Below are positions 1-64,000 of a DNA stretch of 64,000 nucleotides, in pieces. A program made the position numbers and the translations under genes. Numbering within the stretch: the stretch's first letter is position 1; the number at the start of each line of letters is the position of its first letter. Under the pieces are notes generated by a model that saw only the letters and a program-made list of their open reading frames with translations, had not been told where the DNA came from and ran no database searches. This DNA comes from Zeus faber. Its lineage: Eukaryota; Chordata; Actinopteri; Zeiformes; Zeidae. The stretch is from positions 21,892,066-21,956,065 of the forward strand of contig OY482847.1 in the NCBI GenBank assembly GCA_960531495.1, given 5' to 3'.

Positions 1-554
1 CGAGTGTACTGAAATGAAGTGAATTCAGTATTTGGGAGTGGATTATGCTGCTAATATCATGACAAACTGATCCAAACTTCTGCCGCTTCTGCGACTGTGA
101 CTGTTACCTTCCCACAATCATCCAAACACCATTGATATGCAATGGCAGCGTTCTTCTCATGTTCTTAGTAACAAGCTAGAAAGGGGAGCGTTTTCTTGTC
201 CCAGGATCCCAGCTGGCTCAGTTCACACTAGACAGTCGGGGACAAAAATGAACTTTGTGGATTTCCCAAATTGGATAAAATACCACACAATAAACGCGAA
301 ACTGCACCAGTTTGCTTTACGGCTTCGCAACTAGGTCTGCGCCAGACGCTCAAGCGAATAATATATCCATCTAGTTGTTGCAGTTATACAATTCACATGG
401 ATGCTGTTGCTAAGAAAGATAGTTGTTAACAAAGAAAAATACTCCAGACCGGTTCTCCGGGGCTAGGATATCGCCTTGACAAGGTAAAACGTTATTCTAT
501 ATAGAATAGGCGAAATAATTGTTAACAAAGAGTAAAACAAGGTTTTTTTGATTA
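1..554. other. no recognisable gene
   Basis: I see no supported gene or named repeat here. The only open frame (137-334, +) has no family resemblance I recognise. A short motif containing gttaacaaag occurs twice (about 425 and 520), so this may be part of an old unclassified repeat. Confidence 0.4.
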
Positions 555-740
555 ATTTCTTTCACTGCACTATAACGTCTATGCGTTCTATGTATCCTGT
601 TTTTTTAACTTCATGCAGTCTATGTCCTTTTATAATGTGTTTCTTTTCACTTTGTCTTAATGCTTATTATGTTTTATGTGAAGCACTTTGAATTGCCTTT
701 TTGTTTAAATGTGCTGAACAAATAAACTTGCCTTGACTAA
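555..740 (+). mobile_element. LINE/SINE 3'-tail remnant
   Basis: The stretch ending in gtgctgaacaaataaact followed by tgccttgac looks like the 3' end shared by many copies of a fish non-LTR retrotransposon or its SINE, where a 'gaagcactttgaattgcc' block precedes an aataaa-like end. No protein-coding part is attached, so it is a 5'-truncated insertion. The family assignment is from memory of fish repeats and would need a Repbase/Dfam comparison. Confidence 0.45.
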
Positions 741-1039
741 AACACCACAGCAGGTTTTTTTTTAATCAATTCCATTATTTTTCATTCCATAACTGCATAC
801 ACCAGCAACTCATATACTGGTCCATTTATAAGACAAGTAATCAAACACCATCAAGATCAAGTTGGTATGCAAAATAACTTTTTCCTGTTATTTTTATATC
901 TAATTCCACTACTTAGTAAAAGAATTGCAGAATCACGATTCTTACTGTGACGCAAATGGACACCTAATGAATCTTGATGGTGTAACAGATGATGCCATCC
1001 ATCTACAAATGTTGTTGCTTGTGGCCAATTGCCTTTCAG

Positions 1040-1040
<1 letters not shown>

Positions 1041-1120
<80 letters not shown>

Positions 1121-1197
1121 CGTGTGTGTGTGCGTGTGTGTGTGTGCGTGCATGCGCACGTGCGCGTGGGTGTGCGTGAGTGTGAGTGTGAGAGTGT

Positions 1198-1239
<42 letters not shown>
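1041..1239. repeat. (TG)n microsatellite, interrupted
   Basis: About 200 bases of TG dinucleotides, interrupted from about 1118 to 1200 by purine-rich variants (GGGTGCG, GCGCACG, GAGTGTGAG) before returning to pure TG. The open frames over it are poly-Cys-Val or poly-His-Thr and are artefacts of the repeat. Confidence 0.97.
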
Positions 1240-1241
<2 letters not shown>

Positions 1242-1560
1242 TACTGGTCTCTGTCCGGCCTGTTTTGGCAGTAAGAGTCTGTCTGTTGGTTGACCTGTCC
1301 CACCATCTGTTCCTGGGAAGGCTGTTGTACCCAGTTCTACCTATTCTCTTCCATGTCCATGAGTAAAACCATCTCTCCCTCCATCCCATCATTTATCCCT
1401 CCATTAATCCATCATCCTCGGTGCCAGCTGGTGATCTCTATGTACTGCACTGTGTGTGGATGGAAGACAGCAGCTCACACCCATATTCATACTTTTAGTT
1501 TCTCTCTCTGTGTAGTGTCTGATATGGACAGAAGAACAAACTTCTATTCTACATCGAGAT

Positions 1561-1783
1561 CAGCGGTTCTCAAACTCTTTTTTCATAGCGTACCTAAGAC
1601 CTTTTTTTCAGCTGAGTACCCCCTTCACTGACAATGGGAGAAAAAAAAAGAAATTCAACATCAATAATGTACTGTATGTGTGTCGTATGTGTTGTGCATT
1701 GTATATAACCAATATTTTTTTTAACACTTTTCTGAAAGACCAGTACCCCTAGGGGTACGAGTACCCCCATTTGAGAAACACTG
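1561..1783. mobile_element. hAT-like MITE
   Basis: A short non-autonomous element bounded by imperfect terminal inverted repeats: cagcggttctcaaac on the left and tttgagaaacactg on the right. Inside, 'gagtaccccc' and 'gggtacgagtaccccc' reproduce the inner part of the inverted repeats. The flanking eight bases are atcgagat (left) and atcttgat (right), a 6-of-8 match, consistent with the 8-bp target duplication made by hAT transposases. No coding capacity. Confidence 0.7.
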
Positions 1784-3330
1784 ATCTTGATCCCACACTG
1801 AGTCACACAATACACCTCATTTGCAAAAATCACAAATCATCATGGCCTGGTCTTTTTTTTCCCCAAAATATTGAAACTACACAGTATATAATAAGCTACT
1901 GATATTTGAGAGAATTTGGTGTGGGTTGGAAACCCCCATAATGACAGATAGATAGATAGATAAAGATAAAGCTAAATCTAGTGGTTTCATTCTTTCCAGT
2001 GTTTGAACCAAACAGAAGGTGTTGAAGACCGTAAATATTCAGATGCATAACAATAAATAAAAATGCAAAAACACACATTGCCTCCCTCCTCTACTCTGTT
2101 TATTCTACATTGTACTGCTGGATCACCAATTAAAAAGCAAACATCAATCTAATTTTCAAAAGCATTTACTAGCTGCTTCTCACAGATTAGACTGCTTCTG
2201 CTTCTTCTAATCTCTGCCGCTGCATCTATTTCCATATTTCTCCATTGCTCTCTTTTCTTGCTGGCATTATTTTTAACCATGCTAGTTGAACGCAAGTTTT
2301 TCCACAGAGGCCTGAAGGAATTCTACATTCTCTCACCTGTCTGTGGTGAACCATTCACCTATGAGTAATAAAAAAAGGGCAAAGTTATATATGAAGTTAG
2401 CACATAGGAGGCGAACTAAAGGAAAATAAAGTATTGTAGAATTTAAAGTGGTTATCCACAAGATAAGCCTATTTAGTTATTCATTTGTTGAAACCTCTCA
2501 TATTTGATACTTCATTCAGTCACCTGCAACAGCCATTTGTGTATTTCTATTATGCATGTGCTGCTCTATCTGCTGTCTCCATTGGTAGAAAATCGAAAAT
2601 TGATCCAAATGAGCATTTGGTTTTCGAACTTTGAAATCACAAGCAGGTTCACGATTCTCCCCGTATTTTTGTGCGCTGCGATGAGCTTCGCTTTCTCACT
2701 TTGTGTGCTGGAAAATGGCATAAGATTCGGAGGGTCTCAAAAAAAAGTGGTGAAAGATCACCTGAATCGAAATTAAAGATCCCACCCCAGCCAGGCGCGT
2801 CAGCCGAGGCGGGGGCTCGGGAGAACCACCCTCTCCGCTCGGTCCGTATATTCACTCATTTATATATTTATATTTACATTTATTTATATTTTTATTGCCT
2901 CGTTTATGTATTTCGGAATTCATTTCATAGGCATATTTATTTTTATTTGGGTGCTACGTTCACATACATCCTTTTTGTGCACGCAAGTGAATGAGATGAG
3001 TGCACTCCTACTCCGTCTGTTGTTCTACGGCGCAGGGGGTGCAGACCGGGACCGCGCCAGGCGACTTCTGCCGGACTGTCCCTTGCCCCATCGACTGTAT
3101 TCCGGCATTATCATGGCATGTGTGAAAAGGTGCATGACGGAAAATTCCCTGCATGTGTGAATAGTGAAACTCACTAGCAGTGCCGGAAAGGTTACCTGTT
3201 ATTTATCGGGAACTATGTGGAAAGGGGCCTGACAATGGCAATGGCATTTTTTGTGCGCTGCGGTGAGTTTTCAGTGCTGGAAAAAAAATACATTATATGT
3301 ATTTTTTTTACAGAATCCAGAATCCACGTT
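1784..3330. other. no recognisable gene; minor repeats
   Basis: Contains a short GATA run (about 1947-1962), AT-rich sequence and, at 2670-2850, a locally GC-rich patch. The motif tttgtgcgctgcg occurs at about 2668 and again near 3250, each followed by a 'gctggaaaa' block. This suggests two parts of one old repeat. No open frame resembles a known family. Confidence 0.4.
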
Positions 3331-3339
3331 TCGATTTGA

Positions 3340-3384
3340 TTCGATTTTCCATTTAAACATATTATGTTTAAATGGAAAATCGAA
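3340..3384. repeat. perfect 21-bp palindrome (hairpin)
   Basis: Two perfectly complementary 21-base arms (3340-3360 and 3364-3384) separated by a three-base loop. Complementarity continues imperfectly outward to about 3332 and 3393. The core is AT-rich (tttaaacat / atgtttaaa). It may be a cruciform-forming site or the fused ends of a small inverted-repeat transposon. Confidence 0.9.
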
Positions 3385-3999
3385 TTGAATCAGAATGGAG
3401 AATTGTGACATCCCTAATGAATATTCGCAAAAAAGAAAAGAAAAGTATCTCCACCACCTCGAGACCCCCAAATCAATCAATTTAAAATGATGTGTATGTG
3501 CAGGTAAATAGCGGAACATATTACAGTTTGGGTTTTTTGCCTCGTTGACCATGTTAATCTGAGAGGCTTGTGTCTCCACCTTCTGACTCGGTCCGAGTTG
3601 GGCCAAAACTACATTTGTCTCAGATGCAAGCACTAGATAGGTGCCCCATCTCTCTTTCCCTCACATGCTTTCTGTTTTTCTCTTACCCCCCCCCCCTCGC
3701 TCTCTCTCTCTCGCGCTCACACACACATACTGTAGCCACACACACGGTTTCACTTTCTCTCGGTCAAACCATTCATAATTGCAGCCTATTATTTGTAACT
3801 GTAGTAGATAACCAGACTAATTTCACAGTGAATTTGTGAATGTGCGTCTGTGCTCCTAATAACGGCCATTTACACTTGAAAACATGCAAGGATATAAAGT
3901 ACAGTGTGGCTTCTTTACACGTTTCACTCTGGACACAGTGTATTACGAGACTCTTTGGAGACAATGCAACAGGCTTGATAAGGACCGCTCCAAATGATC

Positions 4000-4331
4000 T
4001 ACAGGGACTCCTCACTTAACGACCTTCCTGTTTAACGACTTACGACCAGCTCTCCAACCAGTCTGTGTTGTGCGCTGTGTACAATACATAGCAGCGTCTA
4101 TACACTATATACACTATATACACTATATACACTATATACACTATATAGACCATTTACACTATATACACTATATACACTGTATACATGTCATCTCATCACC
4201 GTTCCCACAGTATGTCAGCATTCACTACACTAGCGTTCGCAATGGCCACGCCCCCTTACCGTGAAATAACACGGGTCCTCGCAACCTGGTCCTAGGAACG
4301 GAACTTGGTCGTTAAGGGTGGAGTACCTGTA
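4000..4331. mobile_element. MITE with 24-bp terminal inverted repeats
   Basis: The left end (4000-4023, starting tacagggactcctcac) and right end (4308-4331, ending ggagtacctgta) are inverted copies differing at only a few positions. The interior (about 4098-4180) holds a tandem array of the nine-base unit tatacacta. There is no transposase, so any movement would need a partner element. I could not define a clear target-site duplication or a superfamily. Confidence 0.65.
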
Positions 4332-5610
4332 CAGTACTGTAGCTCTTCTTCTACACCTGTAAACCAATAGAAGGATTGCTGTACTCAATTTAATGAGATA
4401 CCTCCTTAAAATGATAACTTACACACATATTGCTACATTATATACAACATTATTTGTTATATACTAAAGAATAAGAAAAATAATTTTAACAGCAATAAAG
4501 TGAAAACATAGCGATAATAAAGTGAACATAAATGTAATAATTAATTATAATGTCATGGACCACCCAGGACTATTGGCGACTTAAAGATTACAATACATTT
4601 TCTCACACCTTTGTCGGCTGTATTTGTTTATGCTATATTTGATCCATTTTTATTTGTTAATCTCTTGATCTCCCTTTGTTAATCTCCCTTCACACCAAAG
4701 TCATCCTCTGGTCATCATGATCACCTGCAGGAATCCCCGCTGTGCAGAGCCCGATCCTAGACCTTTGCTGCTGTGATGTTAATGAGCTGATACAGTACAT
4801 TGTTTGTTTACAGTGTAGTGTAAACATAATTACTGCTCTATTTTAACACGAGTGCCTTCCTTTCTCTCCACTCAATTTGAGATTGAGCCGGTTCACCGGT
4901 TGTCGCATTTAGCAAATAGTGAAATAACAAATCCTGCATAGGAGAGAAATTTGACGATCTATACATTATGTGTAGGTTGACTGCTTTGACATGCAAGCTT
5001 TTCGTCACTGTTACACTGCCGTAACAACCGTAAAAAACGCTCCATCTGCACCGAGACGGAGAGAAAGCGTGTTGAGACTTAAAGAAATGCAAGAGTTTTG
5101 GCGTTGCATACATCACGTCAGCCACACTTCAACACACAGGAATTTGGCCAAAATCACATCGTCGCAGACAAAACACAACCAGGGTTCACTTCAAAATTCA
5201 TACTGGCTCTTGTATTTGTTCATGGATTCATCCAAGATTTATACACAAAAAGCTCACTTTGGTCTAAGAGCTCTTCGGTTGGATCATTTTTGGCATCCCC
5301 TATTCAAATGTATGACCCTCCTAATGGTGTAGTGAGTCATACTGTATAACCCTAAAAGGATTTTCTGGATCCTAAAGCTGCTTTTCGACTGATTGGTGGC
5401 ATGCTGTTTCATACTGTGGTCTGGGGGGAGGGGTTGATTTTTTCTTCCAGTAAGGGAACAACGGCACATACAGTAAAGGACAGCTCCCCGTCAATACCAC
5501 TCCTCCTATATTTCAGTGAAAAAACATTTCCTCTCTAGCCTGGTGGCTGTCTGATTGATGTGAAAAGTCATCACATCATGGAGAACAGAAAATAAGGATG
5601 AACATGGTTC
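4332..5610. other. no recognisable gene
   Basis: AT-rich sequence with short overlapping open frames of no recognisable family. Nothing here can be supported as a gene. Confidence 0.4.
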
Positions 5611-5611
5611 T

Positions 5612-5985
5612 GTAGTGGGGAGTGGTTTTGGCACCATCTGCAGGTGGAGACAGCCAGCACTGGCGACCAAAAGGGGATGCACCTGCGGGAGATTGAGTAA
5701 TCAGCGGAGTCTTCAAAAGCTGCGGTTGTTTCACTCCTCTCGCCCTCTCCTGACAGCGAGGCTGGGTCGATGGGTTGTATTGCCCAGGTTTCTGACATTA
5801 GCACGGCACGGTCTGGTTTTCTGTGCCGGCCGCCTCCCAGTCCATCTCTGCCTAGCGCTCGACCGCAGCTTTCAAGGACCCTGCTATTTATCTCAATCTC
5901 CTGCGGCTGCCTCCCCTCTCGGTTGCCAGTGCTGGCTCTCTGCACCTGCAGGTGGCGCCAAAACCACTCCCCACTACCACGCGTA
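5612..5985. mobile_element. foldback element with ~120-bp inverted arms
   Basis: The left arm (about 5612-5735) and right arm (about 5865-5985) are inverted copies of each other. Both carry gtagtggggagtggttttgg at their outer ends, then a ctgcaggtg block, gccagcactgg, a gagattga block and an inner aaagctgcgg block. The intervening loop is only about 130 bases. The structure would fold into a long hairpin. Open frames on both strands (such as 5571-6035, -) are by-products of the symmetry. Confidence 0.8.
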
Positions 5986-7573
5986 GAAACTCTGAACAAG
6001 CCCTTTAACTCCACCTCCCGAGAGCACTGCAGCAACTCTGCATCACTTTGTCTTCTCCCCAGCAGAAAGCCAATCTTTCACACTAAATTAGCACTTACAT
6101 TGGTTTTGGCCAAAGTTTCCACACTTACCACAACGCTGTGACAAAATGGTTCATTTTAGTCTCTAAATGGCAGAGTAGCTGCTAGGGAATAGTTGCGCTT
6201 CATTAGCATAGACTGCCTGTGTAATATGATAAAGATTGAAAATTGGCAGCTGAATGATTTATAAACGGGGCAAAATCTCACGCTGCCTTTAAAGGAGCTA
6301 TATGTGAGGACTGAAAGAATGCAATAACATTTTTCACAGAAAACTGTGAACCCTAACCTAGGATAACAAGTGTGTACTCTAATTATCCAAAATAATTCAA
6401 ACATTGCACAAAAATATGTGCATGATAGCTTTATAAAATAAATAATTTAATCAACTGAATGACGTGAAAAAAATAGCAATGGAGGACTGACATCGCAGAC
6501 AACATTCTGAGCATATTTAGGTTGCCTATTGCCTTTTTTTTTACGTCCCCATATCAAATCACTTAAGCAAACAGTCCACAAAACACAATTGAAAATAAAC
6601 AACCAGAAAAAGATTTTTGAAGTTTATGCCACGAAGGAGAGACCACAAGCAGAGAATGACAAGCAGGCCTACACCACCACCACCTACCTACTCCCATGGC
6701 TGTTCAATTTTAACACGCTTCTATGCAAAATAACTTTGGATTGAGACAGATGTTGAGGAAAATGTTGGTGCACATAGCGGGGACACCCAACTTTGATTTA
6801 CAATTTTACACCATAGGTATGCAGAATTGTAGATTTCATGGCCATGGAGTGCAAACATTTCAGCACACCATTCCCTTTGCATTGCATATTCACACAAAAA
6901 ATATTGACCCTTGGCGCAGGAGCACTAATAAATATGTGGGAGATTCCTAAAACTGATTGTGTGCCTTTTAAAACAGCGATTGTTGCTCTTGAAATTGTTT
7001 TCTAACTACAATTACAGAGCACCTTTCTTCCATCCTATTTTTCTTTTGTCATATCATTTTTATCTCAATTTTCAACTTAACAAATATTGATGGTCTTGTG
7101 CTAGACCATTGAAAAAGTAATACTAATCGGAAAATTAAGCTTTTATCCAAAGAAATAAGTAGGCGAACTAGGTGCAGTGGAGGTGTTACAAAGAGTTTGC
7201 TTCACAGTGTTGAATGGACTGCTTTGCCTGTCTTCCAAGTAGATAATGAGGCCAGGATGACAGATGAGTCAAGAGGGCTGTGTAGTGTTCATTATTCTAA
7301 CTACACAGAGTGCTATCTGATGGTCCCTATAGAGATACACATTAAACTACTTTAATCAACTTTTAGAGGTGTAGACATCTGTTGCAGCTTTTAAGCACCT
7401 CAGCAGAGACTGGCAATGGAGTAATGTAAGCAGTCGATATAAACCAGGCTTCAGATGTATAAATTACCTTTTTTATTTAACTTTAATTTGACCAGGTTTG
7501 CCATCAAGACACAAGTTACATAGTTTTATACAGCAAAAAATATATATCTTAATCTAGGATTTTCTAAAATAGC
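5986..7573. other. no recognisable gene
   Basis: Unique-looking AT-rich sequence. Several short open frames exist (6156-6404 -, 6529-6744 +), but none shows a domain, signal peptide or splice context that I can support. Confidence 0.4.
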
Positions 7574-7705
7574 TTTTATTACAGAAAGACATTGCAAAAT
7601 GTAGTACGAATTCACAGAATATATTATATATATATTTTATATATATATATATATATTTTATTACAGAAAGACATTGCAAAATGTAGTACGAATTCACAGA
7701 ATATA
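7574..7705. repeat. 50-bp direct duplication around an AT microsatellite
   Basis: A 50-base block (7574-7623) beginning ttttattacagaaagac recurs at 7656-7705 with essentially no differences. The two copies flank about 30 bases of TA repeat. It looks like a recent local duplication, perhaps by slippage or repair across the AT-rich tract. Confidence 0.9.
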
Positions 7706-9650
7706 TTTCGGCCACTAATAGCACCATGAATTGTGTATCAATTCCCTTGCTATCTGCGCCGTATTAGCGTCCAAATCACAAAAGATATTGTGCAAATTAT
7801 ATACCAGCACAAACAGGGCCATAAGGTTTTGCTGCTGGGTGCAATTTGCCCTTGTTTTGCGCCGGATCGCTCCGATATCAATGTTGCAAAGTATAAATAC
7901 TGTAATGGCTTTGCACCAAGGACCCAGGCGGCAGGACAATGTCAGAGAGAAGGAGAAAAATTGGTATGAATGGCTCTGCGGATATGGCACAGGACGCAGA
8001 GCTTTTTTTGTTTTTGTAAATTAGGAAATAGGAAATAGAAAATAATACAAAAATAAAAACACGCCGCTTTTCTTTTGTCTTGTTTGGAAAATGGAGAAAC
8101 TGGGAAAGCCCAAATGCATAATTGGGAGTGTGTGGAGCAAAGCACGCCACTCTCTGCGCTTCGCACCGACCGCTCCCTTTCCATTACGCATTTGCCCCCC
8201 CCATAGGGCATCTTGTGCCCTGCAACCAAATGCATAAGGGAGGGGGAGCGATATGGGGCCTCCCCCAGCATTGAATTCCGGGTTTATTCCTTAAACACAG
8301 GGGTATTTTTTACCCAATATTTGGCCTTAATACTCGTTTGCGAGGAGCTGTCTATGGTCCTGAGGCTTTAGGACATTGCAGCAGCAGTGTTGGAGGGACC
8401 ACTTTATCACTATTCCCCATAACTTTAATCTGTTTCAATATATTTTGAGTTGAATAGGAATTATTGAACCAGTTTTGTTAACGTTTGTAACACACTTTTT
8501 CTGGAATAAATGATTCAAAGTGTCAACAAGTTGCTTTTCGGAGTGCGTTTTGAAAACCACCGCAGTCTGTCATCGCTACCATAGGATGCCGTGACAGTAA
8601 TAATAATTATAATTATAATGTCAAAATATTTTTAACAGATCACTGGAAAGTCTGGGTGACACCCTTTACAAATGTGCTTAAATTGCACCAGCTAAAGTGC
8701 AGCGCTGCCTTTTTTAAATGTATTTTTTGGTCTCCGCTCAGTTACCACCAGCTCTGTGCAGACAGTAATAATTTCACTCAAACTGCGTGTGGCTTCTAGC
8801 GCTGATGTTTGTGAATTGGACGTTTTTTGTGAAGAGGTCATTTGCATAGAAAGGGGCCAATTTTGCGCCAAACGTATCTCGGCGCACCGCCCGCTATTTG
8901 CGTGGGAGCGCACTCGGGGTGCATTTCACCATTTTCCTTTAAATACATTATTTTGTTTTGCTATTTTGGTTAGTGCAGATATTTTTTTGTCATTTTAGAT
9001 GACTTTGTACTCTACAAAACTAACCTGTAGAAGCTGGGGCCATATTAATGGTAATTTCTCGTAACTATGCCTCATGAGCCGCGCACACACAACAGTTTGC
9101 AAGGACTAAACAATGCACGACCAAACAAAAGACTCCTGAGTCCTGACCGATTGCAGCAGCTGAAAGAAACAATACATTGTAGAAAATGTAAAACATCTGA
9201 AAAAAACAGATTGGCAGATTGTTGTAATATTGCATGAATAACAACTGTTGCGTTTACGTTTACTCACCATAATGCTATCTCCTAAAGGTGCTGTTTTAAG
9301 TCTGATCTTGATGTTGATAAATGTTGCTGTTGTTGTTGCCATTGTTGTGCATAAACCCATAATGACTCGGTTGATATATAGATTGAGAAACTTTGGGTGT
9401 GTTCTTTAAAATGACAAGACTTGACACACACACACACACACACTCTCATGGCGTTTTGGTCAATTAAGCTTCAACGTGACACTTACGACCATAGCTTATT
9501 GCTCTACTGAACTGGCAGGTGGAGAGGCTTGCCTTTGTCTTACCTTTATATCCATTTAGATAATGCACTTTACAGTGAATTAGACATACTGTATCTTGAA
9601 TGACGTGATTGTCTATATCTCTACAGATTATTATTATTTTTTTTTTGTAT
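7706..9650. other. unclassified MITE-like or old repeat sequence
   Basis: Two patches (about 7735-8000 and 8690-8945) share a flavour common in fish MITEs: gcgcc- and caaatcac/aattttgcgcc-type motifs in an AT-rich background. I cannot define ends or inverted repeats. No gene is supportable. A small (CA) run lies at 9425-9442. Confidence 0.3.
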
Positions 9651-9679
9651 GTACTCACTACACGGTATCCGTGTAACGT

Positions 9680-9969
9680 CACTGGGGTGTGAAATGCACC
9701 TGCTGCTCCCCGTTCGGACCGAACGCACCCGCGCGCGCGCGTGCCGGCACGGTAACGGACATCGGCGCGTGACCTTGTGCGTGTCGCCGCGCGCGGGGTC
9801 ATCCGCCCGCGACGCCCGGCGTGCGTGGCTGCGCCCGGCGTAGCAGGGGCACAACAAGTGCCGGGGTGCACCTCTCCCGGAAAGGACGCGCTCACAACGG
9901 GCTCCGCGCTCCCCCCCCCCGTCCACCGCCCTGTGCTCCGTGCTGCCGGTGCCGGTGCCGGTGCTGCCG

Positions 9970-10000
<31 letters not shown>
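9680..10000. promoter_or_regulatory. CpG-rich tract, possible CpG island
   Basis: About 300 bases rich in CG dinucleotides (runs such as cgcgcgcgcg, gtcgccgcgcgcgg) in an otherwise CpG-poor window. In vertebrates such tracts often mark promoters, but I find no TATA box, and no downstream exon on either strand that I can name. An open frame reading leftward (10064 to 9621, -) begins MSDAKNNDSDNDDDDDN, but its body is mostly the trinucleotide repeat and arginine-rich CpG translation, so I do not call a gene. Confidence 0.4.
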
Positions 10001-10015
<15 letters not shown>

Positions 10016-10047
10016 CGTCGTCGTCGTCGTTGTCGCTGTCGTTGTTT
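9963..10047. repeat. (GTT)n/(GTC)n trinucleotide repeat
   Basis: Roughly 50 bases of GTT repeats run into GTC repeats and mixed GTT/GTC/GCT triplets. On the minus strand it reads as poly-Asn/poly-Asp. This is a simple repeat directly abutting the CpG-rich tract. Confidence 0.95.
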
Positions 10048-10185
10048 TTAGCGTCGCTCATCAATGAAACATATGCGCCGGTCCCAGCGTGGTGCGGCGA
10101 TGACCCCCAGCATCAGGACCAACGCGGCACGCTCAAGGGCGTTTGGGAAACCAACGCGAGAGCTTGGAACCAGAAGTATTGGAGA

Positions 10186-10613
10186 CAGCGTGGATCCGCC
10201 AGAACCAGAAGCAGACAGCGTGGATCTATATGAACCTAATGGAGACTGGGTCCATCTGAACCTGAACCAGAAGCAGACAGCATGGATCCGTCTGAACCAG
10301 AACCAGAAGCAGACAGCATGGATCCGTCTGAACCAGAACCAGAAGCAGACAGCATGGATCCGTCTGAACCAGAACCAGAAGTAGAACAGACAGCATGGAT
10401 CCGTCCGAACCAGAAGCAGACAGCGTGGATCAATATGAGCCTCATGGAGAATGGGTCCATCTGAACCTGAACCAGAAGCAGACAGCCTGGATCCAGCATG
10501 GATCCATCAGAACCAGAAGCAGGCAGCATAGATCCATGGGAGACAGACAGCATGGATCCAGCATGGAGCCATCAGAACCAGAAGCAGACAGCATGGATCC
10601 ATCATGGATCCAG

Positions 10614-10647
<34 letters not shown>

Positions 10648-10655
10648 CAGCATGG
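10186..10655 (+). repeat. minisatellite with GGATCC in each unit
   Basis: Tandem array with a core unit of about 36 bases built from 'gcagacagcatggatccgt' plus 'ctgaaccagaaccagaa'. Perfect units lie around 10270-10380 and decayed or shortened units extend to about 10655, where the ccagaa hexamer itself runs in tandem. On the + strand the units keep frame and read as repeats of MDPSEPEPEADS (10282-10464), and another frame is also long. No signal peptide, splice site or partner exon is visible, so I treat it as non-coding unless transcripts say otherwise. Confidence 0.85.
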
Positions 10656-10889
10656 ATCCATTCATTGCCTACAGCCGGTATCTTTCTACTCACCTTTGTT
10701 GTCCTCCTCTGTGTTCAGATGCATGGCTCTCTGTCAAAGCCGGTTCCTCCCCCCCAACGAGGACTGAACGCTCACAAAAATATATTGATATTTATGTCTT
10801 ATCCCACTTATTCCACTTTCCACTTGTGCGTCCTCCTCGTCTGTTGCCGGAGCAGGTAGCCTAGGTGATGCTGGAGTGTGCGTGTATTT

Positions 10890-11337
10890 CCACTCCTTCT
10901 TCCTCCTCTCTCTCTCTCTCCCTCTCTCCCTCTCTCCCTCTCTGGTTGTGAGGAGGCGGCAGACGGGCGGGGTGATGTGGAAGAAGTCAGTAGTGGTGAA
11001 GCTACACTCTCAGCTGGAGACGCCGACCCGCGCGTCTCGGGTGCCGCCCGCTCCCCATGTCCCTTTCTTATGATATTTTATCCACGCTGCTATTTTTTTT
11101 TTTTTTATCAGCTAATGGAAGTAAGTGGTTTTCCTTGAGCGAGTGCAGACGCGGTCTCGGAGGAAGGGCGCACATTCAGAACATCATCCAGATGGAAGCA
11201 ATTGCAATGGAGGAAAAAATGCTCCTATGAACTCTTCCACCTCCTTTATAACATTACCTTATTAAAATAACATAAAAATAGAACAAATTAATGACGACTT
11301 TCAATAAAATATTGCACAATTTATAATAATAATAATA

Positions 11338-11375
<38 letters not shown>

Positions 11376-11990
11376 AATAATAATAATAACAACAACAAAT
11401 GAATCATGACTTCCAATAAAACAGTATCTCTTTAAAATAAAAATGGAAATAAATATAAAATAAAATAAAAAAAAAACGTTGGACGACGTGCTCTGAATAG
11501 GCAAACTCTCAAACAACACGCGACAGGTTGGAATCTCCCCCATACGCAATCATGCTTATTCCGCTAATGCGATAAAACGTCCCGGATTTGGGGAGACCCC
11601 GGCTCACTGGCCAATGACATAGCATGTGAATGCTGTTGTGGCCAATGTTTCGGTGCACGTATCAAGCGTCCCCCGCTCATGTCAGTTTAAATGCATTACA
11701 CTGACAGGCCTACATTCAGCTAAATGCATTTACTCACCACTCACGTTCGCCAGAAGCTGCAGAAACGAAATGGCTCAAGGGCGGTCTCTAGTGGTCTATG
11801 TGATCCAATGTCATTCCCGAAAATGACAAATAATCCTGATAAATATAAGTGCTTCTGTTTTTGGGGTTATTCGAACTTTTTCCTTAAAGATTTAGCAATA
11901 ATAATAATAATAGTAGCCAGACTCAGAGGTTTGAGCTAAAAGAAAAAATACTCTGGTCCTTCGCCACTTCCTCTTATATTCTATATACAC
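10890..11990. other. no recognisable gene; simple repeats
   Basis: Includes a CT-rich tract (about 10900-10942), a small CpG-rich patch (about 11018-11055) and a (TTA/TAA)n microsatellite at 11323-11393. No protein family is recognisable. Confidence 0.5.
11323..11397. repeat. (TAA/TTA)n microsatellite
   Basis: ATA triplets on the left invert to ATT triplets and then return to AATA/ACA triplets, so the array contains an inverted-repeat centre. Simple repeat. Confidence 0.9.
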
Positions 11991-11992
11991 CG

Positions 11993-13108
11993 ATCAACCA
12001 CAACACTAAAACCACTGACACGTGAAGTGAATAACATTGATCATCTCGTTCCAATGGCACCTCAAGGGGTGGGATATATTAGGCAGCAAGTGAACAGTCA
12101 CTTCTTCAAGTTGATGTGTTGGAAGCAGGAAAAATGGGCAAGCATAACGACCTAAGCAACATTGACAAGGACCAAATTGTGATGGCTAGACGACAGGGTC
12201 AGAGCATCTGCATCTGCAGTGGTTAGTACCCACCAAAAGTGAACCGGCGACAAGGTCATGGGATGGACACCCGCCCCTGATCCCACAGAAGAGCTACTGT
12301 AGCACACATTGCTGAAAAGGTTAATGCTGCTATGATAGAAAGGTGTCAGAACACACAGTGCATCACAGCTTGCTGCGTATGGGGCTGCGTAGCCGTAGAC
12401 TGGTCAGAGTGCCCATGCTGACCCCTGTCCACCGCCAAAAGTGTCTACAATGGGCATGTGAGCGTCAGAACTAGACCATGGAGCAATGGAAGGTGGTGGT
12501 CTAATGAATCACGTTTTCTTTTAAATCATGATGGATGGCCGGGTGAAGAGATGGCACCAGGATGCACTATGGGAAGAAAGCAAGCCGGCAGACGCAGTGT
12601 GATGCTCTGGGCAATTCTATGCTGGGAAACCTTTGGTCCTGGCATTCATGCGGATGTTACATTGACACGTACCACCTTCCTCAGCATTGTTGCAGACCGA
12701 CTACACCCCTTCATGGCAAGGGTATTCCATGACGGAAGTGGCCTCTTTCAGCAGGATAATGCTCCCTGCCGCACTACAAAAATTGTTCAGGAATGGTTTG
12801 AGGAACATGACAAAGAGTTCAAGGTGTTGACTTCTGACTCCAAATTCCCTGGATCTCACCTGGTGTTGTTCCAGCATCTGTGGGATGTGCTGGAACAACA
12901 AGCCCGATCCATGGGGGCCCCACCTCCCAACTTCCAGGACTTAAAGGATCTGCTGCTAATGTCTTGGTGCCAGATACCACAGGACACTTTCCTCTGTGGT
13001 ATCTGGTCTTGGGGAGTCCATGCCTCGACGGGTCATTGCTGTTTTGGAGGATCGAGGGGAAGCTAGACAATATCAGACGGGTGATTTGTAATGTTGTGGC
13101 TGATTACA
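11993..13108 (+). mobile_element. Tc1/mariner transposon, degenerate
   Basis: A near full-length Tc1-like element. The left end contains tacaccgatcaaccacaac and the right end (about 13090-13108) the inverted counterpart atgttgtggctgattaca. The interior encodes a transposase from about 12134 (atgggcaagcataacgac) to about 13065, recognisable by the DD34E-type stretches FQQDNAPCRTTKIVQEWFEE and HLWDVLEQQ. The frame is broken by internal deletions (near 12210-12260) and substitutions, and the usual proline-rich 'PPNSPDLNPIE' stretch is altered. It is inactive. Confidence 0.9.
12458..13066 (+). pseudogene. Tc1-like transposase fragment
   Basis: The longest surviving open stretch of the transposase (202 codons). 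It matches the catalytic half of Tc1-like proteins: an SVMLWA block near residues 48-53, the QQDNAPC block at about 98-104 around the second catalytic aspartate, and the HLWDVLEQQ block at about 139-147 after the site of the third acidic residue. The residues between these last two blocks are degraded (SKFPGSHLVLFQ instead of the usual NSPDLNPIE-type sequence), so the third catalytic residue has been lost. The N-terminal DNA-binding half lies upstream (12134-12457) in other frames. The ATG at 12458 is internal and is not a genuine start. Confidence 0.85.
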
Positions 13109-13199
13109 TTATTATAACATTACATATATATTTTTATAGTGCATTATGTATTCTCAAGGTGTCCCGCCACTTCTCGCTTATTTTATCTGACAGAATTTC

Positions 13200-13243
13200 A
13201 TGTGTGTATGTGTATGTGTATATATGTATGTATGTACCGCATA

Positions 13244-13275
<32 letters not shown>

Positions 13276-13295
13276 TGTGTGTGTGTGTGTGTATT

Positions 13296-13356
<61 letters not shown>

Positions 13357-13420
13357 GTATATATGTGTGTGTGTGTGTGTGTGTATGTATATGTATATAT
13401 ATATATATATATATATAGAT
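13200..13420. repeat. compound (TG)n/(TA)n microsatellite
   Basis: Alternating tracts of TG and TA dinucleotides with TATG transitions, about 220 bases long. Overlapping open frames here are translation artefacts. Confidence 0.97.
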
Positions 13421-13489
13421 AGTAATTGATTAAAAACAACGTGCGTTTTTTAAATTATGTGTGTTTTGTCATGTTCTCTATGTGTCATT

Positions 13490-13555
13490 GCTGCTGCAAC
13501 ACTGGAATTTCCCTTTGGGCATTAATAAAGTATCTTTATCTTATCTTATTATTCT
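13490..13555 (+). mobile_element. LINE 3'-end remnant
   Basis: The sequence 'ggaatttccctttgggcatt' then aataaagtatctttatctt and a TTATC-rich end matches the 3' terminus seen on many fish LINE copies, where a 'fixed core + short tandem tail' ends the element. Only the tail is present. Confidence 0.5.
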
Positions 13556-15170
13556 ATATATTGCAGCTGTAAGTGCTTTCTATATGTCTGCATGTCTGCT
13601 GTTATCCTGTAAGAGGGATGCTTGGATCTGGTTTTGATAACTGTCAATGGCGGAGGGTCCGGGATGGAGGAGGAGGCTCTGGCATATTTTACTTTGAAAA
13701 TTCAATATTAACATATATGTGACACAAATATAACCCTTTTTATTCACATTTCTTTACTAACAATTAAAAAACAATAACATTGTAATGCAGGGGGAAGACG
13801 GTGAACACTGCGGTGGTGGTTTGACAAAGAATACTGACAGTGTACCACACACACTTTTATACCCACATGTTGGGGACCACCAGGGGTCACCTGGACGGCA
13901 TTAGCGAAAATAGAATATACTGCATATTCATATAATAACTGCCTTTCATACCTTGATGTTTTTTGTGCTCTCTTTGGTCTGAATGGATGTGTCCATTGGT
14001 GCTTCTCTGAGGGAACGTTTTGTTTGTTTTCCCAGAGGGACAAGTTTAATTGTTTTCACCAGGACCCCCTTCCATTCTTGGGCTCACCTGCAGCGTCGCA
14101 ATGACACCACTGACGGCGTCACAGTCTGATGACTCCCACCACAACCTTCACGATGCCTCGGTACGTTTGATACCGTCCATACTCACCCAGCCAGGCCGGG
14201 CTTTCTCATTCTCAGCTGCGAGAAAACCTGCCTCTTAAAAAAGAGGGTCCTCCATTGATAAATCAAAGTGTGTTGATTGCTAATGAGCATGTTCCTCTCC
14301 CATGAATATCTCAAGTGGCTACCTGTCCGATGAGCTCTCTCTAAGGCTCTCTGAAGGACATAATGGAGAAGTTGTGAGAGGGGCGGGGGCGAGGGAATAA
14401 ATTAAAAAAAACGTCATTATTCTTAATACGAGTAACGAAACGAAATACAGAGAGAAAACAACAATTAATGATGACAGTATTCAATAGAATAGCAGAATAG
14501 CCCGGTCCAAAGGAACACGCTCTTCCCTTTTTTTAAAGAGGAGATCCGTAGATGACGATGTAACATGGCAAGAGGATTGGAATGGGCCGTTTAAGGAACT
14601 CAGACAAACATAATATTGCTGAGTGATATTATTTGAAACGGTAAGCCCTGGGCCACGGCATTGTCTGCCTGGCGAGGATCTTAATGTAAGCTAAACACAC
14701 CAGTGTTTCTGTGGCCATTAGGTTCCACAGCACAGCTCTGTGCTCTGCATGGCAAATTGAGCTCCGGCCTCCTCATTCTGAACCTGCTGGCAAAAACACA
14801 TTTCTCTCCTTAATCAATAAATTTACCCACCTGCCCCGATTTAGATCGGTGTTCAAACACTCCATCTCACTCTGGACGTCTCTCTATTCCACTCTTTCCC
14901 TGTTCCTCCTTTTCTATTAGGGTCTCGGTTTGTCTTCTCACTATTGAATAAACTTCCCCCTTTTTTCTTTTAACAAGATTTGTTGTCGAGGAAACCAGCT
15001 GATAAATACATTTCCGCTTAGACTTGCTATCCACAACATTATAGGAGGTGTATCAACACCTCGCACAACATAAGAAAATTAACACGGGCAATTCAGCCAT
15101 ACTGTGGAAAGCAAAGATCATTTTTAGGCAATACCTCATTATAACCATTGTTCATTGAGAACTTTTTATA
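13556..15170. other. no recognisable gene
   Basis: Mixed unique sequence. Short open frames at 13744-14043 (-) and 14050-14238 (+) have no recognisable domains. A run of polypurine lies near 14375-14400. Confidence 0.4.
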
Positions 15171-15175
15171 TCTAT

Positions 15176-15182
15176 ATATGTG

Positions 15183-15279
<97 letters not shown>

Positions 15280-15288
15280 ATGTGTCTC
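15176..15288. repeat. (TG)n microsatellite
   Basis: About 110 bases of nearly pure TG dinucleotide (one GCG interruption near the left end and one GCA near the right), ending directly at the left end of a Tc1-like remnant. Confidence 0.97.
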
Positions 15289-15735
15289 ACCCACTGAGCA
15301 CTTTATTAGGAACACGATACTAATACTGGGTAGGGCCTCCTTTTGTTCTCAAAACAGCCTCAATTCTTCTTGGCATGGATTCCCCAAGATGTTGGAAACA
15401 TCCTTTGAGATTCTGGTCCATGTCGACATGATTGTATCACGCAATTCCTGCAGATTTGTCAGCTGCACAATTCATGCTGCCACTCTCCTGTTCTATCGCG
15501 TCGTAAGTGTTTTGTTAGATTCAGATCCGGTGACTGGGAAGGTCACTGAAGAACACTGAACTCATTGTGATGTTTATGAAACCAGTTTGAGACGACCCAC
15601 GCTTTGGGACACGATGCATTACCATGCTGGAAGCTGCTGACCCGCATCTGCATGATATTCTGCATTGCACTGCTGCCACACCATTGGCTGATTTGATAAT
15701 TGCATGAATAAGGTCTACATCTGTTCCTAATAAAG

Positions 15736-15738
<3 letters not shown>
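15289..15738 (-). mobile_element. internally deleted Tc1-like transposon
   Basis: The left end (cactgagcactttattagg) and right end (tgttcctaataaag) are the ends of a Tc1-like family common in fish. The interior is the reverse complement of a transposase gene's C-terminal part (such as ttcttcttggcatggattcc and tggtccatgtcgacatgatt) joined to the family's far-end sequence (ccattggctgattt). Most of the transposase is deleted. Both ends abut TG microsatellites (15176-15288 and 15736-15790), so the outermost inverted-repeat bases are replaced on the right. Confidence 0.8.
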
Positions 15739-15766
<28 letters not shown>

Positions 15767-16082
15767 CGTGCGTGCGTGAGTGCGTGCGTGTATTTTTTAT
15801 TTTCTAGTACCTGTTGAATGATTTAACCTTTAACAGAAACAGTAGTATTCCTCTAATAGCTATTATGCTCTATACGGAGTTACCTGTAAAACCAAAATAA
15901 TTCACGGCCTTCCAACATGGAGCTGGAACAAAGTTGACTCAGTTAAAAGTACATATAGATAGATAGCCAGACCTTTGAGCCGTATGTTTATTGTTTTCAT
16001 AATAAATGCTTACTAAAAGCTCACTACAGCAAAAGTAGCATGCAACCTTACCTCAAACCCTCCCCGACCGCTTCACTTGTAC

Positions 16083-16190
16083 CAAGATTCAAGATTCAAG
16101 ATTTTTATTTGTCACATACATATACATACTTCCATACATATATGCAGTGAAATGTAATGCAAGTGCTTTGGCAAAGAACAAAAAGAGAAA
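16083..16190 (-). mobile_element. L2-type LINE 3'-tail insertion
   Basis: Read on the minus strand, this ends in repeats of 'aatcttg' after a conserved block (reverse complement of tttttatttgtcacatac). The same block occurs at 26763-26850 next to LINE coding sequence, which identifies this piece as a 5'-truncated copy of the same L2-like family. Confidence 0.8.
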
Positions 16191-16639
16191 AAAGAAAGCA
16201 TCTCCATGCATATACAATATACATACACTTTATGTATAGGTCTCTGAGATCCCCAAAACATGTTTTTGAAGTTCCTTGCTGAAAATACCACTCAGGTTAT
16301 GCATTCTAGCCATTCTAACATATCTTTATACCATCCCGACCCACATGTGTGCGCACAAGCACTGAAAAAGTGAGTTTTGCATAATCGGTCGCCTTCAACC
16401 ATGAGAAATATACAATATTGTATGGTGAAAAAGTGCCTACAATGATGACAAAGGTATTTCACAAACTCAGACAAACTTCACATTCTGTCAATGAAATGAA
16501 ATGAAAATGAACAATTGAATTAAACCCCGGCCATTGCAGTTCTTATTCATTAACTTCTCCCGAGCTGAAAATTCTGGTTTCAATAATGAGTGCTGCTGAG
16601 GAAATATAGCTTCTTATCAGTAAACACTTAAGAAAGTGT

Positions 16640-18090
16640 TACCTTAGGATGCTGTGTCTAGCTGATAGTTCCTCAAACGTCATTAAGACGTCCTCTGTGT
16701 AAAGATCTTGAATTTTCCCAAGTCCATTTTTAGCCCACAGTTGGAAGCCTGCATCAGATTTACCAGGTGCAAATAAAACATTTTCCCAGATCGGGTGGAA
16801 ACCAGATAAAGAGCCTGATACGCACATGTATTTTTTCCACACCAAACCACACCTTGATCATATTGATTAGCATAGTTGGTTTCTTAAATATTTCAGTTCA
16901 GCTGAGCGTAACTAGGGGTGTAAAGGGATGTTGATAGAGCTTGATTCCATATCCATCCACACTGGGATCCGTTGAAAAGAAAAACGTTATTATTCTTAGC
17001 TGTGCTGCCCAGTAGTACCATAGTCGGTTTAGGCATTTTGGCCCCCCTCTATCAAGTGGGAGATAAATAAGTGAAAGGCGAATTCTAGGGTGCCTTGCAT
17101 TCCATATGCACTTCGCGAAAAGTTTTCTCATCCTTGAAAATATATAAGTAGCTGGCGCCAGGGGAATGTTATGAAACAGGTTAATTAATTTTGGTAATAT
17201 GCCTATTTTTAGTATATTTACCCTTCCAATAAGAGAAATAGGTCAGGACATCCAATGATCTATAGACCGTGATACAGACTCCAAGACAGGTTCATAATTA
17301 ATGGATACAATCTTGTCTAATAGTCTGGCAATGTCAATGCCAAGATAAGTGAAAATCTTTGAGAGTTTAAATTTAAGGACATGTACACTTAGATTCTGTA
17401 TCTCTTTCTTATTGAGTGTCGTAATTGAGGATTTTGAAGCATTTATTTTGTAACCTGAGATCTCCCCAAAGAGTTCTAATAGAGCGGGGATAGAGAAGTC
17501 TAATCTCTTTAAAAACAAGATGACGTCATCTGCAAAAATTTTGATTCTATGGTTTCTCATCTGAATCCCATGAATATGTTTGTGGATTCTGACAACAACT
17601 GTCAAGGTTTCTATCACCAGGATAAATAGAAGTGGTGATATAAATGGGAGCCTCGAGAACAATCCGTGCTTAATTTTAAAGCTGTGAATACCAAATTGTT
17701 AGTTTGCACGTAATTGCTCATGTAATAGCTTAGCCCAGTTACAAATCCACTCTCCAAACACAATGGGCGTGATGACGTTAAACAGACATGATCGCTCGAC
17801 TCTGTCGAAGGCCTTTTCTACGTCAATTGAAAGAAGTGCCGTGTGTGGTGCCCCTTGTTGACTGTATAACATATGAATTACCCTTCTGAAGTCACGGAAG
17901 CCTTGTCTTCCCTTTATAAAACTGTTCTGGTCCTTCCCCACAATAGAAGGGCGTGTCGCCTCCAATCTTCTCGCTATAACTTTGCAGAGGATCTTTGTAT
18001 GAGAATTCAGTAAGCTGATAGGGCGTTAATATCCACATTTGGTTTTAGATTAACCTGGCATTTGTGACAGAGCTATAAAGGCCTCTCTCC
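16640..18090 (-). mobile_element. L1-type LINE ORF2 remnant
   Basis: Minus-strand frames read in order as pieces of an L1-family ORF2: reverse transcriptase finger/palm (17965-17699, with VGKDQNSFIKGRQGFRD and LSIDVEKAFDRVE), the palm containing the catalytic FADDVILFL block (within 17662-17243), and a C-terminal region (17131-16640, with LYLPLDRGGPKCLN-like sequence: 'LIYLPLDRGGPK'). Frameshifts and stops separate them, so no functional protein remains. The endonuclease domain is missing. Confidence 0.85.
17243..17662 (-). pseudogene. L1 reverse transcriptase palm fragment
   Basis: 139-codon open stretch covering part of the L1 reverse transcriptase. FADDVILFL, at about residues 43-51, holds the YXDD-equivalent catalytic aspartates, followed by the 'SGYKINASKSSITTLNK' block typical of L1 ORF2 after the palm. 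The N-terminal boundary is only the start of the open frame. It is interrupted on both sides by frameshifts. Confidence 0.85.
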
Positions 18091-18434
18091 TTGAGGGTGG
18101 AAGGAGCCAAATGTATAAGGTCTATAAGGGTTAATTCCCTGGATAAAGCAGTGTATCGGTTTCCTCGTTTGCACCTGAGTAATACCCAAGCCAGAAGTGA
18201 AGTGGCCAGCCATAATGTATTTGCCAGGAAATGTTATGATTTTCCGGAAGGGACTGCTGTCGAGTGCTGGGTCATCCCCGTTGGGGCCAAATACTGTACT
18301 GTGGTGTGGGGATGGTGGGGTGAGCAGCCACACTTCACCTGGATCTAGGTGACTGGGATCAGTGTGGCTGCATATCTCTTGCTCGTAGGGTTGGTTTAAC
18401 GAGCAGCAGGTAAAACCGCCATCCCCACACACAC

Positions 18435-18990
18435 TCAGGATAGGAGCCCTGTCATGTCACACCTCCATCTGCTCCTGGCTAATTCCATCTGGCCAACTCT
18501 ACAGTAAACTGTTTTTTTCAACCCCCCCCCGTCTTCTGTGTCTCTGTGCCAGAGGCCCCTAAAAAAGGCCAGTTGGGTGGTGTGTGGTAGGCGAAACTGA
18601 CAGGGACCTGACAACTGTGCAGCGCTGGCCCGACACCAGCACCGGGACACAGCTCGAAACGGGGACAGTCTTGGAGAAGCCGGAACGTCTGGTCACTGTA
18701 AGTTAGGACCCCATCAATTTTCTGATGAAAGTCTTGGTTGAGGGACGTGGTAGCTTTGATGATATCTGCGCTGGTCACCTTCCGTTCGCGTTTGCCATCT
18801 GTGTCGCTAGCTCACATGGCGTCTCCGTCATCGAGTACCGATTCTCGCGGATTTTCCTCGTTAGACGCCAGTTCCGTTGTTTCAACGCCGCCATTTTTTT
18901 GCGCGCTTCGGCATATTCCTTTCCTCGGGACCCCATGTTAGTTTGGTACAACTTCTTCAAGGATTTTGAGGGGCGTGGTTAATAACGATT
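18435..18990 (-). mobile_element. L1-type LINE 5' region / ORF1 remnant
   Basis: The minus-strand frame from 18960 begins MGSRGKEYAEARKKMAALKQ and continues in another frame with TSADIIKATTSLNQDFHQKI, resembling the lysine-rich start and coiled-coil start of fish L1 ORF1 proteins. It lies upstream, on the same strand, of the ORF2 remnant. This suggests a single L1 copy with a large internal deletion or replacement between about 18090 and 18435, where I recognise nothing. Confidence 0.55.
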
Positions 18991-21267
<2,277 letters not shown>

Positions 21268-21482
21268 CTTGCATGTTCTTCTGTTGCTGCTCTCTGCTTC
21301 TGCTCATGATTGTGCACGTCCAAAACGAATTCTTCTGAATTCTCTCTTCTTCCTCCGTTATTTAACCTCCCTGTCGATATCACCCCCCATGATAGTCTTC
21401 AAAGACCTCATCATGACTCCACGTACTACACCAGACTCAACCCCAAGAATCTCATCCAAATCAAAGTCGTACCTGTTTGCCG

Positions 21483-22118
21483 TAGGGCTGGGTATCGATA
21501 GTCAATACCTTTAAGTTATCGATTGAAATAACCCAATACCAAGTAGTATCGAAACTTCTCCGGTCAAACGATACATGCATTCGATACTTTTTGCACCCAG
21601 ATCGAGAAATAAAAAGACTCTTTGTATGGTTTCCCTGGCAGCCAATCACCATAAGTGTTTTTCGATCTCATTAATTAACGTGTGATAGGCTCACTACCGC
21701 AGCAGCAGCTACAACAGTCTGTTAAAGCATTGGTTCACAGTTCTTCAAGTGTGTCTTAAACCAACAGTCAGGTGTCCATATGAACAGTGAAAGAGGTTTT
21801 CCCTTGCTCTAATCATTCCTCCTGTACTGGCTATGTTGTATGTATGTATGTTTAAAATTACACTGCCCAAATACTTCATTGTACAGTTTTGTACAGATAT
21901 TCAATAAATATTTCAATAATTTGAACACTTTCAAAATGTATTTGTGTGAAAATAATTTACATGGGGAGGAGTGGGAGCATTTTACCATCATGTGAATGCT
22001 TCCATTCACATGATGCAGGCAGTAGGCAGTAGAATAAAGGTATCGATCGAAGCACTCTATTGGTATTGGTATTACTTTCGGGGTACTGGTATCGTCATTT
22101 TTCAAACACCCAGCCCTA
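21483..22118. mobile_element. hAT-like MITE
   Basis: Bounded by short inverted ends tagggctgggt (left) and acccagcccta (right), with subterminal atcgata/ggtatcg motifs near both ends. The interior lacks any transposase. This layout, a 'TAGGGCTGGG' end on an AT-rich non-coding body, is common among fish hAT-derived elements. I did not find a convincing 8-bp target duplication. Confidence 0.6.
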
Positions 22119-22199
22119 ATTTCCCATCTGAATTCCACATCCATTTGTTCCCTTCAGTGTCTTTGACACCTGGCTATTACATGCTGAACTGACTCTTCC

Positions 22200-23190
22200 T
22201 AGCAGTATTCAGGATTTCCTGTTGGATGTTTCCCTTGACTAAACAGTGTGTTGTTCAACATCTCTTTGTGTCTATTCCTCCCGCTACTGTGATTTGCGCC
22301 CAACTTACTTTGTATGTTGTGCAGATGTCCTCACTTTCCCTCTCCATTCCAGTAATCTTGCCACCACTGCTATCCTATATAATCCTTTTGCTTCGGCCTT
22401 AGTCAAAGCTATCGTTAAATCAATCTAATTTCTTAACTAAGCCTCTTTAACCACTCCATCCATCTCTTTATTCCCCCTCACTTGCGCATGACACGGAACT
22501 CAATACAATGACTGCTCTTTTCAGCCTTATTCTGATATATTGTGTTTTTCTATTATTATTATTATCTACTGTACAGTAAAGAATATCAACTTTATTTTTT
22601 CCTCTGTATTTTACTTTGAGTCAAAGACCACCCCTGAAAATCTAAAACTAGTCACACTCACCAATTCTCTTCCATACATTTTCAACTTCATATTCTCGTC
22701 TACCTTCTTAGTGAAAATTACTACTTTGTGTTTAACCGTAGAAAACCTAAATTCCCATGTTAGGGCCCACTTTTCTGCATCATTAATTCCTTCTTGCTCT
22801 TCTTTCACCACATGTTGAATGTTTCTTTCCCTCTTCCACATTGCCCCATCAGCCGCAAAAGGTGACCTACTTAAGTGTGGCTGTATCATATCAAACACAT
22901 TGTTGACCAAAACACCAACAGACGGATCACACTTCCTTGTGGCATCCATTTTCACCATCATATTTCCTTAATATGTCTAATTTTGACCTAGATTGTCCTG
23001 TCCATGTAAAACATCTCTAATCCAATTAAACGCTCTCCCTCTTTTCACTTTCAACTTGTCATGTGTAATTCGTAATCCTTCTCTCCACAGCATATCACAT
23101 GCTCAACATCGGGAAACACTGCCACTACCAATTCCTTGCTAACTTGTGATTTCCTTACTTCAGCCTCTAGACAAATAGGATGCAAGCCAC
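22200..23190 (-). mobile_element. Jockey/I-like LINE reverse transcriptase remnant
   Basis: Minus-strand frames encode reverse transcriptase segments of a non-LTR element. 'CLEAEVRKSQVSKELVVAVF' (about 23190-23120) is the region before the palm. Then NNVFDMIQPHLSRSPFAADG (about 22900) is the palm, where FADDG is mutated to FAADG, and KWALTWEFRFSTVKHKVVIF follows with FRFSGVVFDSK. A gap near 23000-23050 removes part of the palm. The copy is inactive, with one catalytic aspartate lost. The clade (Jockey/I) is my best guess. Confidence 0.75.
22611..22961 (-). pseudogene. LINE reverse transcriptase fragment
   Basis: Open 116-codon stretch of the element above. At residues about 37-41 the catalytic FADDG block reads FAADG, so the first aspartate is replaced. 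The downstream block 'WALTWEFRFSTVKHKVVIFTKK' aligns with the thumb-proximal region of this LINE family. The start methionine is incidental. Confidence 0.75.
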
Positions 23191-23237
23191 CATTAAAACC
23201 CAAGAAGAAGCTGCCGACACAGGAGGAGGAGTGAGTG

Positions 23238-23238
<1 letters not shown>

Positions 23239-23330
<92 letters not shown>
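23239..23330. repeat. (CA)n microsatellite
   Basis: About 46 CA dinucleotides. It lies some 260 bases upstream of the IFT88 start codon. Confidence 0.97.
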
Positions 23331-23334
<4 letters not shown>

Positions 23335-23543
23335 GTATAGAACAAGCTATTGTATAGAGAACTCATTGGTTCCATATACAAGAGCTCTTCTTACACAACA
23401 GTTATACAGCAGGAGGAGGGTGGTAATGCAACAGTGCCGCCACAACAACCCAAAAAGAAGCTGCCATCACAGACAGAACAGTAATGATTTCCCTGCTAGA
23501 GGAGCAAATTTTAAGAGTTTTTCTTTAAGCTTAAATCCAATGT

Positions 23544-23563
23544 TTGCCTATTGATTCTCCAGG
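23544..23563 (+). promoter_or_regulatory. possible 3' splice site before the IFT88 start
   Basis: The sequence tgcctattgattctccag|ga has a pyrimidine-rich stretch ending in AG 27 bases upstream of the ATG. If used, the IFT88 transcript would carry an upstream noncoding exon, a common way for an intronless gene to obtain a promoter. It could equally be the remnant of the parental 5' intron. Sequence alone cannot decide. Confidence 0.35.
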
Positions 23564-23589
23564 AAAACTTTCAATGTGAATAATCCATC

Positions 23590-26073
23590 ATGGAAAATGG
23601 AAAATGCCTTGCCGAAGAGGAGGATGATCTTTATTCAGGATACAATGACTACAATCCAACGTTTGACGCCGAGGAGCTTGACAATGATGAAGGATTTCAA
23701 CAAGCAGTGAGAACCAATCAAGGCAGGAGGCCCCCTCTGACTGGCACTGCTATTGGGGGATGGTCAATCGGAACTTCCTTTGGATCTAGGATTCCTATGA
23801 CCTCTTCAATGGGTAGACCTATGACTGGAGCTGTTCAGGATGGAACAGCCAGACCCATGACTGCAGTGAGAGCAGCAGGCTACACGCCATCACTAACCAG
23901 AGGCTTAACATTTGACACCCTGGGCCAGTCAATAGGACCTGCACCTCCACTGGAGTCCAAGAATGATGACACGCCAGAGGAGAAAATTAAGATCCTGGAG
24001 AAGAAGGTCAACGACCTGATTGAAGAGAGCTGCCTGGCTCACAGCCAGGGGGCGCTACAGCTGGCCCTTGAGAAAGCTAAAGAGGCGGGGAGGAAGGAGC
24101 GAGCACTGGGTGGAGAGCGGGAACAGTGTGGAACTGCAGACCACATCAACACAGACCTCACCTACTCTGTGCTGTTTAACCTGGCCAACCAATATGAAAA
24201 TAACGACATGTGCCCAGAGGCTCTCAACACCTACCAGGTCATTGTCAAGAACATGTTTTATAATGCAGGCCGATTAAAAGTCAACATGGCCAACATCTAC
24301 GTAAAGCAGAAGAACTACCCAAAGGCGATCAAGCTCTACCGCATGGCGTTGGACCAGATCTCCAACTACCACAAGGAGATGAGGATAAAGATCCTGCAGA
24401 ACATTGGCGTGGTGTTCGTCCGCATGGGCCAGTACTCAAATGCCATCACCTCTTTCGAGCACATCATGAGCGAGAGCCCCAACATCAGGACGGGGTTCAA
24501 TCTCATCCTGTGCTACTACGGCACGGGGGACATGGAGAGGATGAAAAAGGCCTTCCAGAAGCTTATTTCCGTCCCATTGGGAATAGACGAGGAGTACAAG
24601 TACATCCCCATTAACGATGACGCCCGTGCCAACATGGTCATCGAAGCCATCAAGAACGACAAGCTTCACCAGATGGAGCGGGAACGGAAGTCCCTGGCTG
24701 AGAAGTTCATCATGACGGCTGCCAAGCTCATCGCTCATCGCTCATCACGCATCGAGACCTCCTTCACCGCTGGATTTGACTGGTGTGTGGACATGGTGAA
24801 AAGTTCTCAGTACATTGAGCTTGCAAATGACCTAGAGATCAACAAAGCCATCACCTACCTGAGACAGAGAGACTTCAACCAGCTCGAGGCTGTGGAGACA
24901 CTGAAGCCGTTTGAGAAGAAAGACAGCAGGGTGAAGAGTGCTGCAGCCACCAACCTCTCCTTCCTGTACTTCCTGGAGAAAGACTACGACCAGGCCGACC
25001 GCTATGCAGACCTGGCTATGAATGCTGACCGCTACAACCCGGCGGCCCTCATCAACAAGGGCAACGCAGTGTTTGTCAAGCAGGACTACAAGAAGGCTGC
25101 AGAGTTCTACAAAGAGGCTCTGAGGAATGACTCTTCCTGCACCGAGGCCCTTTACAACCTCGGCCTGACCTACAAGAAGAGAAATTGTCTCGAGGAGGCT
25201 CTGATCTGCTTCCTGAAGCTCCACGCCATTCTGAGGAACAGCGCTCAAGCCATGTACCAGCTTGCTAACCTCTACGAGCGTATGGAGGACCCACAGCAGG
25301 CCATCGATTGGCTGATGCAGCTTATCAGTGTGACTCCCACAGACCCCCATGTCCTGGCCAAGCTCGGAGAGCTGTATGATGCAGAGGGAGACAAATCCCA
25401 GGCCTTCCAGTACTACTCAGAGTCTTTCAGACATTTCCCCTCCAACATATATGTGATCGAGTGGCTTGGGGCTTACTACATTGAGACCCAGTTCTATGAG
25501 AAGGCCATCCAGTACTTTGAGAGAGCCACACTCATTCAACCCACGCAGGTCAAATGGCAGCTGATGGTGGCAAGCTGTTCCAGGAGAAGTGGAAACTACC
25601 AGAAAGCTCTGGAGACGTACAAGGACATCCACCAAAAGTCCCCCGAAAACATTGAATGCCTGCGCTTCCTTGTGAGGCTGTGTTCTGATATGGGTCTGAA
25701 GGAGGTGCAGGACTATGCCACCAAGCTAAAGAAGGTGGAGAAGATGAAGGAGATCAGAGAGCAGAGAATGAAGTCTGGGAAGGAGGCCAGTGCCAGTGGC
25801 CGCAGGCCAGAGAGCAGAGAGGGGAGCACTGGCAGTGACAGCGGCCGTAGCAGTCGGAGCACCAGCTCCAAAGGGGAACGACTGAATGCCAAGCTGAGGT
25901 CACTTCCTGGTTCCAATGAACCCTATGAGGCCAGCAGCCCGAGAGAACTTGATGCCTCCTACATCGACCCGCTTGGACCTCAGATGGAGAGGCCGAAGAC
26001 AGCGGCCAGAAAACGTCTGGAAGAGGACGACTTTGCCGATGAAGAGCTGGGCGATGACCTCCTGCCAGAGTAG
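23590..26073 (+). CDS. ift88: intraflagellar transport protein 88 (intronless reading frame)
   Basis: An 827-codon frame matching vertebrate IFT88 (about 820-830 residues) from end to end. IFT88 is a TPR protein of the IFT-B core complex that carries cargo from the ciliary base to the tip and is needed to build cilia. Visible parts are: an acidic N-terminus with YNDYNPTFDAEEL (about 18-30); SSMGRPMTGAVQDG (about 76-89); TPR arrays at about 190-345 and 440-720 (for example ALYNLGLTYKK); a Ser/Arg-rich linker (about 735-775); and the family's acidic tail FADEELGDDLLPE at the very end. The start is fixed by an in-frame TAA nine bases upstream (23581-23583) and an atcATGg context. Vertebrate ift88 normally has more than 20 coding exons, whereas here the whole frame is continuous. 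This suggests a retrogene or complete intron loss. There is no frameshift or stop, so it is probably functional. Small differences from the usual family sequence are near residues 383-387 and 432-433. Confidence 0.95.
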   Translation: MENGKCLAEEEDDLYSGYNDYNPTFDAEELDNDEGFQQAVRTNQGRRPPLTGTAIGGWSIGTSFGSRIPMTSSMGRPMTGAVQDGTARPMTAVRAAGYTPSLTRGLTFDTLGQSIGPAPPLESKNDDTPEEKIKILEKKVNDLIEESCLAHSQGALQLALEKAKEAGRKERALGGEREQCGTADHINTDLTYSVLFNLANQYENNDMCPEALNTYQVIVKNMFYNAGRLKVNMANIYVKQKNYPKAIKLYRMALDQISNYHKEMRIKILQNIGVVFVRMGQYSNAITSFEHIMSESPNIRTGFNLILCYYGTGDMERMKKAFQKLISVPLGIDEEYKYIPINDDARANMVIEAIKNDKLHQMERERKSLAEKFIMTAAKLIAHRSSRIETSFTAGFDWCVDMVKSSQYIELANDLEINKAITYLRQRDFNQLEAVETLKPFEKKDSRVKSAAATNLSFLYFLEKDYDQADRYADLAMNADRYNPAALINKGNAVFVKQDYKKAAEFYKEALRNDSSCTEALYNLGLTYKKRNCLEEALICFLKLHAILRNSAQAMYQLANLYERMEDPQQAIDWLMQLISVTPTDPHVLAKLGELYDAEGDKSQAFQYYSESFRHFPSNIYVIEWLGAYYIETQFYEKAIQYFERATLIQPTQVKWQLMVASCSRRSGNYQKALETYKDIHQKSPENIECLRFLVRLCSDMGLKEVQDYATKLKKVEKMKEIREQRMKSGKEASASGRRPESREGSTGSDSGRSSRSTSSKGERLNAKLRSLPGSNEPYEASSPRELDASYIDPLGPQMERPKTAARKRLEEDDFADEELGDDLLPE

Positions 26074-26760
26074 CTTCTTCAACATCCTCCAGACTGTATT
26101 AATTTACTTTTGTTAACTTTTTGTAAACCCATATCTGACTTGAATCAAAGTTCTTTTGAATTTTTATGTTGTTGTCGTCAAACTGTGACACCTTAAAGTT
26201 ACATATTTGTTAACATTTTGAAGAATTGATTCTTTTTATTTTGGTTGTCTCCCGGCAAAGCACCGTACAGTGCTCCAGACTAGCCCTCCTTCTAAGGGGT
26301 TCGATAAACTCTGAAAATAACTCAGGCTAGTTGTCGAGAAGATTCGCCCAGATGCTAACTGTGTACTTTGTGTAGCTCCCCCCATCCCCAGCTTTGGCTA
26401 TACTCTATAAGTGACCTATAATCGAATACAACTTGAAAGCCATTCCAGTTCACGACAGCTCTTCTCTAATTGAGTGCAAGTTGGTGTGGTTGCTGGAAAT
26501 TTATTGAGAAGCAAATGTACTTTTGCCCCAAAGAGATATTTTTACATATGCAACGCTACAATAACCATTCAGATCCTTTTATGGACAGTTTGCTAACATT
26601 TAACCATTAAACAAGGATGGTTATCAATATTTGACTAACTGTGTTCTATTCTAAAAAGTTATGATAAAGCCGTTACTTTAAATGCAGTTATAATCTTTAT
26701 TTCAGCATAAGTGTTACAGCAGAAAAAAGTAATCAATACATAATAAAGACAGGTTATACA
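26074..26760 (+). other. probable ift88 3' UTR
   Basis: Unique AT-rich sequence following the stop codon, with no other gene visible. It ends at the polyadenylation signal candidate just before an L2-type LINE fragment. No long A tract or target-site duplication marks the end of a recent retrocopy. Confidence 0.55.
26742..26747 (+). terminator. polyadenylation signal candidate for ift88
   Basis: AATAAA within acataataaagac, about 670 bases after the ift88 stop codon. It is the first canonical hexamer I see downstream before the LINE fragment. Confidence 0.5.
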
Positions 26761-26762
26761 TT

Positions 26763-27695
26763 TCAAGATTCAAGATTCAAGATTTTTATTTGTCACATAC
26801 ATATACATACTTCCATACATATATGCAGTGAAATGTAATGCAACGCACCCGGTGATAGCACACAATAAGTCCTAGGAAAAAGTACAAAAATAAAATAAAA
26901 AGTAGAAAATTCCTTTCTATAGACCGACTAACTGACTCCTAAAACGTAATACAGTAAGTGGAATACTTATAGAATAAGATAAAAAATATATAGAATAAAA
27001 TACAATAAAAAATAAATTGAAATAAAATGGAATAGGTTGAAGGAATATGGCTATGTATATACAGATATGTGCATTTAAAGTGGCATGTGAATTAAAGTGG
27101 CATGTGAATGTGAATAGTGTGAGGTAGTGTTTGGGATAATACAGCACAGTATACAACAGTACGGCGCAGCAATACGGCATCACGAACAACCCTGAACAGT
27201 GATACAGTATGCGGTACAGTATGCTACATACAGTACATACTACATACAGTTAGGACCCCTGGTGAGGTCAGCGTTGACAGTTCTGATGGCTTGAGGGAAG
27301 AAACTCCGTCGCAGTCTCTCTGTTCTCGCTGCGTGACTGCGGAGGCGCTTGCCTGACCGCAGCAGCTGAAACAGTCCGTTGTTGGGGTGATGAGGATCCT
27401 TCATGATCCTACGGGCTCTGCTACTACACCTCCTGGTGTATAACTCCTGCAAGGGGGGGAGGGTAGTTCCAGTGGTACGTTCAGCTGAACGCACCACCCT
27501 CTGCAGGGCCCGCCTGTCCTGGGCAGTACAGTTCCCAAACCAGGCAGTGATGTTGCCTGTCAGGATGCTCTCCACTGCTCCAGAGTAGAAGGACTTGAGG
27601 ATCCTCACCGAGACCCGGAATTTCCTCAGCTGCCTGAGGTGGTAGAGATGCTGCCTCGCCTTTCTCACCAGAGTGTCTGTATGAACAGTCCATGT
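26763..27695 (-). mobile_element. L2-type LINE 3' fragment
   Basis: On the minus strand this reads as the C-terminal end of an L2-like ORF2 followed by its 3' tail. 'TDTLVRKARQHLYHLRQLRK', FYSGAVESILTGNITAWFGN and ARRIMKDPHHPNNGLFQLL lie within 27707-27240, then a noncoding tail ends in repeats of aatcttg at 26763-26785. The copy is strongly 5'-truncated, as is typical of LINEs. The same family supplies the fragments at 16.1, 39.4-41.7, 42.1 and 48.76 kb. Confidence 0.9.
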
Positions 27696-27707
27696 TAAAA
27701 ATAACAT
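27240..27707 (-). pseudogene. L2-type ORF2 C-terminal fragment
   Basis: 155-codon open stretch homologous to the end of an L2-type reverse transcriptase protein, including the post-RT block 'RRALQRVVRSAERTTGTTLP'. It lacks the endonuclease and catalytic palm, which are truncated away, so it has no function of its own. The ATG lies just outside the homologous region. Confidence 0.85.
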
Positions 27708-27844
27708 TTTAAAAATAATGAATTGAAATGACTAAAATAATAAAAAACACCTTTACCTTCACTACACTTTACCTTTTCCCTACGGTCTGATTCGATCTTA
27801 TTTAGAGAGGAAAGAGTTGCTCCGATCAGGAGGCCTCGCTCCCT

Positions 27845-27900
27845 CTTTACAGCCTGCCTTTTACAGCCTGCCTTTTACAGCCTGCCTTTTACAGCCTGCC
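27845..27900. repeat. four tandem 14-bp units
   Basis: Four perfect copies of ttttacagcctgcc (the first lacks one base). A short local minisatellite in sequence I cannot otherwise classify. Confidence 0.95.
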
Positions 27901-29800
27901 AGGAACCCAGGTGCTATGACCCAGCAGACCACGGTACCCTGGCTCCATTGATGCCAGAGCTGGTAACCAGAGGACGTTACAGTCTCTCTGTCGGATCACT
28001 CCAGTGACTAAACCGAACTATCCTGGAACCATCAGCTCGTCGACTGAGGGTTTCCGTGTCCAATTTTCCAAGGAGGTCTTAACCTAGAGGAGAAAATTAA
28101 AATAGGTATGTTGTGTGTTTCTGGCTGCTGCTCCGTGCACTCCCGTCTCTGTCTCTCCTTCTGGACTCCTCCGCCTCACTCCGGGTCTGCTGTCATTGGC
28201 CGTAGCTCCTTGCGTCCCCTCGATCCCGACACGACCAGATATGATACCTGCTTGATATCTCAGCGAACGCTCTGTGAGCAGTTGGATTCGCGTTGTGAGC
28301 AGTTCACGTTTCTCGCTCACGGGAGCCTGCTTTGATTTTCCTCCGATCCGGGGTTTTGTTCGGCGATCTCCAAAAACCTGTCGTGGAAAATCAGGCCAAA
28401 ATCAAGTAGCCTGAACATGGCATTAGATCTCTCCCACTCTGAAAGCCCAAGATGGCCGACCATGTTCCACCCTCACTAGAACTTCACATTATGTAATTAC
28501 ATTACATACAATATTGCTTTGCATTTCGGATTTCCCATGGCTGCTTTCGTATACATTTTCCACTGAATCAGTTTACACAATACAGTTTATCATTTTAACC
28601 AGTCGAAGTGGCTCATTTGAGGATAATCTCCTCCGTGCTCTGACATCTATTTCCTCGCACAGGTCAGCGAGGATTTCAACACTCTCTTCCTCTGCTTGTA
28701 GAGGGATCTCAAATGCTGGTACTTCCTCTTTCCCCTGTGCTGGCTGTGGCAGTGGTACTGTGGCTCTCTTTAACATCAGTGGAAGCCCATCATTCGGACA
28801 TGTTATAATGACGATTTCCGAGGGAATTATTGATGGAATCCACAATGAGGTTACTGACAAACATCAAATCCCTTTCCTGGAAAATAACAGTGATTCCTGT
28901 TTTTCCTCAAGAAGAGAGAAACAAGGTCTAGCAAATTGATAAGGAAATCCACGATTTATATAGCTTGAATGGTTTGATGGAAATGTAGGATATGATTTGG
29001 CTATTTAATTTGTCAATATTAGGACCAAAAACAATACACAGAATTATGGTGTTTGTCATAAAGGCAGAGTGCGCATTTGTGACCATTGATTAACCTCCAG
29101 CTCAGAGTTCAAATAAAACAAAAGAATACAAACTACTAATTCATTAATAATTAACCCTCTTACGTTTAGTTTTATTGTAATATAAAACTGTTGTTTATGA
29201 ATTCATTATACTCCTGTAAAACACAGGAGGGAAGATTGATACTGTATTGGGGAAGTTATTCATAATTAATTAAAACTTAGAGAGACACAATTAAAAAATG
29301 ACCCAATGGAGAAAAGGTTAATTGCAAAGCCACTTTAATTTTTGAAATGCTGTCTGGGTTCCTTGACAGTTATTTTAGCAACATTTAAATTTGCTGCATT
29401 TTTAACCAAGTAGGATACAAAACATTATACTGAAATAAACCATCCCGATTTACACACTCATAATAACACAATGGAAAGAACAGGAAAGGGAAACAATGAA
29501 GGGTCTTTAAAATATGAGACTTGATGGTTACTGTACTATAAAAAAGGCAGTATACTCTGAGTCTTAAAATAGATGTATATTTTCATTTATTCCCATTTTT
29601 TATGATATACACTGAAATGCAAAGGCTGAATCACAAAATCTGTAATCAGGACAATTCCAGTTCAATTACATTTCATCAACATGGAATACCAAACATGTAT
29701 TGTTTCTGAATGTTAAAGATGATGATTCGTCTACCGAAGACATTTAAAGAAACAGCACAACGTTTTTTTTGCATGTAGTTTATGTTCAGTTCAATTTGCT
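27901..29800. other. no confident gene; one uncharacterised frame
   Basis: The minus-strand frame 28860-28573 (95 codons, with acidic stretch 'LQAEEESVEILADLCEEIDV') and an overlapping plus-strand frame (28514-28939) are both open. The composition of the minus frame looks protein-like, but I recognise no family and see no clear flanking splice sites, so I leave it uncalled. The GC-richer patch 27780-28400 resembles a retroelement end or UTR but cannot be assigned. The remainder (28940-29800) is AT-rich and includes the probable 3' UTR of SAA1. Confidence 0.35.
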
Positions 29801-29807
29801 TCCATCC

Positions 29808-30355
29808 TCAGTACCTTTTGGGCAGTCCTCTAGGTCTGTAGCGGTTGGGATTACCTCCATTGCGTCCCCAGCGGTTCGCTGCCTGGTCAGCAGCTGAGTC
29901 CAAATGTCCCCGGCCACTGCTTCCCTGAACCATCTCTCTGGCATTGCTAGAACACAGTCACACACATTGAATGGACCGACACCTCAAGAAGAGAATTTAA
30001 ATAAATGAAGTGAGCATTTATTCATTTGATACCTGATAACTGCAGCTGCCCATCTGCCCCCTGGTCCTCTTCGGGCAGCATCATGGTTTCCCCTGGCATG
30101 AAAGTATTTGTCTGAGTTCCTCCAGTTTGCCTCCCTCATGTCACCGTATGCACGCCACATATCACGAGCTCCTGATTAGGAAAGAGAAAAGGTGTATAAA
30201 GGGATAAATCATCTTCCATAAAGCGATAAACATTTACATATTTTCTGTCCAAAGTAAGTGAAGTTGTTACCTCCAGCAGCTTCCCTGGGGAAGTTGTACC
30301 ACTGGGCCTGAGTTCCCACAGCCACAAGTAGAAGTCCTGCTAGGATCAGCTGCAT
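29808..30355 (-). CDS. saa: serum amyloid A, copy 1 (SAA1 of the array)
   Basis: A three-exon gene read leftward: coding exons 30355-30271 (85 bases), 30171-30033 (139) and 29946-29808 (139), all joined by GT-AG introns, giving 120 residues. SAA is a secreted acute-phase apolipoprotein that binds HDL, lipids and retinol during inflammation. A hydrophobic signal peptide (1-17, [17 protein letters not shown]) precedes the mature protein. The family signature follows: [15 protein letters not shown] (30-44), [10 protein letters not shown] (48-57), [10 protein letters not shown] (62-71) and the C-terminal LADQAAN/GLPEKY-like end, here [14 protein letters not shown] and GLPKRY. It is the most divergent copy in the array (GNPNRY and PKRY, where others have GDPNRY/PNKY) and its 3' flank is unlike the rest. 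This suggests it is the oldest or edge copy. Confidence 0.95.
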
Positions 30356-30488
30356 GGTTGGAGATGTCTATGAACAAGATGAAGAGGAAAAATGTAAAAC
30401 AATACAAAAATATACATTAACAAAAAACACCTTCCTGCTTGTATACTGTAATTTAGGTAATTTATGTCTTGTTAAAAATAAGCCTTAC

Positions 30489-30535
30489 ATATTTGATAGG
30501 ATTTTGATGTATCTTGCAGTTAGTTTTCTACTAAT
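30489..30535 (-). other. SAA1 probable noncoding first exon
   Basis: Downstream of the TATA box on the minus strand, transcription would start near 30530. A donor-like at|gtaagg lies at 30489/30488. The matching acceptor is tcatag|acatctccaacc, 14 bases before the ATG (end of intron about 30370). This is inferred from sequence, and the same layout is conserved in all seven copies. Confidence 0.5.
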
Positions 30536-30554
30536 GTGCACTAATCTGTGTTCT

Positions 30555-30650
30555 CTTATATACTGTTGTTTTCAGGTGTGGCTGGTGAGTTTCTTCATGA
30601 TGGAAATTCCACAGTTAGAAAGGAGGAGTTAAAATAACTTTCACTTTCGT
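30555..30650 (-). promoter_or_regulatory. SAA1 promoter: TATA, kappaB-like and ISRE-like sites
   Basis: On the minus strand, from upstream to downstream: an IRF/ISRE-like GAAAGTGAAAGT (30637-30648), a kappaB-like GGAATTTCC (30602-30610, fits GGRNNYYCC) and a TATA box TATATAA (30556-30562). Spacing from the TATA box is about 40 bases to the kappaB-like site and 75 to the ISRE-like site. NF-kappaB control of SAA genes is established in mammals; the ISRE role is inference. Confidence 0.7.
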
Positions 30651-31417
30651 CCAGACAACTTCAGGTTATTCTCCATTTGTCAATCTGTAGTTGTATCCAG
30701 GCCGAAAACCAAGCAGTGAGCACACCGTGGAAAGTACGGTCAGTGTGGCAGACAATGAAAATTGTCCTAACGAGGACCTTTTGTGTCCTTTGTTTAACTA
30801 AACGGAACAAACTGAATTTACTGGAAAACTAAAGTTCAATCTGTTGTTTATAGATGTGAAGAGATGTGAAATTGCAACGCACAAGATTAGTGGTGCTGAC
30901 ACCCAAGTAAAAATTAAAGTTTGTGGGAAGGTTTGGTACCTAAAAATTTACAATTGTGCATGTTGCACATGCACAATTGATGGTTAGGTCAGGTCACATC
31001 AGGCGATTGGTCAACAACTATCAGCGGTTCAGTATTGTGGATGGAGCTTGTGATCAACAATGGCTGCACCAAGATAGCGCCACGCATAGAGGTAAACTAA
31101 AACAAATTAATTGTGTCACGTATGCACAGGTTGACAGAGTACACAGATCACATGAGTCAGTTACCACCATCTGCATCAACACATCAGCATCATCTGATCG
31201 CAATAATCCATGTGTGGCAATGTAAATAATCACTCTGGTAAAGTGAGTGTCACTTTACCGTCATGTGCGAAAACCCATTCAAGCCAGCCGCTGTATGGAC
31301 ATTTGATGTACATCTCTCCGTGATGTTACGGCTGTTTTTTTTCTTGCAAAAAACCTACAGGTGATGACTGAAAAAGAGTTAATTCATGTGAAGAAAGTCC
31401 TATGTTGATTTAAAGAT
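30651..31417. other. SAA1 upstream spacer
   Basis: The first part (about 30690-30935) is a shortened version of the spacer found upstream of the other SAA copies, with blocks such as aagcagtgagcacaccgtgg. The remainder (30940-31417) is sequence not repeated elsewhere in the window, containing the hairpin at 30951-30979. No gene recognised. Confidence 0.6.
30951..30979. repeat. perfect 13-bp inverted repeat
   Basis: Arms caattgtgcatgt and acatgcacaattg with a tgc loop. Found only here. It marks the edge where SAA1's upstream spacer stops resembling the other copies. Confidence 0.85.
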
Positions 31418-31890
31418 TTGTGTTACTACTTTCGGCTGCTCCCGTTAGGGGTCGCCACAGTGGATCATCTCCCTCCAATACTTTCTGTTCTGCGCATCTT
31501 CCTCCCTTACACCAACTGCCTGCATGTCTTCCCTCACCACATCCATAAACCTTTTCTTTGGCCTTCCTCTTTTCCTCTTGCCTGGCAGCTCCATCCTCAG
31601 CATCCTTCTCCCAATGTAACTCTCATCTCTACACACGTGTCCAAACCATCTCAATCTCTCCTCTCTCACTTTTTCACCAAACTGTCCAACCTGAGCTGTC
31701 CCTCTAATGTAGTCATTCTTAATCTTGTCCATCCTTGTCACTCCCAATGAAAATCTCAACATCCTCAACTCTGCCACCTCCAGTTCAGCCGCCTGCCTTT
31801 TTGTCAGTGCCACCGCCTCTAAACCAGACAACATAGCTGGTCTCACTACCGTCCTGTAGACCTTCCCCCAGGCCGGGGGGCCTGACATAT
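31418..31890 (-). mobile_element. RTE-type LINE 3' end
   Basis: The minus strand encodes the C-terminal region of a fish RTE-like LINE (31888-31445, 147 codons: 'VAELRMLRFSLGVTRMDKIK', RLRWFGHVCRDE, RMELPGKRKRGRPKKRFMDV, ending near 'REMIHCGDP') followed by the short 3' tail that reads rightward as ctttcggctgctcccgtta. It is 5'-truncated, without the reverse transcriptase palm. Confidence 0.9.
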
Positions 31891-32460
31891 TTAGGACAGA
31901 GTTATTGCAGCAGTTCTTGAAGATTTAAGAATTAATAGAGTTGCATTGCAGGTTGAGAACTTGAACTCCACTTGCAGCCAAACTCTGTCCTCGATGCAAT
32001 GGCATACAAATACTCTTTGTTGTATGCCCAGTATAGTGACAGCACAGGTTAAATTCATTTAAAAAAATTTTCAGAAAGTCACGGGGGAGTGAGTCATGTG
32101 GAAAGTACCGAACAAGTAATTTCCAGAAGCACAAAGAAGAACTGAGAGAAAGGACGCTGACAGGACAGCAAGCATGAGTCACCTGGATCAAGAAGTAGCT
32201 TGAAATCTGAGACTTTGTTATGCCAACCTCTTTTCGGGAATATCAACAAGGGCAATAACCTCAATGCAGTCGCTGTTCCACGGGTGCGCCGATGGAGGAA
32301 GCGCCGCGGTAAACAGGGCGGCATTCGGATCAGAATGAGGACGCAACCATACCGTCCACCTCTTACCAGCATCCTCCTTGCCAATGTCCAGTCCCTGGAG
32401 AAGATGGATGACCTTCGAGCCAGGATTACATTCCAAGGGGACACGAGGACACGAGGAACA
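31891..32460. other. no recognisable gene
   Basis: Unique sequence on the left of the first segmental duplication. The motif tgcaatggcatacaaatac occurs here and again near 41920, each after an acttgcag block. This indicates an older duplication flanking the LINE-containing spacer. Confidence 0.4.
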
Positions 32461-32464
32461 CAAC

Positions 32465-33175
32465 GACATCAGTTCAGGGTCCGATATAAAAATCTATCTT
32501 TGCAAAATTAAAAGCTCGTTTCTCTCACCTGCTTAATGCGATTTCTGCCCCTGAACGTCACTGCAGAGCTTCTCCATATCCGGGCTGTATGATGTCACCT
32601 TGAGCTTCACACATGACTGTTAGCTGTCATCAGTGAGTCGCGACCCAATTTTGCTTTTTATGAAGTTCATGGTGGAAAACACTTGCTCGCACAACTATGC
32701 TGATCCAAAGATGGACAGGACCCCAAATGCGTACGTGTTCATGTTCAAATAGGTGTCGGGAATGGCATCCCATGTCTCGATTCCACTCCACACTCCATGA
32801 AACGAACTTTAACGTTCTATTTTCGTTAAAAAACAGAAACTTTTCTTTTTTTGGATGTCTCCATGGTTAGCTTACCGGGCTTCGAGAGCTCAAAACAATT
32901 CAGCAGCCTGTCGGCAACAGGTGACGCATTCAAGGTGCGACGCATGTTTTGATGGACAAAATATTAAAACACGTTTTATTTCAATGTTACATGATCACCT
33001 GAATCTCCAGAATCATAACTATTACGTTGAAAAAATGAACTAAATAGAATTACATTGATTTAAATTAAATAGCCATTATTTATTCACACAATTTTCCCAA
33101 AGCCACAGGGAGCCACGGCAGAGGGATGAAAGAGCCACATGCGGCTCTGGAGCTTCGGGGTTTCCGGCCCCTGAT
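32465..33175 (-). mobile_element. hAT transposase C-terminal remnant
   Basis: On the minus strand, 'NMNTYAFGVLSIFGSA' then LCEQVFSTMNFIKSKIGSRL and 'SCVKLKVTSYSPDMEKLCSD' match the C-terminal dimerisation region of hAT transposases and the genes derived from them. One extra base and stops break the frame. The right edge (agccacatgcggctctggag, about 33135) is the typical terminal sequence of this family. The left terminus is in the second copy only (43555). Confidence 0.75.
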
Positions 33176-33346
33176 CCAGACCAATCAAAGCTTCCCTCTG
33201 TGCCTGATTGTTTTCCTTATCCTTGTATTATGTGATGTTGTCGTTTTTTTTTTGTTTTGCATTTCAGGTGAAAAATGAAATGCTTTGATGGAATTATGAA
33301 GTCTCAAATGGTCTTATGATCTATTTTGTCTATATCTTTGGGAATA

Positions 33347-33840
33347 TGCCAGGGAGGAAAGACTTTGATTGTCCCGATGGAGTGAAGCCACTGGGTGAAA
33401 ACGGATATTTTCATTGAAGCTCTTCACGCTAAGGGACACTCTCTCACCGTGTCACAAACATCCAAAAGCTGGTACATCAAGGAGGATTCTTCCCATTACA
33501 ATGCAATTACAATATCAGGTGATGAAGGCATTGATCCTGGGTTTGTTAACACATTTATGGCAAAAATAATTGCAATCGAAAGGGGACAGAGTTCAATGTT
33601 GAAATTTGCAAGTATGCTCATAGAGTTGTTTAATGGACGTTTTAATATTCATAGAATTGTGTGTAAAGTTGCTACTAACATGTTGAAAGATAAAGGATAA
33701 ATGACTTGTCTAGATGCCAGTAAGTATGACATGGTCCTGACTGACCCAGTATTCGGAGCTGGTATTATGTTGGCTCACTATCTGCAAATACCTTTGTATT
33801 CTGTTTTCCATTTTGAAGGGCAAGCACTCAAATTGATGAA
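33347..33840 (+). pseudogene. UDP-glucuronosyltransferase (UGT5-like) pseudogene, copy 1
   Basis: One continuous frame reads as the N-terminal acceptor-binding half of a fish UGT: GGKTLIVPM, then SHWVKTDIFIEALHAKGHSL, then AIERGQSSMLKFASM, and then LDASKYDMVLTDPVFGAGIM and AHYLQIPL. UGTs are ER enzymes that conjugate glucuronic acid to lipophilic compounds. Two in-frame stops, TGA at 33383-33385 and TAA at 33698-33700, break it, and the C-terminal UDP-sugar-binding half is absent. There is no ATG at the usual signal-peptide position. It is unlikely to make protein. It is near-identical to 44777-45270, including both stops. Confidence 0.85.
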
Positions 33841-34262
33841 ATGCTTTTCACTTTAAAGAACTGGGGATATCCCATGCATCTTGAGCACCATCTCTACTAA
33901 GTAAATTCTAAATCAATCAGATTCTTATTTTACACTTCTTTTGGTTTTTGGTCTCGAAAAGGTAAAGAGCTAATTTAGCCAGATGACTGACGTGTGAACT
34001 AAATGTGAGGTCAAACCACACCTCAAATTCAGGATTTGAAATCAGACGTGCATTTCCGGTCCCTGCACAAACATAAAAAAAAAACCCTCACACTCTTGCC
34101 TCATGGTAACAAGTGCTGTGCAACTTCAATGGACCACAGTCACTTTCTTCAATGTCACCCTGTCACCAAGAATTTGGTTATGTTGCTAGGTATTCAAGTC
34201 AAACATATGGATATAAGTATGTAAATAAAATAATAACAATAAACACCACAGTACTGTATACC

Positions 34263-34370
34263 GGGGGTGGGGGTGAAGTGATCGATCCAATTGATGCGAG
34301 AACCGATCTTGAAAACAAGACGTAGTGTCTGTTGTATTGATACTTTTGATATTGATCCGCCCACCCCTAA
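34263..34370. mobile_element. small MITE in SAA 3' flank
   Basis: About 108 bases with inverted ends (gggggtgggggtg... and gatccgcccacccctaa) and mirrored gatcgatcc/ggatcaatatc motifs. Related copies sit at the same place downstream of other SAA genes (37968-38075, 45693-45800, 49448-49555, a truncated one at 55438-55497, and 60026-60125). It was therefore present before the array expanded and serves as a marker. Confidence 0.6.
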
Positions 34371-34637
34371 TGGTACCAGCGAGCTCCAGCATTCAGTGAC
34401 GTGGCTGTTACGCTTTAGGATTGTACTCGTAACATACTTGATGTTGAAATGTTGGTATTATTTTCTTATTTTTCTTTAAAACCACACAAACTTTCATCAA
34501 TCAGATCAGAAATGATCTGTTAGAATATTGATGTCTTTGACAAACTATTGGTCCTGTAACAATCTCCATCTGTTTGAAAGAAAATTTGTAAATCTGGCAT
34601 GGAAAGACATACAGGTCAATTGTTTTAGTATTTGCTT

Positions 34638-34650
34638 TGTATTTATTAAG
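34638..34650 (-). terminator. SAA2 polyadenylation signal candidate
   Basis: The minus strand carries AATAAA (plus-strand tttatt in tttgtatttattaag) about 190 bases after the SAA2 stop codon. The same hexamer is conserved downstream of SAA3 to SAA7. Confidence 0.5.
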
Positions 34651-34838
34651 TCAGACGTTTGAATGTTACAACACTTTAAAAAATGATTAAAGACAGGACA
34701 TTATTTTATATTTTTGAACATAATGACCTGCAAAATATTTCTGCTATAACAATGCATGCATGCTCATTAATACAGTAGGGTGAGGTTGCTCAGTGAGTGT
34801 CTTTACACTGTAAGCTTCTTCTCAGGGTGTTTCCATCC

Positions 34839-35386
34839 TCAGTACTTTTTGGGCAGTCCTCTAGGTCTGTAGCGGTTGGGATCACCTCCATTGCGCCCCC
34901 AGCGGTTCGCTTCCTGGTCAGCAGCTGAGTCCAAATGTCCCCGGCCACTGCTTCCCTGAACCATCTCTCTGGCATCACTAGAACACAGTCACACACATTG
35001 AATGGACCGACACCTCATGAAGAAAATTTAAATAAATGAAGTGAGCATTTATTCATTTGATACCTGATAACTGCAGCTGCCCATCTGCCCCCTGGTCCTC
35101 TTCGGGCAGCATCACGGTTTCCCCTGGCATGAAAGTATTTGTCTGAGTTCTTATAGTTTGCCTCCCTCATGTCACCGTATGCACGCCACATATCACGAGC
35201 TCCTGATTAGGAAAGAGAAAAGGTGTAAAAAGGGATAAATCATCTTCCATAAAGCGATAAAGATTTACCTATTTTCTGTCCAAAGTAAGTGAAGTTGTTA
35301 CCTCCAGCAGCTTCCCTGGGGAAGTTGTACCACTGGGCCTGAGTTCCCACAGCCACAAGTAGAAGTCCTGCTAGGATCAGCTGCAT
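34839..35386 (-). CDS. saa: serum amyloid A, copy 2
   Basis: Coding exons 35386-35302, 35202-35064 and 34977-34839, with intact GT-AG borders and no stop, give 120 residues. It has the same signal peptide and the [15 protein letters not shown] signature as copy 1. Differences: the segment after MREAN reads YKNSDKYF rather than [12 protein letters not shown] replaces GNHD; the third exon opens SDARE; DQEANRW replaces DQAANRW; and the end is GLPKKY. The tyrosine at MREANY is also the residue in human SAA1. Its upstream ISRE-like, kappaB-like and TATA sites are all present. Confidence 0.95.
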
Positions 35387-35585
35387 GGTTGGAGATGTCT
35401 ATGAACAAGATGAAGAGGAAAAATGTAAAACAATACAAAAATATATATTTAAAAACTAACCTTCCTGCTTGTATACTGTAATTTGGTCAATTTATGTCAT
35501 GTTAAGAATAAGCCTTACATACTTGACAGGATTTTGATGTATCTTGCAAGTTAGTTTTCTACTACTGTGCACTAATCTGTGTTCT

Positions 35586-35680
35586 CTTATATACTGTTGT
35601 TTTCAGGGGTGGCTGGTGGGTTTCTTCATGATGGAAATTCCACAGTTAGAAAGGAGGAGTTAAAATAACTTTCACTTTCA
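35586..35680 (-). promoter_or_regulatory. SAA2 promoter: TATA, kappaB-like and ISRE-like sites
   Basis: TATATAA at 35587-35593, kappaB-like GGAATTTCC at 35633-35641 and ISRE-like GAAAGTGAAAGT at 35668-35679, read on the minus strand. The arrangement matches SAA1. Confidence 0.7.
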
Positions 35681-35689
35681 TCCAAACAA

Positions 35690-37202
35690 CTTGAGGTTAT
35701 TCCCCATTTGTCCATCTGTAGTAATAACCAGGCTGATATTGCAGCAACTCCATGTAAACAAAGTCCATGTCTGCGATACACGTCTTATTGATTGTTTCTA
35801 TAACTTTATTTACACAAGTTTTTCACACTGTGCTTATTTCTTTAGCTGTCAATTACACATTGTTATTCACTGTGCAAGAGTCTAGATTAAATTCAGAGCA
35901 ATTTTACTCCGGTCTAAATCAGTCTTTTAGAAACAGAACTAAAAACGAATTGTCATGGAATTACGTTTCACTCACAACTTGTTATTTGTGTTACTCAACC
36001 AGTTTGGCCAAGCTGTAATACTTCGGCCTCCATCTCAATAGTTTTTGTTATTAATATGTTTAATCCTCTCAATATGCATGGAATACATAACAAGTGCAAG
36101 TTCAATTTTCTCACCTGTTTGTAAATATCTTCTGATGTCCACTTTCCCTCATCATAGCTCCCATCCAGTGTGCTCCAGTTGTCCACTAGGTGGCGCACTA
36201 TCAGTTGTAGTGACCACATGTAAATCCATGAGGAAAGCCAAGCAGTGAGCACACCGTGGAAAGTAGTGTCATTTGCCAGACAGTGAAAATTGTCCCAAAC
36301 AGGACCATATGTGTCCTTTTTTAAAACTAAACGGAACAAACTGAATTTACTGGAAAACGAAAGATGGCTCAATGGGAAATCCACGGATTCCCTGCTCAGA
36401 GACACAATTTCCAAAACAAGCAGCCTTTCCTTAAAATAATCTTTACTACATACATGTATATTTATCCACCAATCAGAAAGATAAAGCAGAATATTGTTGC
36501 CTTGCCAAACCTCTGGTCCTGTCAGGTGATCACTGATTAGGAGATATCACTCTTACTTTTCTGGATGAACTTTTGATATATTTTGGGTTTTCTGGAGGGA
36601 AGAGAGAGTAAATAAGACATCCTCAATGTAAGGGTCGCAACCTCACGTGGAGACAGTTTTTAGTGCACACGTGACATTTTATTCATATATTTTACATTTT
36701 AAAAATTGTTGAGTAGGTTTGAAATATATCATAATTTCTATCTTATAAATTTGGAGCTCCTTCTCTGTATACGGTATGGAACCCCAATTGCTATTGTTCG
36801 GATTTTTATAATTTCCATTCTCCTTGGCACTTTACAGAAGTGTCTGGATCAGGACGACAGCTGCAGCTCCGGACACGGTTGAGGGGTCGTTAGAACCGGG
36901 ACGTCACAGACATTTCGTGGTTCAAGTTTAATCTAAATCGATCCACATACGGGGCAGAAATTAGTTAAAAACCAACAGATTATGACAGGAAGTAGCCGGA
37001 TGTTCGTGCATCGCTGGCACACCAACGTTCGAAAACTTTCAGATGAGTTTGAGTTTCAGACAAAATGAGTTTCTGGTGGAAGACACTTGAGACATCATCA
37101 TCCAATTCCTTATCAATGTGCAGGTTGTGGTGCCGAACATCCATTTGCGTTGTGCGTGCAGGGTGGTGTAGAGTTAGTCGCTCTGTAGTGGTTTGAGGTT
37201 AC

Positions 37203-37205
<3 letters not shown>
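35690..37205. other. SAA2 upstream spacer
   Basis: No gene called. The block is shared, at varying length, with the sequence upstream of SAA4 (near-identical), SAA5, SAA6 and SAA7. It includes an exon-like segment on the minus strand (about 36250-36115), a gaaatccacggattccc block near 36376, and CpG-containing unique sequence from about 36840 to 37150. The long open frames over it (36414-35995, -) are conserved with the duplicated copy but show no known domain. Confidence 0.6.
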
Positions 37206-37252
<47 letters not shown>

Positions 37253-37304
37253 TGCGTGCGTGCGTGCGTGCGTGTGTGCGTGCGTGCGTGCGTGCGTGCG
37301 TGTG
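37206..37304. repeat. (TG)n/(TGCG)n microsatellite
   Basis: About 40 bases of TG followed by TGCG/TGTG tetranucleotides. In the duplicated block (48638-48740) the TG tract is longer and the TGCG tract shorter, so this repeat has changed since duplication. Confidence 0.97.
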
Positions 37305-37967
37305 TACCATCGTACTTGTTAGACGTCGGCAGGGCTGTTCGATTGATATTTTATCTCTTTGGTCTTTTTGTAAATTAAGAATTTTTTTTCGGATCTAACT
37401 CCATGTTAGATGCAGAGTTGTGTTCCTCCTTGCTTTGCACGATTCGAGGAAGTAGTAGGATACAACATCTGTAGGGCCATAATGAGTTTCATATTCTCTG
37501 AATGAATGTGAAAAATCTATTTTGAAGGGCAAGCACGCAAATTGATGAATTGCTTTTCACTTTAGAACTGGGGATATCCCATGCATCTTGAGCACCATCT
37601 CTACTAAGTAAATTCTAAATCAATCAGATTCTTATTTTACACTTCTTTTGGTTTTTGGTCTCGAAAAGGTAAAGAGCTAATTTAGCCAGATGACTGACGT
37701 GTGAACTAAATGTGAGGTCAAACCACACCTCAAATTCAGGATTTGAAATCAGACGTGCATTTCCGGTCCCTGCACAAACATAAAAAAAACCCTCACACTC
37801 TTGCCTCATGGTAACAAGTGCTGTGCAACTTCAATGGACCACAGTCACTTTCTTCCATGTCACCCTGTCACCAAGAATTTGGTTATGTTGCTCGGTATTC
37901 AAGTCAAACATATGGATATAAATATTTAAATAAAATAATAACAATAAACGCCACAGTACTTTATACC

Positions 37968-38075
37968 GGGGTTGGGGGTGAGGCGATCGATCCAATTGAC
38001 GCGAAAACCGATCTTGAAAACAAGACGTAGTGTCTGTTGAATCGATGCTTTTGATATTGATCCGCCCACCCCTAA
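37968..38075. mobile_element. small MITE in SAA3 3' flank
   Basis: The same element as at 34263-34370, with several point differences (for example ggttgggggtgaggcgatcg). Position relative to the SAA stop codon is conserved. Confidence 0.55.
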
Positions 38076-38542
38076 TGGTACCAGCGAGCTCCAGCATTCA
38101 GTGACGTGGCTGTTACGCTTTAGGATTGTACTCGTAACATACTTGATGTTGACATGTTGGTATTATTTTCTTATTTTTCTTTAAAACCACACACACTTTG
38201 ATCAATCAGATCAGAAATGATCTGTTAGAATATTGATGTCTTTGACAAACTATTGGTCCTGTAACAATCTCCATCTGTTTGAAAAACATTTGTAAATCTG
38301 GCATGGAAAGACATACAGCTCAATTGTTTTAGTATTTGCTTTGTATTTATTAAGTCAGACGTTTAAATGTTACAACACTTTAAAAAATGATTAAAGACAG
38401 GACATTATTTTATATTTTTGAACATAATGACCTGCAAAACATTTCTGCTATAACAATGCATGCATGCTCATTAATACAGTAGGATGAGGTTGCTCAGTGA
38501 GTGTCTTTACACTGCAAGCTTCTTCTCAGGGTGTTTCCATCC

Positions 38543-39090
38543 TCAGTACTTGTTGGGCAGTCCTTTAGGTCTGTAGCGGTTGGGATCCCCTCCATTGCGT
38601 CCCCAGCGGTTCGCTTCCTGGTCAGCAGCTGAGTCCAAATGTCCCCGGCCACTGCTTCCCTGAACCATCTCTCTGGCATCACTAGAACACAGTCACACAC
38701 ATTAAATGGTCCGACACCTCATGAAGAAAATTTAAATAAATGAAGTGAGCATTTATTCATTTGATACCTGATAACTGCAGCTGCCCATCTGCCCCCTGGT
38801 CCTCTTCTGGCAGCATCATAGTTTCCCCTGGCATGAAAGTATTTGTCTGAGTTCTTCCAGTTTGCCTCCCTCATGTCACCGTATGCACGCCACATATCAC
38901 GAGCTCCTGATGAGGAAAGAGAAAAGGTGTAAAAAGGGATAAATCATCTTCCATAAAGCGATAAACATTTACATATTTTCTGTCCAAAGTAAGTGAAGTT
39001 GTTACCTCCAACAGCTTCCCTGGGGAAGTTGTACCAATGGGCCTGAGTTCCCACAGCCACAAGGAGAAGTCCTGCTAGGATCAGCTGCAT
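38543..39090 (-). CDS. saa: serum amyloid A, copy 3
   Basis: Coding exons 39090-39006, 38906-38768 and 38681-38543; 120 residues; no frameshift or stop. Distinguishing residues: AHWYN after the signal peptide (others AQWYN), EAVGG at the exon 1/2 junction (shared with copy 5), [12 protein letters not shown] as in mammalian SAA, and the end RPKGLPNKY. The coding region is intact, but the promoter differs from its sisters: the ISRE-like site is destroyed and the kappaB-like site is changed. This gene may therefore respond differently or weakly. An L2-type LINE begins about 340 bases upstream of its ATG (39435). Confidence 0.95.
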
Positions 39091-39275
39091 GGTTGGAGAT
39101 GTCTATGAACAAGATGAAGAGGAAAAATGTAAAACAATACAAAAATATACATTAAAAAAAAACCTTCCTGCTTGTATACTGTAATTTAGGTAATTTATGT
39201 CTTGTTAAAAATAAACCTTACATACTTGACATCTTGCAAGTTAGTTTTCTACTAATGTGCACTAATCTGTGTTCT

Positions 39276-39375
39276 CTTATATACTGTTGTTTTCAGGGGT
39301 GGCTGGTGGTTTTCTTCATGATGGATATTCCACAGTTACAAAGGAGGAGTTAAAATAACTTTCACCCCTCATCCA
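39276..39375 (-). promoter_or_regulatory. SAA3 promoter, altered
   Basis: The TATA box (39277-39283) is kept. The kappaB-like site reads GGAATATCC (39323-39331), a weaker match. The ISRE-like position reads gaggggtgaaagt instead of gaaagtgaaagt, so the tandem GAAA motif is lost. Confidence 0.6.
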
Positions 39376-39434
39376 AACAACTTGAGGTTATTCCCCATTT
39401 GTCCATCTGTAGTAATAACCAGGCTGATATTGTT

Positions 39435-41750
39435 GAAACTGTTGCTTCCTCTGCCTGACGGGGGCATGGCTGAACCCGCTGGTGCCGGACCACGCCATTC
39501 GTCCAGCCGAGGCCTCTGTGTTCCGCACCGACAGGTCGGAGGAGAAATCCAAGGTTGGAGGCCTCTGCATCATGACTAACAGCAGCTGGTGTAACTCTTA
39601 ACAACATCAAGACTCTCTCCCGCTCCTGCTACCTGAACCTGGAACAGCTGACTGTCTCATGCCGTCCGTTCCACCTCTACCTCTCTGAGTGAAGTCAACC
39701 CGGACATGTTCCAATCAAGTTCCAGTGACGTCAGCAAGTTTACTGAAGTTCTTATGAGTTTCATAGCCATGGTAGCGGACAGCATCGTTCTCACAGTGAA
39801 AGCTAGGATATTTCCTAACCAGAAACCGTGGATGGATACATTTATCCACGGCGCTCTGAATGCAGCTTACAACGACGGTCTTGTAACATGGACAATTACA
39901 AAGCGGCGTCATACAAACTGCGGAGGGCGGTGAAGGACGCTAAACAGACATAGAGACACAGTGGAGCAACAGGTGGAGCAACAGGACACCAGACGCTTGT
40001 GGCAGGGGCTGCGGACTATTACCAACTACAAGAGCAGCCCCTCCCCAGCCATGAGTATGGACGCCTCCCTAGCCAACTGAACTCCTTTTATGCGCAGTGT
40101 GTGGCTAGCAACACGCTAGCTTGCCAGCTAATTGAAATTACACCACTGGGGATGAGAGCACACTCTGTGTCTGAGCATGACGTCAGGATGGCTCTGATGC
40201 GTGTGAACACCAGGAAATCTGTGGACGCAGATGGCATATCTGGGTGAGTACTGAAGATCTGTGCTTAGCAACTAGCCCCGGTGCTCACTAGGATATTCAA
40301 CGCCTCCCTAACCGAGTCGGTGGTCCTGTCCTGCTTCAAGAGGTCTACCATCATCCCTGTGCCAAAGAACGCCTCTCCAGCCTGCGTGAATGAGGCAGCC
40401 CTCGCCTCGCTGGTAATGAAGTGCTTCAAGAGGCTGATTAAGGATTACATTTGCGCCCCCCTCCCCCGCACCTTGGACCGCTGCAGTTCACATACCGGCC
40501 AAACAGATTCACGGAGGACGCTGTCTCCCAGGTACTGCACACCACACCCACGTACCTGGGTGGCCGGAAGGGGGGCTATGTGAGATTGCTGTTCAACGAC
40601 TTCAGTTCAGCTTTCAATACCATAGGCCCCACCAGACTGGCTGTCAAGCTGCGGGAGCTAAGTCTGAACACTCCGCTGTGTGCCTGGATCCTAGACTTCC
40701 TCACAGCCAGGCCCCAGGTGGTTAGGGCGGGGAGGCACATGTCCAGCTCCCTCACCCTGAACAGAGGATCCCCCCAGGGCTGTGTCCTCAGACCCCTACT
40801 GTACTCCCTGTCCACACATGACTGTGAGGCCAGGACCAGCTCAAGCACCATCATCAAGTTTCATGACGACACCGTTGTGCTGGGCCTGATCCACAATGAC
40901 GACGAGAAGGCCTACCGTGAGGAGGCGGCTGATCTGTCACACTAGTGCCAGGACAGCCTCCTCCTGAACATCAGCAAAACTAAGCAGCTGATTGTGGCCT
41001 TTAGGAGAGGATTACAACCGAGGACGCACATGTTGCCGGTGATTAATGGGACTTCAGTCGACAGGGTGAGCAGCTTCAAGTACCTGGGAGTCCACATCAC
41101 AGAGGACTTAATCTGGACTATACATATAGACACTCTGGTGAGGAAGGCGAGGCTGTGTCTTTACCACCTCATGCAGCTGAAGAAATTCAGGGTCTCAGTA
41201 AGGATCCTCAAGTCCTTCTACTCTGGAGCAGTGGAGAGCATCCTGACAGGCAACATCACTGCCTGGCTTGGGAACTGTACCGCTCAAGCCAGGCGGGCCC
41301 TGCAGAGGGTGGTGCGTTCAGCCCAATGTACCACTGGAACTACCCTCCATGTAGGACTTTGACACCAGGAGGAGTAGTAGCTGAGCTCACAGGATCATGA
41401 AGGATCCTCACCACCCCAACAACAGACTGCTCCCGCTGCTGTGGTCAGGCAAGTGCCTCCGCAGTCAAGCAGTGAAAACAGAGATTCCTCTTATTTCCAT
41501 TTTGTATCCCCATTCATTATATTACCTTTTTATGCTTATTGTATTCTATTTATTAACTGAATTACGTTTTAGGAATCAATTAGTTTAGTTAGGTAGTTAA
41601 TTACTTAATTACGGAGCTATTGTGTCTTTGTACTTATTGTGCATAATCTTCGGGTGTGTTGCAAATGCATTTCACTACATATACCGTACGTATGCTTGGA
41701 GGTATAAGTATATGATAAGCAAACATCTTGAATTTTGGATCTTGAATCTT
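39435..41750 (+). mobile_element. L2-type LINE, long but degenerate copy
   Basis: Plus-strand remnants run in L2 ORF2 order: endonuclease-region pieces (about 39460-39930), the segment before the RT (40280-40450), '[20 protein letters not shown]' (about 40480), palm blocks '[20 protein letters not shown]' and [17 protein letters not shown], the catalytic block [11 protein letters not shown] (40860, normally YADDT), 'SSFKYLGVHITEDLIWTIHI', and the C-terminal YSGAVESILTGNITAWLGN. A noncoding 3' tail ends near 41750 with atcttgaatcttga. Several frameshifts and stops break it. It interrupts the spacer shared by the SAA copies just after aaccaggctgatattg. Confidence 0.9.
40451..40945 (+). pseudogene. 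L2-type reverse transcriptase fragment
   Basis: 164-codon open frame spanning the reverse transcriptase fingers and palm: residues about 10-25 ([17 protein letters not shown]), 45-60 ([16 protein letters not shown]), 104-115 ([13 protein letters not shown]) and the catalytic loop FHDDTVV (about 137-143), where the usual tyrosine/alanine pair before DD is changed. It ends at a stop within the thumb, after which the protein continues in another frame (40994-41362). Not functional alone. Confidence 0.9.
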
Positions 41751-43554
41751 GATTGGTGGCGGTTCTGTGTAACAAAAATCTGTGCTCTGGTCATCCCACA
41801 TGATGTCCACAGCACAGAGTTGTTACAGCAGTTTGTGATGATTAAAGAATGAATAAAAAGTGGCATTGCAGGTTGAGAAGATTGAACTTCACTTGCAGAC
41901 TAACTTTGTCCTAGATGCAATGGCATACAAATACATTGTGTTGTATGCCTAGCATGCTGACAGCACAAAAAAAAGAAAAAAATATTCAGATGGGAATAAG
42001 TCATTAAAGTTGTTTTTGTACAGCAACACATACAACAAAAAGTGGTGCCCATACTCCACCAAATCATTTGTATTATTTTTCATTCAGATTCAGACTCAAA
42101 GATTCAAAATATTTATTTGTCACATACATATTGCACAGTGTACAGTAATGTGGTTAAATGTTTTTGTTAATACAAATTCCAGAGACTGTACAGGGCAGAG
42201 TATTACAAATAGAAAACATAAAATAAAAACATTTAAATAGGAATTTAAAAAAAATAAAAAGTAGGAGTAAGATATGATAAAAAGATCTATATCCATGTAT
42301 ATAAATTGTATTTCTCCTGCATTTGTACAACGATAATTACTCAGGATAGATTTGGGTTTTGCTGTAAATTTACCATTCTATTCTGTGTACTTTCTGTATA
42401 TTTCAGAACCACAGTTAGTTAAATATACATCTACTGATGCACTAAGACACATGGTCAGTGATGGAACCTGGGGTCATTGGGTGTTTCGGGTCTTTCAACA
42501 TCATACACCCTCACCCAGGCCACCCAGCCAGGATTGATCAAGCCCTGACCTGTGTCTAAGTAGCATGTACCCACAGATCGCCCCTCTTGATCCACAGCCA
42601 TCTAGAGGCCTTCTCAGCTGCCTGCGTGATGTTTTTCCCTGGCCTTTCTCTGGCGTGCACCTGTAATGCCCAGCAGGGTGTACGCTTTGCAGAGGGACCG
42701 AGCTGTGAAGCCTCTACAGTTCAGTTTCAGTTCAGTTCCTCCCGTTCCTTCTGGAACATTGGGCGACGAGTCCCCACCATTTGCTGCTTACCAGAATGGC
42801 GTCTTCTCGTAGTTTCCGTAACATGCTTTTTTTACGGGGTGAGGTTGTCAACCCCTGGCCCAACCCCCAACCTGGAGGACCGGGTGCTGACTTACCCGTG
42901 TCACAAAGGCATTCTTGGCAGTGCTGACTTACCCGTGTCACAAAGATTAAAGATGAAAAAACCTGCTCCAGAGCCCACCACCTGGTAAATAAACTCAGCG
43001 AAATAGGCATCAGCACCCCACTCAAAATACAGTACATGGAGAATTGACTAGGGGTGCGATTATAAGAGACACCAACTCATCAGCCTCGCCTCCAACCAAC
43101 TGGCGGAGAAGTGGTCGCCTGTGACGACGGTCATTAATTACAGATCAATGGTAGCTATTTAGATATAGAACAGCTGACTGCCGCTGTTGACCAATCAGAA
43201 TGGACTATTCTAGAGAGCTGTGAAATAATCCAAATACTGGCCTCCACTCTTTAGGAAAGGCCTGATTAATGTGACAGTTTGCCAACAGCCTACCTCTATT
43301 GGCACACACCATGCACGCCAGCCCCGCTGCAGCCCTCCTCCACTAAGTCAGCGCACAAACTCTACACACAGAAGTGCCTAATCAGCAAATTACCATTAAA
43401 CTAGATAAATATTTACAGTCAACATGTGATGAACCAAATTTTTCTAAGTGAACTTTTGCCCTTACCAGGTGTCCTGCGGTGATTCAGTCCAACCTGAATC
43501 ATCTCAAGAAACGACACCATTTCACAGACAGTGTTGCCGGCTATTCATCTAGAC
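41751..43554. other. spacer with LINE tail, no gene
   Basis: Contains an L2-type LINE tail on the minus strand (about 42086-42240, with aaagattcaaaatatttattt then gtcacatacat), an A-rich tract and unique sequence. Two overlapping frames near 42587-43037 have no recognisable domain. Confidence 0.5.
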
Positions 43555-44605
43555 CAGGGGTCAGCAACCTTCAGCATTAAAAGAGCCATTTGGGCGGGAT
43601 TCCCACCAAATAAAACCCACCTGGAGCCGCAAAACCTATTTGACCGCTATAATGAAGATAACACAGGGTATACAGTATAGTTTTATTACATTTATGCTAT
43701 GTACTGTATATAAGAACTGTAGTTTGTTGCATGTATGAAATAAAAGAACTACAAACCGGTAAAGACTCATTTTTTTGTGCGCTTGGCACAGCAAAACACT
43801 CAATTATTTTGAACTCTAAAAAAAAGGATACTGGCACGTATCATTTTTCTTTGAAATAAAATACTAAATTCAGGTTCTTCACTTATATGTGGATTTGAAA
43901 AAAGAATTCACCTTACTTTAATTATAAGGGGCAAAAAAAAATGTTAGTTTATGTTTTATCACGACTTAAGTCTATTTCAGTGTGCCGTCATCCGCGACTA
44001 TTTCCTCGGTCAACCGAAACACAACGACATCAGTTCAGGGTCCGATATAAAAATCTATCTTTGCAAAATTAAAAGCTCGTTTCTCTCACCTGCTTAATGC
44101 GATTTCTGCCCCTGAACGTCACTGCAGAGCTTCTCCATATCCGGGCTGTATGATGTCACCTTGAGCTTCACACATGACTGTTAGCTGTCATCAGTGAGTC
44201 GCGGCCCATTTTTGCTTTTTATGAAGTTCATGGTGGAAAACACTTGCTCGCACAACTATGCTGATCCAAAGATGGACAGGACCCCAAATGCGTACGTGTT
44301 CGTGTTCAAATAGGTGTCGGGAATGGCATCCCATGTCTCGATTCCACTCCACACTCCATGAAACGAACTTTTTGGATGTCCACATGGTGAGCTTACCGGG
44401 CTTCGAGAGCTCAAAACAATTCACCAGCCTGTCGGCAACAGGTGACGCATTCAAGGTGCGACGCATGTTTTGATGGACAAAATATTAAAACACGTTTTAT
44501 TTCAATGTTACAAGATCACCTGACTCTCCAGAATCATAACTATTACGTTGGAAAAATGAACTAAATAGACTATTACCTGGAGCTTCGGGGTTTCCGACCC
44601 CTGAT
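43555..44605 (-). mobile_element. hAT element remnant, copy 2
   Basis: Left end ggggtcagcaacctt plus 'agagccat' and right end ctggagcttcggggtttccg match the terminal sequences of a hAT family. The minus-strand interior (44470-44030) carries the same transposase C-terminal remnant as 32465-32960. Relative to unit A the right portion has a deletion of about 130 bases. It marks the left boundary of the duplicated unit. Confidence 0.75.
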
Positions 44606-44776
44606 CCAGACCAATCAAAGCTTCCCTCTGTGCCTGATTGTTTTCCTTATCCTTGTATTATGTGATGTTGTCGTTTTTTTTTTGTTTTGCATTTCAGGTG
44701 AAAAATGAAATGCTTTGATGGAATTATGAAGTCTCAAATGGTCTTATGATCTATTTTGTCTATATCTTTGGGAATA

Positions 44777-45270
44777 TGCCAGGGAGGAAAGACTTTGATT
44801 GTCCCGATGGAGTGAAGCCACTGGGTGAAAACGGATATTTTCATTGAAGCTCTTCACGCTAAGGGACACTCTCTCACCGTGTCACAAACATCCAAAAGCT
44901 GGTACATCAAGGAGGATTCTTCCCATTACAATGCAATTACAATATCAGGTGATGAAGGCATTGATCCTGGGTTTGTTAACACATTTATGGCAAAAATAAT
45001 TGCAATCGAAAGGGGACAGAGTTCAATGTTGAAATTTGCAAGTATGCTCATAGAGTTGTTTAATGGACGTTTTAATACTCATAGAATTGTGTGTAAAGTT
45101 GCTACTAACATGTTGAAAGATAAAGGATAAATGACTTGTCTAGATGCCAGTAAGTATGACATGGTCCTGACTGACCCAGTATTCGGAGCTGGTATTATGT
45201 TGGCTCACTATCTGCAAATACCTTTGTATTCTGTTTTCAATTTTGAAGGGCAAGCACTCAAATTGATGAA
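44777..45270 (+). pseudogene. UDP-glucuronosyltransferase (UGT5-like) pseudogene, copy 2
   Basis: Nearly base-for-base the same as 33347-33840, with the same N-terminal UGT segment, the same missing C-terminal half and the same two in-frame stops (at about 44813 and 45128). A few substitutions separate them (for example FNTHRIV here, FNIHRIV in copy 1). Sharing of both stops shows that the gene was already broken before the block was duplicated. Confidence 0.85.
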
Positions 45271-45692
45271 ATGCTTTTCACTTTAAAGAACTGGGGATAT
45301 CCCATGCATGTTGAGCACCATCTCTGCTAAGTAAATTCTAAATCAATCAGATTCTTATTTTACACTTCTTTTGGTTTTTGGTCTCGAAAAGGTAAAGAGC
45401 TAATTTAGCCAGATGACTGACGTGTGAACTAAATGTGAGGTCAAACCACACCTCGAATTCAGGATTTGAAATCAGACGTGCATTTCCGGTCCCTGCACAA
45501 ACATAAAAAAAAAACCCTCACACTCTTGCCTCATGGTAACAAGTGCTGTGCAACTTCAATGGACCACAGTCACTTTCTTCAATGTCACCCTGTCACCAAG
45601 AATTTGGTTATGTTGCTCAGTATTCAAGTCAAACATATGGATATAAGTATGTAAATAAAATAATAACAATAAACACCACAGTACTTTATACC

Positions 45693-45800
45693 GGGGGTGG
45701 GGGTGAAGTGATCGATCCAATTGATGCGAGAACCGCTCTTGAAAACAAGACGTAGTGTCTGTTGTATTGATACTTTTGATATTGATCCGCCCACCCCTAA
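45693..45800. mobile_element. small MITE in SAA4 3' flank
   Basis: Counterpart of 34263-34370 with very few differences, as expected for the duplicated unit. Confidence 0.6.
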
Positions 45801-46268
45801 TGGTACCAGCGAGCTCCAGCATTCAGTGACGTGGCTGTTACGCTTGAGGATTGTACTCGTAACATACTTGATGTTGAAATGTTGGTATTATTTTCTTATT
45901 TTTCTTTAAAACCACACAAACTTTCATCAATCAGATCAGAAATGATCTGTTAGAATATTGATGTCTTTGACAAACTATTGGTCCTGTAACAATCTCCATC
46001 TGTTTGAAAAACATTTGTAAATCTGGCATGGAAAGACATACAGGTCAATTGTTTTAGTATTTGCTTTGTATTTATTAAGTCAGACGTTTAAATGTTACAA
46101 CATTTTTAAAAAATGATTAAAGACAGGACATTATTTTATATTTTTGAACATAATGACCTGCAAAATATTTCTGCTATAACAATGCATGCATGCTCATTAA
46201 TATAGTAGGGTGAGGTTGCTCAGTGAGTGTCTTTACACTGCAAGCTTCTTCTCAGGGTGTTTCCATCC

Positions 46269-46816
46269 TCAGTACTTGTTGGGCAGTCCTTTAGGTCTGT
46301 AGTGGTTGGGATCACCTCCATTGCGTCCCCAGCGGTTCGCTTCCTGGTCAGCAGCTGAGTCCAAATGTCCCCGGCCACTGCTTCCCTGAACCATCTCTCT
46401 GGCATCACTAGAACACAGTCACACACATTGAATGGACCGACACCTCATGAAGAGAATTTAAATAAATGAAGTGAGCATTTATTCATTTCATACCTGATAA
46501 CTGCAGCTGCCCATCTGCCCCCTGGTCCTCTTCGGGCAGCATCATAGTTTCCCCTGGCATGAAAGTATTTGTCTGAGTTCTTCCAGTTTGCCTCCCTCAT
46601 GTCACCGTATGCACGCCACATATCACGAGCTCCTGATTAGGAAAGAGAAAAGGTGTAAAAAGGGATAAATCATCTTCCATAAAGCAATAAACATTTACAT
46701 ATTTTCTGTCCAAAGTAAGTGAAGTTTTTACCTCCAAAAGCTTCCCTGGGGAAGTTGTACCACTGGGCCTGAGTTCCCACAGCCACAAGTAGAAGTCCTG
46801 CTAGGATCAGCTGCAT
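46269..46816 (-). CDS. saa: serum amyloid A, copy 4
   Basis: Coding exons 46816-46732, 46632-46494 and 46407-46269; 120 residues; intact frame. It is the counterpart of copy 2 in the duplicated block, but it differs in coding detail: EAFGG at the exon 1/2 junction (unique in the array), [25 protein letters not shown] (His for Arg). The first intron's donor reads gtaaaa, weaker than the gtaaca of the other copies, which could reduce splicing efficiency. All three promoter sites are retained. Confidence 0.95.
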
Positions 46817-47016
46817 GGTTGGAGATGTCTATGAACAAGATGAAGAGGAAAAATGTAAAACAATACAAAAATATACATTAACAAAACTAACCTTCCTGCT
46901 TGTATACTGTATTTTGGTCAATTTATGTCATGTTAAGAATAAGCCTTACATATTTGACAGGATTTTGATGTATCTTGCAAGTTAGTTTTCCACTAATGTG
47001 CACTAATCTGTGTTCT

Positions 47017-47111
47017 CTTATATACTGTTGTTTTCAGGGGTGGCTGGTGGGTTTCTTCATGATGGAAATTCCACAGTTAGAAAGGAGGAGTTAAAATAAC
47101 TTTCACTTTCA
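47017..47111 (-). promoter_or_regulatory. SAA4 promoter: TATA, kappaB-like and ISRE-like sites
   Basis: TATATAA at 47018-47024, kappaB-like GGAATTTCC at 47064-47072 and ISRE-like GAAAGTGAAAGT at 47099-47110 (minus strand), the same as in SAA2. Confidence 0.7.
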
Positions 47112-47119
47112 TCCAAACA

Positions 47120-48633
47120 ACTTGAGGTTATTCCCCATTTGTCCATCTGTAGTAATAACCAGGCTGATATTGCAGCAACTCCATGTAAACAAAGTCCATG
47201 TCTGCGATACACGTCTTATTGATTGTTTCTATAACTTTATTTACACAAGTTTTTCGCACTGTGCTTATTTCTTTAACTGTCAATTACACATTGTTATTCA
47301 CTGTGCAAGAGTCTAGATTAAATTCAGAGCAATTTTACCCCGGTCTAAATCAGTTTTTTATAAACAGAACTAAAAACTAATTGTCATGGAATTACGTTTC
47401 ACTCACAACTTGTTATTTGTGTTACTCAACCAGTTTGGCCAAGCTGTAATACTTCGGCCTCCATCTCAATAGTTTTTGTTATTAATATGTTTAATCCTCT
47501 CAATATGCATGGAATACATAACAAGTGCAAGTTCAATTTTCTCACCTGTTTGTAAATATCTTCTGATGTCCACTTTCCCTCATCGTAGCTCCCATCCAGT
47601 GTGCTCCAGTTGTCCACTAGGTGGCGCACTATCAGTTGTAGTGACCACATGTAAATCCATGAGGAAAGCCAAGCAGTGAGCACACCGTGGAAAGTAGTGT
47701 CATTTGCCAGACAGTGAAAATTGTCCCAAACAGGACCATATGTGTCCTTTTTTAAAACTAAATGGAACAAACTGAATTTACTGGAAAACGAAAGATGGCT
47801 CAATGGGAAATCCACGGATTCCCTGCTCAGAGACACAATTTCCAAAACAAGCAGCCTTTCCTTAAAATAATCTTTACTACATACATGTATATTTATCCAC
47901 CAATCAGAAAGATAAAGCAGAATATTGTTGCCTTGCCAAACCTCTGGTCCTGTCAGGTGATCACTGATTAGGAGATATCACTCTTACTTTTCTGGATGAA
48001 CTTTTGATATATTTTGGGTTTTCTGGAGGGAAGAGAGAGTAAATAAGACATCCTCAAAGTTGGGGTCGCAACCTCACGTGGAGACAGTTTTTAGTGCACA
48101 CGTGACATTTTATTCATATATTTTACATTTCAAAAATTATTGAGTAGGTTTGAAATATATCATAATTTCTATCTTATAAATTTGGAGCTCCTTCTCTGTA
48201 TACGGTATGGAACCCCAATTGCTATTGTTCGGATTTTTATAATTTCCATTCTCCTTGGCACTTTACAGAAGTGTCTGGATCAGGACGACAGCTGCAGCTC
48301 CGGACACGGTTGAGGGGTCGTTAGAACCGGGACGTCACAGACATTTCGTGGTTCAAGTTTAATCTAAATCGATCCACATACGGGGCAGAAATTAGTTAAA
48401 AACCAACAGATTATGACAGGAAGTAGCCGGATGTTCGTGCATCGCTGGCACACCAACGTTCGAAAACTGTCAGATGAGTTTGAGTTTCAGACAAAATGAG
48501 TTTCTGGTGGAAGACACTTGAGACATCATCATCCAATTCCATATCAATGTGCAGGTTGTGGTGCCGAACATCCATTTGCGTTGTGCGTGCAGGGTGGTGT
48601 AGAGTTAGTCGCTCTGTAGTGATTTGAGGTTAC

Positions 48634-48637
<4 letters not shown>
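47120..48637. other. SAA4 upstream spacer
   Basis: Near-identical to 35690-37205, without a recognisable gene. Confidence 0.6.
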
Positions 48638-48705
<68 letters not shown>

Positions 48706-48740
48706 TGTGTGTGTGTGTGTGCGTGCGTGCGTGCGTGTGT
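48638..48740. repeat. (TG)n microsatellite
   Basis: Counterpart of 37206-37304, with a longer TG tract (about 80 bases) and a shorter TGCG part. Confidence 0.97.
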
Positions 48741-48760
48741 ACCATCGTACTTGTTAGACG

Positions 48761-48804
48761 TTCAAGTTCAAGTTCAAGTTCAAGAGATTATTTGTCACAT
48801 ACAT
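48761..48804 (-). mobile_element. very short L2-type LINE-tail insertion
   Basis: 44 bases present here but absent at the matching point of unit A (37320-37326). It consists of four ttcaag repeats followed by agattatttgtcacataca. This is the extreme 3' end of the L2-type family. At most one base of target duplication is visible. Confidence 0.8.
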
Positions 48805-49447
48805 CGGCAGAGCTGTTCGATTGATATTTTATCTCTTTGGTCTTTTTGTAAATTAAGACATTTTTTTCGGATCTAACTCCATGTTAGATGCAGAGTTGTG
48901 TTCCTCCTTGCTTTGCACGATTCGAGGAAGTAGTAGGATACAACATCTGTAGGGCCATAATGAGTTTCATATTCTCTGAATGAATGTGAAAAATCTATTT
49001 TGAAGGGCAAGCACGCAAATTGATGAAATGCTTTTCACTTTAAAGAACTGGGGATATCCCATGCATGTTGAGCACCATCTCTGCTAAGTAAATTCTAAAT
49101 CAATCAGATTCTTATTTTACACTTCTTTTGGTTTTTGGTCTCGAAAAGGTAAAGAGCTAATTTAGCCAGATGACTGACGTGTTAACTAAATGTGAGGTCA
49201 AACCACACCTCAAATTCAGGATTTGAAATCAGACGTGCATTTCCGGTCCCTGCACAAACATAAAAAAAACCCTCACACTCTTGCCTCATGGTAACAAGTG
49301 CTGTGCAACTTCAATGGACCACAGTCACTTTCTTCCATGTCACCCTGTCACCAAGAATTTGGTTATGTTGCTCGGTATTCAAGTCAAGCATATGGATATA
49401 AGTATGTAAAAAAAATAATAACAATAAACACCACAGTACTGTATACC

Positions 49448-49555
49448 GGGGGTGGGGGTAAAGTGATCGATCCAATTGATGCGAGAACCGATCTTGAAAA
49501 CAAAACGTAGTATCTGTTGTATCGATACTTTTGATATTGATCCGCCCACCCCTAA
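49448..49555. mobile_element. small MITE in SAA5 3' flank
   Basis: Counterpart of 37968-38075. Confidence 0.55.
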
Positions 49556-50022
49556 TGGTACCAGCGAGCTCCAGCATTCAGTGACGTGGCTGTTACGCTT
49601 TAGGATTTTACTTGTATCACACCTGATGTTTACATGTTGGTGTTACTTTCTTATTTTTCTTTAAAACCACACACACTTTGATCAATCAGATCAGAAATGA
49701 TCTGTTAGAATATTGTTGTCCTTGACAAACTATTGGTCCTGTAACAATCTCCATCTGTTTGAAAAACATTTGTAAATCTGGCATGGAAAGACATACAGCT
49801 CAATTGTTTTAGTATTTGCTTTGTATGTATTAATTCAGATGTTTAAATGTTACAAAACTTCATGATTATTAACAACAGGGCATTTTTTTAAATATTTTTG
49901 AACATAATGACTTGCAAAGCATTTCTGCTATAACAATGCATGCATGCTCATTAATACAGTAGGGTGAGGTTGCTCAGTGAGTGTCTTTACACTGCAAGCT
50001 TCTTCTCAGGGTGTTTCCATCC

Positions 50023-50570
50023 TCAGTACTTGTTGGGCAGTCCTTCAGGTCTGTAGCGGTTGGGATCACCTCCATTGCGTCCCCAGCGGTTCGCTTCCTG
50101 GTCAGCAGCTGAGTCCAAATGTCCCCGGCCACTGCTTCCCTGAACCATCTCTCTGGCATCACTAGAACACAGTCACACACATTGAATGGACCGACACCTC
50201 ATGAAGAGAATTTAAATAAATGAAGTGAGCATTTATTCATTTCATACCTGATAACTGCAGCTGCCCATCTGCCCCCTGGTCCTCTTTGGGCTGCATCATG
50301 GTTTCCCCTGGCATGAAAGTATTTGTCTGAGTTCCTCCAGTTTGCCTCCCTCATGTCACCGTATGCACGCCACATATCACGAGCTCCTGATTAGGAAAGA
50401 GAAAAGGTGTAAAAAGGGATAAATCATCTTCCATAAAACGATAAACATTTACCTATTTTCTGTCCAAAGTAAGTGAAGTTGTTACCTCCAACAGCTTCCC
50501 TGGGGAAGTTGTACCACTGGGCCTGAGTTCCCACAGCCACAAGTAGAAGTCCTGCTAGGATCAGCTGCAT
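50023..50570 (-). CDS. saa: serum amyloid A, copy 5
   Basis: Coding exons 50570-50486, 50386-50248 and 50161-50023; 120 residues; intact. Shares EAVGG with copy 3, its counterpart in unit A. In exon 2 it resembles copies 6 and 7 ([12 protein letters not shown]) with AAQRGPGG. The end is RPEGLPNKY, shared with copies 6 and 7. So the gene looks like a mosaic of the unit A/B lineage and the copy 6/7 lineage, consistent with gene conversion. TATA, kappaB-like and ISRE-like sites are all present. Confidence 0.95.
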
Positions 50571-50771
50571 GGTTGGAGATGTCTATGAACAAGATGAAGA
50601 GGAAAAATGTAAAACAATACAAAAATATACATTAACAAAAACTAACCTTCCTGCTTGTATACTGTAATTTGGTCAATTTATGTCATGTTAAGAATAAGCC
50701 TTACATACTTGACAGGATTTTGATGTATCTTGCAAGTTAGTTTTCCACTAATGTGCACTAATCTGTGTTCT

Positions 50772-50866
50772 CTTATATACTGTTGTTTTCAGGGGTGGCT
50801 GGTGGGTTTCTTCATGATGGAAATTCCACAGTTAGAAAGGAGGAGTTAAAATAACTTTCACTTTCA
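50772..50866 (-). promoter_or_regulatory. SAA5 promoter: TATA, kappaB-like and ISRE-like sites
   Basis: TATATAA at 50773-50779, kappaB-like GGAATTTCC at 50819-50827 and ISRE-like GAAAGTGAAAGT at 50854-50865 on the minus strand. Confidence 0.7.
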
Positions 50867-50879
50867 TCCAAACAACTCA

Positions 50880-53430
50880 AGGTTATTCCCCATTTGTCCA
50901 TCTGTAGTAATAACCAGGCTGATATTGCAGCAACTCCATGTAAACAAAGTCCATGTCTGCGATACACTTGTTATTGATTGTTTCTATAACTTTATTTACA
51001 CAAGTTTTTAGCACTGTGCTTATTTCTTTTACTGTCACACATAGTGACACACATTGTTATTACTAAATATATATATTTTAGGAACAGAACTAAAAAACAA
51101 TTTTAGTAAAATTAAAATTTTACCTGCATCTCTTTTTTCTTATGTTACTCAACAAGTTTGGCCAAGTTGTGTAACTTTGCCTCCATCATAATTTTTTTTT
51201 TTTTATGTATACAGTATAATCCTCCGAAGATGCATGGAATAAATAATGTAATGATTTTAGTCACAAGTGCAAGTCAAATTTTCTCATCGCATTTCTAAAT
51301 CTGTTACTGTTTGTAAATATCTTCTGATGTCCACTTTCCCTCATCATAATTCCCATCCAGTGTGCTCCAGTTGTCCACCAGGTGGCGCACTATCAGTTGT
51401 AGTGACCACATGTAAATCCATGAGGAAAGCCAAGCAGTGAGCACACCGTGGAAAGTACTGTCATTTGGGCAGACAGTGAAAATTGTCCTAGACAGGACCT
51501 TTCGTGTCCTTTTGTTTAACTAAACAGAACAAACTGAATTTACTGGAAGACAAAAGATGGCTCCATGGGAAATCCACGGATTCCCTGCTCAGAGACACAA
51601 TTTCCAAAACAAGCAGCCTTTCCTTAAAATAATCTTTACTACATACATGTATATTTATCCACCAATCAGAAAGATAAAGCACAATATTGTTGCCTTGCCA
51701 AACTTCTGGTCCTGTCAGGTGATCATTATCTCGGAAATATCACTGTCTTTGTTTTTACTTTTCTGGATAAAATGTTGATATATTCTGGGTTTTTTTACCG
51801 GAGAGACGAGAGTAAATGAGACATCCTCAACCTTAGGGTCGCAACCTCAACACTTTGTAATGGACATGGGACCACAGGACATTTCCAAGACTGATATATT
51901 TATGTTTTATTCATATATCTTACATCTAAATAATTGTTGAGTAGGTTTTAAATGTATCATAATCTTATATAAACCATTTGGAGCTCCCTCCATGTATTTG
52001 TTTATTTAATGTAAAATAAAAGTAGCCTTTGCAATACTGTATTTCACATGAAGTTTCCAACTATTCAGTGTAGAATGTATGCACTTTGACCAGCAATGTA
52101 CTGTCACCTCTGAAACTACAGTAAGAAAGATTGTTATTGAGGTTCATTCTGTTGTTTATAGGCTGAGATGTGAATTACAATCCATAGATTAGAAGTGATG
52201 GCTCCAAAGTAAAAATCTTACTCAATCTTTCCAACTGCTGTTGCCGCGAAAAGTTTGCGACCTAAAAATGGAGTCATTGGCCAAAACAGGTTGAGGAAGC
52301 CTGGATTGTTAGAAATGCCCTGAATGCCTGTAATTTGTTGAACGGAAACCATTTAGGTTTTCAATTGATACTACTTAGAATTATGGTTTGGTTGTTTTTT
52401 TTCCAGTTTCTAGTGTTGTATTGATATTTTTAATAATTGATTTAGTCAGTGAGGTTGATTTGACCCTTGAATGATAGTCATCTTACTCTAACTTAAGTTC
52501 TATGATCACAGGCAAAGTCCTCAGGCTTCGCCCTTATTGGCTTCCCCCGCATGCATGCGTGTCTTACTGAAATTTTGGATGTACCCATCAGCCTATCAGC
52601 TGTGACCTGCCCCTATAAAAGGGCCCTGCGCCCGCTATTCTGCTTCCCAGGGATCTTAAGCGGCCCCAGGAACACAGCAGGGCAGGAAAAGCTGGAGGGC
52701 TTTGCCAATGAACATAGAACTTGAGTTAGAGTGAGCTAACTATCGTTCTATTTCACAAAGGCTCTGTCCTCTAGCTTCGTCCTTATTGGCATACCACACG
52801 CCCTGCTGTCAAGACCCAAGGCAATAGCGGTACAGCTAGCCAACTTATAGGCATAATCACTTCCAAGACACAACGGAGCAGCGGGAACGTTATACTCATA
52901 CCCAGAGTCCCACTTAACAATAGCATTGTGATGCACACCATTTGAGAAGGTCTACAATGTATCTGGACCAATAGTTAAACAAATCCCGCACTGGGACTGT
53001 CCATCCTCATTTGCATACTGGATAAATGGATAACTCTAACTTATCCGCCTAATGTAGTCAGTGTTAGCACTCGACAACAGACGCTGTGCAGAGCACCTAG
53101 GAGGACAGAGATCCTCTAGATAAATCCAGTAGATTAAATCTGAAAAAGGGGCATGGTGACGCCCATGACGCTGCCATGCAAATGTCCTACACTGATACAC
53201 CTCCAAACAGGGCAGTGGACGACACTCTGCAGCAAGTTTTGCCACCTGGCACTCTGCAAGCTTCACTCCACTTGCAGAGTGTCAGGGGGCAAAACGTACC
53301 CAATTTCCGTGTAGGCTTGTGCGATGCCGTCACACTCTTCTTCTTCTTCTTCTTCTTTCGGCTGCTTCACTCCTGCTGGAACCCTTCTGTCACAGATCAC
53401 TCCGGATACTCTTCTCCACCCCCTCCACCC
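50880..53430. repeat. block Z, copy 1 (upstream of SAA5)
   Basis: This block recurs at about 61450-64000 with a constant offset of about 10570 bases and very high identity. It contains the SAA upstream spacer, then a segment with inverted and direct internal repeats (52487-53300), then the start of an RTE fragment. Confidence 0.9.
52487..53300. mobile_element. probable DIRS-type terminal/internal repeat region
   Basis: The segment taacttaagttctatgatca (52491) is inverted at 52700-52735 (gaacatagaacttgagttag). The block cttcgcccttattggc (about 52527) is repeated directly at about 52775 (cttcgtccttattggc). Mixed inverted and direct repeats of this kind are typical of the ends of DIRS-like elements, and a DIRS coding remnant lies nearby (58.2-59.65 kb). 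The link between the two is inference. Minus-strand frames at 52936-52748 and 53266-53036 are open but unrecognised. Confidence 0.45.
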
Positions 53431-53885
53431 TGCCTGCACTCTCTTCTTCACCTCTCTCCCGCACTCTCCGCTGCTTTGGATGATCAACCCCAAGTACTTG
53501 TACTCCTCCGTCTTCTCCACCTACACTCCTTGCATTCTCAGCTTTTCGCTGCCCTCCCTCCCATCCAGGCACATGGATTCTGTCTTACTCCTGCTGACTT
53601 ACATTCCTCTTCTCTCTAACGCATGCCTCCACTTCTCCAGGCTCTCCTCAACCTGCTCCCTACTCTCGCTACAGATCGCAATGTCATCCACGAACATCAT
53701 AGTCCACGGAAACTCCTGCCTGATTTCTTCTGTTAACCTGTCCATCACCATTGCAAACAAGAAAGGGCTCAGAGTTGATCCTTGATGCAATCCCACCTCC
53801 ACTTTGAATGCCTTTGTCACGCCTACTGCACACCTTACTACTGTCTGACTGCCCTCATACATATCCTGTAGCACTCTTACGTACT
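53325..53885 (-). mobile_element. RTE-type LINE, internally deleted
   Basis: On the minus strand: MYEGSQTVVRCAVGVTKAFK, then GLHQGSTLSPFLFAMVMDRL and the catalytic FVDDIAICSES (normally FADDI), with CGREVKKRVQAGWRGWRRVS further on, then a direct jump into the 3' end (KQPKEEEEEE encoded by the GAA-rich tail). The region between thumb and tail, present in the copy at 31.4-31.9 kb, is deleted. Frameshifts are also present. Confidence 0.9.
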
Positions 53886-54549
53886 TCTATGCGAAGAGCG
53901 TCGTTGAGGCCCCTCCCCATAGTCCAGTCCCGCTTGAAAGACTCAGTATAGACGTCATCGGGCCGTTTGACCGCAGTGCCCGCGGGATCATTTTGTGTTA
54001 ATCCATAGTGGATTATGCGACCCAGTACCCCATAGCAGTGCCCCTGCCCAGTGTTACGACCAAAAGTGTGGCGCAGGCGCTGTTTCAGGTCGTCTCCCGA
54101 GTCGGGATTCCGAAAGAAATCCTGACCGACCACGGCACAACCTTTATGTCACGTACACTTCAGGAACTTTATGAGTTACTGGGCGTCCGTTCAATTCAGA
54201 TTCAGCATTTACCATCCCCGGACCGACGGCCTGGTGGAGCGCTTTAAAACACTGAAAAACATGATTTGAAAAATCACGACGATAGCCCTCATTGGGACAA
54301 GTTGTTGGACCCCCTGTTGTTTGTGGTGCGGGAGGTTCCCCAGGCCTCCAGGGGATTTTGTCCCTTTGAACTCCTCTTCGGCAGGAGACCCGGGGGGTGC
54401 TAGACCTAATTAAAGAAAACCAAGAGGAAGGTCCGAGCATCAGTAAGAACGAAATACAGTATGTTATGGACCTGAGAGCAAAGTTGCAGTGTCAGTGCCT
54501 CTTATACGACCGGGGGGCTCTACTCATATAATTTGCACTGGGAGACAAG

Positions 54550-54759
54550 GTGTTAGTGTTGCTCCCTACGTCCAGCTCTAAAATGCTCGTGAAGTGGCAA
54601 GGGCCTTTTGTTGTCACAGGGCGGGCTGTTGAGGTCGATTATGAGGTTGAACGGGCTGACAGGCAGGGGGCCACACAGATTTATCACCTAAACCTCTTAA
54701 AAGAATGGCCGGAGGGGTCCGTGGCTCTGGTCACGCCGGTCATTGTGCAGGATGAGTAG
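54550..54759 (+). pseudogene. Gypsy integrase C-terminal fragment
   Basis: 69 open codons with the chromatin/DNA-binding GPF/Y-type module of Gypsy integrases (MLVKWQGPFVV, residues about 12-22, and YHLNLLKEWPEG near 45-56). It is separated from the integrase core by frameshifts around 54400-54545. Confidence 0.8.
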
Positions 54760-54949
54760 GTCCGGAGGTTCAAAGAGCGGCCGATCATACCGCAGCCCTG
54801 TTAAGTGACCATCTCTCCATCTCGCTGTACTTCAGGGTTGCTTCTCTGATCTGCCCTGCCATGCCTCACGTCCCTCATACACCACCATGTGGAGACGACT
54901 CTTGGGGTGAAGGTGCGCTCTCGGCCATATCGCCTGCCAGAGCACAATC

Positions 54950-55183
54950 GTGCAGGTGAAATTAGAGGCCATGCTGGACATGGGCGTAACAGAGGAGTCC
55001 ACGAGTGACTGGTCTAGTCACAACATGCTGGTGGGTAAGCCCGATAGGTCGCTCCGGCTCTGTGTGGACTACCAAAGGGCGAATGCAGTGTCAAAGTTCG
55101 ACGCCTACCCGATGCCCCGGGTCGATCAACTTCTCGACCAGTTAGATATGGCTTGTTTTTTCACCACACTCTATTTAACCTAG
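54950..55183 (+). pseudogene. Gypsy reverse transcriptase N-terminal fragment
   Basis: 77 open codons of the RT fingers (GVTEESTSDWSSHNMLVGKP at about 12-31, LCVDYQRANAVSKFDAYPMP at about 37-56, FFTTLYLT at the end, normally FFTTLDLT). The aspartate of the first catalytic motif is replaced by tyrosine, so the enzyme would be dead even without the stops that follow. Confidence 0.85.
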
Positions 55184-55942
55184 GGCCATTGGCAGATTCC
55201 CTTGTCTCAAGAGTCCAAGGAAAAACCTGTGTTCTCCACTCTGTTTGGCTGTGCTGCTTTCACACAGTTCCGGGTTGTTCGGTGCCCCAGCCACTTTTCA
55301 GAGACTCATGGACTGCGTCCTACATCCGCATGTAGCATACGCCACAGCCTACCGAGACGATATAGATAACCGAGATGAAGTGAGTTATGAAGTGAGTTCC
55401 TCAGGCATTTATTTTTCTTTTTCTATTTCAATTTGCGCTGGGGGGAGGGTACAATCCTATTAACGTGAGAATCGATCTTGAAAACGAGACGTAGTGTAGT
55501 GCATTCAAAGACGTGGCTGTTACACTGTAGGGTTGTACTTGTAACATACTTGATGTTGACATGTTACTTTCTTATCTTTCTTTAAAACCACACACACTTT
55601 GATCAATCAGATCAGAAATGCTCTGTTAGAATATTGATGTCTTTGACAAACTATTGGTCGCGTAACAATCTCCATCTGTTTGAAAGAAAATTTTAAATCT
55701 GGCATGGAAAGACATACAGCTCAATTGTTTTAGTATTTGCTTTGTATTTATTAAATCAGACGTTTAAATGTTACAACACTTCATGAATTATTAACAACAG
55801 GGCATTTTTTTATATTTTTGAACATAATGACTTGCAAAACATTTCTGCTATAACAATGCATGCATGCTCATTAATACAGTAGGATGAGGTTGCTCAGTGA
55901 GTGTCTTTACACTGCAAGCTTCTTCTCAGGGTGTTTCCATCC

Positions 55943-56490
55943 TCAGTACTTGTTGGGCAGTCCTTCAGGTCTGTAGCGGTTGGGATCACCTCCATTGCGT
56001 CCCCAGCGGTTCGCTTCCTGGTCAGCAGCTGAGTCCAAATGTCCCCGGCCACTGCTTCCCTGAACCATCTCTCTGGCATCACTAGAACACAGTCACACGC
56101 ATTGAATGGACCGTCACCTCATGAAGAGAATTTAAATAAATGAAGTGAGCATTTATTCATTTGATACCTGATAACTGCAGCTGCCCATCTGCCCCCTGGT
56201 CCTCTTTGGGCAGCATCATGGTTTCCCCTGGCATGAAAGTATTTGTCTGAGTTCCTCCAGTTTGCCTCCCTCATGTCACCGTATGCACGCCACATATCAC
56301 GAGCTCCTGATTAGGAAATAGAAAAGGTGTAAAAAGGGATAAATCATCTTCCATAAAGCGATAAACATTTACATATTTTCTGTCCAAAGTAAGTGAAGTT
56401 GTTACCTCCAGCAGCTTCCCTGGGGAAGTTGTACCACTGGGCCTGAGTTCCCACAGCCACAAGTAGAAGTCCTGCTAGGATCAGCTGCAT
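55943..56490 (-). CDS. saa: serum amyloid A, copy 6
   Basis: Coding exons 56490-56406, 56306-56168 and 56081-55943; 120 residues; intact. EAAGG at the exon 1/2 junction, [20 protein letters not shown] and the end RPEGLPNKY. It is very close to copy 7, from which it differs mainly at AAQR versus AAKR. The TATA box and kappaB-like site are retained, but the ISRE-like site is altered. Confidence 0.95.
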
Positions 56491-56691
56491 GGTTGGAGAT
56501 GTCTATGAACAAGATGAAGAGGAAAAATGTAAAACAATACAAAAATATACATTAACAAAAACTAACCTTCCTGCTTGTATACTGTAATTTGGTCAATTTA
56601 TGTCATGTTAAGAATAAGCCTTACATATTTGATAGGATTTTGATGTATCTTGCAAGTTCGTTTTCCACTAATGTGCACTAATCTGTGTTCT

Positions 56692-56790
56692 CTTATATAC
56701 TGTTGTTTTCAGGGGTGGCTGGTGGGTTTCTTCATGATGGAAATTCCACAGTTAGAAAGGAGGAGTTAAAATAACTTTCACCTTTATCCA
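56692..56790 (-). promoter_or_regulatory. SAA6 promoter: TATA and kappaB-like, ISRE-like altered
   Basis: TATATAA at 56693-56699 and kappaB-like GGAATTTCC at 56739-56747. At the ISRE-like position the minus strand reads ataaaggtgaaagt, so the first GAAA is changed. Confidence 0.65.
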
Positions 56791-56799
56791 AACAACTCA

Positions 56800-58185
56800 A
56801 GGTTATTCCCCATTTGTCCATCTGTAGTAATAACCAGGCTGATATTGCAGCAACTCCATGTAAACAAAGTCCATGTCTGCGATACACTTGTTATTGATTG
56901 TTTCTATAACTTTATTTACACAGGTTTTTAGCACTGTGCTTATTTCTTTAACTGTCACACATAGTCACACACACATTGTTATTACTAAATATTTTTTATA
57001 GGGACAGAACTAAAAACAAATTTTAGTAAAATAAAAATTTTACCTGCATCTCTTTTTTCTTATGTTACTCAACAAGTTTGGCCAAGTTGTATTACTTTGG
57101 CCTCCATCATAATTATTTTTTATTTTTGTATACAGTATAATTCTCTGAATATGCATGGGATAAACAATGCAATTGATTTTAGTCATAAGTGCAAGTTCGA
57201 TTTTCTCATCGCATTTCTAAATCTGTTACTGTTTGTAAATATCTTCTGATGTCCACTTTCCCTCATCATAGCTCCCATCCAGTGTGCTCCAGTTGTCCAC
57301 TAGGTGGCGCACTATCAGTTGTAGTGACCACATGTAAATCCATGAGGAAAGCCAAGCAGTGAGCACACCGTGGAAAGTACTGTCATTAGGCAGACAGTGA
57401 AAATTGTCCTAGACAGGACCTTTCGTGTCCTTTTTTAAAACGTAACAGAACAAACTGAATTTACTGGAAGACAAAAGACGGCTCAATGGGAAATCCACGG
57501 ATTCCCTGCCCAGGGACACAATTTCCAAAACAAGCAGCCTTTCCTTAAAATAATCTTTACTACATACATGTATATTTATCCACCAATCAGAAAGATACAG
57601 CAGAATATTGTTGCCTTGCCAAACTTCTGGTCCTGTAAGGTGATCACTGATTAGGAGATATCACTCTTACTTTTCTGGATGAACTTTTGATATATTTTGG
57701 GTTTTCTGGAGGGAAGAGAGAGTAAATTAAACATCCTGAACGTTGGGGTCGCAACCTCACGTGGGGACAGTTTTTAATGCACACGTGATATTTTATCCAT
57801 ATATTTTACATTTAAAAATCTACCAATCAGAAAGATGAAGCAGAATATTATTGCCAAACTTCTGGTCCTGTAAGGGGATCACCGATGAGTAAATATCAAT
57901 TTTTTTTTAACTTTTCTGTATTTACTTTTGATATATTACGTTTTTTTCTGGAGAGACGAGAGTAAATTAGAAATCCTCAACCTTGGGGTCGCAACCTCAC
58001 GTGGGAATACTTTTTAATGCACATGGTTCCACAGAACATTTCCAAGACTGATATTTTTATATTTTATTCATATATTTTACATTTAAAAAAATGTTCAGTA
58101 GGTTTTAAATGTATCATAATTTCATATAATCCATTTGGAGCTCCCTCCATGTATTTGTTTATTTATTGTAAAATAAAAGTAGCCT
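56800..58185. other. SAA6 upstream spacer
   Basis: Related to the other SAA upstream spacers, with an internal partial tandem repeat (57540-57790 versus 57810-58010). No gene recognised. Confidence 0.6.
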
Positions 58186-59655
58186 CTGCAATACTGTGGG
58201 TAGAAAGAGTCAAGCACAATGTCCCTTGAACAATAGGAGCCTCTGATGTTCTTCAGGATGAAAACCAGGTTAGGTTTCAATGTCGCTGAACTTAGATTTC
58301 CATTCATAAAAAGGCAGCTGGGGTGCCTGGACAGGGCAGCCAGTTCCCCCCCGTGTTTAGCAGATGTCAAGCAGAAGTGTTGTTTTGACGGACAGCTCTT
58401 TTTAAAGGCATGATGTCAACTGGTTCAAAGCGCTCACCTGTGAGACAGTTCAGCACCTATGCCAGGTCCCATTTTGAGGGGAAAGCGTGACGGGGGTCGG
58501 ATACGTTTTGCTCCCTGTAGGAAGTGTTTAATCGAAATAGCCGATGCATACATCTTAACAGTGGAAGGAGATAAATCCATGACCAATAACCACTGGAGAT
58601 AGGAAAGCATATATTTTGCCGGGCAGGAGGTCCTTCGCACCGGCGTTAGAAAGATCTCCACTTCCCAGTGTACTGAGTGTTGGAAAAAGCTGCCCTGGCA
58701 CTCTATCGTATTATTCACCACAGATGACAAGCCTCGTTGTTGTAGCCCCAACCTCTCAGGTACCGGGCCACCAGTGGCTTACTGAGAATCAGGCCCTGTT
58801 TTATCATTCCCTGTGCCCCGGAGATGGCACCCAGGAACCTGGGTATTGGCCATGTTTCGTCCGCCAGTAAATGGACCAGCTCCAATTACCATGTGTGTTC
58901 CGGGGCTACTGGGACAAGGCACGCTCTCTCCTCTCTCTCTCTCTCGTTAGCAGGTGGTCTACGAGGTGGATCGGAGGGAACCTGTGAAGCAGCTCGGGGG
59001 GGCCAGGGCGCGTGGGCAAACTCATCCACTCCCAGGAGGTGAAGGGAGAACCAGAGCATTGCTGAGTGTTCTGCCTGGTTCAAACAGGTCCACCCGTGCT
59101 TCTCCAAAGCGACGTCAGATCTGCCCAACTCCGTCTGGGTTCAGGTGTCACTCGCTCTCTGATGGTCCCCCGTGGGACGTCAGATCAGCCCCAACATTCT
59201 GTATTCCAGGAATGTAGAGAGCTCTCAGGCTGCGGAGATTGGCAGGCGCCCAGTGCCACAGTCTGGCTGCTAAGCGATGCAGGTTCGCCAACCTCACCCC
59301 GCCTTGTCGGTTGATATAAGCTGCTGCCTAAGCTGTTGTTTATCCTGACCAAAACGTCACAGTTCCTGAGGCAAACTGTTGTAGCACCAGGAGGACTGTA
59401 TTTACTTCCAACACGTTCATGTGTTTGGACGCGGGATTCAGTCTCTCCCCTCCCACTGCTAAGCGGTGGCACGTTCCTCCCCATCCCTCCAGGGACGCAT
59501 CCATGAAGATGGTCACGTGACTGGACATGCTTCCCAGGGGGACGCTGAGGGCCAGGGAACAGCCATTTCCTTAGTGGTTCAAGTCGGCATCGATGGAGGC
59601 TGGGGTCGTCAGAAAACCTTTTTTGTGACATACAGCATCGACGTCAAAGACAGAT
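58186..59655 (-). mobile_element. DIRS-type tyrosine-recombinase retrotransposon remnant
   Basis: The minus strand reads in DIRS order. First RNase H: 'VTIFMDASLEGWGGTCHRLA' (about 59520) and 'KHMNVLEVNTVLLVLQQFAS', and in another frame DVLVRINNSLGSSLYQPTRR. Then the N-terminal part of the tyrosine recombinase: LSYLQWLLVMDLSPSTVKMY with AISIKHFLQGAKRIRPPSRF (58751-58434), and MTSAKHGGELAALSRHPSCL (58370-58122). The reverse transcriptase core and the recombinase catalytic end are missing, and several frameshifts are present. It sits in the spacer between SAA6 and SAA7 only. Confidence 0.85.
58434..58751 (-). pseudogene. DIRS tyrosine recombinase N-terminal fragment
   Basis: 105 open codons. 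The stretch from about residue 48 onward (LSYLQWLLVMDLSPSTVKMY, then ASAISIKHFLQGAKRI) is the SAM-like core-binding part of DIRS recombinases. Catalytic Arg/His/Tyr residues are not in this fragment. Confidence 0.8.
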
Positions 59656-60002
59656 ACACAGATACTCTTTAAATCAGTGAAGGGCTGTACGTGAGTCAGA
59701 TGATTTGGCTCATCTCAGCAATAAGAGCCGACTCTTCTGTTCTTCATTAAGTACCACTTCTGGCTTTTATATTTCAGCCAAATTTAGCAATGTTTTGACC
59801 GTCGATTGGTATGTGTGCACTTGTATCAGTTCAATTATTCAATGTTATTATACTAAGCCTTACTGTTTCCAGAATACTTATACAGACACATACATTTCAA
59901 TGTAATAAGTATGACATAACATGAAACAAAAAAACATTTGTTGTCAGAAAACATCTGTTCAGAAATGTTTTTTGTTATTCCTCATGCATTTCTTTTTCTT
60001 TT
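59656..60002. other. no recognisable gene
   Basis: Unique AT-rich sequence between the DIRS remnant and the SAA7 unit. Confidence 0.5.
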
Positions 60003-60025
60003 TCTTTATCTATTTCAATTTGCGC

Positions 60026-60125
60026 TGGGGGGAGGGTATCGATCCTATTGACGTGAGAATCGATCTTCAAAACGAGATGTAGTGTCGGTAGTATCGATAC
60101 TTTTGATATAGATCCACCCACCCCT
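60026..60125. mobile_element. small MITE in SAA7 3' flank
   Basis: Counterpart of 34263-34370, with ggggggagggtatcgatcc on the left and gatccacccacccctat on the right. Confidence 0.55.
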
Positions 60126-60592
60126 ATGGTAACAGTGAGCTCCAGCATTCAGACGCGTGGCTGTTACACTGTAGGGTTGTACTTGTATCATACTTGATGT
60201 TTACATGTTGGTGATACTTTCTTATTTTTCTTTAAAACCACACACACTTTGATCAATCAGATCAGAAATGCTCTGTTAGAATATTGATGTCTTTGACAAA
60301 CTATTGGTCCCGTAACAATCTCCATCTGTTTGAAAGAAAATTTTAAATCTGGCATGGAAAGACATACAGCTCAATTGTTTTAGTATTTGCTTTGTATTTA
60401 TTAAGTCAGACATTTAAATGTTACAACGCTTCATGAATTATTAACAACAGGGCATTTATTAATATTTTTGAACATAATGACTTATAAAACATTTCTGCTA
60501 TAACAATGCATGCATGCTCATTAATACAGTAGGATGAGGTTGCTCAGTGAGTGTCTTTACACTGCAAGCTTCTTCTCAGGGTGTTTCCATCC

Positions 60593-61140
60593 TCAGTACT
60601 TGTTGGGCAGTCCTTCAGGTCTGTAGCGGTTGGGATCACCTCCATTGCGTCCCCAGCGGTTCGCTTCCTGGTCAGCAGCTGAGTCCAAATGTCCCCGGCC
60701 ACTGCTTCCCTGAACCATCTCTCTGGCATCACTAGAACACAGTCACACGCATTGAATGGACCGTCACCTCATGAAGAGAATTTAAATAAATGAAGTGAGC
60801 ATTTATTCATTTGATACCTGATAACTGCAGCTGCCCATCTGCCCCCTGGTCCTCTTTTGGCAGCATCATGGTTTCCCCTGGCATGAAAGTATTTGTCTGA
60901 GTTCCTCCAGTTTGCCTCCCTCATGTCACCGTATGCACGCCACATATCACGAGCTCCTGATTAGGAAAGAGAAAAGGTGTATAAAGGGATAAATCATCTT
61001 CCATAAAGCGATAAACATTTACATATTTTCTGTCCAAAGTAAGTGAAGTTGTTACCTCCAGCAGCTTCCCTGGGGAAGTTGTACCACTGGGCCTGAGTTC
61101 CCACAGCCACAAGTAGAAGTCCTGCTAGGATCAGCTGCAT
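60593..61140 (-). CDS. saa: serum amyloid A, copy 7
   Basis: Coding exons 61140-61056, 60956-60818 and 60731-60593; 120 residues; intact. [25 protein letters not shown] (the lysine also found in mammalian SAA) and the end RPEGLPNKY. Its 3' flank is like SAA6 (for example the cacgcattgaatggaccgtc intron block), but its 5' flank beyond about 61450 is like that of SAA5. The gene therefore sits at a recombination junction. The ISRE-like site is altered as in SAA6. Confidence 0.95.
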
Positions 61141-61341
61141 GGTTGGAGATGTCTATGAGCAAGATGAAGAGGAAAAATGTAAAACAATACAAAAATATAC
61201 ATTAACAAAAACTAACCTTCCTGCTTGTATACTGTAATTTGGTCAATTTATGTCATGTTAAGAATAAGCCTTACATACTTGACAGGATTTTGATGTATCT
61301 TGCAAGTTAGTTTTCTACTACTGTGCACTAATCTGTGTTCT

Positions 61342-61440
61342 CTTATATACTGATGTTTTCAGGGGTGGCTGGTGGGTTTCTTCATGATGGAAATTCCACA
61401 GTTAAAAAGGAGGAGTTAAAATAACTTTCACCTTTATCCA
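61342..61440 (-). promoter_or_regulatory. SAA7 promoter: TATA and kappaB-like, ISRE-like altered
   Basis: TATATAA at 61343-61349 and kappaB-like GGAATTTCC at 61389-61397. The ISRE-like position reads ataaaggtgaaagt on the minus strand, the same altered form as SAA6. Confidence 0.65.
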
Positions 61441-63056
61441 ATCAACTCAAGGTTATTCCCCATTTGTCCATCTGTAGTAATAACCAGGCTGATATAACTC
61501 CATGTAAACAAAGTCCATGTCTGCGATACACTTGTTATTGATTGTTTCTATAACTTTATTTACACAAGTTTTTAGCACTGTGCTTATTTCTTTAACTGTC
61601 AAACATAGTGACACACACATTGTTATAACTAAATATATATATTTTAGGAACAGAACTAAAAAACAATTTTAGAAAAATTAAAATTTTACCTGCATCTCTT
61701 TTTTCTTATGTTACTCAACAAGTTTGGCCAAGTTGTGTAACTTTGCCTCCATCATAATTATTTTTTTTTATGTATACAGTATAATCCTCTGAAGATGCAT
61801 GGAATAAATAATGTAATGATTTTAGTCACAAGTGCAAGTCAAATTTTCTCATCGCATTTCTAAATCTGTTACTGTTTGTAAATATCTTCTGATGTCCACT
61901 TTCCCTCATCATAATTCCCATCCAGTGTGCTCCAGTTGTCCACTAGGTGGCGCACTATCAGTTGTAGTGACCACATGTAAATCCATGAGGAAAGCCAAGC
62001 AGTGAGCACACCGTGGAAAGTACTGTCATTTGGGCAGACAGTGAAAATTGTCCTAGACAGGACCTTTCGTGTCCTTTTGTTTAACTAAACAGAACAAACT
62101 GAATTTACTGGAAGACGAAAGATGGCTCAATGGGAAATCCACGGATTCCCTGCTCAGAGACACAATTTCCAAAACAAGCAGCCTTTCCTTAAAATATCTT
62201 TACTACATACATGTATATTTATCCACCAATCAGAAAGATAAAGCACAATATTGTTGCCTTGCCAAACTTCTGGTCCTGTCAGGTGATCACTATCTCGGAA
62301 ATATCACTGTTTTTGTTTTTACTTTTCTGGATAAAATGTTGATATATTCTGGGGTTTTTTCCGGAGAGACGAGAGTAAATGAGACATCCTCAACCTTAGG
62401 GTCGCAACCTCAACACTTTTTAATGGACATGGGACCACAGGACATTTCCAAGACTGATATATTTATGTTTTATTCATATATCTTACATCTAAATAATTGT
62501 TGAGTAGGTTTTAAATGTATCATAATCTTATATAAACCATTTGGAGCTCCCTCCATGTATTTGTTTATTTAATGCAAAATAAAAGTGCCCTTTGCAATAC
62601 TGTATTTCACATGAAGTTTCCAACTATTCAGTGTAGAATGTATGCACTTTGACCAGTAATGCACTGTCACCTCTGAAACTACAGTAAGAAAGATTTTTAT
62701 TGAGGTTCATTCTGTTGTTTATAGGCTGAGATGTGAATTACAATCCATAGATTAGAAGTGATGGCTCCAAAGTAAAAAATCTTACTCAATGTTTCCAACT
62801 GCTGTTGCCGCGAAAGGTTTGTGACCTAAAAATGGAGTCATTGGCCAAAACAGGTTGAGGAAGCCTGGATTGTTAGAAATGCCCTGAATGCCTGTAATTT
62901 GTTGAACGGAAACCATTTAGGTTTTCAATTGATACTACTTAGAATTATGGTTTGGTTGTTTTTTTTCCAGTTTCTAGTGTTGTATTGATATTTTTAATAA
63001 TTGATTTAGTCAGTGAGGTTGATTTGACCCTTGAATGATAGTCATCTTACTCTAAC

Positions 63057-63870
63057 TTAAGTTCTATGATCACAGGCAAAGTCCTCAGGCTTCGCCCTTA
63101 TTGGCTTCCCCCGCATGCATGCGTGTCTTACTGAAATTTTGGATGTACCCATCAGCCTATCAGCTGTGACCTGCCCCTATAAAAGGGCCCTGCGCCCGCT
63201 ATTCTGCTTCCCAGGGATCTTAAGCGACCCCAGGAACACAGCAGGGCAGGAAAAGCTGGAGGGCTTTGCCAATGAACATAGAACTTGAGTTAGAGTGAGC
63301 TAACTATCGTTCTATTTCACAAAGGCTCTGTCCTCTAGCTTCGTCCTTATTGGCATACCACACGCCCTGCTGTCAAGACCCAAGGCAATAGCTCTGGCGG
63401 TACAGCTAGCCAACTTATAGGCATAATCACTTCCAAGACACAACAGAGCAGCGGGAACGTTATACTCATACCCAGAGTCCCACTTAAAAATAGCATTGTG
63501 ATGCACACCATTTGAGAAGGCTTACAATGTATCTGGACCAATAGTTAAACAAATCCCGCACTGGGACTGTCCATCCTCATTTGCATACTGGATAAATGGA
63601 TAACTCTAACTTATCCGCCTAATGTAGTCAGTGTTAGCACTCGACAACAGACGCTGTGCAGAGCACCTAGGAGGACAGAGATCCTCTAGATAAATCCAGT
63701 AGATTAAATCTGAAAAAGGGGCATGGTGACGCCCATGACGCTGCCATGCAAATGTCCTACACTGATACACCTCCAAACAGGGCAGTGGACGACACTCTGC
63801 AGCAAGTTTTGCCACCTGGCACTCTGCAAGCTTCACTCCACTTGCAGAGTGTCAGGGGGCAAAACGTACC
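63057..63870. mobile_element. probable DIRS-type terminal/internal repeat region, copy 2
   Basis: Counterpart of 52487-53300 with the same inverted and direct repeat layout. Confidence 0.45.
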
Positions 63871-63894
63871 CAATTTCCGTGTAGGCTTGTGCGA

Positions 63895-64000
63895 TGCCGT
63901 CACACTCTTCTTCTTCTTCTTCTTCTTTCGGCTGCTTCACTCCTGCTGGAACCCTTCTGTCACAGATCACTCCGGACACTGTTCTCCACCCCCTCCACCC
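63895..64000 (-). mobile_element. RTE-type LINE 3' end, cut by window edge
   Basis: Same 3' tail (ttcttcttcttctttcggct on the plus strand) and same internally deleted structure as 53325 onward. The copy continues past the window. Confidence 0.8.

Follow-up and report, generated by a model that had tools for sequence, protein, structure and literature searches.

How many serum amyloid A (SAA) genes are present at this locus of Zeus faber, how did they arise, and does their number reflect selection? In a first-pass annotation, the window, that is the whole stretch of 64,000 nucleotides analysed here, was described as carrying seven intact three-exon SAA genes in one tandem array, the size of which was ascribed to selection for dosage or diversified function.

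The SAA genes and their surroundings

All seven genes were found within 29808-61140 on the minus strand, but seven is the count of the window and not of the array. SAA matches were obtained beyond the window end, so that the window edge cuts an array of 11 genes (A to K) covering 53.5 kb, with ten genes on the minus strand and K inverted; H, I and J (minus strand) and K (plus strand) occupy 66514-83327, just outside the window, in coordinates continued from it. The whole assembly (803 Mb, 153 contigs) was searched with the Pfam SAA profile and with the gene E protein. The profile gave 22 exon matches (25 candidates scored), 22/22 in the array, and the protein gave 33 exon matches (24 candidates scored), corresponding to 11 x 3 and all in the array; whole-assembly match counts cover the unmasked sequence and are lower bounds for large families. 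Neither search led to an SAA match outside the array in the 803 Mb. A sensitive local search of the 114 kb from the window start gave 28 matches, 22 of which were the 11 genes in two pieces each and the other six weak (E 1.1 to 8.7), and no SAA pseudogene or orphan exon was found in these 114 kb. Chance is excluded as the source of the seven genes of the window.

The genes are assigned to serum amyloid A by their Pfam and PDB matches. The gene E product, the only one scanned spliced against Pfam, matched PF00277 over profile positions 2-102 of 102 (161 bits, E=1.1e-47), and its PDB matches comprised 8 distinct sequences, each listed as SAA or amyloid protein A, with E values of 3.5e-44 to 1.5e-26 (3.5e-44 to 2.4e-41 for the full-length SAA chains). 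Coding exons 2 and 3 scored above the Pfam SAA cut-off in 11/11 copies, while the first coding exons were recovered by the gene E protein search. NCBIfam gave no match for the SAA protein, and the N-terminal signal peptide, judged by eye, is putative.

As first described, coding exons of 85/139/139 bases, GT-AG borders at both introns and 120 codons were recovered in the seven window genes. Each frame has 363 bases (120 codons plus stop), and neither a frameshift nor a stop codon was found in any of the 11 copies, all of 120 codons; the statement that every copy is intact is borne out and extends to the frames and splice sites of all 11. The 11 proteins are all distinct, with 90.8-99.2% identity (95.9-99.7% for the coding DNA). 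The description as three-exon genes stands for the coding exons, but the SAA genes probably have four exons, the first of them non-coding, as is the first exon of the four-exon SAA layout. In every copy the ATG is preceded by a TATA box, TATATAAG, at a distance of 193-209 bases, by a GT donor near -78 and by an AG acceptor at 12 bases; the bases after the donor differ in A, C and K. Together these signals agree with a 5' non-coding exon 1.

A predicted kappaB-like site, GGAATTTCC, recognised by sequence match, is present at -255 to -257 in 10/11 copies and is replaced by GGAATATCC in gene C. This nonamer occurs 8 times in the window on both strands, 6 of the 8 being at SAA promoters. The sole hint of acute-phase induction in liver is this predicted site in 10/11 promoters. 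Downstream of the stop codon, the poly(A) signal AATAAA is located at ~190 bases in B-D and F-K, AATACA replaces it in gene E, and gene A has its own AATAAA at 216, within a different 3' sequence. Such differences outside the frames of A, C and E suggest that the copies need not be equally active.

Table 1. Coordinates of the SAA genes, predicted promoter sites and repeat units, numbered from the first base of the window.
Feature	Position	Strand	Remarks
SAA gene A	29808-30355	-	coding exons 30355-30271, 30171-30033, 29946-29808; array edge copy
SAA gene B	34839-35386	-	coding exons 35386-35302, 35202-35064, 34977-34839
SAA gene C	38543-39090	-	coding exons 39090-39006, 38906-38768, 38681-38543
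SAA gene D	46269-46816	-	coding exons 46816-46732, 46632-46494, 46407-46269
SAA gene E	50023-50570	-	coding exons 50570-50486, 50386-50248, 50161-50023
SAA gene F	55943-56490	-	coding exons 56490-56406, 56306-56168, 56081-55943
SAA gene G	60593-61140	-	coding exons 61140-61056, 60956-60818, 60731-60593
SAA gene H	67061-66514	-	window-continued coordinates
SAA gene I	71709-71162	-	window-continued coordinates
SAA gene J	76241-75694	-	window-continued coordinates
SAA gene K	82780-83327	+, inverted	window-continued coordinates
kappaB-like site, A	30602-30610	-	sequence match
kappaB-like site, B	35633-35641	-	sequence match
kappaB-like site, D	47064-47072	-	sequence match
kappaB-like site, E	50819-50827	-	sequence match
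kappaB-like site, F	56739-56747	-	sequence match
kappaB-like site, G	61389-61397	-	sequence match
Shared core as in A	29797-30705	-	93.6-96.0% to the other ten copies over 855-911 columns
B-C two-gene segmental unit	33147-39440		96.6% to 44577-50935 over 6.36 kb
D-E unit, second copy of the B-C unit	44577-50935		self-comparison
E-F two-gene higher-order unit, 10.57 kb	49453-60025		self-comparison
Following 10.57 kb unit, holding G and, beyond the window, H	60026-64000, on to about 70595		self-comparison

To the right of the array, Pfam identified a Ferritin, an L27 protein and a member of the NGF family, together with a 60S acidic ribosomal protein fragment below the Pfam cut-off (26.1 vs 28.1 bits). 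By sequence we take this fragment to be rplp2, the L27 neighbour to be lin7-like and the NGF family neighbour to be bdnf-like. Since human SAA, LIN7C and BDNF are all on 11p, the neighbourhood of the array looks like the orthologous SAA region. A globin exon gave haemoglobin beta chains as its best PDB matches (9tpz, followed by 2r1h, a rainbow trout chain); like the SAA and neighbour sequences, these matches point to a fish.

On the left, an intronless, uninterrupted frame of 827 codons at 23590-26073 (plus strand), 3.7 kb from gene A, matched IFT88 (PDB 8bd7, E=5.4e-173). Its parent is on another contig, in 22 matched pieces, and the comparison over 823 codons gave a dS of 0.53, a dN of 0.084 and a ratio of 0.16, in which two pieces aligned across introns should mainly raise dN. 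The frame appears to be an old retrocopy that has been kept open and looks constrained. Against NCBIfam, the best 25 of 26 families were all below their cut-offs, and a literature search on ift88 retrogenes gave, by title, no paper on such a retrocopy. The same flank contains a frame of 214 amino acids at 12422-13066 (plus strand) with no Pfam match, which to us reads like a piece of a Tc1/mariner transposase, and a fragment with a reverse transcriptase domain (PF00078) at 17699-18025 (minus strand). A frame matching Pfam ALKBH8_N (PF09004) at 27240-27731 (minus strand) is probably a retroelement fragment; it has an inverted partner of 241 bases, 90% complementary, between C and D (41108-41348). 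The 5,000 bases that adjoin the window on its left read N, either as a gap or as masked sequence.

Duplication and exchange among the copies

The architecture of the array was obtained by self-comparison of the 114 kb. All copies share a core of up to ~910 bases, composed of the proximal promoter, the putative non-coding exon 1 and the gene, and shortest between A and J (855). At a larger scale the B-C unit is repeated as D-E, and 49453-64456 is 98.06% identical to 60026-75039 over 15.0 kb. A third unit of the 10.57 kb type, partly deleted, carries I and J, whereas K with 3.4 kb around it is an inverted copy, 95-96% identical to the surroundings of E, G and I, and further unit fragments were found up to about 86.7 kb. 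The array grew by segmental duplication. TG-rich simple repeats are present at 37207-37305 and 48638-48740, at corresponding positions within the B-C and D-E units, and are possible exchange points.

The similarity of gene A to the other copies ends 11 bases past the stop codon, and the 2 kb of 3' flank tested to the left of 29797 gave no match elsewhere in the 114 kb. Upstream, its core reaches to about 350 bases from the ATG. Beyond that limit, 30712-30834 matches, at 87-90%, spacer sequence that is about half a kilobase more distant in other units, and further upstream-side pieces resemble spacers near 44.0-44.6 kb (97-99%) and, in inverted orientation, at 79.7-80.1 kb (91%). These spacer matches place A in the same duplication system, with a rearranged upstream spacer. 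The idea that gene A has unrelated sequence on both sides was rejected, because only the 3' side is unrelated and the upstream side shares spacer pieces. C and J differ from the other copies further upstream.

Within the core, the relationships among copies change from one part to another: D is identical to E, and F to G, in intron 2, whereas over the 330 upstream bases the closest relative of F is H and that of G is I. The 878 bases compared contain 35 informative sites with two states; of the 595 pairs that these form, 329 were incompatible with one tree. Neighbouring sites were less often incompatible than in shuffled order, with a home-made, PHI-like statistic whose p value was only 0.013-0.018 without the 3' flank (0.018 for the 11 copies, 0.013 for B-K) and 0.0002 (B-K) or 0.0004 (E-J) with it. 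The minimum number of exchanges among the SAA copies, Rmin, was 16 in the 878 bases, a count that repeated mutations, even few, could inflate and that does not distinguish conversion from crossing over. Judged from these site patterns, the SAA paralogues have mosaic relationships, indicating that recombination or conversion re-mixed the core in at least 16 events.

An array of this kind might also be produced by the assembly, if haplotypes or repeat units had been wrongly put in tandem and a smaller array inflated. The E-F, G-H and I-J units are 97-98% identical, a level that allelic divergence might reach in a very diverse fish. However, two haplotypes should not give three units, the B-C unit differs from D-E by 3.4%, and all 11 copies differ in protein. 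In addition, the 114 kb that extend rightward from the window start, part of one contig of 40 Mb, are free of N, and the other contigs are without an SAA match. Nor is there another near-identical copy of the neighbouring IFT88-like frame, for which the 19 further matches are pieces of 51-97% identity on another contig. The absence of a gap, the single contig, the differing copies and the lack of a match elsewhere reduce the concern, without removing it, and we consider an artefact very unlikely. The SAA array is very probably real, unusually large and recently growing, and its genes are ordinary SAA.

We favour, with a probability of about 0.8, a lineage-specific tandem expansion of an ordinary vertebrate SAA gene, with a re-mixed core and products that are likely acute-phase apolipoproteins. 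One SAA locus would have been multiplied through unequal exchange of one-gene, then two-gene segments, the end copy K being inverted, and the promoter-plus-gene core of ~0.9 kb would have been re-mixed by recombination or gene conversion. Each gene would most likely code for a secreted, inflammation-induced HDL apolipoprotein, its expression, induction and HDL binding being presumed, and the likeliest physiological effect would be a higher ceiling of acute-phase SAA output with a modest variety of isoforms.

Selection, neutral expansion and charge

The selection for dosage or diversified function proposed in the first pass was not established. Over all 55 pairs of the 11 copies, piN was 0.0212 and piS 0.0286, a ratio of 0.74 whose bootstrap 95% range (0.30-2.07) includes 1 and is compatible with constraint, neutrality and diversification alike. 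The ratio was 0.64 without A and 0.31 for E-K only, the latter value arguing in favour of constraint. Diversity was 2.8-3.3% in introns and 1.3-2.6% in exons. Seven indel events were found in the 280 bases upstream and none in the introns or exons of the core; as the core introns are also without indels, exons free of frameshifts are not special. Among random changes, 4.8% lead to a stop codon, so that for the 28 variable coding positions (4+11+13) 1.3 stops would be expected without constraint, with a chance of 0.26 of finding none; for 37 sites, as if the coding sequence varied like the non-coding core, 1.8 stops would be expected, with a chance of 0.17. Zero stops are thus likely enough at this divergence, and 11 intact frames are weak evidence for constraint.

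These values leave room for a neutral expansion, in which an exchange-prone array gained extra copies of no benefit, and these have kept their frames by being young and re-copied. Exchange among copies keeps them alike without selection on copy number, and the recombination described above, the core introns free of indels, the chances of 0.17-0.26 of seeing no stop and the wide range around 0.74 all agree with such an expansion, as do the changed sites in C and E and the foreign 3' flank of A. Against it, the 114 kb searched contain no SAA pseudogene or orphan exon, the TATA and splice signals are retained in 11/11 copies, and piN/piS is 0.31 within E-K. We regard neutral expansion as a serious possibility, though one we would not put at even odds; it is compatible with the tandem expansion that we favour.

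Diversifying selection might alternatively have acted on the charge of SAA, with more cationic copies at the left end and isoforms that differ in affinity for membranes, LPS or HDL. The pI computed for the mature proteins, on the assumption that residue 17 is the last before the cut, declines along the array from 11.2 (A) to 10.3 (B), 10.0 (C), 9.8 (D) and 9.2-9.8 (E-K). A and E have six differences that change charge (codons 62, 76, 97, 107, 114 and 118), and each of them makes A more positive. However, neighbouring copies are related, so that inheritance alone could give a gradient, and the gradient was noticed after the fact; it is therefore a lead only. Moreover, the divergence between A and E in exon C (139 bases) was 8/139 vs 5/185 in introns, an excess that is not significant (p=0.25). 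Selection on charge appears unlikely to us. The array could also be viewed as an isoform generator, in which a shuffled promoter-plus-gene cassette yields SAA proteins of pI graded from 11.2 to 9.2-9.8, a proposal that we hold to be quite improbable. If it were true, one acute-phase burst would free a set of SAA variants and not one abundant apolipoprotein, and the variants would bind bacterial surfaces, LPS, glycosaminoglycans or HDL with differing affinity.

Comparison with other SAA loci

The four-exon SAA layout is given in the available text of PMC6117975, as are a mouse cluster of 42 kb with 5 members, including one pseudogene, and a human group of four in 160 kb. Like the human (SAA1-4) and mouse (Saa1-5) clusters, the Zeus faber locus comprises clustered SAA paralogues, here probably of four exons with a predicted exon 1; unlike them, it has 11 genes, of which none is a pseudogene as judged by frame, together with a higher-order repeat of two genes and a single inverted copy. 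As all 11 copies have 120 codons, an SAA4-type insertion of 8 residues is absent from each.

The first-pass view that many fish carry one or a few copies agrees with the available parts of three sources: a single SAA gene in fishes (PMC6405052), one saa gene in zebrafish, Atlantic salmon and sturgeon (PMC7746741), and three annotated SAA genes in Atlantic salmon and four in rainbow trout (PMC10453338). Zebrafish saa and salmonid SAA/SAA5 are of the same family as the genes described here and are acute-phase genes in those species, where the numbers given are one (zebrafish) and three or four (salmonids) compared to 11. The copy number in Zeus faber exceeds those given in the accessible text of PMC6405052, PMC7746741, PMC10453338 and PMC6117975. 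By title or start of abstract, no published fish SAA array was found in the open-licence literature, mostly among the best matches listed. Teleost ApoD clusters, as far as the accessible part of PMC6325677 describes them, are also a ligand-transporter gene expanded as a cluster, in a different gene family.

In the available text of PMC6405052, zebrafish is used as a vertebrate in which SAA is one gene. An array of 11 genes in a fish would show that the single-gene statement fails for some fishes, and would allow the dosage of a major acute-phase protein to be compared in a natural setting. In fish-health assays of SAA, primers or antibodies would read the sum of the copies.
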